From the NCBI GenBank assembly GCA_963921795.1, contig OY997649.1, positions 31,764,555 through 31,828,554 on the forward strand: a DNA stretch of 64,000 nucleotides, read 5' to 3'. Shown here one piece after another: positions 1 to 64,000 of this stretch. Source of the DNA: Nannobrachium achirus. Taxonomy: Eukaryota; Chordata; Actinopteri; Myctophiformes; Myctophidae. Made by a program: the position numbers and the translations under genes. The notes beneath the pieces are model-generated. The model searched no databases, was not told the DNA's origin, and worked only from the letters and a program-made list of their open reading frames with translations. The first letter of the stretch is position 1. Each line of letters starts with the position of its first letter.

Positions 1-1549
1 CAATAGATGGAAGCACCTACCTTCATCGGTACCAGCTCGTATAGCGGTGGTTAAAATGAATATCTTGCCCCGTGTGAATTTTGTTAGTTCAATGATCCCG
101 TTGGCACCCCCTATGGGCTATTGGAAGAAGCTGGATACCTTATTGAGAAAATATGTTTGGAACAACAAAAAGCCGAGCATTAAGTGGTCAGTACTTCAGT
201 ACAGGAAGCCTGAGGGGGGATGGGCATGTCCAAATTTCAAATTGTATCATTGGTCGTTTGTGTTGAGAAGTCTTAATGTTTGGATGGAGGATGGTAATGA
301 CTCATCATGGAAAGATTTAGAAAGAGAACTACTAAATCGGACTAAAATGAAGGATTTCCTCCTAATGGGTATTTCTACTAAGAAATGTAACTTGTACTAT
401 GGTCCAATCTTTACATGTCTACTTCAGGTGTTTAGAGCAGTAGAGAAATTTATAGGATTTGAAAGTAAATGGTGTAAATCTTCTCCGCTATGGAATAACA
501 ATAACATACTGTCTGGAGGGAGACCTTTTACTAATCGGAATTGGGAAGAGAAGGGCATTAGGACTCTTCAAGATATCAATGGGTTGAATAATATCCTCGA
601 CTTTCGAGACCTCATCACAAGATATGGTATTGATAGGAATTCCCTGTTCTTCTATTTTAGAGTGAGATCTGCTTGCAGAGCCTATAGCGTTCCCTGGGGT
701 GCAGAATTAAAAGACCATCCCATTCTTTATTGGTTTCATAGAGCTCCTAAAAGAATCGTATCATACTTGTATGATCATCTAAATTCTCAGAAATGTTCTC
801 CCTCAGTTGGAATGACGGCCTGGAATAGTGATATAACAGATGTGGGACTAGAATTGGACTGGGATGCTATTTGGGATAATGTGGCTGGGGCATCGAAGAA
901 CCCAAATCATCAGTACATACATTTCAAGTTTTGTCACAGAGCCTATGTAACACCCAGAATCAGGCATCGAATGGGATTGGCACCAAACCCATATTGCACT
1001 TTCTGTGCCCCGGGAACATTGGGCTCATTTGTTCATATGGTATGGGAATGTCCGGGAATCTCTGAGTTTTGGGGAAAGGTCATAAAAACTATATCGGACC
1101 TGACAGAGGTACAGTTTCCAGTAGACCCATTCGTGCATCTTTTGAACGATGATTCTAAACTACATCTTAGGGAAAAAACCCGGAAAGTCTGGCTTGCGGG
1201 TCTGACAGCAGCCAAAAAGATTATTGTTCAGAGATGGAATCCTCCTCATGACATTTCAGAGACGCATTGGCTGAGGAGCTTTCTGGATATTTCTTATCTT
1301 GAGCTTTCTTCTGCAAGGATTAATCAAGCACAACAAGGAACATTGACATTGTGGACGGACCTGATATCTGAACTGAAAAACCTGCTTAATAGATAATTCA
1401 TGGATCGAATATGTGAATTGTGCGTGGACAATGGAGGGGTGGGTTGGGAGGGGGATTGATATTGAAGTTGATTATTTCTTGTAAATTGTTGTTGTTGTTA
1501 TTGTTTTTATATATTGTGGAAAACAATAAAAAATTTAATGATAAAAAAA
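1..1549 (+). mobile_element. L1/Tx1-type LINE, 3' portion (left arm)
   Basis: Consists of the ORF2 end plus a 3' UTR with GTTGTTGTTGTTATTG and a terminal A-rich tail (AATAAAAAATTTAATG, then AAAAAAAG at about 1541-1549). The mirror copy is at 59150-64000. Presence in both arms means the insertion is older than the divergence of the arms. Confidence 0.85.
2..1396 (+). CDS. LINE ORF2 C-terminal part (L1/Tx1-type), cut by window edge
   Basis: Open to the window edge, in frame from base 2. It encodes the part of a LINE ORF2 after the reverse transcriptase catalytic core. Visible features are a conserved FCHRAYVTPRIRHRMG stretch and a CxxC...HxxxxxC zinc-knuckle-like motif (YCTFC, then HMVWECP), followed by FWGKV, as in L1/Tx1-group LINE C-termini. 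The 449 residues after the first Met are the same as the C-terminus of the right-hand copy at 59314-62535. It ends at TAA and is followed by a 150-base 3' UTR. The 5' portion lies upstream of the window. Confidence 0.9.
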   Translation, partial: NRWKHLPSSVPARIAVVKMNILPRVNFVSSMIPLAPPMGYWKKLDTLLRKYVWNNKKPSIKWSVLQYRKPEGGWACPNFKLYHWSFVLRSLNVWMEDGNDSSWKDLERELLNRTKMKDFLLMGISTKKCNLYYGPIFTCLLQVFRAVEKFIGFESKWCKSSPLWNNNNILSGGRPFTNRNWEEKGIRTLQDINGLNNILDFRDLITRYGIDRNSLFFYFRVRSACRAYSVPWGAELKDHPILYWFHRAPKRIVSYLYDHLNSQKCSPSVGMTAWNSDITDVGLELDWDAIWDNVAGASKNPNHQYIHFKFCHRAYVTPRIRHRMGLAPNPYCTFCAPGTLGSFVHMVWECPGISEFWGKVIKTISDLTEVQFPVDPFVHLLNDDSKLHLREKTRKVWLAGLTAAKKIIVQRWNPPHDISETHWLRSFLDISYLELSSARINQAQQGTLTLWTDLISELKNLLNR

Positions 1550-1707
1550 GATAAATACATGTGTGTTTGTTTAGTCTCTTATACTGTATATACGTAAATT
1601 GGTAGGCTATATCCACAACTACTTAGCACCTCCATTAATAGCCAAGCTCCCTTCAAGCACCCCCATTAAAGCATTTCTGGAGCCGCCACTGTAGGCCATA
1701 CATCGAG

Positions 1708-2196
1708 GTTAGGGTCAAAGATGTAGAGGATATGATGCAGTTATTCTTGAAGAGAGAGGCTGATAGACGAAACTCGGCCTTTGCCGTGTCCCTTTCATAT
1801 GGGGTCCTAGCCCCCTGGGAGAGAGAAGAGATTCTAAAGTTTGATGAAATTATTACCAATGACGGGAATAATTTCCACCCAGACGACGGAAAGTATCATA
1901 TACGCCACGCCGGAGTCTACAGTTTCAACTGTACGCTTCACGGCGAGGACCGTTGGGGACTGCAAGCTACCATTCGCCGCGGCTCTCTTGTGAACGGTCG
2001 CCTGGAGATTTCCATTCTCGCAGGTGCGATTTCATTTACACCGGGGGATACACATGGACATGCAGCCTTCAGCGTATCTATGTCTGTCAAACAATTGTGT
2101 GAAATAGGTGACGTCGTTTATGTTGAGCTTGGGCGCAAAATGCGTGTCAGGAAATCAGGGCATCATTTCAATCAATTCAATGGCTCCATGTTATGA
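1708..2196 (+). CDS. C1q-domain protein, last exon (left copy, open)
   Basis: The frame is open from a possible splice acceptor (ATCGAG|GTTAGG) to TGA at 2194-2196; the first Met in frame is at 1732. The product has a complete globular C1q domain: FAVSLSYG at the start, LKFDEIITNDGNNF (the first-strand motif FDEV.TN.G..Y), GKYHIRHAGVYSFNCTLHG (the GxYxxPxxGxYxFxxxxxG motif), GDVVYVEL near the end, and a terminal FNQFNGSML (F.GFLL-like). Family knowledge: C1q/TNF-type domains form trimers in secreted proteins. No signal peptide or collagen exon is visible upstream, where a LINE sits, so this is probably the last exon of a C1q-like secreted protein. The exact protein is not identified. Confidence 0.8.
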   Translation, partial: VRVKDVEDMMQLFLKREADRRNSAFAVSLSYGVLAPWEREEILKFDEIITNDGNNFHPDDGKYHIRHAGVYSFNCTLHGEDRWGLQATIRRGSLVNGRLEISILAGAISFTPGDTHGHAAFSVSMSVKQLCEIGDVVYVELGRKMRVRKSGHHFNQFNGSML

Positions 2197-2747
2197 TGAA
2201 ATCGCCACGCAATGGGGTCATCACGGCAGCGCGTGCGTGCGTGCGTGCGTGGCATGGTTCATCTGTTTATGCAAGAAAGATGTGGAGAGAGCAATGTTGC
2301 ATCAGCAAATATTTGAATGTTTGCAGATGTTGCACCGTAGGTTCTTACCCTAGATTGATTTTCATTGATTATTTAATATATTTCTCTAAAATGAAGCTAA
2401 AATAATATGGCAGTGTGACGTTTTCAAAATGTAGTTCAGTGAATGAATGAGAATAGAGAAAAACAATGGCAGTTGAAAACAATTATACAGTTGAAAGGGA
2501 CTTCTGTTGACTACAGTTGAAATCCATATACCTGGAATCACCTCTGCATTTAACCCATCCAGTTGAGGCGCCAACGTTTTACATCAATAGGTACTCTTCA
2601 GCGACAAGTACCAAGAACCCTCATTATCTGATTCCTAGACAACCGCTCTTAGCTGACTGAATGAGACACCCCACAGGCTTAAGCCCGAGTCATACTCTGT
2701 GTTGTGTGTTGCGTGGCAGGTTAGCCTAACTGAGGTAAGGTTACTGA

Positions 2748-2785
2748 GGTTAGGTTTAGGGTTAGGGTTAGGGTTAGGGTTAGTA
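2748..2785 (+). repeat. Interstitial telomere-like TTAGGG repeats
   Basis: Four to five uninterrupted TTAGGG units preceded by degenerate GAGGTTAGGT units. Present only in the left arm and directly followed by the 21-bp array. The right arm at 57924-58005 has a short hairpin core instead. Confidence 0.85.
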
Positions 2786-3110
2786 GGTCGGTGGAAGCGA
2801 CCACCGGTCGGTGGATTTACCTACCCGGTCGCTGGATTAGCGTCCCAGTCGGTGGAATTAGCGTCCCGGTCGATGGAATTAGCGTCCCAGTCGGTCGATT
2901 TAGCGACCCGGTCGCTCGCTTTAGTGCCGCGGTCGGTGATTTAGCGACCCGGTCGCTCCATTTAGCGACCCGGTCGCTCGCTTTAGTGCCGCGGTCGGTG
3001 ATTTAGCGACCCGGTCGCTCCATTTAGCGACCCGGTCGCTCGATTTTGCGACCCGGTCGCTGAAAACTACCGACCACGTCGCGACCCGGTTGTAGGTCGC
3101 TAAATGATCT
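2786..3110 (+). repeat. GC-rich 21-bp tandem array with dyad symmetry
   Basis: About fifteen units of roughly 21 bases, consensus CGGTCGCTCGATTTAGCGACC. Each unit contains GGTCGCT and AGCGACC in inverted orientation. A 63-base higher-order unit is repeated at about 2910-3035. Because 21 is a multiple of 3, frames through it stay open and encode a 7-residue repeat, which I take as a by-product. No counterpart in the right arm. Confidence 0.88.
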
Positions 3111-3587
3111 CGCCCTCTCTCCTTGCATATCTGCTATTTTCATGTAGAAACCAGGCATTAGTCTTGTGCAGTACAGTCCAGGATTGACCTCAAAGTCAGA
3201 TTTGAAAGATTGTTGAATGTTGCATGTTTTCAGAACCACTTTCATTACTTCTCTGTTAAAGAAACTAAATGATCACATCCTGTATTCGTAAGTAGGCCTA
3301 CATTCAGAAAGTTCATCCTATAGCTGAATGGTGTTGAAATAAGTACTAAGATGGCCATGCTATTCTTTGGGGAGAACTTTTTCTCAGGTTATTCAGGCGT
3401 CAGCTTAATCAAACAGACAGTCAAAAACCTATGATCTTTGGTTCATACTAGGCCAGTATATGGATGGCTGCATACAGTATCAGCACACATTTTAATTCAA
3501 GTCAAATCCAACAACAGGTTGTATGAAATATCAATGCCTGTCTGTTTTAGAGAAGTCCTATAGTCACCCCCCTTCTGTCTCGGTAAC

Positions 3588-3589
<2 letters not shown>

Positions 3590-3671
<82 letters not shown>

Positions 3672-3672
3672 A
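3590..3672 (+). repeat. (GTCT)n microsatellite
   Basis: About twenty GTCT units. The mirror tract in the right arm (57422-57478, CAGA) is shorter. The frames across it encode SVCL repeats and are not genes. Confidence 0.95.
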
Positions 3673-3746
3673 GATGTGCCATTTCAAAACTTCACACATC
3701 CTGCAATTGGCAAGACAGCAGATTTCCAGTGGATTGGCAGAACATT

Positions 3747-3771
3747 GAGCTTGTAGATCAGCTATTTTTGC
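3747..3771 (+). repeat. Half copy of the hairpin core repeat
   Basis: GAGCTTGTAGATCAGCTATTTTTGC is one arm of the recurring core (described in pieces: GAGCTTGTAGATC then GCTATTTT). No second arm is adjacent. The mirror is near 57331-57350. Confidence 0.7.
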
Positions 3772-4409
3772 AATTTTTATGACCTTCTCTGACTTTGAAG
3801 TTTAAATATACCCATGAAGGATTCTGCTTTTCAATGGGAATGGAGTGGTTGCTTGCCATTTGCGGGTTTATGCAAAAATACGCTCCATTATCCATAAGAA
3901 TTAGAAAGGCCATGTTCTGGAAAAGAGTAATAAAGCCTGAAGACTTGAAACAGCACATCTGTAAGAAGGAGCCCTCTCCTGTTATAAAAAGATATAATCA
4001 GAATGAAAATGGTTAGAATACATTAAACATTCAAATAAAAAGACAACAATATACTGCATGCATTCAGTCAAGTGCAGAAGGCAAATCCTATTGAGAAACA
4101 CTGATATGTGAAGGTGAACACAGCTGCACATGACAGGAGTTGTATACCTCAATCTACTAAACGAGAATGCCCTGCTAGGTGCTTCCCTTTCCACCAAGAA
4201 ATACAAGCTCAAACACTGAGTCAAAAAAAGTTAAATTATTATTTATTTAGTTTAATAAAAATGTACAGTAATTAAATTACAAGCTTGTTTTAAAAGCAAT
4301 CGCTGGCAGAGATCTATGCTCCACAGGGAGCAGCTGTCTAGTTGTATAGGACTATGTTCTTTTGTGATTAGATTCTGAAATAAATGTGGGTCAGGTGTTT
4401 ATAATATGG

Positions 4410-4690
4410 AGCGCCACTGTAAGCTCTTACCTCTTATGTATACTATCAATGTTGTCTGATTTATAGAAATTGGGTCAGTGAGGTGTGTGTGTGATGGGTC
4501 GGCTTAGATATATTAGATTGGTTGTCAGCGTGTATTCACTGACTCAGAGAAGCATATTATCATATGCACTGTGTTATCATGGCTTCTAGGAAAAAGCCCT
4601 CTGCCCCATAACCCACATCCACCCATCCGTATGTGCACATTACTGTAGTGGGTTCCAGAAATCAAGAGGCTGGACCTGGGGCTGGTTATC
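4410..4690 (+). repeat. Diverged direct repeat, copy 1
   Basis: Resembles 6500-6835 in the same orientation. Shared landmarks are AGATTGGTTNTCAGCGTGT, CACTGACTCAGA, AGCATATTA, ATGGCTTCTA, CACCCATCC and AGTGGGTTCCAG. Function unknown; it could be an old duplication or two copies of an uncharacterised repeat. Both copies also occur in the right arm. Confidence 0.65.
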
Positions 4691-4693
4691 AAA

Positions 4694-5784
4694 TTCAATT
4701 CAAAGAACTTTATTTTCCTTTCGGAACTTTGTTTGTGCAGTGGTTAAAAACATACATTCACAACATAAAAACATAAATGTCACTATGGTAAAAAGCACTA
4801 CGTTTAAAAACTAGTTCTTTAAAAAATGTAAAAAGATCATTATAGAAATTGTGTATGAATAAATAAATAAATAAGCAAGGTAAATGACAAACTGCAAAAC
4901 ATATGTTCACTAGAGTCCATCAGGTTGGGGGGGGGGCAGTCCAGACATGCTCCACCAGACCTAGGTGTTCAGCAGTCTGATGGAGGTGGGCACAAAGCTG
5001 TTTAAGCCCCTTTTTTTAAAGGTCGAGGATCTGAATCGACGGCCTGAGGGCATTAAATTAAAATAGTTGTGGAGGGTGTGTGTATTATCCTCAACTATTT
5101 GAGAGGCCTTTTTTTCTGTCCGTTTTTTATGGATGCTGCTGAGTGGCTCCTGGTTCATGCCGATGATTTTCCCACTGATCCTGACAACCCTGTCAAGGGA
5201 ATTCCTGTTGTTGGCCCACGTCACACCAAACCATGCCGTGATGTTAAAAGTCATTATGGACTCTACAAATGACTTATAGAAGGCCTGCAGGATTGATGGT
5301 CGTACCTGGAGCTTCCTCATCTTCCTCAGGAAGAACAGTCGTTGTTGGCACTTGGAATGAATGTTCTCAACGTTGGTCTTGAACGTGAGCTTGTGGTCGA
5401 TGGTGGTGCCAAGGTATTTGTATTCCTCGACTCGCTCTATTTCCTGGCCATTTATCTTCAGGGCTGGAGGGGGAGTGGGCGGGTCCTGCCTAAAGTCCAC
5501 CAGCAACTCCTTTGTCTTGCTGGGGTTTAGGTCCAGGTAGTTGTTTTTGCACCACTCCGCAAACCTGTCCATTTCCCTGATAATACGGTCATTGGAGTTT
5601 GTGGAATCAATGATGACCGTGTCATCCGAATACTTTATGAGCAGTAGCTCGGGGTCTGAGCTGCTGCAATCATCCGTATACAGGGTGAACAGTACTGGTG
5701 AGATAACAGAACCTTGTGGAGCCCCCGTGGAGATGGTTCTGTTGGAGCTGTAGCTACTGTTAAATCTAACAGTAGCTACAGCTC
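4694..5784 (-). mobile_element. Rex1/CR1-type LINE, 5'-truncated, left arm only
   Basis: A 1.09 kb insertion flanked by CAAA on both sides (4690-4693 and 5785-5788). The right arm reads straight through the empty site near 56393-56412 (TTTCCTGTG then TTTGATAACC). The element points leftward: its 3' end is the AATTGAATT-rich sequence near 4694 and its 5' end has a 21-bp fold-back. It encodes the C-terminal half of a reverse transcriptase. Presence in only one arm dates it after the arms became distinct sequences, or makes it allelic if the arms are haplotypes. Confidence 0.9.
4961..5767 (-). CDS. Reverse transcriptase C-terminal half of the left-only LINE
   Basis: The open frame begins inside the RT domain. 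It has TGAPQGSVISPVLFTLYTDD (motif B region) and the catalytic box as KYSDDTVII, so YSDD rather than the usual YADD/FADD. After that come EYKYLGTTID, CQQRLFFLRKMRKL and SFVESIMTFNITAWFG, typical of Rex1/CR1-like fish LINE C-termini, then a basic tail ending SFVPTSIRLLNT. The endonuclease and N-terminal RT are missing through 5' truncation, so the copy cannot move by itself. The first residues of the frame come from the fold-back and the flank, not from the element. Confidence 0.85.
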   Translation of the reverse strand, partial: RFNSSYSSNRTISTGAPQGSVISPVLFTLYTDDCSSSDPELLLIKYSDDTVIIDSTNSNDRIIREMDRFAEWCKNNYLDLNPSKTKELLVDFRQDPPTPPPALKINGQEIERVEEYKYLGTTIDHKLTFKTNVENIHSKCQQRLFFLRKMRKLQVRPSILQAFYKSFVESIMTFNITAWFGVTWANNRNSLDRVVRISGKIIGMNQEPLSSIHKKRTEKKASQIVEDNTHTLHNYFNLMPSGRRFRSSTFKKRGLNSFVPTSIRLLNT

Positions 5785-5787
5785 CAA
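5742..5787. repeat. 21-bp perfect inverted repeat at LINE 5' junction
   Basis: Arm 5742-5762 (TTGGAGCTGTAGCTACTG...) and its perfect reverse complement at 5767-5787, with a 4-base loop AATC. It sits exactly at the 5' end of the LINE insertion and is absent from the right arm. It looks like snap-back synthesis during target-primed integration. Confidence 0.9.
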
Positions 5788-5859
5788 ACACAGGAAAAGG
5801 TGCATTCATAAAACTCAGAATTTATCTCAGGATTTTTCCTGAGATGTTAAAATAATAAT

Positions 5860-6390
5860 AATAATGTCTGAACAAGTTTGTTAATGGGACTCAATAAAAC
5901 ACCAAGGTTTTTGGCAACAGACCTGACATTGTTGGATAAAATAATTTGTTCACTGATCTAGGACAATCATGAAAATGTCAGCTTCAAAAGTTAAATTCAA
6001 GGACATCCAATTTATAATATCTGCTAGAGAGTGAACTAAATGGGAAAAGATGATATAGTTGTTAGGCCTCACTGGAAGATTAAATTGGAGATTTCATGCC
6101 TATACGTGTCATTCCTACCTAGAGTATACTGTAATGTCAAGGGGAAGGAAAAGAATTATGTATAATTTAAATGTAGGAAGGGGAAACTGATACAAAAGAA
6201 AACCCTGCAATAGTGCCAGATAGTAAACCACTGCTGTAATCTATTGATAATAATATTATGATCAATGGTGTCAAATGCACTCAAGTCCAAACAAAACAAA
6301 TTTGGAACCTTCACCGTTGGTCTGCGTTGACTAAAACACTCTAGAATTTGAACACCATCACCATTCTTTAGCCACATCTGTTACAAATAT
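5860..6390 (-). mobile_element. L2-type LINE reverse transcriptase remnant (left)
   Basis: Translated fragments on the minus strand match L2-type RT landmarks: LDLSAFDTIDHNIIINRLQQWF (the DLSAAFDTIDH motif), a LADIINWMSLNF-like stretch, and NVRSVAKNLGVL (the VRNLGV motif). The pieces are in different frames with gaps, so it is an old, decayed copy. The mirror fragment is at about 55840-56340 on the plus strand. Confidence 0.75.
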
Positions 6391-6499
6391 AACATATAGA
6401 ATCAAGCTTAGTAGAAGCAATAAAATAATTAAAGATAAAATCCGTATTTGACAGTGATCTAACATATAAAGACCCAATTTCACGGCCGTATTAGAAGAT

Positions 6500-6595
6500 G
6501 GAGCAACAGGCTTAATGCATATGAGTTTATGTTCTCTGATAGAAATCAGGTCAGCGAAGAGAGTATGTGTGCGTGCGTGCGTGTGTGTGTGTGTC

Positions 6596-6641
<46 letters not shown>

Positions 6642-6835
6642 GGCGTGTAGATTAGATTGGTTCTCAGCGTGTGGTCACTGACTCAGAAAAGCATATTAAC
6701 ATACATGCTCATGCATGGCTTCTAAGAGAAAATCTCTCTGTGCCATAAAACGCACATACACCCATCCATATGGCGGTGACCATTACTCTAGTGGGTTCCA
6801 GGAATCAAGCGGTGGAGATGGGGTTGATTATGAAA
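6500..6835 (+). repeat. Diverged direct repeat, copy 2
   Basis: Partner of 4410-4690. A GT microsatellite (about 6571-6637) has expanded inside this copy. Confidence 0.65.
6571..6637 (+). repeat. (GT)n microsatellite
   Basis: Interrupted GT/GCGT tract. The right-arm equivalent, 55471-55636, is much longer and begins with a C12 run and ACCC units. Confidence 0.95.
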
Positions 6836-6849
6836 TATAGGAAAACAAT

Positions 6850-7600
6850 GAGGTGCACACATACAGCTATACGTCCTGAAGACACACTCTAGGCTCGATT
6901 TCAAAGAGGACCAAAATCATAATGATTGTGTATAGCCGATGTAAAAAGAAAAGAAAAAGGTTTATAATGAAAGGGAAGCTTCAGGGCCAACCACATGTTG
7001 GGCTGTCGGACCAGTGCTGCGTCTTCAACGAAACATTCTAAAGTAAACATCGACTAACTAAACGTAGCAATAATAAACAATATAGAACACATTATAGAAA
7101 CAAACAGGGAACACATTGCAACACAAGTAAACATACTGTACACAAAATGTGTGTTGCCAATTGTTCTTCTGTCCAGTCTGTGACTGTGACGGTTACGTCA
7201 GGAGATGGAGCCGGTAAAAGGGAACACATGCAGCAGCCAGTAGCAGTGGAGCATAAATATAAGTAGAGTATACTGTACAGTACATTGTACAGTATGGTCC
7301 CTGCTGCACACAAGCAAGAGTCTAATAATTCAATTCAGTGCAATCTGTACTGAATCTTTGGATGTAGGAAGTTACTTGATATGCAAAGTAACAATGTGCC
7401 AATGTTCTAAACGTGAGTTTAGCAGCATAAAGTGAGCTGGAGTAGCCACACCCTTAGGCGCCATGGCATAGGCCTACAAATTGGTCAAATACATACATAC
7501 TGTAAACATTAACTGGTAACTAAATCTAAAAGCCACGGTAACTAAAATTCAAAACACATAGAAATGTTAATGTTATAAATAGTGTGTAACTAACAGAATC
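6850..7600. other. Noncoding stretch upstream of opn4x exon 2
   Basis: I looked here for the missing first coding exon of melanopsin (N-terminus and first membrane helix) and found no frame resembling it. No other gene seen. Mirrored at about 54510-55300. Confidence 0.5.
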
Positions 7601-7614
7601 ACATTTTATTTTCC

Positions 7615-7616
<2 letters not shown>

Positions 7617-7702
<86 letters not shown>

Positions 7703-7713
7703 TGCGTGCGTGT
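7617..7713 (+). repeat. (TG)n(TGCG)n microsatellite abutting a splice acceptor
   Basis: About 33 TG units then seven TGCG units run directly into the AG of opn4x exon 2 at 7714-7715, replacing a normal pyrimidine tract. The right arm has (TGAG)n plus (TG)n here, 54160-54506. Confidence 0.95.
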
Positions 7714-7715
7714 AG

Positions 7716-10700
7716 TAACAAGAAGCTTCGCAACTTGCCAAACTACTTTATAATGAATCTGGCTGTGAGTGATTTCCTCATGGCCTTCACTCAGTCACCC
7801 ATCTTCTTCATCAACTGTCTGTATAAGGAATGGGTGTTCGGTGAAATGGGTAATTCTCTTCTCTAAATTCTCTTCCCTTTTCTTCAAAATCTATATCAAA
7901 TGCAGATGTACTGTATAGATCAATATAAGTCAGGTCAGTGTACTAGTAAATGAGATTAGGTGTGTGTCCTGTGTTTACAGGCTGTAAGATGTATGCTTTC
8001 TGTGGAGCCCTGTTTGGCATTACTTCCATGATAAACCTGCTGGCCATCTCCATCGACCGCTACCTGGTTATCACCAAGCCCCTGAAGGCCCTCCGCTGGA
8101 GCTCCAAACGAAGAACCACCATTGCCATCCTGTTGGTCTGGCTGTACTCTCTGGCCTGGAGTCTAGCACCTCTCGTTGGCTGGAGTGAGTTTATAAACCA
8201 GGAAATGCTTTTTTAGATCAGGGGTTCTCAAACCTTTTTAGGCTGTGACCCCCAAAATAAACATATTTGAACTGGGGACCCCCACCCTGACAAGCACTCG
8301 GAATTGTAGGTATTACATTTAATGTGACTCGGTTCCACAGATAAATATTGTGAAAACAGCCAAACTACTGGTACATGCTCACAACGACTCGCACTGCGAG
8401 GCATTGTGAGCATGTAGATCGGCTATTTTCACAATGTTCGCCTCTTGCTCTCTTAATATATGGCTAGTTTGGTATTAAAACGGTCTTGAAAGTCCTTAAT
8501 TTGTGACTTTATAAATGTGCAGATACCCTGTATACACTTATACTGTATGTTGGTTTGTTTACCGTTGAGTGAGAAATATACATTACATTAATCATCTGGG
8601 GACCCCACAAAATAATTTGGGGACCCCAAATGGGGTCCCGACCCCAAGTTTGAGAACCACTGTTTTAGATCATCATGGAGCTAGGGGTCGACATGCCACT
8701 GTTTTGGCCACGAGCATACGTACACAACGCTAGTGAAAGAGAATTTACCGCAATTCAGCTGTTCATCACACACACATGGTCAAACATGTTTTATCAGCCA
8801 TCGTTTTCCCTTTTCCCTTTCCCTTCTAGGTTCCTATATTCCTGAGGGACTGATGACTTCCTGTACCTGGGATTATGTCACATATTCACTGGCCAATCGG
8901 AGCTACACCTTGATGCTGTGCTGCTTTGTTTTCTTCATTCCACTGGCAATAATCTTCTACTGTTATCTCTTCATGTTCCTGGCAATACGAAAAGCTAGCA
9001 GGTACTTTATATTTGTGTTGTGTATACTTTAAAATGTGTTTGTTTGTTTGTTTGTTTGTATGTTTGTCTAAAGTCATTAATCATGACCAAACATAGCTGA
9101 ATACAGGGACGTGCTGGCCATTGGGAAAAGCGGGACAATTCCCGAACGGCCGGTTCATTTCCGGCCGGTCCAGGCCGGCCATTAGGAAATCATCATACAA
9201 GGCTGTTACACAAAAGTAGTGAAAACAGCAGATCTACAAGCACACAACGCCTCGCGGTGCGAGGCGTTGTGTGCTTGTAGATCGGCTGTTTTCACTAGTT
9301 TAAATCATTTTAAAAATTATAAATACAAAACAAAAGGTTTCCAACCGAAAGTGACGAAATATAACTCATGTACAGTAATTGGCCCACTGGCTTGTCACTT
9401 GTCATGATCTGAAATGGCAAATCTTTGAGTAGCAGCAGCGCTATAGAGAGAGATCTCTCTCTATAACGCGCAATGAGGGCCTCTCCAACTCTTTTTCCCG
9501 GGCTGAATCAGGGGCCCAGCACGTCCCTGGCTGAATAACTGAGTCAAGTCATGCAAGTGCCAAGTCTCATAAAGTTGTTTTTCATAATGGACACCAATGG
9601 CTTCCTCAAGACAAATAATTAATAATAATACAGAATGTTTCAGCATGAAGTAACTTTTATCCCTCTTAACTCCATAAATTATTGTCTAGCCAAATCCCTA
9701 ACCTTTCCTCATTCTGGTGATGTGAAAACATAGACCCCCAGTAATAAAGGATGAGAAAACTTACAACAGCTCTTATTGCAGCAGATATGACCCCACGCTG
9801 TGTTCATTATGATGTACACTATACTGTAGTGTTTCTCACACTTTTACATTTCAAGGTCTCCCCTTCACTTGGCTTGTATGGGTCAATTTAGACCCCCAAA
9901 AAGGAACCCGAAAAGTCCCTGGAATACACTGTGAGAACCACTGCACTATACCACTCAGGAAATATACAATCTCTGCCTGCCTCCGGCTGGTGGAACAAGT
10001 ACTCTCTATGTTTTACTTAAGTAAAAATAGTACCACAGTCTAGAAATAGTTGAGTACTTGAGTAAAAGTATTGGCATCAAAATATACTTACACTACCAAT
10101 GTAAAAGTACTAAAATCTATATAAATAGGACCTACGGAAAGTGGTTCATGTATGTTTTGTAATGATCTATCCAGTATTACATCTATCTACAATAATAACA
10201 CATGTTTTGTTACAGTATGTCAGGTTTTCATTTGATCTGTTTCGTCCTGTTTCTGCTGCAGGGAAGTGGAACGACTGGGGGCCCAGGTGAGGAAATCCAC
10301 CTTGATCCAGCAGAAGACCATCAGGACTGAGTGGAAGTTGGCTAAGATTGCCTTCGTGGTCATCGTGGTTTATGTCCTCTCCTGGTCGCCATATGCCTGT
10401 GTGACGCTCATTTCCTGGGCAGGGTAAATAGCCATAATGCGCTCAGAAAAACTGAAAACAGCAACAGCTAGCAAATGAAATACAGGAAACTTATATGGTT
10501 TCATTCAGTGGAAATCTACAAGCTCTGCTATTTTCAGGGAATTTGGGGAATTTGGGGTAGAGGGATAAAGTATATAGAGCACTGTATGTCCCATTTAGAT
10601 ATGTTCTAAACAATACTAGTATTCCTTTCAATCCGGGATCCTGTCATTTTAGATGTTGCTGTATTTATTGCAGCATACATTTTTATTTATCTTTTTAATA

Positions 10701-13700
10701 GAAATGTGTAAATGTGTTAATTAAAACTGTTAATTGTTTTAGAATTGGCCTAAAGTGTAAATGGGATATTGTGTTTAAGTTGTTAAAAACATACACAATT
10801 TATGCTCAATGTTTGCCTATCATGTCCTTCTCAGAATAGGGATCCTAGGGTTCACGTGGTTCAATAATAACGTCATACTGGGGTAGAGGAAGAATAAAAT
10901 GACCATGGTGTGAATATGGTCAGAATATTAGATGTACAGTAGTTGACCGGGTCACCCCAGGGCTCAGTCTGTACATCATGGTCCGCTCCTTATTTTCCCC
11001 TCAACATCAGATCTCTTTGCCTTTTTTCAGAATGTTTGCCCCAGAATGGGGTTCAACTGGATAAGGACAAAATATTCCTGAATGGATGGAATACAATAAA
11101 TGTACAGACGTCCCTTTCTTTGAGCTCTGCTAATCCAACCTTTTGAAAAATTTCTCCCACCACATGTTTTGTCTTAAATTCTTCTGGGAACAAAGAATGG
11201 ACTGTAGTTATGTAACCTTGTGCCATTTATGGGGGAAGGTAGACACAGTACATACAGTACATACAGTACACACACACACACACGCACACACACGCGCGCG
11301 CGCCACACGCACGCGCACACACAATCACATGTGCATGTACGCCCTGCTGTGGGGTTAATCCACCTAATATGCCCCTTAATTGTGCTGCAAAATGTGAAAT
11401 GATGAAGGGACGTCTTTGTTCTTAAACTTTTGAGTCGCCAGCTAGGCTCCCTATGAGACTACATTGTGAAATCCTCTGTTTGAATTTTGCTTTGAGATTA
11501 CAAATGTATACTCTTTACGGGTCCATTTGGCTACATTTGTGCACTCTCAGAGTTATAAATGGACAGTGTACAGCAGGGGTCTTCAATGTTTGAAGGCCGA
11601 GGACCCCTTAGTTGAGAGAGAGATGAAGCAGGGACCCCCACAACCTTTTCATAGATTCCATATAGTTTCATCGTTCATATAGTTTCAGCACAATCATCAG
11701 TGTATTTTGGATTCATGTCAATTTGTGTTTTCAGATATTTAACCACTTGAATCGTCAGTACTTATAAAACTTGACCTTTCATTCTGTACTTAGTCTGCTC
11801 TTTTACCCCTCTACACCAAAGTTCTTTGCCAAAGATTGCAGATCTACAAGCTCACAACGCTGCGAGGTGTTGTGAGCTTGTAGATCGGCTATTTTCGGCT
11901 AAAGTTCTGCCAATATGGACGTCACGCTAGGGTTCGATTGGTTAATATAAAAAAGGAGAAAAAAATCTTTCTATCACACAAAGATTTGGAGGACCCCCTA
12001 GGGGTCCCGGACTCCCCCTGGTGTAGAGTACTCAAACAGAAAGAAAGACAAAGGGGACAGAGAGACAGACAAACAAACATACATTGTTTTAATGTTTTGC
12101 ACTATTCTCACTCAGCTTGTTGTGGACATGTGCATCAGTTTGGATTATGTTCTGTTTGATTCAGGCATGCCAACATCCTGTCACCGTACTCCAAGGCTGT
12201 TCCTGCTGTCATAGCAAAGGCCTCCACCATCTATAATCCATTCATCTATGCTATCATACACAACAAATACAGGTGAATTGAAGTGTTGATACTGTGTATG
12301 TTTGAAGGGAACTACAGAGGGGAAGGGGGGGGGGGGGGGGTAACAGAAATGTTCCTTTTATTCATCTTCTATGAACAGATGCTCCATCCTTATTCGTTTA
12401 TCTACAAGGCCTCAAACCGGTTCATGTTCATATCTAACCATTCACAATGTAGAAAAACAGAAAAGTGCATAACATTGAAACATCTTTAGAAATATACTGT
12501 TAACTGACTGTCATACTGACTGACTGAGTGCATTGTTAATAAAGCAGAGTTTCTTTCACTCCTCCTCTGGCTCTGCTCAGAACCACCTTGGCGGAGAAGG
12601 TTCCTTGTCTGTGGTTTTTGTCGCCGACTCTTCGAAAGGAGCGTGTCTCCTCGTCCATCAGCGAGTCCTCCTACAGGGACTCCATCATCAGCAGACAGTC
12701 TGTGGCGTCCAAGACTCAGTTTATAACTGCATCCTCCAACCCCTCTGCAGACACGGTGAGGACAGAGACCAGGGACATGCTGGGCCCCTGATTCAGCCCG
12801 GGAAAAAGAGTTGGAGAGGCCCTCATTGCAGCACTATATAGAGAGATCTCTCTCTATAGTGCTGCTGCTACTCAAAGATTTGCCATTTCAGATCACGACA
12901 AGTGACAAGCCAGTGGGCCAATTACTGTACAGGAGTTATATTTTGTCGTTGTCGGGTGGAAACCTTGTATGTCCAAAACCGTTTGTTTTGAATTTATCAT
13001 TTTAAAAAGGATTTAAACTAGTGAAAACAGCCGATCTACCGGTACAAGCACACAACGCCTCGCACCGCGAGGCGTTGTGTGCTTGTAGATCTGCTGTTTT
13101 CACTACTTTTGTGCGACGGCCTTGTATGATGAAGCAGGGCTTTGCTTTGCGAAAAAAATTACAAATTTGAAACTTGGAGATACAAGGTTTCTGCCCGACA
13201 GTGACGATTTACTTTGTTGGCCGCCCAGCCCCCAAAATGGAACGAAGGCCGACATTTTATTTTAAATTTTTTCCTAATGGCCAGCCTGGGCCGGCCGGGA
13301 ATGAACCGGCCGTTCGGGAGTTGTCCCGCTTTTCCCAATGGCCAGCACGTCCCTGACAGAGACTATAGCTTGAGCCTTGATTACATCGTACAACGAAGTA
13401 CGCGCAGCAGAAAATGCATCAGAAGTCGATCTGATGCATTGTGAGTTTGCAGATCTGCTATTTTCGGTATGCAACAGCAAGTGTCAAAGCGATTATCTCC
13501 TCTCCTCTCCTCTAGGTGTTTGAGGATGTGGAGATCGATTCGCTGGAAATGAAGTCAGGTGACTCCTTGAGCTTTAGAAATGTGACATCCTACAATCAAC
13601 AGTCCATTAAAGACAAACTCTATAAGAAACAGCTGGAGCAGAGGAAGACTACTAAGACTTACACGGTGGACAAGGTGAGAACTTAACATAGGGATGCTCA

Positions 13701-14041
13701 TATATATATTGCAGACTATCTTGTATCCTTCTCTATATTTCGTCCTTATATGTTTTTTGTTCATAAATCAATTCCCTACTTTGTCTTACATTAAGACAGT
13801 GTTGTGCAGCAGCGATAATAGCCAATCCAGCCCACAACGTATTGTGATGCAACATGGTGGGAGCTTGTAGATCTGTTATCAGATTATGTATATACTGTAT
13901 ATTATTTTTTGTGATATGTCTGTATGTGGGGTTTTAACCATTTAAAGATAATAACAGGAGCTTGTGACTAAATCAACATTGGATATATTGGAACATGGAT
14001 TATATTTGTTGCATGAATACAAATATTACAGTATATTTACA

Positions 14042-14130
<89 letters not shown>

Positions 14131-14506
14131 TGCGTGCGTTCGTGCGTTTTTACAGTACCAGCATCCATCTACATTGGGGGAGTCGGTAAACGTCTATGAG
14201 CATGAGCTGGTCTCTGGCTCGGTCACCATGGCCACTGTTCCCCTGATGGTTCTGAGTGGGAGGCGGAGCCAGAGTTTGGTCAATGGGATATCAGATGAAG
14301 CGCTGAGAGGCGGGGCCAGCAGTGAGCTGCAGGGCAGCCGCAAAAAAAGTGGCTCCGCTGACTCACTGAAGATTGCAAGAAGTCAGGCTTCTGCCCAAGA
14401 GAGCATTCCTCGCATCATTGTCATCAGCCCCACGTCTGAGGGCAGTCTGACCAATCTGGAGACTATACAGGAGACAGTGGACAATCTGGAGACAGTGGAT
14501 AAGTGA
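7716..14506 (+). CDS. opn4x: Melanopsin (opn4x-type), exons 2-9, left copy
   Basis: Spliced G-protein-coupled photopigment. Exons joined by GT/AG sites with matching phase: 7716-7849, 7981-8184, 8830-9001, 10262-10423, 12165-12272, 12581-12756, 13516-13674, 14156-14506. Landmarks: NLAVSDF (TM2), CGALFG then SIDRYLVI (TM3 and DRY), APLVGW and PEGLMTSCTWDY (EL2 cysteine), the TM5 block, EWKLAKIAFVVIVVYVLSW (TM6), AVIAKAS with the retinal Schiff-base lysine, and NPFIYAI (NPxxY, TM7). A long Ser/Thr-rich tail follows, as in melanopsins, ending at TGA 14504-14506. VYVLSWSPYACVTLISWAG favours the Xenopus-type (opn4x) over the mammalian type. The first coding exon (N-terminus and TM1) was not found in the window. 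Expected in photosensitive cells, Gq-coupled (family knowledge). Confidence 0.9.
8219..8662 (+). mobile_element. hAT-like nonautonomous element in opn4x intron 3 (left)
   Basis: Termini CAGGGGTTCTCAAAC and GTTTGAGAACCACTG, flanked by the 8-bp duplication TTTTAGAT (8211-8218 and 8663-8670). No transposase. Contains a hairpin core at about 8349-8447. The mirror at 53266-53646 has the same target site, so this insertion predates the arms. Confidence 0.9.
9104..9529 (+). mobile_element. hAT-like nonautonomous element, left arm only
   Basis: Inverted ends CAGGGACGTGCTGG and CCAGCACGTCCCTG with the 8-bp target duplication GCTGAATA (9096-9103, 9530-9537). The right arm shows the uninterrupted site near 52840-52850. 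Contains a hairpin core at 9219-9298. Same family as 12771-13355. Confidence 0.92.
9219..9298. repeat. Hairpin core repeat
   Basis: GAAAACAGCAGATCTACAAG leading to CGCCTCGCGG, then its inverted arm ending GGCTGTTTTC. Near-perfect 35-bp arms. Confidence 0.85.
9825..9943 (+). mobile_element. Short hAT-like element (left)
   Basis: Ends TGTAGTGTTTCTCACAC and GTGAGAACCACTG with the duplication CACTATAC on both sides (9817-9824, 9944-9951). The mirror at 52000-52131 carries the same target duplication. Confidence 0.75.
11574..12020 (+). mobile_element. hAT-like nonautonomous element (left, deleted on right)
   Basis: Begins CAGGGGTCTTCAATG, ends GGACTCCCCCTG, and is flanked by GTGTACAG and GTGTAGAG (7 of 8 match). 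Hairpin core at 11829-11898. Lies wholly inside the block lost from the right arm. Confidence 0.8.
11829..11898. repeat. Hairpin core repeat
   Basis: GATCTACAAGCTCACAAC, a short CGCTGCGAG loop region, then GTTGTGAGCTTGTAGATC and GGCTATTTTCGGC. Confidence 0.85.
12165..12272 (+). CDS. opn4x: opn4x exon carrying retinal lysine and NPxxY (left)
   Basis: A 108-base exon that starts in phase 2 and ends in phase 2. It encodes HANILSPYSKAVPAVIAKAS, then TIYNPFIYAIIHNKY. The lysine of AVIAKAS is the chromophore attachment residue of all opsins and NPFIY is the NPxxY activation motif. This exon is absent from the right-arm copy. Confidence 0.92.
12581..12756 (+). CDS. opn4x: opn4x cytoplasmic-tail exon (left)
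   Basis: A 176-base exon starting after CTGCTCAG and ending before GTGAGG. It encodes the start of the C-terminal tail, rich in serine (SSSISESSYRDSIISRQS), a region phosphorylated in melanopsins according to family knowledge. Absent from the right-arm copy. Confidence 0.88.
12771..13355 (+). mobile_element. hAT-like nonautonomous element (left, complete)
   Basis: Ends CAGGGACATGCTGG and CCAGCACGTCCCTG, target duplication ACAGAGAC on both sides (12763-12770, 13356-13363). Hairpin core at 13021-13108. The right-arm copy, 50720-51006, keeps the same target site but is cut off inside the hairpin. Confidence 0.92.
13021..13108. repeat. Hairpin core repeat holding the right-arm deletion breakpoint
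   Basis: GTGAAAACAGCCGATCTACC ... ACACAACGCCTCGC, then the inverted arm ending CTGCTGTTTTCAC. The block missing in the right arm runs from 10930 to 13049 in left coordinates, so one deletion end lies in the first hairpin arm. Confidence 0.88.
14045..14130 (+). repeat. (TG)n microsatellite before opn4x exon 9
   Basis: About 40 TG units, then TGCG units and TTTTTACAG, leading directly into the exon at 14156. The right arm has a rearranged CA/CG tract here plus a separate (AC)87 tract. Confidence 0.95.
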
Positions 14507-14577
14507 CTGGAATGTCTTTTACCCCTGAAGCACTTGATACTTCATTTTACATAAATAGTGAGAAGAGCTAGCTAAAT

Positions 14578-15390
14578 AGAGACCTTTATTGATCCCACAG
14601 GGGATATTCAAGTGGCATTGACAGTTAAATAGTACAACATAATATACTAGTTGATAATAAATAAACTAAACAGGGGCCAGCAGGTATAGCAGTCCACTGG
14701 GGCTAAGAAAAGAGTACCAGACACCAGGTTGTACTTAAAACAACTTGCCCTGCCCACTGCACTTTGACTACTGTATATGTACACAGTAAAGTACAGTGTA
14801 TGGACAGTATTGCCATAAAAATGGACGTCAGAGCAGCAGAGTAAAGATCACACCCAGCGTGCCGTGAAGTGGTGCATGAGTTAATTTCATTAAGAGCCAG
14901 CTGCGAAGCTTGGCCAGTGTGACACTGGCCATACAAACAGACACTAATTGACCAATGACAGACACGGGACAAACAGACAAAGCCAGACACATTCCAGTTG
15001 TCAAATGGCAGTTCTCAAATGCCAGTTATCAAAAATAACAACAACAGACTAACCTCCAAATAGTCCAAGAGCAAGTTATGAGAAGTAAGACACCCCATTA
15101 TCTCCTTCTGGAGGGAGTGGGAGGGGTTGGGCAACATATAGCCCCCAGCTTCTTTCTCGTTCTGCCACCACCTCCACACTGTTCAGTTTAGCATCGACTA
15201 CAGAGCCAGCTTTCTTCATCAGTCTGTTCAGTCTGCTAGTGTCCCTAACTTCGCTGTAAAACGTACCCCCAGAATACAGGTGCAAAGAGGCCAGGGCACT
15301 GGCCACTACAGACTGGCAGAACAGCTGCAACATCCTGTTGCACTCATTGAAGGACCTGAGCCCCCTCAGGAAGAACTGCTTGCTCTATCG
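14578..15390 (-). mobile_element. Rex1/CR1-like LINE 3' fragment (left)
   Basis: The minus-strand translation contains FFLRGLRSFNECN, QLFCQSVVASALASLHLYSG, RLNRLMKKAGSVVD, then KLNSVEVVAERERSW, matching the C-terminal region of fish LINE reverse transcriptases (LRxLRSFGVC..., ...LNKLVRRASSVLG). Its 3' end is CTTTATTGATCCCACAGGGG at 14582, a common fish LINE terminus. The hAT element at 15391 interrupts or borders its 5' side. Mirror at 48731-49330. Confidence 0.75.
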
Positions 15391-15845
15391 CAGGGGTCTT
15401 CAACGTTTTCAGGCCAAGGACCCCTTAGCTGAGAGAGAGATGAAGCAGGGACCCCCATGACCTTTTCATAGATTCCATATTGCATCGTTTGACAGCACAA
15501 TCATTAGTGTATTTTGGATTCATGTCAATGTGTGTTTGCAGATATTTAACCACGAGAACCGTCAATGCTTAATAAACTTGACCTTTCACTCTGTACTTAG
15601 TCTGCTCTTTTTCTCCTCTACACCAAACCTATTAGCCGAAAATAGACGATCTACAAGCTCACAACGCCTCATGCTGCGAGGCGTTGTGAGCTTGTAGATC
15701 TGCTATTTTTGGCTAAAGTTCTCAGAATATGGAAGCTAGGAATCAATGCTAGGAATTTTATTCAAAAAAGAAGAAAAGTTTCTATCACACAGAGATTTGG
15801 AGGACCCCCTTTAGTAACTCTGAGGACCCCTGTTGAAGACCTCTG
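15391..15845 (+). mobile_element. hAT-like nonautonomous element (left)
   Basis: Ends CAGGGGTCTTCAACG and TGTTGAAGACCTCTG, target duplication CTCTATCG (15383-15390, 15846-15853). Hairpin core at 15635-15713. Mirror at 48288-48722. Confidence 0.92.
15635..15713. repeat. Hairpin core repeat
   Basis: GCCGAAAATAGACGATCTAC ... CACAACGCCTC, loop, then the inverted arm ending GCTATTTTTGGC. Confidence 0.85.
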
Positions 15846-15853
15846 CTCTATCG

Positions 15854-16750
15854 CTTACTGTAGAGGGCGCCAGCGTTGTCAGTCCAGCTCAGTTGGCGCT
15901 GATCTGCAAGCTCCCAACACAAGTTGTGAACTCGGCTTTGCAGAATGTTCGGCCTATTTTCACCAAATGTTCGACTACTGTCACCAAATGCTTGCCTATT
16001 TTGATATGCCCAGAATTAGGCATGCTATGGTTCATGTGGTTAACACAGGTGTGTTACACCTATAGGTCACCAAATGCAGCATTATCTTACTCAAGGAAAA
16101 CTATTGCTTGAAACATTCCAGTTTTATGTAAAACAGAACAAACACTGTCAAATCCTCAGTGTTAACTCCGAGTAGTGTACAAATGTAACCAACCTGGCTA
16201 AAACACATCAATGACAAGCTGCTACATTCTCCACCCTCCCTTGGTATGTATTGCATTGCATACTGGATGAAAACTATTGTCATTGTTCATTTGCTGTCGT
16301 TTTTATTCACCGATGATGACACGTAAACCTGTTATTTATTGATTTTATATTCCACTTTTATATTCATAAGCATTTTCGAGCATGCTCAGTGATTTTGAAC
16401 CTTGTTCTAGGATTCCAGTTAAACATACATTTCTTTCTTTCTTGATCTATGGCTATGGGAATCTGAAAATAGTTTTGTCCCCAGATGATCACTTCTTTTT
16501 TTTCTTTTCTTTTTGTATTCAGTTAACTATAAATTACTTTTTCATCCTCAGAGTTGGGAAAAGGTTTTGAGATTATGACATGGGTGATGAGAATCTTGGG
16601 GTAACCCTTGCATAAAAAGACAATACCATTAAAGTTGTGAGTAAATGTGTAGCCAGGATCAACTAGCAGTGAAATATAAAATGAATTGAGTGATGAAGTG
16701 TGGAAGATTGGACACTGCATAGTTCAGCTGCTTCAGCACCCTCTGGGGCA
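15854..16750. other. Noncoding stretch
   Basis: A weak hairpin-core-like piece near 15900-15935 (GATCTGCAAGCTCCCAACAC). Otherwise no gene or clear element seen. Mirrored at about 47351-48287. Confidence 0.5.
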
Positions 16751-16754
16751 CACG

Positions 16755-16925
<171 letters not shown>

Positions 16926-17404
16926 AGAGCCGAAGTTGCACTTGACCTCTCAGCTGCTGTGGGCTTATATATATCACTCAGAGATGTGTAAGTGTCCACT
17001 GTAATTGTCAACATACTTATTGTAGCAGTAGACAGACTACATCAAGCATATCAGCAGGACATTGAGCAGATCCAATTCTTCCCAGATAACGTTCCTCAGC
17101 AATCAGCAAAAGCAGTACTCAAAAGACTTACAAGATCACGTTGCCATGGCACATGGTCAATATCAAATGTATTAAAAATGAACTAATCTTCCCTTGACGC
17201 AATCTTCAAGGGAATGTTGGCTGGAAACATGAACATCAAACACACTTTTATGAATCTGACTTTGACTTGCAAATAGGCTACGTAACGTTGCCAATGACCA
17301 ACACGTCTGGGGAGCGTTCATTCTCTCATGAATCAAAAATGAGGAGACAATCAACCGTAGGACAAAATTACTGGGTCATCTGACTCACAGTCACTGACTA
17401 CTTG

Positions 17405-17686
17405 TTAAAGGAGTAGTTCACCCCCAAAATGACTTTTTTTCTATTGATTACTCACACCATGGAGACTTGAATTAAATAATCTTTTTTGTATTTGTCGCAT
17501 AACTAAGAAAGATTTTTGATTATAGTAAATTTACCCCCATTGATTCCGGATGGGGACCAAATGCATTCGGGTCCCCATCAATGGTGGTAAATTCATTGTA
17601 ATCAAATGCAACAAAAAACTAAAAATATCCATGGTGTGAGTAATCAATAGAAAAAAAGTCATTTTGGGGGTGAACTACTTCTTTAA
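17405..17686. mobile_element. Fold-back MITE with TTAA target (piggyBac-like), left
   Basis: TTAA at both ends. Long inverted ends start AGGAGTAGTTCACCCCCAAA, continue through TCTATTGATTACTCACACCA, and extend inward imperfectly almost to the middle. No coding capacity. The right copy, 46217-46505, retains 8 bases (CCAGAATC region) lost here. Confidence 0.85.
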
Positions 17687-18600
17687 GGGAAATGGAATTC
17701 AGTTATGTTATTGTGGACTTCTCAGCTCTGAAAGCTATAGAAAGAAGAGGTTGTGAGTGACAAACCTTTTAGATTTGAGTACTATTGGTGTGAGTGATGT
17801 CATTAGGTTTGTTGGAAATCTGTGCTTTCCTTCACTGATTGTTGTAAGTTATTGTAGTGTTATTATTATTATTATTACTATTATTATTATTATATTTAAA
17901 GTAGCTGACTGAATTGTATTTGATTGGAAGATATGCCTATTACAGACTCTTCTGCCTTTGTCTGAGTGAAATAAAGGCGCTGTCTATGGTGCTGAAACAC
18001 TGTTTTTTTGTTGTTGTGGGGGTGGAGGAAAGTAGTTACCGTAATTAATGCAAGCATCTCTGCATTCATTTTAGTTTTTTGTTCTTTTAGTAGATGTTTA
18101 AAATAAACACATACTGTATCCCATCAGGTTTGAGTGGCTGCAATGTGGGTAGTTTGTTCATTTTCCCAGTAAAGTGGATCTATTCTAAAAGGACTTGGCT
18201 AATCAGTTTGCATTGTACAATCAACTTTTTTCAAGTAACATAACTAATAACTTTTGATACTAGGTTTTAAGTCCACTCTAGTATTACACTTTGGTAACTT
18301 GCCCAACGTTGCTTACAGGTGGGTATTGGTAACCTGCTTGGCTGTACCTGCAAAAAGAGAGGGGGGAGGGGGGGAGTGAGATGTCCTGTAAGCTGACAGA
18401 TGGCCTCACTAAGCCGATTCTGACACTGGCACAGCACCGACTTCTTCTTTCAGGCTGGATGCACTCCACTCAATATTGCTAGCCTACTACTACTACTACT
18501 ACTACTACTACTGTACTACTGCTGTTCAGAATGATAGTAGGCTGTTTAGAGAGGTCGAAATAAAGCAGACACAGACAGAGAACGTGACAAAGGGACGAAA
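17687..18600. other. Noncoding stretch
   Basis: ATT-repeat tract at about 17858-17892 and a CTA tract at about 18483-18512. No gene seen. Confidence 0.5.
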
Positions 18601-18601
18601 A

Positions 18602-18901
18602 ATGGAATGCTTGTCTTCATTGTACCGGAGTGTCTACACAATGAGCCAAATGGAGCAAATGGACGATCTTCTAGAGGACTGGCCAGAATCTCTGGACATT
18701 TTTGGGTCGGTGTGGCTGGAGGTGCTGGGTGGTTCTGAGACCACTGAGGACTGGCACGTTTGGTTACACCTTGTAGAGCTGATGTGTCTTGACCTGCTGG
18801 GTCAGATGGACTTTCTGCTGGACCACAGAGGCGTGTGCTTTGACCTGCTGGGGTCAATGTATGCTGATGACCCTTATCTGTGGACATCCCTGCACAGCTG
18901 A
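18602..18901 (+). CDS. Unknown acidic 99-residue reading frame (left)
   Basis: ATG at 18602 to TGA at 18901. The product is rich in Leu, Asp, Glu and Trp (MEQMDDLLEDWPESLDIFG, then WLHLVELMCLDLLGQMDFLL). No signal peptide and no domain I recognise. The frame is also open upstream to 18476, but that part runs over a Tyr-coding CTA repeat. The same 99 residues are kept in the right arm (44996-45295). The opposite strand is also open here, so coding status is uncertain; it could be a small single-exon gene, one exon of a larger gene, or chance. Confidence 0.35.
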   Translation: MECLSSLYRSVYTMSQMEQMDDLLEDWPESLDIFGSVWLEVLGGSETTEDWHVWLHLVELMCLDLLGQMDFLLDHRGVCFDLLGSMYADDPYLWTSLHS

Positions 18902-19640
18902 AATGGACTCAGTGACTGAAATGGGGACAGGTTGTAACTATGGCCAACTGGTTACCTGCTCCAGCATGGGTTAATGTAGGCCTACTGTACAGTACTACAT
19001 GGGGCATCACTGATGAGAATTTGGGCAAATAAATAGATAGATAAAGGGAGACAATATATCATTCACAGAGAGTAGACAAGAACATTATAGAGAAGAAAAA
19101 TGGAACGTGTTGGTTGGAACTATTGTGTGCATGTATGCATACAGTACCAGCTAGTGGACCATGACCAAACCAAGGACACTTATTTGAATCTTTAGCTTGC
19201 AAGAAGAAACATGAACAGGGCATTGGATAATAATGTACCTTCCCCCAGCTGTCTTCAAGATGCCTTAGAGTGTGGTGCTGCTTTTGCATAATCCCTTGCT
19301 GCTCCAGTGAAGTACTGAACTGAAGACTTGAATTATACTGGGCAGCTCCCAGGTGAATGTAAATGATATAACTTAACATGCATTGTGCAAACTACACAAT
19401 TGTGGATCAGTGGAAGGGTTGAAGATACAAGTAAAACAAGTTATAGTATTGGTGTGTGGTTTAACTATTCAGATGTGTCATTCCTTTTTATACCTGTGTG
19501 TACACTAGCACTAGCAGTAGCTAATGGTCACCATTTGTGTGCATGTCAGCTCCTTATGATGGTGTGTCTGGCAGGTATATGGGGCTCAAATTCAAATGGT
19601 CCAGAATAGGGTGTGAGATAAGGTGGAAAGGCTACACAGA
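18902..19640. other. Noncoding stretch
   Basis: No gene, RNA or clear mobile element seen. Mirrored at 44257-44995. Confidence 0.5.
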
Positions 19641-19879
19641 GCTGGATATTTCATATATCCCGGTTTTTCAGATATCCACATAGAAAAATATCTAGGTCCA
19701 CACGAGAAAGATATCTAGGTCTAAAATAATCTGAGTCCCCAGACCTCCACTGGGGGACAAGCACACACACAGTAAAGTCTTAAGAGATATCCGGGTACTG
19801 TGTTTACACGGATCCAGTGAATCACTTCACTTATCCGGTTTAAAAAATATCCAGCTTCACGTCCGAAATGTCCAGCTTC

Positions 19880-20241
19880 GTGTGGCCCCAGATGATTAAC
19901 TTATTGTGCAACATTGTTTTCTCACTCAGAAGTAAACAAACCAACATAAAGTTTAAGTGTAAACAGGGTACCTGCACATTTCTAAAGTGTCAATTTCAAA
20001 ATGACAAATTAAACACAAATTAAACATTGGCCAAATTGTCAAATATTAGAGGTAGAAATTGTGAAAATGTACTTGCTTGCGAGGCGGTGTGAGCATGTAT
20101 GGTAGATCTGCTATTTTCACAATAGAACCTTGTAACGAAATGTAATGCCTAAACTCTTATAGTGCTCGTCAGGTTGGAGGGTCCCCAGTTAAAATGTATA
20201 TCATTTTGGCGGTCACGGCCTGAAAAGGTTGAGAACCACTG
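19880..20241 (-). mobile_element. hAT-like element, partial (left)
   Basis: One end is GGTTGAGAACCACTG at 20227-20241. The interior matches the element at 8219-8662 in reverse, including AGTAAACAAACCAACAT, GCAGATCTACC-type core sequence at 20068-20122 and a GGGTCCCCAGTT block. Beyond about 19880 a different sequence with ATATCC/GGATAT repeats (19640-19880) interrupts it. Mirror near 43656-44017. Confidence 0.65.
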
Positions 20242-20351
20242 CTGTAAGAGATGAGTAGTGCAGATGAAGCCATCATTCAACACACAGCCTTGCTTGATAA
20301 ACAGTTGCACTTGACAAATTAAGAGGATTGGGTACCAGTCAGTCCTCTTAC

Positions 20352-20556
20352 CTGTGATGGGCTCACCCGGCTGAAATGTCTTGGCGTTGGTAAGGAGAGC
20401 ATAGGGTGAAGGTAAGGGCTGTGGCTGCACCCCATGGCGAGGTACCATATCCACGCAGGCAGAAGTGGGTGCACCGGTTGGATATCCACCTCCCAACGAG
20501 AGCACATGAAGCATAAAGACAGCAGACAAGAACACCTCCATCAGGTTGGATCCCAT
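20352..20556 (-). CDS. Reeler-domain protein, first exon (left)
   Basis: The start codon at 20554-20556 begins a signal peptide (MEVFLSAVFMLHVLSLGGG), followed by YPTGAPTSACVDMVPRHG and the FQPGEPIT stretch. This is the N-terminal third of a Reeler domain, as in ferric-chelate reductase 1 and related secreted or membrane proteins (GxPxGAPxxACxxMxPxHG). It ends at a GT donor (ATCACAG|GTAAGA). I found no following Reeler exon between here and 17 kb on this strand, so the rest is missing, remote or unrecognised. The mirror copy at 43341-43545 is the same. Confidence 0.75.
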
Positions 20557-21594
20557 TCATTCACTTCCCCTGAACACCACAAATGTGGAGAAAGGTCGAC
20601 GGACAGAAGCTGTGCAGAACTGAGCCAGATGCTCTTTTGAAATAATATTGTTGCTTAGTCACTCAACCAATAAAAATGGATTTTCTTCAGTTGTCATTAA
20701 TCCAATTTTATACTAAATGATCTGGGTAGTCAGGTGAATGCTGTCGTTTCTGGACAACAACAGTGCTATTCATTCGTTTAATGATAACACAAAGGCAGTC
20801 TTTCTTTTCCATCAGAAATTCACAATTCTTCTCAGACCTGTAAAACAATTACTGTATGTGTTGCTGGCCAAGTGAACACTTTTGGACAATACTTTCTTGG
20901 TGTTTCTGTTACATTTAATAATTGTCATAGAATAATGATCAACTAAGTTCATATCAGTTGAACTTTAAGTCCACACACTGCTCATGCAATCTTTTGTATC
21001 CTAAATAGGATACAGAATTGATTGCAGTTTTTGAATAAAAGTAAGAAAGGGTACTAAGGCAAAGAAAGACGATGATGATGATGATTTTATTCTATTATTT
21101 GAAACATTCTAAATTACCTTGGGGAAGGATATTAAAGTCGAAATAAATATACTCAGAGCAAGATCCTCAGACAAATGAAAAGCTCAGGACTATACCTAAA
21201 GCGCTATATTTGCACATTGGAAAATCTTGAAAGAATATGGGTTAATTATTATTATAAGATGACAAGCAGGCAGCTTTTACACACACCTTGTCCTGAGCTA
21301 GTCTGAGAATACTTTATTCTAAGGTTTGAATTCTCTCACTCAAAACAAAGGCCATGGTAATGGTTGAGTATTAATGCATGATCAAATGTATGGCATTTTT
21401 TTGTTGTCAGTCGAATCAGACAAACTCTTTGATTTTGCTTAATGCTTGATTAGAGGTTTGACAAAAATGTGTCCATTACCACCACCTAGTGGTAGGAGGG
21501 GTTGACTGAGGAGAGAAGCAACATTTAACCACATGGAACAATCTATACATGGAATCCAGCAAACACAGTCTATTCTGGGGGGAAAACATTCAGA

Positions 21595-21656
21595 TAAAAC
21601 AGCAGATCTACAAGCTCACAACAAATTGCGTTGTGAGCTTGAAGGTCTGCTATTTT
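21595..21656. repeat. Hairpin core repeat outside any visible element
   Basis: GCAGATCTACAAGCTCACAA, loop CAAATTG, GTTGTGAGCTTGAAGGTC and TGCTATTTTG. I see no hAT-type ends around it. Mirror at about 42239-42300. Confidence 0.8.
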
Positions 21657-22442
21657 GGGCAAAAGAAAATATATTTGCCTCAGTCTGCTGCAGCTACTGC
21701 TCCTGCTAAATTTGCATCAGCAGCATTCTAGCTCGTTTCTGCCTCCTGCTAAATTTGCACCAGGTCTACTGCTCCTGAAGCAAGCAACTACTGCTCCACA
21801 CTAGTGCTTTTTAGGTTATCATCTAGGGACTTAAAGATGAAAACACAACGAATATCAAGTGTTTAATGCTTTCCAATAATTAGACAGAGGGGGGATGTAA
21901 AATGCTGTATACCATCTATTCGTGGTATGTTATTCAGGGGAGACTGTAAGCTTGTAGATCAGCTATTTTCATGCAAATTGATTCTGTGTTTAATTTATAC
22001 AACACACTTTTGTGTGTTGTAACTGCTGTTCAAGCAAATCAATGTTACTTTATATGCACTGAAGCATATCTGGTTATGTTAACCTGGTGAAAAAATGCTA
22101 TGCCTAAACCTAAACATAACCCTAACCTCAGTAAAACTTTCGGACTTATGGGCAGTCCCCGTAGCATATTCCATACATCAAGTGCAGTTCAATGTGCTTC
22201 AACAGAGTAGGTTATAATAAAAAATAACAGCAAATAAAATAAAGCATGGGAGAAAAAGAATGCAAAAGAAAACAAGTAGCATCGGGAAATACAAACAAAT
22301 ACAATAAAAACAAATGAAGAAAACTAGAGTATAGTGCAAAGACCTATGTAAGTAAAAGCAATGGAGCAAGGAGCCCCCATCGGGAGGATGGAGAGACTTC
22401 GTACTACTCCTCCCGCCAAAACACTTGACGCTGACAGTCATA

Positions 22443-22515
22443 AATAATGACAATATCTAAAGTGTGCTCGCCTTATAGGCGAGCCCACAATAATGACAAT
22501 ATCTAAAGTGTGCTC
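22443..22515 (+). repeat. 46-bp-period direct repeat with internal palindrome
   Basis: AATAATGACAATATCTAAAG + TGTGCTC occurs at 22443-22469 and 22489-22515. Between them GCTCGCCT-TAT-AGGCGAGC forms an 8-bp stem. Both are kept in the right arm near 41360-41432. Confidence 0.8.
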
Positions 22516-23828
22516 AATTATTATCAGCATGCTAGATTTCATGTTCAACATTCAAACAAAAAAAAAAAACAACAACAAAAACTCAACAAACTCTAATAAA
22601 ACATGTTGCTATAATGATGAAATACTTACATGTGGTGAGCTATCTGCGACTGAAGTTGTTCAAACAAGTCTCGCCCTTTCCTAGTCTATTCTGTTCCACA
22701 TGGTGCAATCATTCAGAAAACCCATCGTCTCTGCCACGTTACTTAACAGCTCAGAAGCGTATCTGATTATGTTGGAAGGTAACAACAACCATGTAACGTC
22801 TATCAGAGCAGCTTGATTTGCACTTCTGTGCAGGCTGTTGTGTGCATGCTGTCATTCGAAGTTTACTTTCTTTTGACAATTTATTTTCTTCATGACACTT
22901 GAGACATGAAACATTTTTACCCCCTCCCCCTCACATGTGGTTAACCAAACTGAGCCTCCTCACTGAAGTGAAGCACACAGTGACAGAAGCTTTAGTTATC
23001 TCAGAGTCTGAACTCACGTCTTTCAACAGACACCGTCTCCACACAAATATGTACAGATCTTGGATTTGAGAAAACGTGTTGAAAATGTTAAAAGGCAGTA
23101 TGTGTTGGTTTAAGGTCTCAAATGTTATCTTGCAGGTGCAAAAGAAACATGTAGTCAAACTACATACCTCAAAATGAGAAATTAGAAGCAGGCCCAGATG
23201 AGAAACATCAACCCAGAGTCCAAAGTATCATATCATAACAGAGTCCAAAGTATCATATAAAACACAAAATGGTGTATTAAAAGGCAAGACACAAAATGTC
23301 AGATGTCTTTGAGTATATTTTTAATGCATGCAAGTGCATGACATTTGTCCAACACAAAAGACTTTCGCAGCAGGAACCAGAACTGGAAGTGGCACCGATT
23401 GGTCAACAACGTCTCTGACAACTACGTTCTAGGTAATTCAGTTTTACTGAAGTTTGCGTTATGCCTGCTGTTGAAATGGTTTCCTGACATCACAGTCATG
23501 TTAAGACGCTTCCCCAGGTATACAGGAAGTATAGCTCTGTGGACACAGGCTCTTTACAACTCTTTGCAGAAGAGTGTTGGCCTTGGGCCACTTTTGCCTT
23601 GTGAAAAGTATCAGCTTCACATTGGGAAAGAGGATGTAATTTGTAATTTAAGATAAGCACTTCGACAGGCCTAGTGAACACAGGCCTCTCCTATCTTTAC
23701 TGACTGCAAACCATTCAATCATTATAATGAAACTTTAGACAACTGCCAACATATCAGATAAACAAAGTGCAAAGAATATTGGGAACAAATACTAATATGG
23801 AGAGTGTCCCGTGCAATTGTCACAAGAC

Positions 23829-26481
23829 TTAAAGGGATGACTCAATTCTGGCATGTTCCTTCTTCACCAGCTCTTCTAGCTCCGCCTGGGGACAAGAGAG
23901 GGAGAAGGGATTGGGAACAAGAAGGGAGGAGAATATGACAGGAGAAAGGGAGCGTTAATATTCCTGCTCAAGTGCCATGTTGTATAACTAGTCAAATTCT
24001 ATAATCTGTAATTCGGCCTCATAACAATACTGCACAGGAAGCTGTGATCTGTTTTAGAATTTCCATTTCCAGGGGTGCCGATAGCTACCACATAGGCTCT
24101 GATGATGACAGCAAGACCCGGGTTCGATTCCCAAGCCAAACAGACTCTGCGACTCTTGCTGTGTGTCACTCCCCGACTCTCTACCTGTTTCCTGTCTCTC
24201 TGCACTGTGTACTATCAAGGTTATCCATATAATAATTGCTGTCCATAATATGACTCAAAATTGCACCATGTATACAAATCTTAACTTACCAACTCCCACA
24301 GGAAGACGACAGCAGCACTGGTTACATTTTTATGTATTCATTTGAATTATCCACAGTATCTCAAACAGTATATGGTTCCTTTCACTTCTAAACATCAACT
24401 CAGACTAATTATTTAAATCAGTTGCCAAAAAATACTTTAGGTTTAAAGCTCCTCCAATTGTTTAAACCTGCTTTCACCTTGAGATTACCTGTTCATGTTT
24501 TGACTAATTATCATTATAACAGATGAGATCTATGACGCTCTGTGTATTGTTGCTGTTGTTTTGTTTTCCTCCCTTGGTTGATGATGTTTTATTGTATAAA
24601 TGTATGTATCATATATTCTTTAATCTGTGGACCCCCTTGAAAACTAGATGGTTCATCTCAAGGGGTTCTCAATAAAGAAATTCAACACACAAAGGCAAAA
24701 AAAAGGAACAATTCTTTTCTGCATTTCTGCAAAGGAACAAGCTAGATATTGTTGTACTCTGATAGATTTTATATATAGTATTACTTATTTACATGACTGC
24801 AAAGGCTAAACGGAAGTGGAGGGAGGGGTGGGGCACGCTTTATTTTCTGCATCTTTTCAGTGCATTCGAAAACTGTCAGCCAACAAGACTCAATATACAG
24901 TACTGTACTACTGTACATATCAACCTCTCTACAACAAAGTTCCTGTCTGCCCCTGTAGGCCTGTACACCATCTCTTGTGTCTCTACTACACCATCCCTCC
25001 TGTGTCTCTATACCTTCCTTGCAAATTGAATTGTTCATTTTTTTATTTTGTATTTAACTGAAAATGATTGGACGGTATTCTGGGCTATTGTCTCAGCATA
25101 GTTTATGTTACCTTCCATCCCAGCAGGTCAGCCAGAGCCAAACAGCCATCATCACATGTACTGATGTGGGCTACGTCTCTGCAGAGAATAAAAACACAGA
25201 CAGAGATATCACTCATCCATCCTCGTCATCATACATCTCTTCATCACCACAAATCTTTGAACTGCTCTAAAGCAGTGGTTCTCAAACAGTGTGCCACGAG
25301 ACAAGTCCAGATGTGCCTTGGGATTTTGTGACAACCACACAAAAATATACAACTATGAATGAATTTTCTTTTCATTTATCATATCAGTACTTTGTACGCA
25401 ATCATGACCCAAAACACAGGCAAATACTAAATATATTTTAACCACCTGGCATCCATACTATTTTACAAACACACACAAAAAGGCAAAAATAGCAGATCTG
25501 CAAGCTCACAGTGGGCACAATGCAATATTCGTGGCAAGTAGCCTCTATTACAAGTGCTCTATGACTACAGGTGTGCCTTGTTCTAAAACCACTGCTATTT
25601 AGACAGACCAGCTTGTGTATATTATTATTTCACCTGTAAGCCTTGTCTGAGTCAAAGTCCATCTCTCCTCCGTCGACCTGAACAGGAAACACAGACAAAC
25701 AATGCAGGAAGTTACATCTGAGACAGGAGGAACAGAGGAACCATGGAGCAGGGGTCTTCAACAGGGGGTCCGGGACCCCTAGGGGGTCCTCAGAGTTACT
25801 ACAGGGGGGCCGCCAAATCTTTGTGTGATAGGATAATTATTTTAAATGAACAACTTGAACTCTCGCATCCCTATTCTGACTCTCGCATCCCTTTTTCAAC
25901 GGCGTTGAGAGCTTGTAGATCGGAGTAGGTTTGGTGTAGAAGTAAACGATTTAAGTGGTTAAATATCTGGGGAAAAAAACCCACATGAACATGAATTTGA
26001 CAGTGCTGTCAAACAAGTAAATAAAAATCTGTAACACAATTTTCTACAATATGTAGTGGGGGTCCCTGCTTTATCTCCCTCTCAGCTAAGGGGTCCTTGG
26101 CCTGAAAAACGTTGAAGACCCCTGCCATGGAGGAAAGCAGAGAACATCAAGACAAAGTAAGAAGGGTAAACTCACCTTCTCATTGTTAATGAGCAGCCTG
26201 GGACAGTTCTTAGAAACTCTGACGTGAGAAAGAGACACAAAAGAGAAGAGAGGGCAGGGAAAGAGAGAGTGACGGAACAAGAGACATGGAGATAGTTTTA
26301 GAAGGGGAAAGGGCAAAAAAGAGAGAGTGTTTCAACATTTCAAGGACGGACTAATAAGAGGGTTGAGGGAGACGACATGAGTGAAATCTAATGGGAGGTA
26401 CCTGCCAACAAGACCGGCAAATGGTCTCAACGTCAGGGACGTGCCCATGACGATAAGAAGGTCACAACAACAAGGAAAGTC

Positions 26482-26515
<34 letters not shown>

Positions 26516-28488
26516 TTAAGGTCACTGATCCTGATAATGAATGAAATTGATATGAGATCACAAACACCAATTTCTCACCATCTCCCTTGATGAGTAGAAC
26601 GGCTCTAGCACTTCTTCTCCAAAGAAGACAAAATCTGGATGGCACAGAAGAGAAACACTGTGGAATTGCATATTCATCTGGTAGCCAACCATATTAGTAA
26701 AGAAATGTGTGAATAACAGTTAACTGATCCTTCATATCTGGGATCAGTTCACTTTCAAGAAGCCTAATGTTAGGTACACCAATTGTAAGAAGCTGATTTA
26801 CAATGTGACGTTGTGACTGTGAGCTTGTCAATATTCAAATCCCCAATATCCCCCCTGTGACGGCCCCTGTGGCCTTATATGGGTGTGTTTGTGCCATTAC
26901 TCCCTAACCACTTGTGCTGCAGTGCAGGCTTGGAGGGCCAATGTTGGCACCCGTACCTAAGGTTGCCTACCCCTGGTTTAGAGTGATAAACATTAGCAAG
27001 GCTGGTGTGGCAATAATGGATTATATTGCATATCCTACCACATGCCATGGTTGTGTTGTATATTGTTTACCCGTCCACATTATGTTTTTATTTTATTTGT
27101 ACTTCATTGTCCATACAATTCAGTTCAGGTAATAACACTGCTTGTCTGCATTGTAGTTCTATTACCATTTTACGTCGTATGTTGACACTTTTTTGACACG
27201 CTTTTAAGTTAGGAACAGTAATTTCTAGTACCCATTATAAGATGCCACCATTTCTCTATTTGCTGCTGTCTCAGAGGTGGGCTGTGGACAGTTCAGAAAC
27301 CTTTCTCCACTGACTGTGGTCATTTCAAACAATATTTCAAACTTTTCTTTAGTTTTATTGATGCAAGGACGATAGCTTCCATTTCAGAGTGGAAGGTGTC
27401 TGTCCACAGCCCTGAGAATCTGAGCGAGTAGACAGAAATTGTGGCATCTTGTAATGACCACTAGTGAGGACCAATTACATGAATATACAGGTATATAGTT
27501 AAAATTGGCAAAGTGCTCCTTTAAAATTTCACAGAAGTAAAATGAAGCAAATTAGACAAGAATTGCCTGAAACTAACCTGGCCTGACCAGACTGTTACAC
27601 TTGTCACATCTGGGGATGTCACCAGCGAAGATCTTCTCTGCAGGACAGAGGAAGAGCGTTGACACCAAAACACACTCGACTGACTGATCAAAGCTCAATC
27701 ACAATCACACTCTGACTCATACAACAAGCAATGTACAGAAAAATACCTCGTAGCTTATCCACATAATGGGTGCAACAGTACAAAACCAATTGATTTAACT
27801 GTTTATAAAATACAATTGATAAAATAAGCTTTTTTTTTTTCAACTGTATGTCTGTTGACTACATGTTGTTTGTATGTACTGTATGTATATGTTATTGTAT
27901 TGTTTTGGACACAAGACAAATTTCCCGTCTGACACTAAAGTCTATCTAATTTTCAATAAACGCAATGGCCTATTCCCGAAGGAATATATATGAATGGGAG
28001 GTCAGCATAGAAGGGTAAAATACAGGTGAATCGTGAACGTTAACATTATGCACACTTAAATGAAGCATTCACAGCCTAAATCCAAACTAATTTGACTGAG
28101 CTGATTGTCACTACACCTCAGCTGTGCACCAAGTTAATCGATGCACACAGGATAAATTGGTTATCCCCAAAGGGAGAGCCTCTGTCATCTACATCCGCTC
28201 TGGCTTGTACCATCTTGCCACTCTCCAAAATAAACCTTCTTGAACCATCAACCTGTGTACCCGAGTGTCAGAGGAAACCCAGAAACCACCACCACCCCCC
28301 AACACACGCATACCCACAAACCTTTCATCCAGTCCAGGTTGTACTCCTTGCGGCAAGAGACGCCGACACAGTGGGAGGTTAAGAACGTGCCATGGGCCTC
28401 AATCAGGTCCTCTCCCTCCTCCAGCCCAGCCACACGCTCAAGAGTGTCAACATTCTGAAAAGTTTATGCATTTTTTAAACAATGCATA

Positions 28489-28562
<74 letters not shown>

Positions 28563-29874
28563 GGTTGTTAGTCTCACCTGGGAGTAACAACGTCTCAGGA
28601 GCCCCTTGTCCTTCAACAGCTTCATGAAATAATGACACACTGTCGGCTAAAGGAAACAGGTGTTTACTAACAGCCAGACACTGTTGGGTAATTCTTTCAT
28701 GTTTATAGTGACTATCTGCTAGTAGGAATAAGTGGCCTAATAGACGATGGTAACTGTGTTGTACCTTAAACTGTCCTGTGTACATGACCTTGGCCAGGTC
28801 GAAGAATTGCTCAGGGTGTTCCTGAATGACACAAGGAGGGGGAAGAAACAATACGCATGTGTGTTTATGCGACAACAGTGAAAAGCAGTACAATGAAGAG
28901 CAATGCTTTTCACATAACTATTGCTGCAACTCAGTATGTGTTCAACACACCTTGAAGTAGCTTATGTTGAAGATGGCTTTTGGGTAGGGTAGGTTGTATT
29001 TCTGCAGATTGGCATAGAGACCAGTTTTTGGCGAGCGGAAATCTGGCATCCCAGCCGCTGAGGAGGTGGTGATGGGGGGAAACAGTTTAAACAATATATA
29101 TGGAAATAAGGCATATAGTTTCTATATCTGTGGTGCTCAAACATTTTCATGTCAAGGAACCCCTAAAGTATGTTGTTCCAGGGACCCCAGAAGCAAAGAT
29201 ATGAGTTTAAAAAAAAGTAAAAGAATACATATTCAATTTGATTTGCACACATTTTCAAGATTTAAAAAAAAATGACAGATCTACAAGCTAATATGCCACG
29301 CTATGAGCTTATATAGGTGCTATTTTTCAATAGCCAAAATATAACATAATGGTTAAAGTGGTTAAAATCTAACGTGACACAGGTCAAAATGACTTAAAAA
29401 AACAACAACAATATTTTTTTACCAGGATAGCAACAGTGAATCAAACAATTAAAAAAAATGTATAATAATCGACCGAATAGGATCTATGCTAAGAAGATGA
29501 TCGATAGTTTCAGCCCTAGTTTTAAATATAATATGGAAATACAGCCCATTCAATGATTACTTTTTACATTTATAGCTAATGCCAATGTAGAACTACTCAC
29601 ATGTAGATATTCCTGCTCCGACCATGCAGATGATGTTTTTACCTAAATGGGGCAAAATAATAATAATAATACAATAACATGAATCGCATGAAAGAATGGT
29701 GTTTTTTTAAAGGGGAAGGTTGAGTGGGTTGTACATTGAGGTTGGAGACATGGAGAGACTCACATTTGCCACTCTGTATGTGCCGAGCGACCCCTTCCAG
29801 AGTGAGCTCATCCAGAACCTTCTCTGGTGAGCCCGTACCCAGGGTTCTGGAGAACAGGTTGCGCAGGAACTCCA
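23829..29874 (-). CDS. sirt2: NAD-dependent deacetylase SIRT2-like, left copy, 5' end not found
   Basis: Mirror of the right copy at 33993-40046, with exons at the same relative positions: the last exon is 23829-23885 and the first recognised exon is 29764-29874. The encoded segments I compared are the same as on the right, including [16 protein letters not shown] (NAD and acetyl-lysine site), TLERVAG, EAHGTF (catalytic His), the zinc cysteines CxxxxC...CDKC, MGTSL and the C-terminus [18 protein letters not shown]. Cytosolic tubulin/histone deacetylase by family knowledge. It points away from the palindrome centre. No N-terminal acidic exon was recognised between 29875 and the centre. Confidence 0.88.
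24075..24250 (+). mobile_element. tRNA-derived SINE in sirt2 intron (left)
   Basis: tRNA-like head with B-box GGGTTCGATTCCC at about 24119-24131, followed by the fish SINE body TGTGTCACTCCCCGACTCTC and TTCCTGTCTCTCTGCACTGT. Mirror at 39625-39800, so it predates the arms. Confidence 0.75.
24560..24690 (+). mobile_element. L2-like LINE 3' end (left)
   Basis: GTGGACCCCCTTGAAAACTAG ... CATCTCAAGGGGTTCTCAAT then AAAGAAATTC resembles the 3' terminus of L2-type fish LINEs (ATCTCAAGGGG, AATAAA). No coding part attached. Mirror at about 39185-39315. Confidence 0.6.
25273..25594 (+). mobile_element. hAT-like element in sirt2 intron (left)
   Basis: Starts CAGTGGTTCTCAAACAGTG and ends GTTCTAAAACCACTG. 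Contains a half core (GCAGATCTGCAAGCTCACAG). Flanking duplication imperfect. Mirror at 38281-38602. Confidence 0.75.
25749..26124 (+). mobile_element. hAT-like element in sirt2 intron (left)
   Basis: Ends CAGGGGTCTTCAACAG and GTTGAAGACCCCTG with the perfect 8-bp duplication CCATGGAG (25741-25748, 26125-26132). Mirror at 37751-38126 with the same duplication. Confidence 0.92.
27225..27480. mobile_element. Fold-back element in sirt2 intron (left)
   Basis: Imperfect inverted halves: AAGATGCCACCATTTCT ... GGGCTGTGGACAG against CTGTCCACAGCCC ... AGAAATTGTGGCATCTT. No open frame. Probably a MITE of unassigned family. Mirror at about 36395-36650. Confidence 0.7.
28490..28558 (+). repeat. (GT)n microsatellite in sirt2 intron (left)
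   Basis: About 34 GT units just downstream (in gene direction) of a sirt2 exon donor. The right tract 35309-35377 has the same length. Confidence 0.95.
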
Positions 29875-30499
29875 CTGAAAGAACCATGCCGAATCGAAAG
29901 AGATCAAGTAATCAATGAATGGCAAGGGGATCATTTAAAATGTTCATGCTGCAGCCACTGCACATCTGAACGCAATGATAAAATCATAATGTGAGATAGG
30001 TCGACTGCAGTGGTTCTCAAAATGATATATATTTGGCCCAACACCGGACCCCCATCTGAAAATGTTTTGTGGACGGAACTTCCAGAAGAGAAGATTTGTG
30101 TTAGGCTTAAGGCAGTGGTTCTCAAACTTTTTGCACCAAGTACCACCTCAGAAAATATTTGGCTCTCCAAGTACCACCAATAACTGATGTTAAACTGCTA
30201 CACGTACCCTATCCCAGAAATGCTACACCTACCCTAATCCCAACCCCAACCAGGAGGCATTTATATTAATTATACGCATTCCAATTAACATTTAATAATA
30301 ATACGATACGACTTATTTGATTTTGTAACTGTAGTTACAAAACGTGGAAAAGTGCTGTCAAATGTGTAAATTAATAATATTAATATTTGACTCATCAGAC
30401 TTTTATAAGGCTTCATCTCTCTCAGCTATAATATTAATAATGGTTATAATATTTGACTCATCAGCACATTATGCAACAGACTTTTATTATTTACCTTCT

Positions 30500-30665
30500 A
30501 AAAAGGGGTACCTGCTTCATCTCTCTCTCAGCTATAAGGGGTCCCTGCTTCATCTCTGTCACAGCTAAAAGGGGTCCCTGCTTCATTTCTCTCACAGCTA
30601 AAAGGGGTCCCTACTCCCTGCTTAATCTGTCTCTCAGCTAAGGGGTCCCTGCTTCATCTCTCTCT
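30500..30665 (+). repeat. Tandem repeat grown from a hAT element end (left)
   Basis: Four to five units of about 35 bases: AGCTAAAAGGGGTCCCTGCT + TCATCTCTCTC. The unit equals the subterminal sequence of the hAT-like elements at 15391 and 25749. It is followed by part of the hairpin core at 30713-30745. Mirror at 33202-33367. Confidence 0.85.
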
Positions 30666-30669
30666 CTCT

Positions 30670-31490
30670 AAATAAGCTGGTTCTAAACTCTTAGCGGTGC
30701 AGTGTTGCACACTGAAAACAGCCAATCTACAAGCTCACAAGGCGTCGCAGTCTCGTGGATAGCGGCGACTCGTTCATTGTAGGCCTATTGTAAGCTTGAG
30801 GAGTTTATTTATTGTGATGGGTAAATGACTACTCATTGAACTGTAGGCTACAATCTTGGAGTTGCCTTGCTTGCATGTGTTTCCTTATTTCCTCGTGACA
30901 ATGCGGAGGACGGCGCGACATACGCAGCTATGTTTTTAACTCCTCCATTCTAAACTCGAAATATATCCACACAATCAAGGTTGACTTATTTTTCAACACC
31001 AAATCTGAAGAAACAGCTGATTATTATGCACAGGCGTTGACTTCCACCTCTCAGTATGCTTCTTCTCATTTCTCCGTGCTGTGAGATCAGTCAGTGTGTT
31101 CCCGTGTTGAAGTCAGTCCTCACTGCGCGCGGTGCGCTGTGTAGCAAGCATGTTAGGTTTCCTGCCTCTGCAAGGGGATGTTTGTGATTGGTTGGCTTCG
31201 GCTGTCAATCTAAGGAAAGGTTTGTGGTTGGATGGCCTTAGATAGCCCGGGAAATTAGTACAACAATCGTTCAGTTTGTGATACAAGCACCAAATTTTGC
31301 AGGTCCAGAGTTCCCTCTGGACCTACTTGTCCCAAAAAGCACGTTAGCCACTCAATTTATTTAAAAAAGGGTTGGGGTCCCATTGACTTTCTATACAGTA
31401 AAATAATACAAAAGAAATAATCTGTTTTAAGTAGCATGTGAGGGGTCAAACTAGGGGTTTTTCATGATCCTGAATCCAATGCAAGCTTTT
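30670..31490. other. Region flanking the palindrome centre (left)
   Basis: CpG-richer than its surroundings near 30895-31140 (GCGGAGGACGGCGCGACATA, CTGCGCGCGGTGCGC), with ATTGG/CCAAT motifs at about 31187 and 31228. It could hold a sirt2 promoter or noncoding first exon, but I see no coding exon. Mirror at 32377-33197. Confidence 0.4.
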
Positions 31491-31491
31491 T

Positions 31492-31625
31492 TTTTGCACA
31501 AAAAACATTCCTTGGGCTTCCTTGGCCCCACGAAACTATGGTTTAGTGATGAGTCATCACTTTTCACAGTAGTGTGGGCCACTGTGGGGGCTATTTTTTG
31601 CCCAAGGAATGTTTTTTGTGCAAAA
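31492..31625. mobile_element. Fold-back element near the centre (left)
   Basis: Perfect 26-bp inverted arms at 31492-31517 (TTTTGCACAAAAAACATTCC...) and 31600-31625 around an 82-base middle. Mirrored at 32242-32267 and 32350-32375. Family unknown. Confidence 0.8.
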
Positions 31626-31918
31626 CAAATGCTTGCACATTCATGCTTGCACATTCACTCGAGTAGGCTTCCTACTCAAGTGAAGTTCCTGATGTTCTTT
31701 TATAGTTTACTTTACTTTTGTTGCATTTGTATTTTTTGATACAAATGTGTTCACTCCACTATATTTCTATGACAAATACTGTTCTTTTGATTTCTAGGAA
31801 GTAAAGAAGGTATGAATTAAAGTTAACACTTTCACTTACAGTAACAAACACATTAGTGCAGTGTTACTTTTTTCCCACAGGATGGCGATCTAACCATGAG
31901 CACCACTATCAGAGCAGT

Positions 31919-31942
31919 ATTTGAATTATGAGGTCAATGCAG
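31919..31942. other. Spacer at centre of the palindrome
   Basis: Twenty-four bases lie between the left arm, which ends in CTGATAG-complement sequence ...CAGAGCAGT, and the right arm, which starts ACTGCTCTG. The spacer is not self-complementary. The first difference between the arms is a T/C change about 45 bases out, followed by a 6-base indel (AGGCCT-type) near 31779/32083. Confidence 0.9.
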
Positions 31943-32241
31943 ACTGCTCTGATAGTGGTGCTCATGGTTAGATCGCCATCCTGTGGGAAAAAAGTGACAC
32001 TGCACTAATGTGTTTGTTACTGTAAGTGAAAGTGTTAACTTTAATTCATACCTTCTTTACTTCCTAGAAATCAAAAGAACAGTAGGCCTATTTGTCATAG
32101 AAATATAGTGGAGTGAACACATTTGTATCAAAAAATACAAATGCAACAAAAGTAAAGTAAACTATAAAAGAACATCAGGAACTTCACTTGAGTAGGAAGC
32201 CTACTCGAGTGAATGTGCAAGCATGAATGTGCAAGCATTTG

Positions 32242-32375
32242 TTTTGCACAAAAAACATTCCTTGGGCAAAAAATAGCCCCCACAGTGGCCCACACTACTG
32301 TGAAAAGTGATGACTCATCACTAAACCATAGTTTCGTGGGGCCAAGGAAGCCCAAGGAATGTTTTTTGTGCAAAA
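32242..32375. mobile_element. Fold-back element near the centre (right)
   Basis: Mirror of 31492-31625; arms and middle appear unchanged. Confidence 0.8.
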
Positions 32376-32376
32376 A

Positions 32377-33992
32377 AAAAGCTTGCATTGGATTCAGGAT
32401 CATGAAAAACCCCTAGTTTGACCCCTCACATGCTACTTAAAACAGATTATTTCTTTTGTATTATTTTACTGTATAGAAAGTCAATGGGACCCCAACCCTT
32501 TTTTAAATAAATTGAGTGGCTAACGTGCTTTTTGGGACAAGTAGGTCCAGAGGGAACTCTGGACCTGCAAAATTTGGTGCTTGTATCACAAACTGAACGA
32601 TTGTTGTACTAATTTCCCGGGCTATCTAAGGCCATCCAACCACAAACCTTTCCTTAGATTGACAGCCGAAGCCAACCAATCACAAACATCCCCTTGCAGA
32701 GGCAGGAAACCTAACATGCTTGCTACACAGCGCACCGCGCGCAGTGAGGACTGACTTCAACACGGGAACACACTGACTGATCTCACAGCACGGAGAAATG
32801 AGAAGAAGCATACTGAGAGGTGGAAGTCAACGCCTGTGCATAATAATCAGCTGTTTCTTCAGATTTGGTGTTGAAAAATAAGTCAACCTTGATTGTGTGG
32901 ATATATTTCGAGTTTAGAATGGAGGAGTTAAAAACATAGCTGCGTATGTCGCGCCGTCCTCCGCATTGTCACGAGGAAATAAGGAAACACATGCAAGCAA
33001 GGCAACTCCAAGATTGTAGCCTACAGTTCAATGAGTAGTCATTTACCCATCACAATAAATAAACTCCTCAAGCTTACAATAGGCCTACAATGAACGAGTC
33101 GCCGCTATCCACGAGACTGCGACGCCTTGTGAGCTTGTAGATTGGCTGTTTTCAGTGTGCAACACTGCACCGCTAAGAGTTTAGAACCAGCTTATTTAGA
33201 GAGAGAGAGATGAAGCAGGGACCCCTTAGCTGAGAGACAGATTAAGCAGGGAGTAGGGACCCCTTTTAGCTGTGAGAGAAATGAAGCAGGGACCCCTTTT
33301 AGCTGTGACAGAGATGAAGCAGGGACCCCTTATAGCTGAGAGAGAGATGAAGCAGGTACCCCTTTTTAGAAGGTAAATAATAAAAGTCTGTTGCATAATG
33401 TGCTGATGAGTCAAATATTATAACCATTATTAATATTATAGCTGAGAGAGATGAAGCCTTATAAAAGTCTGATGAGTCAAATATTAATATTATTAATTTA
33501 CACATTTGACAGCACTTTTCCACGTTTTGTAACTACAGTTACAAAATCAAATAAGTCGTATCGTATTATTATTAAATGTTAATTGGAATGCGTATAATTA
33601 ATATAAATGCCTCCTGGTTGGGGTTGGGATTAGGGTAGGTGTAGCATTTCTGGGATAGGGTACGTGTAGCAGTTTAACATCAGTTATTGGTGGTACTTGG
33701 AGAGCCAAATATTTTCTGAGGTGGTACTTGGTGCAAAAAGTTTGAGAACCACTGCCTTAAGCCTAACACAAATCTTCTCTTCTGGAAGTTCCGTCCACAA
33801 AACATTTTCAGATGGGGGTCCGGTGTTGGGCCAAATATATATCATTTTGAGAACCACTGCAGTCGACCTATCTCACATTATGATTTTATCATTGCGTTCA
33901 GATGTGCAGTGGCTGCAGCATGAACATTTTAAATGATCCCCTTGCCATTCATTGATTACTTGATCTCTTTCGATTCGGCATGGTTCTTTCAG
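32377..33992. other. Region between centre and first sirt2 exon (right)
   Basis: CCAATCA motif near 32677, a CpG-richer patch at 32725-32975, tandem AGCTAAAAGGGGTCCCTGCT-type units at 33202-33367, and two hAT-like ends near 33735 and 33850 (TTTGAGAACCACTGC). I searched for an acidic SIRT2 N-terminal exon and did not find one. Confidence 0.45.
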
Positions 33993-35304
33993 TGGAGTTC
34001 CTGCGCAACCTGTTCTCCAGAACCCTGGGTACGGGCTCACCAGAGAAGGTTCTGGATGAGCTCACTCTGGAAGGGGTCGCTCGGCACATACAGAGTGGCA
34101 AATGTGAGTCTCTCCATGTCTCCAACCTCAATGTACAACCCACTCAACCTTCCCCTTTAAAAAAACACCATTCTTTCATGCGATTCATGTTATTGTATTA
34201 TTATTATTATTTTGCCCCATTTAGGTAAAAACATCATCTGCATGGTCGGAGCAGGAATATCTACATGTGAGTAGTTCTACATTGGCATTAGCTATAAATG
34301 TAAAAAGTAATCATTGAATGGGCTGTATTTCCATATTATATTTAAAACTAGGGCTGAAACTATCGATCATCTTCTTAGCATAGATCCTATTCGGTCGATT
34401 ATTATACATTTTTTTTAATTGTTTGATTCACTGTTGCTATCCTGGTAAAAAAATATTGTTGTTGTTTTTTTAAGTCATTTTGACCTGTGTCACGTTAGAT
34501 TTTAACCACTTTAACCATTATGTTATATTTTGGCTATTGAAAAATAGCACCTATATAAGCTCATAGCGTGGCATATTAGCTTGTAGATCTGTCATTTTTT
34601 TTTAAATCTTGAAAATGTGTGCAAATCAAATTGAATATGTATTCTTTTACTTTTTTTTAAACTCATATCTTTGCTTCTGGGGTCCCTGGAACAACATACT
34701 TTAGGGGTTCCTTGACATGAAAATGTTTGAGCACCACAGATATAGAAACTATATGCCTTATTTCCATATATATTGTTTAAACTGTTTCCCCCCATCACCA
34801 CCTCCTCAGCGGCTGGGATGCCAGATTTCCGCTCGCCAAAAACTGGTCTCTATGCCAATCTGCAGAAATACAACCTACCCTACCCAAAAGCCATCTTCAA
34901 CATAAGCTACTTCAAGGTGTGTTGAACACATACTGAGTTGCAGCAATAGTTATGTGAAAAGCATTGCTCTTCATTGTACTGCTTTTCACTGTTGTCGCAT
35001 AAACACACATGCGTATTGTTTCTTCCCCCTCCTTGTGTCATTCAGGAACACCCTGAGCAATTCTTCGACCTGGCCAAGGTCATGTACACAGGACAGTTTA
35101 AGGTACAACACAGTTACCATCGTCTATTAGGCCACTTATTCCTACTAGCAGATAGTCACTATAAACATGAAAGAATTACCCAACAGTGTCTGGCTGTTAG
35201 TAAACACCTGTTTCCTTTAGCCGACAGTGTGTCATTATTTCATGAAGCTGTTGAAGGACAAGGGGCTCCTGAGACGTTGTTACTCCCAGGTGAGACTAAC
35301 AACC

Positions 35305-35378
<74 letters not shown>

Positions 35379-37351
35379 TATGCATTGTTTAAAAAATGCA
35401 TAAACTTTTCAGAATGTTGACACTCTTGAGCGTGTGGCTGGGCTGGAGGAGGGAGAGGACCTGATTGAGGCCCATGGCACGTTCTTAACCTCCCACTGTG
35501 TCGGCGTCTCTTGCCGCAAGGAGTACAACCTGGACTGGATGAAAGGTTTGTGGGTATGCGTGTGTTGGGGGGTGGTGGTGGTTTCTGGGTTTCCTCTGAC
35601 ACTCGGGTACACAGGTTGATGGTTCAAGAAGGTTTATTTTGGAGAGTGGCAAGATGGTACAAGCCAGAGCGGATGTAGATGACAGAGGCTCTCCCTTTGG
35701 GGATAACCAATTTATCCTGTGTGCATCGATTAACTTGGTGCACAGCTGAGGTGTAGTGACAATCAGCTCAGTCAAATTAGTTTGGATTTAGGCTGTGAAT
35801 GCTTCATTTAAGTGTGCATAATGTTAACGTTCACGATTCACCTGTATTTTACCCTTCTATGCTGACCTCCCATTCATATATATTCCTTCGGGAATAGGCC
35901 ATTGCGTTTATTGAAAATTAGATAGACTTTAGTGTCAGACGGGAAATTTGTCTTGTGTCCAAAACAATACAATAACATATACATACAGTACATACAAACA
36001 ACATGTAGTCAACAGACATACAGTTGAAAAAAAAAAAGCTTATTTTATCAATTGTATTTTATAAACAGTTAAATCAATTGGTTTTGTACTGTTGCACCCA
36101 TTATGTGGATAAGCTACGAGGTATTTTTCTGTACATTGCTTGTTGTATGAGTCAGAGTGTGATTGTGATTGAGCTTTGATCAGTCAGTCGAGTGTGTTTT
36201 GGTGTCAACGCTCTTCCTCTGTCCTGCAGAGAAGATCTTCGCTGGTGACATCCCCAGATGTGACAAGTGTAACAGTCTGGTCAGGCCAGGTTAGTTTCAG
36301 GCAATTCTTGTCTAATTTGCTTCATTTTACTTCTGTGAAATTTTAAAGGAGCACTTTGCCAATTTTAACTATATACCTGTATATTCATGTAATTGGTCCT
36401 CACTAGTGGTCATTACAAGATGCCACAATTTCTGTCTACTCGCTCAGATTCTCAGGGCTGTGGACAGACACCTTCCACTCTGAAATGGAAGCTATCGTCC
36501 TTGCATCAATAAAACTAAAGAAAAGTTTGAAATATTGTTTGAAATGACCACAGTCAGTGGAGAAAGGTTTCTGAACTGTCCACAGCCCACCTCTGAGACA
36601 GCAGCAAATAGAGAAATGGTGGCATCTTATAATGGGTACTAGAAATTACTGTTCCTAACTTAAAAGCGTGTCAAAAAAGTGTCAACATACGACGTAAAAT
36701 GGTAATAGAACTACAATGCAGACAAGCAGTGTTATTACCTGAACTGAATTGTATGGACAATGAAGTACAAATAAAATAAAAACATAATGTGGACGGGTAA
36801 ACAATATACAACACAACCATGGCATGTGGTAGGATATGCAATATAATCCATTATTGCCACACCAGCCTTGCTAATGTTTATCACTCTAAACCAGGGGTAG
36901 GCAACCTTAGGTACGGGTGCCAACATTGGCCCTCCAAGCCTGCACTGCAGCACAAGTGGTTAGGGAGTAATGGCACAAACACACCCATATAAGGCCACAG
37001 GGGCCGTCACAGGGGGGATATTGGGGATTTGAATATTGACAAGCTCACAGTCACAACGTCACATTGTAAATCAGCTTCTTACAATTGGTGTACCTAACAT
37101 TAGGCTTCTTGAAAGTGAACTGATCCCAGATATGAAGGATCAGTTAACTGTTATTCACACATTTCTTTACTAATATGGTTGGCTACCAGATGAATATGCA
37201 ATTCCACAGTGTTTCTCTTCTGTGCCATCCAGATTTTGTCTTCTTTGGAGAAGAAGTGCTAGAGCCGTTCTACTCATCAAGGGAGATGGTGAGAAATTGG
37301 TGTTTGTGATCTCATATCAATTTCATTCATTATCAGGATCAGTGACCTTAA

Positions 37352-37393
<42 letters not shown>

Positions 37394-40046
37394 GACTTTC
37401 CTTGTTGTTGTGACCTTCTTATCGTCATGGGCACGTCCCTGACGTTGAGACCATTTGCCGGTCTTGTTGGCAGGTACCTCCCATTAGATTTCACTCATGT
37501 CGTCTCCCTCAACCCTCTTATTAGTCCGTCCTTGAAATGTTGAAACACTCTCTCTTTTTTGCCCTTTCCCCTTCTAAAACTATCTCCATGTCTCTTGTTC
37601 CGTCACTCTCTCTTTCCCTGCCCTCTCTTCTCTTTTGTGTCTCTTTCTCACGTCAGAGTTTCTAAGAACTGTCCCAGGCTGCTCATTAACAATGAGAAGG
37701 TGAGTTTACCCTTCTTACTTTGTCTTGATGTTCTCTGCTTTCCTCCATGGCAGGGGTCTTCAACGTTTTTCAGGCCAAGGACCCCTTAGCTGAGAGGGAG
37801 ATAAAGCAGGGACCCCCACTACATATTGTAGAAAATTGTGTTACAGATTTTTATTTACTTGTTTGACAGCACTGTCAAATTCATGTTCATGTGGGTTTTT
37901 TTCCCCAGATATTTAACCACTTAAATCGTTTACTTCTACACCAAACCTACTCCGATCTACAAGCTCTCAACGCCGTTGAAAAAGGGATGCGAGAGTCAGA
38001 ATAGGGATGCGAGAGTTCAAGTTGTTCATTTAAAATAATTATCCTATCACACAAAGATTTGGCGGCCCCCCTGTAGTAACTCTGAGGACCCCCTAGGGGT
38101 CCCGGACCCCCTGTTGAAGACCCCTGCTCCATGGTTCCTCTGTTCCTCCTGTCTCAGATGTAACTTCCTGCATTGTTTGTCTGTGTTTCCTGTTCAGGTC
38201 GACGGAGGAGAGATGGACTTTGACTCAGACAAGGCTTACAGGTGAAATAATAATATACACAAGCTGGTCTGTCTAAATAGCAGTGGTTTTAGAACAAGGC
38301 ACACCTGTAGTCATAGAGCACTTGTAATAGAGGCTACTTGCCACGAATATTGCATTGTGCCCACTGTGAGCTTGCAGATCTGCTATTTTTGCCTTTTTGT
38401 GTGTGTTTGTAAAATAGTATGGATGCCAGGTGGTTAAAATATATTTAGTATTTGCCTGTGTTTTGGGTCATGATTGCGTACAAAGTACTGATATGATAAA
38501 TGAAAAGAAAATTCTTTCATAGTTGTATATTTTTGTGTGGTTGTCACAAAATCCCAAGGCACATCTGGACTTGTCTCGTGGCACACTGTTTGAGAACCAC
38601 TGCTTTAGAGCAGTTCAAAGATTTGTGGTGATGAAGAGATGTATGATGACGAGGATGGATGAGTGATATCTCTGTCTGTGTTTTTATTCTCTGCAGAGAC
38701 GTAGCCCACATCAGTACATGTGATGATGGCTGTTTGGCTCTGGCTGACCTGCTGGGATGGAAGGTAACATAAACTATGCTGAGACAATAGCCCAGAATAC
38801 CGTCCAATCATTTTCAGTTAAATACAAAATAAAAAAATGAACAATTCAATTTGCAAGGAAGGTATAGAGACACAGGAGGGATGGTGTAGTAGAGACACAA
38901 GAGATGGTGTACAGGCCTACAGGGGCAGACAGGAACTTTGTTGTAGAGAGGTTGATATGTACAGTAGTACAGTACTGTATATTGAGTCTTGTTGGCTGAC
39001 AGTTTTCGAATGCACTGAAAAGATGCAGAAAATAAAGCGTGCCCCACCCCTCCCTCCACTTCCGTTTAGCCTTTGCAGTCATGTAAATAAGTAATACTAT
39101 ATATAAAATCTATCAGAGTACAACAATATCTAGCTTGTTCCTTTGCAGAAATGCAGAAAAGAATTGTTCCTTTTTTTTGCCTTTGTGTGTTGAATTTCTT
39201 TATTGAGAACCCCTTGAGATGAACCATCTAGTTTTCAAGGGGGTCCACAGATTAAAGAATATATGATACATACATTTATACAATAAAACATCATCAACCA
39301 AGGGAGGAAAACAAAACAACAGCAACAATACACAGAGCGTCATAGATCTCATCTGTTATAATGATAATTAGTCAAAACATGAACAGGTAATCTCAAGGTG
39401 AAAGCAGGTTTAAACAATTGGAGGAGCTTTGAACCTAAAGTATTTTTTGGCAACTGATTTAAATAATTAGTCTGAGTTGATGTTTAGAAGTGAAAGGAAC
39501 CATATACTGTTTGAGATACTGTGGATAATTCAAATGAATACATAAAAATGTAACCAGTGCTGCTGTCGTCTTCCTGTGGGAGTTGGTAAGTTAAGATTTG
39601 TATACATGGTGCAATTTTGAGTCATATTATGGACAGCAATTATTATATGGATAACCTTGATAGTACACAGTGCAGAGAGACAGGAAACAGGTAGAGAGTC
39701 GGGGAGTGACACACAGCAAGAGTCGCAGAGTCTGTTTGGCTTGGGAATCGAACCCGGGTCTTGCTGTCATCATCAGAGCCTATGTGGTAGCTATCGGCAC
39801 CCCTGGAAATGGAAATTCTAAAACAGATCACAGCTTCCTGTGCAGTATTGTTATGAGGCCGAATTACAGATTATAGAATTTGACTAGTTATACAACATGG
39901 CACTTGAGCAGGAATATTAACGCTCCCTTTCTCCTGTCATATTCTCCTCCCTTCTTGTTCCCAATCCCTTCTCCCTCTCTTGTCCCCAGGCGGAGCTAGA
40001 AGAGCTGGTGAAGAAGGAACATGCCAGAATTGAGTCATCCCTTTAA
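33993..40046 (+). CDS. sirt2: NAD-dependent deacetylase SIRT2-like, right copy, 5' end not found
   Basis: Thirteen phase-compatible exons: 33993-34103, 34225-34266, 34810-34916, 35046-35102, 35221-35289, 35413-35545, 36230-36289, 37233-37288, 37394-37473, 37657-37699, 38198-38241, 38697-38763, 39990-40046. They encode about 308 residues from [15 protein letters not shown] to [11 protein letters not shown] and TAA. Sirtuin landmarks in order: [46 protein letters not shown] with catalytic His, zinc cysteines (HCVGVSC and CDKC), [26 protein letters not shown]. The SIRT2-specific EFLRNLF start and LLGWKAELEELV end separate it from SIRT3. The linker after RLLINNEK is about 13 residues shorter than in human SIRT2. 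The first exon starts inside a codon, so at least one upstream exon is missing or unrecognised. Confidence 0.92.
35309..35377 (+). repeat. (AC)n microsatellite in sirt2 intron (right)
   Basis: Same length as the left tract 28490-28558. Confidence 0.95.
36395..36650. mobile_element. Fold-back element in sirt2 intron (right)
   Basis: Mirror of 27225-27480, with GGGCTGTGGACAG and CTGTCCACAGCCC marking the inner ends of the halves. Confidence 0.7.
37353..37391 (+). repeat. (CT)n tract serving as pyrimidine tract of a sirt2 exon
   Basis: About 19 CT units directly before CAG|GAC of exon 37394-37473. The left arm has four fewer units, which causes the 8-base shift in arm pairing. Confidence 0.93.
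37751..38126 (-). mobile_element. hAT-like element in sirt2 intron (right)
   Basis: Mirror of 25749-26124, with the target duplication CTCCATGG on both sides. Confidence 0.9.
38281..38602 (-). mobile_element. hAT-like element in sirt2 intron (right)
   Basis: Mirror of 25273-25594, ending GTTTGAGAACCACTG. Confidence 0.75.
39185..39315 (-). mobile_element. L2-like LINE 3' end (right)
   Basis: Mirror of 24560-24690. Confidence 0.55.
39625..39800 (-). mobile_element. tRNA-derived SINE in sirt2 intron (right)
   Basis: Mirror of 24075-24250, with B-box GGGTTCGATTCCC on the minus strand. Confidence 0.75.
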
Positions 40047-43000
40047 GTCTTGTGACAATTGCACGGGACACTCTCCATATTAGTATTTGTTCCCAATATT
40101 CTTTGCACTTTGTTTATCTGATATGTTGGCAGTTGTCTAAAGTTTCATTATAATGATTGAATGGTTTGCAGTCAGTAAAGATAGGAGAGGCCTGTGTTCA
40201 CTAGGCCTGTCGAAGTGCTTATCTTAAATTACAAATTACATCCTCTTTCCCAATGTGAAGCTGATACTTTTCACAAGGCAAAAGTGGCCCAAGGCCAACA
40301 CTCTTCTGCAAAGAGTTGTAAAGAGCCTGTGTCCACAGAGCTATACTTCCTGTATACCTGGGGAAGCGTCTTAACATGACTGTGATGTCAGGAAACCATT
40401 TCAACAGCAGGCATAACGCAAACTTCAGTAAAACTGAATTACCTAGAACGTAGTTGTCAGAGACGTTGTTGACCAATCGGTGCCACTTCCAGTTCTGGTT
40501 CCTGCTGCGAAAGTCTTTTGTGTTGGACAAATGTCATGCACTTGCATGCATTAAAAATATACTCAAAGACATCTGACATTTTGTGTCTTGCCTTTTAATA
40601 CACCATTTTGTGTTTTATATGATACTTTGGACTCTGTTATGATATGATACTTTGGACTCTGGGTTGATGTTTCTCATCTGGGCCTGCTTCTAATTTCTCA
40701 TTTTGAGGTATGTAGTTTGACTACATGTTTCTTTTGCACCTGCAAGATAACATTTGAGACCTTAAACCAACACATACTGCCTTTTAACATTTTCAACACG
40801 TTTTCTCAAATCCAAGATCTGTACATATTTGTGTGGAGACGGTGTCTGTTGAAAGACGTGAGTTCAGACTCTGAGATAACTAAAGCTTCTGTCACTGTGT
40901 GCTTCACTTCAGTGAGGAGGCTCAGTTTGGTTAACCACATGTGAGGGGGAGGGGGTAAAAATGTTTCATGTCTCAAGTGTCATGAAGAAAATAAATTGTC
41001 AAAAGAAAGTAAACTTCGAATGACAGCATGCACACAACAGCCTGCACAGAAGTGCAAATCAAGCTGCTCTGATAGACGTTACATGGTTGTTGTTACCTTC
41101 CAACATAATCAGATACGCTTCTGAGCTGTTAAGTAACGTGGCAGAGACGATGGGTTTTCTGAATGATTGCACCATGTGGAACAGAATAGACTAGGAAAGG
41201 GCGAGACTTGTTTGAACAACTTCAGTCGCAGATAGCTCACCACATGTAAGTATTTCATCATTATAGCAACATGTTTTATTAGAGTTTGTTGAGTTTTTGT
41301 TGTTGTTTTTTTTTTTTGTTTGAATGTTGAACATGAAATCTAGCATGCTGATAATAATTGAGCACACTTTAGATATTGTCATTATTGTGGGCTCGCCTAT
41401 AAGGCGAGCACACTTTAGATATTGTCATTATTTATGACTGTCAGCGTCAAGTGTTTTGGCGGGAGGAGTAGTACGAAGTCTCTCCATCCTCCCGATGGGG
41501 GCTCCTTGCTCCATTGCTTTTACTTACATAGGTCTTTGCACTATACTCTAGTTTTCTTCATTTGTTTTTATTGTATTTGTTTGTATATACTTTTATACAT
41601 TTTTATTTCCCGATGCTACTTGTTTTCTTTTGCATTCTTTTTCTCCCATGCTTTATTTTATTTGCTGTTATTTTTTATTATAACCTACTCTGTTGAAGCA
41701 CATTGAACTGCACTTGATGTATGGAATATGCTACGGGGACTGCCCATAAGTCCGAAAGTTTTACTGAGGTTAGGGTTATGTTTAGGTTTAGGCATAGCAT
41801 TTTTTCACCAGGTTAACATAACCAGATATGCTTCAGTGCATATAAAGTAACATTGATTTGCTTGAACAGCAGTTACAACACACAAAAGTGTGTTGTATAA
41901 ATTAAACACAGAATCAATTTGCATGAAAATAGCTGATCTACAAGCTTACAGTCTCCCCTGAATAACATACCACGAATAGATGGTATACAGCATTTTACAT
42001 CCCCCCTCTGTCTAATTATTGGAAAGCATTAAACACTTGATATTCGTTGTGTTTTCATCTTTAAGTCCCTAGATGATAACCTAAAAAGCACTAGTGTGGA
42101 GCAGTAGTTGCTTGCTTCAGGAGCAGTAGACCTGGTGCAAATTTAGCAGGAGGCAGAAAAGAGCTAGAATGCTGCTGATGCAAATTTAGCAGGAGCAGTA
42201 GCTGCAGCAGACTGAGGCAAATATATTTTCTTTTGCCCAAAATAGCAGACCTTCAAGCTCACAACGCAATTTGTTGTGAGCTTGTAGATCTGCTGTTTTA
42301 TCTGAATGTTTTCCCCCCAGAATAGACTGTGTTTGCTGGATTCCATGTATAGATTGTTCCATGTGGTTAAATGTTGCTTCTCTCCTCAGTCAACCCCTCC
42401 TACCACTAGGTGGTGGTAATGGACACATTTTTGTCAAACTTCTAATCAAGCATTAAGCAAAATCAAAGAGTTTGTCTGATTCGACTGACAACAAAAAAAA
42501 TGCCATACATTTGATCATGCATTAATACTCAACCATTACCATGGCCTTTGTTTTGAGTGAGAGAATTCAAACCTTAGAATAAAGTATTCTCAGACTAGCT
42601 CAGGACAAGGTGTGTGTAAAAGCTGCCTGCTTGTCATCTTAAATAATAATAATTAACCATCATATTCTTTCAAGATTTTCCAATGTGCAAATATAGCGCT
42701 TTAGGTATAGTCCTGAGCTTTTCATTTGTCTGAGGATCTTGCTCTGAGTATATTTATTTCGACTTTAATATCCTTCCCCAAGGTAATTTAGAATGTTTCA
42801 AATAATAGAATAAAATCATCATCATCGTCTTTCTTTGCCTTAGTACCCTTTCTTACTTTTATTCAAAAACTGCAATCAATTCTGTATCCTATTTAGGATA
42901 CAAAAGATTGCATGAGCAGTGTGTGGACTTAAAGTTCAACTGATATGAACTTAGTTGATCATTATTCTATGACAATTATTAAATGTAACAGAAACACCAA

Positions 43001-43340
43001 GAAAGTATTGTCCAAAAGTGTTCACTTGGCCAGCAACACATACAGTAATTGTTTTACAGGTCTGAGAAGAATTGTGAATTTCTGATGGAAAAGAAAGACT
43101 GCCTTTGTGTTATCATTAAACGAATAAATAGCACTGTTGTTGTCCAGAAACGACAGCATTCACCTGACTACCCAGATCATTTAGTATAAAATTGGATTAA
43201 TGACAACTGAAGAAAATCCATTTTTATTGGTTGAGTGACTCTGCAACAATATTATTTCAAAAGAGCATCTGGCTCAGTTCTGCACAGCTTCTGTCCGTCG
43301 ACCTTTCTCCACATTTGTGGTGTTCAGGGGAAGTGAATGA
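40047..43340. other. Intergenic region between sirt2 and Reeler exon (right)
   Basis: Mirror of 20557-23828. sirt2 3' UTR sequence probably occupies the first part. Hairpin core at about 42239-42300. No exon seen. Confidence 0.5.
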
Positions 43341-43545
43341 ATGGGATCCAACCTGATGGAGGTGTTCTTGTCTGCTGTCTTTATGCTTCATGTGCTCTCG
43401 TTGGGAGGTGGATATCCAACCGGTGCACCCACTTCTGCCTGCGTGGATATGGTACCTCGCCATGGGGTGCAGCCACAGCCCTTACCTTCACCCTATGCTC
43501 TCCTTACCAACGCCAAGACATTTCAGCCGGGTGAGCCCATCACAG
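43341..43545 (+). CDS. Reeler-domain protein, first exon (right)
   Basis: Same 68-codon exon as 20352-20556: signal peptide, YPTGAPTSACVDMVPRHG, FQPGEPIT, then a GT donor. I saw no difference in protein between the copies. The remaining Reeler exons are not recognised up to 46 kb, so this copy too is an orphan first exon within the window. It is read in the same direction as the right sirt2, 3.3 kb downstream of it. Confidence 0.75.
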
Positions 43546-43655
43546 GTAAGAGGACTGACTGGTACCCAATCCTCTTAATTTGTCAAGTGCAACTGTTTAT
43601 CAAGCAAGGCTGTGTGTTGAATGATGGCTTCATCTGCACTACTCATCTCTTACAG

Positions 43656-44017
43656 CAGTGGTTCTCAACCTTTTCAGGCCGTGACCGCCAAAATGATATA
43701 CATTTTAACTGGGGACCCTCCAACCTGACGAGCACTATAAGAGTTTAGGCATTACATTTCGTTACAAGGTTCTATTGTGAAAATAGCAGATCTACCATAC
43801 ATGCTCACACCGCCTCGCAAGCAAGTACATTTTCACAATTTCTACCTCTAATATTTGACAATTTGGCCAATGTTTAATTTGTGTTTAATTTGTCATTTTG
43901 AAATTGACACTTTAGAAATGTGCAGGTACCCTGTTTACACTTAAACTTTATGTTGGTTTGTTTACTTCTGAGTGAGAAAACAATGTTGCACAATAAGTTA
44001 ATCATCTGGGGCCACAC
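43656..44017 (+). mobile_element. hAT-like element, partial (right)
   Basis: Mirror of 19880-20241, starting CAGTGGTTCTCAACC. Confidence 0.65.
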
Positions 44018-44995
44018 GAAGCTGGACATTTCGGACGTGAAGCTGGATATTTTTTAAACCGGATAAGTGAAGTGATTCACTGGATCCGTGTAAACACAGT
44101 ACCCGGATATCTCTTAAGACTTTACTGTGTGTGTGCTTGTCCCCCAGTGGAGGTCTGGGGACTCAGATTATTTTAGACCTAGATATCTTTCTCGTGTGGA
44201 CCTAGATATTTTTCTATGTGGATATCTGAAAAACCGGGATATATGAAATATCCAGCTCTGTGTAGCCTTTCCACCTTATCTCACACCCTATTCTGGACCA
44301 TTTGAATTTGAGCCCCATATACCTGCCAGACACACCATCATAAGGAGCTGACATGCACACAAATGGTGACCATTAGCTACTGCTAGTGCTAGTGTACACA
44401 CAGGTATAAAAAGGAATGACACATCTGAATAGTTAAACCACACACCAATACTATAACTTGTTTTACTTGTATCTTCAACCCTTCCACTGATCCACAATTG
44501 TGTAGTTTGCACAATGCATGTTAAGTTATATCATTTACATTCACCTGGGAGCTGCCCAGTATAATTCAAGTCTTCAGTTCAGTACTTCACTGGAGCAGCA
44601 AGGGATTATGCAAAAGCAGCACCACACTCTAAGGCATCTTGAAGACAGCTGGGGGAAGGTACATTATTATCCAATGCCCTGTTCATGTTTCTTCTTGCAA
44701 GCTAAAGATTCAAATAAGTGTCCTTGGTTTGGTCATGGTCCACTAGCTGGTACTGTATGCATACATGCACACAATAGTTCCAACCAACACGTTCCATTTT
44801 TCTTCTCTATAATGTTCTTGTCTACTCTCTGTGAATGATATATTGTCTCCCTTTATCTATCTATTTATTTGCCCAAATTCTCATCAGTGATGCCCCATGT
44901 AGTACTGTACAGTAGGCCTACATTAACCCATGCTGGAGCAGGTAACCAGTTGGCCATAGTTACAACCTGTCCCCATTTCAGTCACTGAGTCCATT

Positions 44996-45295
44996 TCAGC
45001 TGTGCAGGGATGTCCACAGATAAGGGTCATCAGCATACATTGACCCCAGCAGGTCAAAGCACACGCCTCTGTGGTCCAGCAGAAAGTCCATCTGACCCAG
45101 CAGGTCAAGACACATCAGCTCTACAAGGTGTAACCAAACGTGCCAGTCCTCAGTGGTCTCAGAACCACCCAGCACCTCCAGCCACACCGACCCAAAAATG
45201 TCCAGAGATTCTGGCCAGTCCTCTAGAAGATCGTCCATTTGCTCCATTTGGCTCATTGTGTAGACACTCCGGTACAATGAAGACAAGCATTCCAT
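44996..45295 (-). CDS. Unknown acidic 99-residue reading frame (right)
   Basis: Mirror of 18602-18901, with the same 99 residues. The upstream extension differs by one residue (Thr to Pro) and by one extra Tyr codon in the repeat. Coding status uncertain. Confidence 0.35.
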   Translation of the reverse strand: MECLSSLYRSVYTMSQMEQMDDLLEDWPESLDIFGSVWLEVLGGSETTEDWHVWLHLVELMCLDLLGQMDFLLDHRGVCFDLLGSMYADDPYLWTSLHS

Positions 45296-45384
45296 TTTTC
45301 GTCCCTTTGTCACGTTCTCTGGCTGTGTCTGCTTTATTTCGACCTCTCTAAACAGCCTACTATCATTCTGAACAGCAGTAGTAC

Positions 45385-45416
<32 letters not shown>

Positions 45417-46216
45417 GCTAGCAATATTGAGTGGAGTGCATCCAGCCTGAAAGAAGAAGTCGGTGCTGTGCCAGTGTCAGAATCGGCTTAGTGAGGCCAT
45501 CTGTCAGCTTACAGGACATCTCACTCCCCCCCTCCCCCCTCTCTTTTTGCAGGTACAGCCAAGCAGGTTACCAATACCCACCTCTAAGCAACGTTGGGCA
45601 AGTTACCAAAGTGTAATACTAGAGTGGACTTAAAACCTAGTATCAAAAGTTATTAGTTATGTTACTTGAAAAAAGTTGATTGTACAATGCAAACTGATTA
45701 GCCAAGTCCTTTTAGAATAGATCCACTTTACTGGGAAAATGAACAAACTACCCACATTGCAGCCACTCAAACCTGATGGGATACAGTATGTGTTTATTTT
45801 AAACATCTACTAAAAGAACAAAAAACTAAAATGAATGCAGAGATGCTTGCATTAATTACGGTAACTACTTTCCTCCACCCCACAACAAAAAAAAAAACAG
45901 TGTTTCAGCACCATAGACAGCGCCTTTATTTCACTCAGACAAAGGCAGAAGAGTCTGTAATAGGCATATCTTCCAATCAAATACAATTCAGTCAGCTACT
46001 TTAAATATAATAATAATAATAGTAATAATAATAATAATAATAACACTACATTAACTTACAACAATCAGTGAAGGAAAGCACAGATTTCCAACAAACCTAA
46101 TGACATCACTCACACCAATAGTACTCAAATCTAAAAGGTTTGTCACTCACAACCTCTTCTTTCTATAGCTTTCAGAGCTGAGAAGTCCACAATAACATAA
46201 CTGAATTCCATTTCCC

Positions 46217-46505
46217 TTAAAGAAGTAGTTCACCCCCAAAATGACTTTTTTTCTATTGATTACTCACACCATGGATATTTTTAGTTTTTTGTTGCATTTG
46301 ATTACAATGAATTTACCACCATTGATTCTGGATGGGGACCCGAATGCATTTGGTCCCCATCCGGAATCAATGGGGGTAAATTTACTATAATCAAAAATCT
46401 TTCTTAGTTATGCGACAAATACAAAAAAGATTATTTAATTCAAGTCTCCATGGTGTGAGTAATCAATAGAAAAAAAGTCATTTTGGGGGTGAACTACTCC
46501 TTTAA
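46217..46505. mobile_element. Fold-back MITE with TTAA target (right)
   Basis: Mirror of 17405-17686, with TTAA at both ends. It keeps a more symmetric centre than the left copy (GATTCTGGATGGGGACC against GGTCCCCATCCGGAATC). Confidence 0.85.
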
Positions 46506-46983
46506 CAAGTAGTCAGTGACTGTGAGTCAGATGACCCAGTAATTTTGTCCTACGGTTGATTGTCTCCTCATTTTTGATTCATGAGAGAATGAACGCTCCC
46601 CAGACGTGTTGGTCATTGGCAACGTTACGTAGCCTATTTGCAAGTCAAAGTCAGATTCATAAAAGTGTGTTTGATGTTCATGTTTCCAGCCAACATTCCC
46701 TTGAAGATTGCGTCAAGGGAAGATTAGTTCATTTTTAATACATTTGATATTGACCACGTGCCATGGCAACGTGATCTTGTAAGTCTTTTGAGTACTGCTT
46801 TTGCTGATTGCTGAGGAACGTTATCTGGGAAGAATTGGATCTGCTCAATGTCCTGCTGATATGCTTGATGTAGTCTGTCTACTGCTACAATAAGTATGTT
46901 GACAATTACAGTGGACACTTACACATCTCTGAGTGATATATATAAGCCCACAGCAGCTGAGAGGTCAAGTGCAACTTCGGCTC

Positions 46984-47350
<367 letters not shown>

Positions 47351-48287
47351 TGCACGTGTGCCCCAGAGGGTGCTGAAGCAGCTGAACTATGCAGTGTCCA
47401 ATCTTCCACACTTCATCACTCAATTCATTTTATATGTCACTGCTTGTTGATCCTGGCTACACATTTACTCACAACTTTAATGGTATTGTCTTTTTATGCA
47501 AGGGTTACCCCAAGATTCTCATCATCCATGTCATAATCTCAAAACCTTTTCCCAACACTGAGGATGAAAAAGTAATTTATAGTTAACTGAATAAAAAAGA
47601 AAAAGAAAAGAAAAGAAAAGATCATCTGGGGACAAAACTATTTTCAGATTCCCATAGCCATAGATCAAGAAAGAAAGAAATGTATGTTTAACTGGAATCC
47701 TAGAACAAGGTTCAAAATCACTGAGCATGCTCGAAAATGTTTATGAATATAAAAGTGGAATATAAAATCAATAAATAACAGGTGTACGTGTCATCGGTGA
47801 ATAAAAACAACAGCAAATGAACAATGACAATAGTCAATAGGCAATACATACCAAGGGAGTGTGGAGAATGTAGCAGCTTGTCATTGATTAAGATGTGTTT
47901 TAGCCAGGTTGGTTACATTTGTACACTACTCAGAGTTAAGTTAACACTGAGGATTTGACAGTGTTTGTTCTGTTTTACATAAAACTGTCTGGAATGTTTC
48001 AAGCAATAGTTTTCCTTGAGTAAGATAATGCTGCATTTGGTGACCTATAGGTGTAACACACCTGTGTTAACCACATGAACCATAGCATGCCTAATTCTGG
48101 GCATATCAAAATAGGCAAGCATTTGGTGAAAGTAGTCGAACATTTGGTGAAAATAGGCCGAACATTCTGCTAAGCCAAGTTCACAACTTGTGTTGGGAGC
48201 TTGCAGATCAGCACCAGCTGAGATGGACTAAAAAAGACCTCTGGGAACTCAGATTGGAGCTGGTGCCCTCTACAGTAAGCGTTAGAG

Positions 48288-48722
48288 CAGGGGTCTTCAA
48301 CAGGGGGTCCTCCAAATCTTTGTGTGATAGACACTTCTTTTCTCCTTTTTTATATTAACCACTTGATTCCTAGCATCCAAAATTCGGAGAACTTTAGACA
48401 AAAATAGCAGATCTACAGGCTCACAATGCCTCGCAGCGTGAGGCGTTGTGAGCTTGTAGATCGGCTATTTTCGGCAAATAGGTTTGGTGTAGAGGGGAAA
48501 AAGAGCAGACTAAGTACAGAGTGAAAGGTCAAGTTTATTAAGTATTGACGGTTCAAGTGGTTAAATATCTGCAAACACACATTGACATGAATCCAAAATA
48601 CACTGATGATTGTGCTGTCAAACGATGAAGCAATATGGAATCTATGAAAAGGTCATGGGGGTCCCTGCTTCATCTCTCTCTCAACTAAGGGGTCCTTGGC
48701 CTGAAAACGTTGAAGACCCCTG
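48288..48722 (-). mobile_element. hAT-like element (right)
   Basis: Mirror of 15391-15845, flanked by CGTTAGAG and CGATAGAG. Hairpin core at about 48395-48475. Confidence 0.88.
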
Positions 48723-48730
48723 CGATAGAG

Positions 48731-49330
48731 CAAGCAGTTCTTCCTGAGGGGGCTCAGGTCCTTCAATGAGTGCAACAGGATGGTGCAGATGTTCTGCAAG
48801 TCTGTAGTGGCCAGTGCCCTGGCCTCTTTGCACCTGTATGCTGGGGGTACGTTTTACAGCGAAGTTAGGGACACTAGCAGACTGAACAGACTGATGAAGA
48901 AAGCTGGCTCTGTAGTCGATGACTGAACAGTATGGAGGTGGTGGCAGAACGAGAAAGAAGCAGGGGGCTATATGTTGCCCGACCCCTCCCACTCCCTCCA
49001 GAAGGAGATAGTGGGGTGTCTTACTTCTCATAACTTGCTCTTGGACTATTTGGAGGTTAGTCTGTTGTTGTTATTTTTGACAACTGGCATTTGAGAACTG
49101 CCATTTGACAACTGGAATGTGTCTGGCTTTGTCTGTTTGTCCCGTGTACATATACAGTATAGTCAAAGGGCAGTGGGCCGGGCAAGTTGTTTTAAGTACA
49201 ACCTGGTGCCTGGTACTCTTTTCTTAGCCCCAGTAGACTGCTATACCGGTACCTGTATATTATGTTGTACTATTTAACTGCCAATGCCACTTGAATACCC
49301 CCCGTGGGATCAATAAAGGTCTCTATTTAG
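48731..49330 (+). mobile_element. Rex1/CR1-like LINE 3' fragment (right)
   Basis: Mirror of 14578-15390, ending with CCCGTGGGATCAATAAAGGT. It lacks part of the sequence present on the left near 14780-14960. Confidence 0.7.
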
Positions 49331-49747
49331 CTAGCTCTTCTCACTATTGACGTAAAATGAAGTATCAAGTGCTTCAGGGGTAAAAGACATTCCAGTCACT
49401 TATCCACTGTCTCCAGATTGTCCACTGTCTCCTGTATAGTCTCCAGATTGGTCAGACTGCCCTCAGACGTGGGGCTGATGACAATGATGCGAGGAATGCT
49501 CTCTTGGGCAGAAGCCTGACTTCTTGCAAACTTCAGTGAGTCAGCGGAGCCACTTTTTTTGCGGCTGCCCTGCAGCTCACTGCTGGCTCCGCCTCTCAGC
49601 GCTTCATCTGATATCCCATTGACCAAACTCTGGCTCCGCCTCCCACTCAGAACCATCAGGGGAACAGTGGCGATGGTGACCGAGCCAGAGACCAGCTCAT
49701 GCTCATAGACGTTTACCGACTCCCCCAACGTAGATGGATGCTGGTAC

Positions 49748-50000
49748 TGTTAAAAAAACATGCGCCCACGCACACACGCACACACGCGCATGCGCGCACG
49801 CACACACACACACACACACACACGCACACACGCACACACGCGCACACACACACACACACACACGTTTGTATGCATGCATTACGGGGACCAATAGCGTTTG
49901 TATGTACGCACGCATGTATGCATGCATTACGGGGACCAATCGGGGACCAAGTCCTTGAAAGAAAGTCCACCATATGGGCTGACTTGAAGCCAACGTCATT
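49748..50000 (+). repeat. Rearranged CA/CG microsatellite with short duplication (right)
   Basis: CA/CGCA tract at 49758-49863, then a roughly 45-bp near-duplicate (GCATGCATTACGGGGACCAA at 49870 and 49922). The left arm has a simple TG tract here. Confidence 0.85.
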
Positions 50001-50061
50001 GTATGCAAATATCTGACCTGTGATTGGCTAGTAGTGTGTGAATCTCTCATTCTCCCATTCT

Positions 50062-50239
<178 letters not shown>

Positions 50240-50719
50240 CTAGCTGCTGGATTGGCTATTATCGCTGCTGCACAACACTGTCTTAATGTAAGACAAAGTA
50301 GGGAATTCATTTATGAACAAAAAACATATAAGGACGAAATATAGAGAAGGATACAAGATAGTCTACAATATATATGAGCATCCCCATGTTAAGTTCTCAC
50401 CTTGTCCACCGTGTGAATCTTAGTTGTCTTCTTCTGCTCCACCTGTTTCTTATAGAGTTTGTCTTTAATGGACTGTTGATTGTAGGATGTCACATTTCTA
50501 AATGTCAAGGAGTCACCTGACTTCATTTCCAGCGAATCGATCTCCACATCCTCAAACACCTAGAGGAGAGGAGAGGAGATAATCGCTTTGACACTTGCTG
50601 TTGCATACCGAAAATAGCAGACCTGCAAACTCACAATGCATCAGATCGACTTCTGATGCATTTTCTGCTGCGCGTACTTCGTTGTACGATGTAATCAAGG
50701 CTCAAGCTATAGTCTCTGT

Positions 50720-51006
50720 CAGGGACGTGCTGGCCATTGGGAAAAGCGGGACAACTCCCGAACGGCCCAGGCCGGCCATTAGGAAAAAAATTAAAATAAA
50801 ATGTCGGCCTTCGTTCCATTTTGGGGGCTGGGCGGCCAACAAAGTAAATCGTCACTGTCGGGCAGAAACCTTGTATCTCCAAGTTTCAAATTTGTACATT
50901 TTTTCGCAAAGCAAAGTCCTGCTTCATCATACAAGGCCGTCGTACAAAAGTAGTGAAAACAGCCGATCTACAAGCACACAACGCCTCGCAGTGCGAGGCG
51001 TTGTGT
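50720..51006 (-). mobile_element. hAT-like element cut by the right-arm deletion
   Basis: Same insertion as left 12771-13355 (target GTCTCTGT then CAGGGACGTGCTGG). It breaks off inside the hairpin core after GAGGCGTTGTGT at 51006 and continues as opn4x intron sequence AATATTCTGACC. Confidence 0.9.
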
Positions 51007-51999
51007 AATATTCTGACCATATTCACACCATGGTCATTTTATTCTTCCTCTACCCCAGTATGACGTTATTATTGAACCACATGAACCCTAGGATCCCTAT
51101 TCTGAGAAGGACATGATAGGCAAACATTGAGCATAAATTGTGTATGTTTTTAACAACTTAAACACAATATCCCATTTACACTTTAGGCCAATTCTAAAAC
51201 AATTAACAGTTTTAATTAACACATTTACACATTTCTATTAAAAAGATAAATAAAAATGTATGCTGCAATAAATACAGCAACATCTAAAATGACAGGATCC
51301 CGGATTGAAAGGAATACTAGTATTGTTTAGAACATATCTAAATGGGACATACAGTGCTCTATATACTTTATCCCTCTACCCCAAATTCCCCAAATTCCCT
51401 GAAAATAGCAGAGCTTGTAGATTTCCACTGAATGAAACCATATAAGTTTCCTGTATTTCATTTGCTAGCTGTTGCTGTTTTCAGTTTTTCTGAGCGCATT
51501 ATGGCTATTTACCCTGCCCAGGAAATGAGCGTCACACAGGCATATGGCGACCAGGAGAGGACATAAACCACGATGACCACGAAGGCAATCTTAGCCAACT
51601 TCCACTCAGTCCTGATGGTCTTCTGCTGGATCAAGGTGGATTTCCTCACCTGGGCCCCCAGTCGTTCCACTTCCCTGCAGCAGAGACAGGACGAAACAGA
51701 TCAAATGAAAACCTGACATAACAAAACATGTGTTATTCTTGTAGATGTAGATATAATACTGGATAGATCATTATTACAAAACATACATGAACCACTTAGG
51801 TCCTATTTCTACTTAGGCTATTTTTAAACGATTTTACAAATTTGAGTACTTTTACATTGGTACCATTTTGATGCCAATACTTTAAGTACTCAACTATTTC
51901 TAGACTGTGATACTATTTTTACTTGAGTAAAACATAGAGAGTACTTGTTCCACCAGCCAGAGGCAGGCAGAGATTGTATATTTCCTGAGTGGTATAGTG

Positions 52000-52131
52000 C
52001 AGTGGTTCTCAAAGTGGATTCCAGGGACTTTGCAGGTTCCTTTTTGGGGGTCTAAATTGACCCATACAAGCCTATAACTCTGTCAGAGTTAAGGGGAGAA
52101 CTAGAAATGTAAAAGTGTGAGAAACACTACA
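52000..52131 (-). mobile_element. Short hAT-like element (right)
   Basis: Begins CAGTGGTTCTCAAAG and ends GTGTGAGAAACACTACA, with GTATAGTG on both sides (51992-51999, 52132-52139). Mirror of 9825-9943. Confidence 0.75.
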
Positions 52132-52310
52132 GTATAGTGTACATCATAATGAACACAGCGTGGGGTCATATCTGCTGCAATAAATGTTGTAACTGCTGTT
52201 GTACGTTTTCTCATCCTTCATTACTGTCTGGGGGTCTATGTTTTCATATCACCAGAATGACGAAAGGTTATGGATTTGGCTAGACAAGTTACTTCATGCT
52301 GAAGCATTCT

Positions 52311-52735
52311 TTTTTTTTTCTTTATAATTTTTATCCCCACGATTTTGCAACCCATTTTATCACCCAGTGCAAATTGCCTATGTAATCCTGGGTTCTGCTC
52401 TCCCTCTGCCACGCCTGGGGAGACAACAGACTGACCTCATGCTTCCTTCAATGCATGAGTAGTCCAAGTTGTTCCTTTCTTTTCACCTGACAGGGGGGAT
52501 TTTCCCCGGGATGGACATAGCACGTGAAAGGAACACGTTATTCCAACCAGTTCCTTTCCCCTCCATCAGGCGCCCCAGCTGGCATTATTGAGACCAGGAT
52601 TACTGCATGTTTTTGTGAGGGTATCAACCCTAGGAGACACGGGGAGAACATGCAAACTCCACACAGAAAGTGGGGATCGAACCCAGGACCTTCTAGCTGT
52701 GAGGCAAAGCGCTAACCACTGCGCCACCGTGCCCC
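52311..52735 (-). mobile_element. tRNA-derived SINE, right arm only
   Basis: Flanked by a perfect 16-base target duplication (52295-52310 and 52736-52751). On the minus strand the head reads GGCGCAGTGGTTAGCGC (A-box), then GGGTTCGATCCCC (B-box), followed by GTGTGGAGTTTGCATGTTCT, a common fish SINE body, and a T-rich/A-rich tail at 52311. The left arm has the empty site near 9636-9652. Confidence 0.93.
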
Positions 52736-53265
52736 CATGCTGAAGCATTCTGTATTATTGTTATTATTTGTCTTGAGGAAGCCATTGGTGTCCATTATCA
52801 TGAAAAACAACTTTATGACTTGCATGACTTGACTCAGTTATTCAAAGTTTGGTCATGATTAATGACTTTAGACAAACATACAAACAAACACATTTTAAAG
52901 TATACACAACACAAATATAAAGTACCTGCTGGCTTTTCGTATTGCCAGGAACATGAAGAGATAACAGTAGAAGATTATTGCCAGTGGAATGAAGAAAACA
53001 AAGCAGCACAGCATCAAGGTGTAGCTCCGATTGGCCAGTGAATATGTGACATAATCCCAGGTACAGGAAGTCATCAGTCCCTCAGGAATATAGGAACCTA
53101 GAAGGGAAAAGGGAAAAGGGAAAACGATGGCTGATAAAACATGTTTGACCATGTGTGTGTGATGAACAGCTGAATTGCGCTAAATTCTCTTTCACTAGCT
53201 TTGTGTACGTATACTCGTGGCCAAAACAGTGGCATGTCGACCCATAGCTCTATGATGATCTAAAA

Positions 53266-53646
53266 CAGTGTTTCTCAAACTTTTGTGGGGTCCCCAAATG
53301 ATTAATGTAATGTATTTTTCTCACTCAACGTTAAACAAACCAACATACAGTATAAGTGTATACAGGGTATCTGCACATTCATAAAGTCACAAATTAAGGA
53401 CTTTCAAGACCGTTTTAATACCAAACTGGCCAAATATTAAGAGAGCAAGAGGCGAACATTGTGAAAATAACCGATCTACATGCTCACAACACTAGCTGTA
53501 GTTTGGCTGTTTTCACAATAAATATCTGTGGAACCGAGTCACATTAAATGTAATACCTACAATTCCGAGTGCTTATCAGGCTGGGGGTCCCAAGTTCAAA
53601 TATGTTTATTTTGGGGGTCACAGCCTAAACATGTTTGAGAACCCCT
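53266..53646 (-). mobile_element. hAT-like element in opn4x intron (right)
   Basis: Mirror of 8219-8662, with ATCTAAAA and AACTAAAA as flanks. About 60 bases shorter; its hairpin core (53460-53520) has lost part of one arm. Confidence 0.88.
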
Positions 53647-54159
53647 GAACTAAAATCAAAAAGCATATCCTGGTTTATAAACTCACTCCAGCCAAGGAGA
53701 GGTGCTAGACTCCAGGCCAGAGAGTACAGCCAGACCAACAGGATGGCAATGGTGGTTCTTCGCTTGGAGCTCCAGTGGAGGGCCTTCAGGGGCTTGGTGA
53801 TAACCAGGTAGCGGTCAATGGAGATGGCCAGCAGGTTTATCATGGACGTAATGCCAAACAGGGCTCCACAGAACGCATACATCTTACAGCCTGTAAAAGC
53901 AGGACACACACCTAATCTCATTTTCTAGTACACTGACCTGATTTATATTGATCGATACAGTACATCTGCATTTGATATCGATTTTGAAGAAAAGGGAAGA
54001 GAATTTAGAGAAGAGAATTACCCATCTCGCCGAACACCCATTCCTTATACAGACAGTTGATGAAGAAGATGGGTGACTGAGTGAAGGCCATGAGGAAATC
54101 ACTCACCGCCAGATTCATTATAAAGTAGTTTGGCAAGTTGCGAAGCTTCTTGTTACTGC

Positions 54160-54508
<349 letters not shown>

Positions 54509-54509
54509 G

Positions 54510-55470
54510 GAAAATAAAATGTGATTCTGTTAGTTACACACTATTTATAACATTAATTAGTTTTGAATTTTAGTTACCGTGGCTTTTAGATTTAGTTACC
54601 AGTTAATGTTTACAGTATGTATGTATTTGACCAATTTGTAGGCCTATGCCATGGCGCCTAAGGGTGTGGCTACTCCAGCTCACTTTATGCTGCTAAACTC
54701 ACGTTTAGAACATTGGCACATCATTACTTTGCATATCAAGTAACTTCCTACATCCAAAGATTCAGTACAGATTGCACTGAATTGAATTATTAGACTCTTG
54801 CTTGTATGCAGCAGGGACCATACTGTACAATGTACTGTACAGTATACTCTACTTATATTTATGCTCCACTGCTACTGGCTGCTGCATGTGTTCCCTTTTA
54901 CCGGCTCCATCTCCTGACGTAACCGCTCAGTAGAAGAGTCACAGACTGGACAGAAGAACAATTGGCACCACACATTTTGTGTACAGTATGTTTACTTGTG
55001 TTGCAATGTGTTCCCTGTTTGTTTCTATAATGTGTTCTATATTGTTTATTATTGCTAAGTTTAGTTAGTCGATGTTTACTTTAGAACGTTTCGTTGAAGA
55101 CGCAGCACTGGTCCGACAGCCCAACATGTGGTTGGCCCTGAAGCTTCCCTTTCATTATAAACCTTTTTCTTTTCTTTTTACATCGGCTATACACAATCAT
55201 TATGATTTTGGTCCTCTTTGAAATCGAGCCTAGAGTGTGTCTTCAGGACGTATAGCTGTATGTGTGCACCTCATTGTTTTCCTATATTTCATAATCAACC
55301 CCATCTCCACCGCTTGATTCCTGGAACCCACTAGAGTAATGGTCACCGCCATATGGATGGATATGTGCGTTTTATGGCACAGAGAGATTTTTTCTTAGAA
55401 GCCATGAGCATGTATGTTAATATGCTTTTCTGAGTCAGTGACCACACGCTGAGAACCAATCTAATCTACA
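54510..55470. other. Noncoding stretch (right)
   Basis: Mirror of 6638-7615. No opn4x first exon or other gene seen. Confidence 0.5.
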
Positions 55471-55639
<169 letters not shown>

Positions 55640-55839
55640 TCTCCTCACTGACCTGATTTCTATCAGAGAACATAAACTCATATACATTAAGCCTGTTGCT
55701 CCATCTTCTAATACGGCCGTGAAATTGGGTCTTTATATGTTAGATCACTGTCAAATACGGATTTTATCTTTAATTATTTTATTGCTTCTACTAAGCTTGA
55801 TTTTATATGTTATATTTGTAACAGATGCGGCTAAAGAAT

Positions 55840-56340
55840 GGTGATGGTGTTCAAATTCTAGAGGGTTTTAGTCAACGCAGACCAACGGTGAAGCTTGAGT
55901 GCATTATTTGACACCATTGATCATAATATTCTTATCAATAGATTACAGCAGTGGTTTAGTATCTGGCACTATTTTGCAGATGCTAATATTTTGCATATTG
56001 GTTTTCTTTTGTATCAGTTGAATGTTTCCCCTTCCTACATTTCCTTCCCCTTGACATTACAGTATACTCTAGGTAGGTAGGCATGACACATATAGGCATG
56101 AAATATCCAATTTAATCTTCCAGTGAGGCCTAACAACTATATCATCTCTCCCCATTTAGTTCACTCTCTAGCAGATATTATAAATTGGATGTCCTTGAAT
56201 TTATCTTTTGAAGCTGAAATTTTCATTATTGTCCCAGACAATTACATTACATTGTATCCAACAATGTCAGGTCTGTTGCCAAAAACCTTGGTGTTTTATT
56301 GAGTCCCATTAACAAACTTGTTCAGACATTATTATTATTT
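55840..56340 (+). mobile_element. L2-type LINE RT remnant (right)
   Basis: Mirror of 5860-6390. Contains FDTIDHNILINRLQQWF and an NVRSVAKNLGVLLSP-like piece, in broken frames. Confidence 0.7.
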
Positions 56341-56392
56341 TAACTTCTCAGGAATAAATCCTGAGATAAATTCTGAGTTATGAATGCACCTT

Positions 56393-56412
56393 TTCCTGTG
56401 TTTGATAACCAG
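56393..56412. other. Empty site of the left-only LINE
   Basis: TTTCCTGTGTTTGATAACC reads through without the 1.09 kb insertion seen on the left at 4694-5784. It confirms the insertion boundaries. Confidence 0.85.
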
Positions 56413-57421
56413 CCCCAGGTCCAGGCTCTTGATTTCTGGAACCCACTACAGTAATGTGCACATACGGATGGGTGGATGTGGGTTATGGGGCAGAGGGCTT
56501 TTTCCTAGAAGCCATGATAACACAGTGCATATGATAATATGCTTCTCTGAGTCAGTGAATACACGCTGACAACCAATCTAATATATCTAAGCCGACCCAT
56601 CACACACACACCTCACTGACCCAATTTCTATAAATCAGACAACATTGATAGTATACATAAGAGGTAAGAGCTTACAGTGGCGCTCCATATTATAAACACC
56701 TGACCCACATTTATTTCAGAATCTAATCACAAAAGAACATAGTCCTATACAACTAGACAGCTGCTCCCTGTGGAGCATAGATCTCTGCCAGCGATTGCTT
56801 TTAAAACAAGCTTGTAATTTAATTACTGTACATTTTTATTAAACTAAATAGATAATAATTTAAGTTTTTTTGACTCAGTGTTTGAGCTTGTATTTCTTGG
56901 TGGAAAGGGAAGCACCTAGCAGGGCATTCTCGTTTAGTAGATTGAGGTATACAACTCCTGTCATGTGCAGCTGTGTTCACCTTCACATATCAGTGTTTCT
57001 CAATAGGATTTGCCTTCTGCACTTGACTGAATGCATGCAGTATATTGTTGTCTTTTTATTTGAATGTTTAATGTATTCTAACCATTTTCATTCTGATTAT
57101 ATCTTTTTATAACAGGAGAGGGCTCCTTCTTACAGATGTGCCGTTTCAAGTCTTCAGGCTTTATTACTCTTTTCCAGAACATGGCCTTTCTAATTCTTAT
57201 GGATAATGGAGCGTATTTTTGCATAAACCCGCAAATGGCAAGCAACCACTCCATTCCCATTGAAAAGCAGAATCCTTCATGGGTATATTTAAACTTCAAA
57301 GTCAGAGAAGGTCATAAAAATTGCAAAAATAGCTGATCTACAAGCTCAATGTTCTGCCAATCCACTGGAAATCTGCTGTCTTGCCAATTGCAGGATGTGT
57401 GAAGTTTTGAAATGGCACATC

Positions 57422-57422
57422 T

Positions 57423-57478
<56 letters not shown>
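57422..57478 (+). repeat. (CAGA)n microsatellite (right)
   Basis: About fourteen units; the left tract has about twenty. Confidence 0.95.
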
Positions 57479-57923
57479 GTTACCGAGAAGAAGGGGGGTG
57501 ACTATAGGACTTCTCTAAAACAGACAGGCATTGATATTTCATACAACCTGTTGTTGGATTTGACTTGAATTAAAATGTGTGCTGATACTGTATGCAGCCA
57601 TCCATATACTGGCCTAGTATGAACCAAAGATCATAGGTTTTTGACTGTATGTTTGATTAAGCTGACACCTGAATAACCTGAGAAAAAGTTCTCCCCAAAG
57701 AATAGCATGGCCATCTTAGTACTTATTTCAACACCATTCAGCTATAGGATGAACTTTCTGAATGTAGGCCTACTTACGAATACAGGATGTGATCATTTAG
57801 TTTCTTTAACAGAGAAGTAATGAAAGTGGTTCTGAAAACATGCAACATTCAACAATCTTTCAAATCTGACTTTGAGGTCAATCCTGGACTGTACTGCACA
57901 AGACTAATGCCTGGTTTCTACAT

Positions 57924-57991
57924 GAAAATAGCAGATATGCAAGCTTACAATTTGATGCATTGACAGCTTGTGCAGTAGATATGCTATTTTC
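57924..57991. repeat. Hairpin core repeat at the site of the left-arm array
   Basis: GAAAATAGCAGATATGCAAG ... CTTGTGCAGTAGATATGCTA then TTTTC. In the left arm one arm of this hairpin survives (TTGCATATCTGCTATTTTC near 3123-3141) and the other is replaced by the TTAGGG/21-bp array. Confidence 0.8.
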
Positions 57992-58505
57992 GGGCCCCAC
58001 ACAACACAGAGTATGACTCAGGCTTAAGCCTGTGGGGTGTCTCATTCAGTCAGCTAAGAGCGGTTGTCTAGGAATCAGATAATGAGGGTTCTTGGTACTT
58101 GTCGCTGAAGAGTACCTATTGATGTAAAACGTTGGCGCCTCAACTGGATGGGTTAAATGCAGAGGTGATTCCAGGTATATGGATTTCAACTGTAGTCAAC
58201 AGAAGTCCCTTTCAACTGTATAATTGTTTTCAACTGCCATTGTTTTTCTCTATTCTCATTCATTCACTGAACTACATTTTGAAAACGTCACACTGCCATA
58301 TTATTTTAGCTTCATTTTAGAGAAATATATTAAATAATCAATGAAAATCAATCTAGGGTAAGAACCTACGGTGCAACATCTGCAAACATTCAAATATTTG
58401 CTGATGCAACATTGCTCTCTCCACATCTTTCTTGCATAAACAGATGAATCATGCCACGCACGCACGCACGCGCTGCCGTGATGACCCCATTGCGTGGCGA
58501 TTTCA

Positions 58506-58994
58506 TCATAACATGGAGCCATTGAATTGATTGAAATGATGCCCTGATTTCCTGACACGCATTTTGCGCCCAAGCTCAACATAAACGACGTCACCTATTT
58601 CACACAATTGTTTGACAGACATAGATACGCTGAAGGCTGCATGTCCATGTGTATCCCCCGGTGTAAATGAAATCGCGCCTGCGAGAATGGAAATCTCCAG
58701 GCGACCGTTCACAAGAGAGCCGCGGCGAATGGTAGCTTGCAGTCCCCAACGGTCCTCGCCGTGAAGCGTACAGTTGAAACTGTAGACTCAGGCGTGGCGT
58801 ATATGATACTTTCCGTCGTCTGGGTGGAAATTATTCCCGTCATTGGTAATAATTTCATCAAACTTTAGAATCTCTTCTCTCTCCCAGGGGGCTAGGACCC
58901 CATATGAAAGGGACACGGCAAAGGCCGAGTTTCGTCTATCAGCCTCTCTCTTCAAGAATAACTGCATCATATCCTCTACATCTTTGACCCTAAC
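58506..58994 (-). pseudogene. C1q-domain exon with nonsense codon (right copy)
   Basis: Same exon as 1708-2196. The codon GGA of the left copy (1912-1914, in RHAGVYSF) is TGA here (complement of 58788-58790). The frame is otherwise kept on both sides, giving IRHA-stop. The stop falls in the middle of the C1q domain, before most of its strands, so the product would not fold as a C1q head. A shorter (GCGT)n tract also distinguishes the 3' side. Confidence 0.88.
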
Positions 58995-59313
58995 CTCGAT
59001 GTATGGCCTACAGTGGCGGCTCCAGAAATGCTTTAATGGGGGTGCTTGAAGGGAGCTTGGCTATTAATGGAGGTGCTAAGTAGTTGTGGATATAGCCTAC
59101 CAATTTACGTATATACAGTATAAGAGACTAAACAAACACACATGTATTTATCTTTTTTTTTTTTTTTATCATTAAATTTGTTATTGTTTTCCACAATATA
59201 TAAAAACAATAACAACAACAACAATTTACAAGAAATAATCAACTTCAATATCAATCCCCCTCCCAACCCACCCCTCCATTGTCCACGCACAATTCACATA
59301 TTCGATCCATGAA

Positions 59314-62300
59314 TTATCTATTAAGCAGGTTTTTCAGTTCAGATATCAGGTCCGTCCACAATGTCAATGTTCCTTGTTGTGCTTGATTAATCCTTGCAGA
59401 AGAAAGCTCAAGATAAGAAATATCCAGAAAGCTCCTCAGCCAATGCGTCTCTGAAATGTCATGAGGAGGATTCCATCTCTGAACAATAATCTTTTTGGCT
59501 GCTGTCAGACCTGCAAGCCAGACTTTCCGGGTTTTTTCCCTAAGATGTAGTTTAGAATCATCGTTCAAAAGATGCACGAATGGGTCTACTGGAAACTGTA
59601 CCTCTGTCAGGTCCGATATAGTTTTTATGACCTTTCCCCAAAACTCAGAGATTCCCGGACATTCCCATACCATATGAACAAATGAGCCCAATGTTCCCGG
59701 GGCACAGAAAGTGCAATATGGGTTTGGTGCTAATCCCATTCGATGCCTGATTCTGGGTGTTACATAGGCTCTGTGACAAAACTTGAAATGTATGTACTGA
59801 TGATTTGGGTTCTTCGATGCCCCAGCCACATTATCCCAAATAGCATCCCAGTCCAATTCTAGTCCCACATCTGTTATATCACTATTCCAGGCCGTCATTC
59901 CAACTGAGGGAGAACATTTCTGAGAATTTAGATGATCATACAAGTATGATACGATTCTTTTAGGAGCTCTATGAAACCAATAAAGAATGGGATGGTCTTT
60001 TAATTCTGCACCCCAGGGAACGCTATAGGCTCTGCAAGCAGATCTCACTCTAAAATAGAAGAACAGGGAATTCCTATCAATACCATATCTTGTGATGAGG
60101 TCTCGAAAGTCGAGGATATTATTCAACCCATTGATATCTTGAAGAGTCCTAATGCCCTTCTCTTCCCAATTCCGATTAGTAAAAGGTCTCCCTCCAGACA
60201 GTATGTTATTGTTATTCCATAGCGGAGAAGATTTACACCATTTACTTTCAAATCCTATAAATTTCTCTACTGCTCTAAACACCTGAAGTAGACATGTAAA
60301 GATTGGACCATAGTACAAGTTACATTTCTTAGTAGAAATACCCATTAGGAGGAAATCCTTCATTTTAGTCCGATTTAGTAGTTCTCTTTCTAAATCTTTC
60401 CATGATGAGTCATTACCATCCTCCATCCAAACATTAAGACTTCTCAACACAAACGACCAATGATACAATTTGAAATTTGGACATGCCCATCCCCCCTCAG
60501 GCTTCCTGTACTGAAGTACTGACCACTTAATGCTCGGCTTTTTGTTGTTCCAAACATATTTTCTCAATAAGGTATCCAGCTTCTTCCAATAGCCCATAGG
60601 GGGTGCCAACGGGATCATTGAACTAACAAAATTCACACGGGGCAAGATATTCATTTTAACCACCGCTATACGAGCTGGTACCGATGAAGGTAGGTGCTTC
60701 CATCTATTGATATCATCTTCAATTTTCTTAGAAACCAAAGTGAAATTTGTTTTAGCTATAGTTGATAGTGATGTACTTATTTTAATACCCAAATAGGTCA
60801 CTTCATCTGCCACAACAATCTGAGGAGGGATGACAACTACGTTTCTGTCCACATTCACAAGCATTAAAGCAGATTTTGATAGATTAACCTTGTAACCCGA
60901 AAAGTATCCAAACCTCTCCAATAATTCTAACACTACTGGGAGCGATTGTTGCACCTCTGCCATGTATACCAACGTATCATCTGCATAAAGAGAAATAGAA
61001 TGCGATGTTGCACCTACAGTAATAGGGGAGATTCGAACACAGCTCCTAATAAGTTGCGCCATGGGTTCAATGGATAAATTAAACATTAAAGGGGAAATTG
61101 GATCTCCTTGGCGAACTCCACGCTTTATATCAAACAGTTCTGAAAAACCTCCTCCAACATTCACCCGGGCTGATGGATTAGCATATAAAGTCTGAATCAT
61201 TTTAATAAAATTTTCCCCAAATTTGAATTTCTCCAACACCTTCCAGAGATAGGGAAACTCCAGCCTATCAAAGGCCTTCTCCGCGTCAACAAACAGTAGG
61301 CCACACCCCCTTGGGATCTTGCCTGATGCACCCAGAATGTGGAGGAGTCTTCGAACATTATCAGCTGCGAGACGGCCCTTTAAAAAAACGGTCTGATCTG
61401 GAATAATTAGTTTCCCAATGACTGTCTCGAGCCTGCTGGCTAGAACTTTAGAAAATATTTTTAAATCAGCATTAATCAATGATATAGGCCTGTAATTTGC
61501 ACATTCCAAGGGGTCCTTTCCGGGTTTTGGGATAAGTGTAATCAAAGCTGTGTTCAAATCTCTGTGAAAAAAGCCCTTTTCAATCGCATAGTTCAATGTT
61601 TCCAACCATAGTGAGCCAATGACCTCCCATAGTTCTAGATACAGCTCTACTGGAATACCATCAATACCAGGTGTACGGCCCTTGTTAGTATCCTTCACAG
61701 CTTTGAGTAATTCCTCTAATGAAATAGGCGCATCCAATTTTTCTGACTCCTCTGATGTTAAGCTAGGAAGGTCTAACTCTTCAAAATATCCTGTAAAGTC
61801 CTCTTCTGTAGGAACTCTGCCCCCTGTGTAAAGCTCCCTAAAATAATTCTTAAATGTATCATTTATATCCTCTGTTGAGGACACTAAACCCCTATTGACA
61901 CATCTAATGGTTGGGATAGCCCTTTTGGCTTCTTGACGTTTAAGCGTTAACGCTAACAAATGGCTAGGTCTACTTCCCTCTGCATAATATTTATGTTTAG
62001 TGATATGAATCATGTATTCTGCCCTGCGTCTTAATAAATCGTTTAATTCTGCCTGCTTAGTCTTGAGCTCATTTTCGGTTGAACTGGTGTAGTTCCCCTC
62101 AAGTAGGTCCTCTAAGTCCTTACATTGCTGTTCTAATCGAGTAATGTTTTGTAGGCGGGTCTTATGCAAATTGGAACTAAACCAGATTGCATTACTTCTA
62201 ATGAAACCTTTAACTGTCGCCCAGACTACAGTCAAATCAGTAACACTATCTTTGTTTATGGAAATAAACTCGGTCACTTTAGATTTCAGTTGCGTAATGT

Positions 62301-62535
62301 ATTCCTCATTTTTCAACAAAGTACAATTAAACCTCCATCTGGACGCTTTGTTTTTAACATTTGCATAATTAAATGACGACAATATGGGGCTATGATCCGA
62401 CAACAGCCTAGGCAAGAATTCAACCGGATGCACCGAGGTTAGCAGGCCAGATGAAATTAAAATATAGTCAATACGACTGAAGCTTTTGTGTCTAGGAGAA
62501 AAATAGGTATAGTCCTTCACCAAGGGGTTATGCAT
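59314..62535 (-). CDS. LINE ORF2: endonuclease end, reverse transcriptase and C-terminal domain
   Basis: A 1073-codon open frame. Residues 1-50 hold the end of the endonuclease (SRIDYILIS and LSDHSPIL). The RT domain covers roughly residues 280-560: GIDGIPVELY, LITLIPKPGKDP, NYRPISLINADLKIFSKVLA, GLLFVDAEKAFDRLEFPYLW, GVRQGDPISPLMFNLSIEP and the catalytic YADDTLVYM. The C-terminal region has FCHRAYVTP and the CTFC...HMVWEC zinc-knuckle-like motif. Order and motifs fit the L1/Tx1 group. The RT half is undamaged, so the copy is young, but the upstream endonuclease part is in other frames. Confidence 0.93.
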   Translation of the reverse strand: MHNPLVKDYTYFSPRHKSFSRIDYILISSGLLTSVHPVEFLPRLLSDHSPILSSFNYANVKNKASRWRFNCTLLKNEEYITQLKSKVTEFISINKDSVTDLTVVWATVKGFIRSNAIWFSSNLHKTRLQNITRLEQQCKDLEDLLEGNYTSSTENELKTKQAELNDLLRRRAEYMIHITKHKYYAEGSRPSHLLALTLKRQEAKRAIPTIRCVNRGLVSSTEDINDTFKNYFRELYTGGRVPTEEDFTGYFEELDLPSLTSEESEKLDAPISLEELLKAVKDTNKGRTPGIDGIPVELYLELWEVIGSLWLETLNYAIEKGFFHRDLNTALITLIPKPGKDPLECANYRPISLINADLKIFSKVLASRLETVIGKLIIPDQTVFLKGRLAADNVRRLLHILGASGKIPRGCGLLFVDAEKAFDRLEFPYLWKVLEKFKFGENFIKMIQTLYANPSARVNVGGGFSELFDIKRGVRQGDPISPLMFNLSIEPMAQLIRSCVRISPITVGATSHSISLYADDTLVYMAEVQQSLPVVLELLERFGYFSGYKVNLSKSALMLVNVDRNVVVIPPQIVVADEVTYLGIKISTSLSTIAKTNFTLVSKKIEDDINRWKHLPSSVPARIAVVKMNILPRVNFVSSMIPLAPPMGYWKKLDTLLRKYVWNNKKPSIKWSVLQYRKPEGGWACPNFKLYHWSFVLRSLNVWMEDGNDSSWKDLERELLNRTKMKDFLLMGISTKKCNLYYGPIFTCLLQVFRAVEKFIGFESKWCKSSPLWNNNNILSGGRPFTNRNWEEKGIRTLQDINGLNNILDFRDLITRYGIDRNSLFFYFRVRSACRAYSVPWGAELKDHPILYWFHRAPKRIVSYLYDHLNSQKCSPSVGMTAWNSDITDVGLELDWDAIWDNVAGASKNPNHQYIHFKFCHRAYVTPRIRHRMGLAPNPYCTFCAPGTLGSFVHMVWECPGISEFWGKVIKTISDLTEVQFPVDPFVHLLNDDSKLHLREKTRKVWLAGLTAAKKIIVQRWNPPHDISETHWLRSFLDISYLELSSARINQAQQGTLTLWTDLISELKNLLNR

Positions 62536-63339
62536 TCTCCATACATCGACTAAATTAAGATCTTTTATGAAGCTTTTTAACGATTTGGACGCAGAATCTT
62601 GAGGACCACCAGATTCGCAGAGGATTTATCCAATTTAATATCGATCACTGCATTCATATCTCCGCCAATATATAACTGATAGTCATTTAGCTTAAGTAGT
62701 TCTGCAGTAATTGAGGGGAAAAAGTCTGCCTCAAAATTGGTTGGAGCATAAATGCTAACAAAGGCAACTTTTTTTACCTTGGATGGATGTACAACTGTAT
62801 GCTAATCGACCCTTCTTATCAGCACCTATTTTATCAAAGGTTATATTAATATTTCGTTTCGGTATTATCATCACCCCTTTTGTACGTGAACCATCCGAAG
62901 AGGCCACTACTGGTTTATAGAATCGATTTTGCATTCTGGGGGCGTCTTCCAGTTTGAGATGCGTTTCTTGCAACATTGCGATGTCAATTTTCTTCCTGCG
63001 CAAATAATCTAGGACCTTTGAACGTTTTTGTGGAGTATTTAAACCTCTGACATTAAATGATAAAATATTAAAGGATTCTACCTTTCCCTGTACCTGCTGC
63101 GAATAATTAGTGGCATTTGGAGGAGCCCTTCCCCCCACCCCCCTCCCTCTATTCAGTATTCTCCTACTACCCCCCTCCCCCCTCCCCAGACTATGTAACA
63201 TCAGTGAGCAACACTTAGCAATGTCCGACACTGAACCCCTTATGTCCCCTCCCCTTATAATCATACAGTAGAAGTTACCCACAGACATACATTGTATAAA
63301 ACAATAAGAACAATGGAAATAATTAAGAATACCCAGCAT
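62536..63339 (-). pseudogene. LINE ORF2 N-terminal endonuclease part, frameshifted
   Basis: The frame 62755-63339 carries the start of an APE-type endonuclease: FNILSFNVRGLNTPQKR, LQETHL (catalytic Glu) and KGVMIIPKR. It runs off at an A-run near 62768, where one extra A shifts the frame. A middle segment in the next frame continues with FVSIYAPTN and GGDMNA, and a second shift near 62622 leads (SGGPQDSASKSLKSF) into the large frame at 62535. The two single-base shifts mean this copy makes no complete ORF2 protein. Confidence 0.85.
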
Positions 63340-63341
63340 GC

Positions 63342-63495
63342 TTGGAAACGTATCAAGAAAACATCATCAGATCACCCACTTAACCCTGTCTAACCATAAC
63401 TTAAATTCCCCATTGTGGTTGGAAACGTATCAAGAAAACATCATCAGATCACCCACTTAACCCTGTCTAACCATAACTTAAATTCCCCATTGTGG
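63342..63495 (-). repeat. Two 77-bp tandem units in LINE 5' region
   Basis: Units at 63342-63418 and 63419-63495 begin TTGGAAACGTATCAAGAAAA and end CCCCATTGTGG, with no difference I could see. They may be 5' UTR monomers, as in other L1 families. Confidence 0.9.
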
Positions 63496-64000
63496 CGCGT
63501 ACTCTAGATGTGAGCAGCCCGAAGGGTCCCGAACTTCCATACAATGTGCCGATCACGGAGATTCTAATAATCTGATTCAGAAACCCCATTATGTAACCAA
63601 GCATGCTAGTCTGTTAAACATTGCCCCAAATAGAAAATAAAGAAAGTAAAAATAACACAAAAACAGAGCATCCTTATGTGTTCCTATCTAAGCTCTGTTC
63701 AGATCTTGTGATCATTAACACACATAACTTATTGTCCCTTAAGAGTAACCACATGACGACCACCCCGATGTATAATTGAAAAAATGAACGAGAACAGCAC
63801 CGGAGTCAAAACTCCCATACTGTCCTCGAGATACTGTTTAAGTCAAAACCGTGACTCCGGTCCACATCGACAGAGGGAGCCTTCCAGCTCCCCCCGACGC
63901 TGCAGACCAGAGCCGCACAAGCCGCAGCCAAACACAATAATTACACCAACTTGACTCCTTGTCCAAGTAACACACACCAAAAAAAGAAAAGAGAAAAACA

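Follow-up and report, generated by a model that had tools for sequence, protein, structure and literature searches.

Does the large mirrored sequence at C12:31764555-31828554 represent a true palindrome of the chromosome, or was it produced during assembly? This stretch of 64,000 nucleotides, hereafter the window, belongs to a genome of 1.66 Gb. Judged from its sequence, the palindrome (P1) is probably real, old and self-correcting rather than an assembly mistake.

Extent of the palindrome and differences between its arms

Self-comparison of the window confirmed the inverted repeat of the original prediction and its 24-base spacer at 31919-31942, which has no strand and whose exact reverse complement lies at C12:31868070-31868093 in the center of a second palindrome (P2). 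A single inverted alignment spans positions 16880-47030 (30,212 columns, 99.49% identity) and further colinear inverted pieces extend the mirror to positions 1 and 60709. The mirror extends past the 29-32 kb that the original prediction gave as the minimum arm length. In the genome its limits are about C12:31740994 on the left and 31857002 on the right, giving arms of about 55 kb each, so that about half of P1 falls inside the window. Its length rules out a chance origin. In 173,817 bases of other sequence, inverted pairs of at least 200 bp and at least 85% identity were restricted to a self-palindromic element of 0.6 kb and two pairs of about 260 bp whose members lie far apart. Dispersed repeats are present within the arms.

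With u denoting the distance from the palindrome center and substitution rates counted over alignable columns (none in kb 19 and 44-46; values of u beyond 32 kb refer to sequence outside the window), the arms alternate outwards between low and high divergence. The core arms, L1 on the left (16880..31918, plus strand) and R1 on the right (31943..47030, minus strand), cover u 0-15 kb and are 99.5% identical, with 13 substitutions and 57 gap bases in 15,092 columns and a substitution rate of 13/14,996 (0.09%). They are followed at u 15-26 kb by diverged segments (5785..16880, plus strand, and 47031..56404, minus strand) with 269 substitutions in 6,817 columns (3.9%) and indels of up to 2.1 kb. 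At u 26-42 kb the arms are again nearly identical (32/12,508; 0.26%). This block is represented on the left by 1..4693 (plus strand), from where it extends upstream beyond the window, and on the right by 56401..64000 (minus strand), of which 56401-60709 pairs with the left arm inside the window and the part past 60709 with C12 sequence upstream of it. Further out, at u 42-56 kb, the rate rises to 240/7,913 (3.0%). Hence, the repeat can be called near-perfect only at u 0-15 and 26-42 kb.

Apart from the expected single-base differences, the arms differ by larger insertions or deletions and in microsatellite length (GA x15 versus TC x19, AG x22 versus CT x98), as the original prediction had stated. 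A stretch of 1.09 kb found only in the left arm (4694..5784, minus strand) covers a reverse-transcriptase ORF and has CAAA repeated at its ends, which agrees with the proposed clean insertions with target duplications. The ends of the 2.1-kb stretch at 10931..13049 (plus strand), also restricted to the left arm, have just one base in common. It may therefore reflect the proposed deletion, which would have taken place in the right arm, or an insertion without target duplication. Close to the center, the arms are distinguished by a substitution at u=53 (T at 31865, C at 31996) and by a 6-base indel at u of about 140 (site 31777), which is absent from the left and present in the right arm.

A second palindrome and the variation among copies

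The inverted second copy of the P1 center is located 71.6 kb downstream on C12. Both centers are 100% identical over 501 bp, including the spacer, and both the u=53 substitution and the u=140 indel recur in P2 with the same arm asymmetry. The arms of P2 measure 9.3 and 12.4 kb and P1 and P2 are 99.8% alike, but their outer attachments differ. Beyond P2 a fifth arm begins, which is cut short by a fixed-size assembly gap of 5,000 N. With a fragment and at least five arms, the locus is an alternating array that the gap interrupts. The left flank and the flank after the gap share no stretch of 400 bp at 85% identity.

A 3-kb core probe, for which 40 of 1,163 candidates were scored, was found at length at only four places on C12, the near-identical core arms, and at one diverged place on C8. 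To these arms the copies c5 and copy 0 are added. On the same 40 scored candidates, the idea that the palindrome is in itself a dispersed transposon was rejected. Short dispersed pieces do occur near the palindrome center. Among all 24 candidates scored genome-wide, the core end at the center was joined only to its own mirror and no unduplicated copy of the center was found. The C8 relative provides no source for the spacer, its homology stopping at u 2.0 kb.

Across the four arms of P1 and P2, 12 positions vary at u below 9.28 kb. Two of these separate arm types, three separate the palindromes, the arms of one palindrome being alike, six are private to one arm, and the remaining one is a multi-state microsatellite. 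The palindrome-specific positions comprise two indels, one of them a single base in an A-run, and one derived substitution: the C8 outgroup has C at u=4385, so that the T in both P1 arms is derived. That there are only three such positions, and that both indels could be products of polishing, counts against an array maintained by conversion.

On both sides of P1 the junction termed z|core falls on the same base, in copies that show about 2% substitutions as well as gaps (column identities of 94.1% and 93.3%). An unplaced contig, C336, also extends a few dozen bases beyond this junction and thereby provides a partial third copy. Beside the junction, copy c3 is 99.88% identical to R1 (2 mismatches in 1,683 columns) and copy 0 is 94.3% identical to R1 (18 mismatches and 36 gap columns in 946). 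The close match of c3 to R1 right up to the junction, the lower identity of copy 0 and the mosaic divergence indicate homogenization of arms within the array. The core is not enriched in GC (0.402 compared to 0.42-0.45 in arms and flanks), opposite to the expectation for GC-biased conversion.

At two segments three mutually diverged versions exist, namely L1, R1 and c5 at u 15-17.5 kb and L1, R1 and C336 at u 48-54 kb. C336 differs from L1 by 0.30% at u 40-47 kb, and hence some versions are so alike that they could be alleles. Since this closeness is confined to u 40-47 kb, we rejected the view that C336 represents the second haplotype of the left arm. The contig shares 2,601 bases at 100% with a further unplaced contig, C191, which indicates that the assembly contains redundant contigs. 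The inner join of C336 lies approximately where C191 would end if colinear and therefore may have been made by the assembly.

Genes in the arms

Genes are mirrored in the arms. The region at 25641..29896 (minus strand) and its right-arm counterpart at 33971..38234 (plus strand) contain a sirt2-like gene, named after the original prediction; one exon piece of the left copy scores as SIR2. For the sirt2-like pieces the longest open frame within roughly set exon limits was taken, and several are probably off the coding frame, so that we derive no claim of gene intactness from them. Reeler-domain exons are located at 20303..20556 (minus strand) and 43341..43592 (plus strand). An opsin-like gene, the opn4x of the original prediction, was found at 7690..14503 (plus strand) with five exon pieces, two of which score as 7tm_1, and with the same five pieces at 49399..54181 (minus strand). 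None of the five right-arm pieces looked at contains a stop, and the exons are open in both arms. A C1q-domain ORF at 1645..2193 (plus strand) has its counterpart at 58509..59057 (minus strand), whose compared stretch is interrupted by a stop at codon 90. A protein search with the C1q ORF yielded 53 candidates, all of them with E above 0.001. A comparison with Rfam gave 0 matches at gathering scores, and so did the tRNA scan. The extra gene copies might be of some benefit.

Origin of the array and related systems

The organization and copy number seen in the assembly, the shared junctions, the mosaic divergence and the more than two versions are probably explained by a real inverted amplicon array of a vertebrate chromosome, in which two consecutive palindromes of opposite orientation have arms homogenized by gene conversion. 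In such an array, a fold-back or a template switch during replication may have generated a head-to-head junction with a loop of hairpin size, and more inverted duplication would have copied the palindrome. The arms would subsequently have diverged by 2-5% and acquired indels, while arm-to-arm conversion would hold the core of 9-15 kb and the block at u 26-42 kb near-identical and leave the intervening segments to drift. A recent re-duplication of the core could also yield identical cores without conversion. We also counted the ending of the locus in a gap, the 0.30% between C336 and L1 and the GC-poor core against an array with conversion. Furthermore, natural genomes are reported to contain few palindromes with long arms and a short spacer, and such palindromes to be unstable in every setting where they were introduced (PMC10766186), which likewise counts against it.

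An appreciable but minor chance is given to a real core palindrome with a partly wrong surrounding assembly. The outer arms of P1 would then derive from different molecules (the other haplotype or a paralog), or P1 and P2 would be chained alleles of one palindrome. Arms that are near-identical over 15 kb, approximately the length of common long reads, could have let the assembler exit via the other haplotype or a paralog, and the likeness of P1 and P2, the fixed-size gap at the end of the locus and the redundancy of C336 and C191 fit this explanation. It is opposed by the different outer attachments of P1 and P2 and by the junction linking them, which the diverged far-left mirror copy repeats to the base. 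The original prediction had left the choice between an inverted duplication and a back-to-back join of both haplotypes of a single-copy locus during assembly. The four core arms, the repeated center and the three versions favor the former. The latter is very improbable, even though substitutions, insertions and microsatellite lengths resemble allelic differences and the opsin-like exons are open in both arms. It explains neither why c5 and copy 0 exist in addition to four near-identical core arms nor why one center occurs at two places. As a diploid single-copy locus yields two versions, three diverged ones contradict the join for one diploid individual; a pooled or polyploid sample would be required.

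A fold-back artifact, in which both strands of one molecule were read serially and then assembled, is hardly credible. The short unpaired center fits a snapped-back end. One survey reports foldback reads at about 0.55-0.6% of nanopore genomic reads but virtually none in PacBio HiFi data of its three PacBio samples (PMC12870357); the read type behind the present assembly may differ. However, the arms differ already at u=53 and at u of about 140, identically in P1 and P2, and arms of 55 kb with stretches diverged by 3-4% do not represent one molecule.

A germline array with two centers, drifted arms and homogenized cores would be a natural case for studying palindrome survival and a possible protective role of conversion. 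The present case also provides a way to argue for a palindrome and against a haplotype join without reads, by finding the same junction and asymmetry twice and by counting diverged versions.

Several known systems share parts of this organization. To count as a large palindrome of an ape sex chromosome, a sequence needs inverted arms that reach 8 kb and 98% identity, a spacer of at most 500 kb and less than 80% repetitive sequence (PMC11168930). The arms of such palindromes are kept alike by conversion (PMC11168930; PMC3723533). P1 resembles them with its 15-kb core arms at 99.5% and its 24-base spacer, and the arms common to P2 measure 9.3 kb. In contrast to the GC enrichment reported for ape palindrome arms (PMC11168930; PMC3723533), the P1 core shows none. 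Human P6, for which kilobase conversion tracts are reported, has a large spacer (more than 31 kb compared in the table) and 99.97% identity over 110-kb arms, versus a 0.1-4% mosaic around 24 bases in P1 (PMC3723533). Inverted gene pairs of Caenorhabditis likewise form long, near-identical, gene-bearing inverted repeats with short spacers that are thought to be actively maintained, but the F44E5.4 locus has arms of 2,207 bp and a spacer of 126 bp (PMC1803023), compared to a core of 9-15 kb and 24 bases here. In ODIRA amplicons inverted copies meet at short interrupted inverted repeats, giving palindromic junctions with short spacers as in P1 and P2. These are yeast inverted triplications with 40-80 bp spacing rather than an alternating array, and the human cases compared with them have much larger interruptions (PMC10766183, PMC10766186).

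By analogy, the architecture of P1 and P2 is best read as resembling the W palindromes of Salix purpurea, although with a spacer of hairpin size. The willow palindromes W.P1 and W.P2 are also two in succession, over about 200 kb, and their four arms share a stretch of more than 99% identity while the outer arms are less alike (PMC7023750). As described there, a partial 'pre-arm' accompanies them, comparable to copy 0, related copies exist on other chromosomes, as for the present locus, and gene conversion has been proposed. The W.P1 spacer is given as 2.6 kb in the text and 3,586 bp in the table of that report (PMC7023750), compared to 24 bases in P1. We see a small chance that the locus is a vertebrate counterpart, i.e. 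a gene-bearing array of several palindromes in a sex-determining or otherwise non-recombining region of a fish-like genome. In that case palindromes with a loop of 24 bases would have lasted there through 2-5% of arm drift, against the expected quick resolution, and frequent arm-to-arm conversion would be what keeps them. The willow locus is proven to be female-specific, whereas P1 and P2 come from one unsexed genome and their gene content is unrelated.

Palindromes P1 and P2 and further copies

Comparison of the window with itself placed the 24-base spacer, the centre of palindrome P1, at 31919-31942. A single inverted alignment (99.49%) spanned 16880-47030, and colinear inverted pieces extended beyond it to positions 1 and 60709. 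The window corresponds to positions 31764555-31828554 of the contig C12. With 100 kb examined on each side of it, the mirror was seen to extend from approximately C12:31740994 to C12:31857002. The predicted long inverted repeat about this spacer was thus confirmed, but it is longer than originally stated. Its arms had been described as near-perfect, which holds for the inner 15 kb (13 substitutions and 57 gap bases in 15,092 columns) but not uniformly. Summed over aligned columns alone, arm-arm substitutions were 13 in 14,996 columns at a distance (u) of 0-15 kb from the centre, 269 in 6,817 at 15-26 kb, 32 in 12,508 at 26-42 kb, and 240 in 7,913 at 42-56 kb. The 142 bases about the centre were predicted to fold, as a single strand, into one hairpin (-74 kcal/mol, z -20.7). 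A long CA/AG microsatellite lies at the outer edge of the near-identical core (window 16763-16923 and 46987-47352), with 22 AG units in the left copy and 98 CT units in the right one. A 9.25-kb stretch (C12:31846142-31855390) occurs in the right arm alone; it has internal direct and inverted repeats and is probably a mobile element.

A genome search with the 501-bp centre found it once more at full length and 100% identity, in inverted orientation, at C12:31867812-31868312, which is the centre of a second palindrome, P2. Its left arm c3 occupies C12:31855700-31868069 and its right arm c4 C12:31868094-31877369. After a jump at the end of c4, a partial fifth arm, c5 (C12:31877376-31882173), runs into a gap, and copy 0, related at 94% to a portion of the core, lies far left (C12:31740994-31741920). 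A 0.6-kb self-palindromic element was seen at C12:31735940-31736550; similar sequence occurs at most 0.5 kb from the palindrome centre. In the genome probes the best candidates were scored, so that copy counts are lower bounds. The 3-kb core probe matched at least four places at about 100% on C12, one at 87-92% on contig C8 and otherwise short pieces (best 40 of 1,163 candidates). The opsin-zone probe found the left and right arms of P1 (L1 and R1), c5 and a dispersed repeat (best 40 of 7,763), and the non-repeat part of the outer-arm probe found L1, R1 and the unplaced contig C336 (best 40 of 136). The C8 relative (C8:14715545-14728047), which starts 2.5 kb past a 5,000-N gap, is single and non-palindromic and matches the core piecewise, at about 85-95%, over u 2.0-9.4 kb.

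P1 and P2 are not one string used twice. Common to both, in matching arms, are the spacer, a substitution at u=53 and a 6-base indel at u ~140. One near-centre relative elsewhere in the genome suggests that L1 and c4 carry the derived base at u=53, and two such relatives suggest that R1 and c3 carry the inserted 6 bases. Below u 9.28 kb the four arms differ at 12 positions. Two of these separate the arm types and three the palindromes, six are private to a single arm, and one is a multi-state microsatellite. None of the 12 pairs L1 with c3 against R1 with c4. At u=4385, comparison with C8 as outgroup shows the T of both P1 arms to be derived. Among 11 variable positions in three arms at u 9.28-12.37 kb, c3 agrees with R1 against L1 at 9 and with L1 at 1, while L1 agrees with R1 at 1. 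All these counts are low, and of the three positions that distinguish the palindromes, two are indels, which polishing could create.

Genes in the arms

Pfam matches were obtained for 6 of 10 scanned ORFs or exon pieces (one C1q, two 7tm_1, one Reeler, one SIR2, one reverse transcriptase); the other 4 had none. Two of the genes are presumably sirt2 and opn4x, as named in the original prediction. Nine sirt2-zone pieces are identical across all four core arms, and 8 of the 9 occur on C8 at 75-98%; several pieces are probably off the coding frame, so they do not speak for an intact gene. In both long arms the five opsin-like pieces are free of stops, and the two sets are separated by 12 synonymous and 8 non-synonymous differences in 1,146 bases. 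The right-arm C1q ORF (window 58509-59057) contains an internal stop absent from the left arm. The right outer block also holds a 1,103-residue ORF (window 59314-62625), which we take to resemble a LINE reverse transcriptase.

Inverted array or joined haplotypes

The original prediction left open whether the assembly had joined two haplotypes of one locus or represents a real duplication. At u 12.6-17.5 kb, substitutions were 2.87% for c5-L1, 2.97% for c5-R1 and 1.60% for L1-R1, and in the outer 2.5 kb of this segment all three pairs differ by 2.1-4.8% per 500-bp step. For C336-L1, L1-R1 and C336-R1 the values were 2.11%, 3.03% and 3.40% at u 48-51 kb, and 3.03%, 2.68% and 2.68% at 52-54 kb. 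Speaking against a simple picture, C336 and L1 differ by merely 0.30% at 40-47 kb, R1 being 2.4% from both. In one diploid individual, three versions of a segment cannot come from two haplotypes of a single locus; in a pooled or polyploid sample they could. A real inverted array is therefore favoured over a haplotype join by the sequence comparisons; its exact long-range arrangement may differ from the one assembled.

The assembly comprises 1.66 Gb in 564 contigs. C12 contains no N between a 200-N gap (31669474) and a 5,000-N gap (31882174); a further 5,000-N gap at 31924674 repeats the size of the latter, so these gaps look like placeholders. Over 2,601 bases, C336:29399-31999 matches the end of another unplaced contig, C191 (166-2766), without a difference, hence the assembly contains redundant contigs. 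This stretch lies near the inner join of C336, and the version count is independent of that join.

Origin, maintenance and known relatives

The far outer arm meets core sequence at the identical base at the left end (with copy 0) and on the right (with c3). On the core side the two junction copies reach 94.1% column identity (20 mismatches and 36 gap columns in 946); on the outer side the figure is 93.3% (8 and 15 in 343). C336 extends a few dozen bases beyond this junction, which is bordered at C12:31738664-31740047 and C336:49712-50262 by tandem repeats about 80% alike. Beside the junction, c3 is 99.88% like R1 (2 mismatches in 1,683), versus 94.3% for copy 0 (18 mismatches and 36 gap columns in 946), the pattern expected if homogenisation reached as far as homology does. 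Assuming neutral substitution at 0.5-1 x 10^-8 per site per year, 3% arm divergence corresponds roughly to 1.5-3 million years.

As the most likely course, fold-back or a replication template switch would have created the centre, the palindrome would next have been copied in inverted orientation, and the arms would then have drifted, with conversion holding blocks of them alike. GC enrichment of the core was not found, which counts against conversion, and it is possible that the identical blocks stem from recent re-duplication instead; in the case of c3, this would need to have stopped at the old junction. For human Y palindrome P6, the inferred conversion tracts are reported to average 2,068 bp, the longest exceeding 9 kb (PMC3723533). 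Palindrome instability is reported to rise with arm length, arm identity and shorter spacers (PMC7999016), which makes the 24-base loop the surprising part. Among the papers listed by literature searches, none was recognised as dealing with this locus, a weak guide to what is in print. Nearest by architecture is the willow W palindrome pair, which is described as having kilobase spacers and known sex linkage, in contrast to the 24-base spacer of the array described here (PMC7023750).
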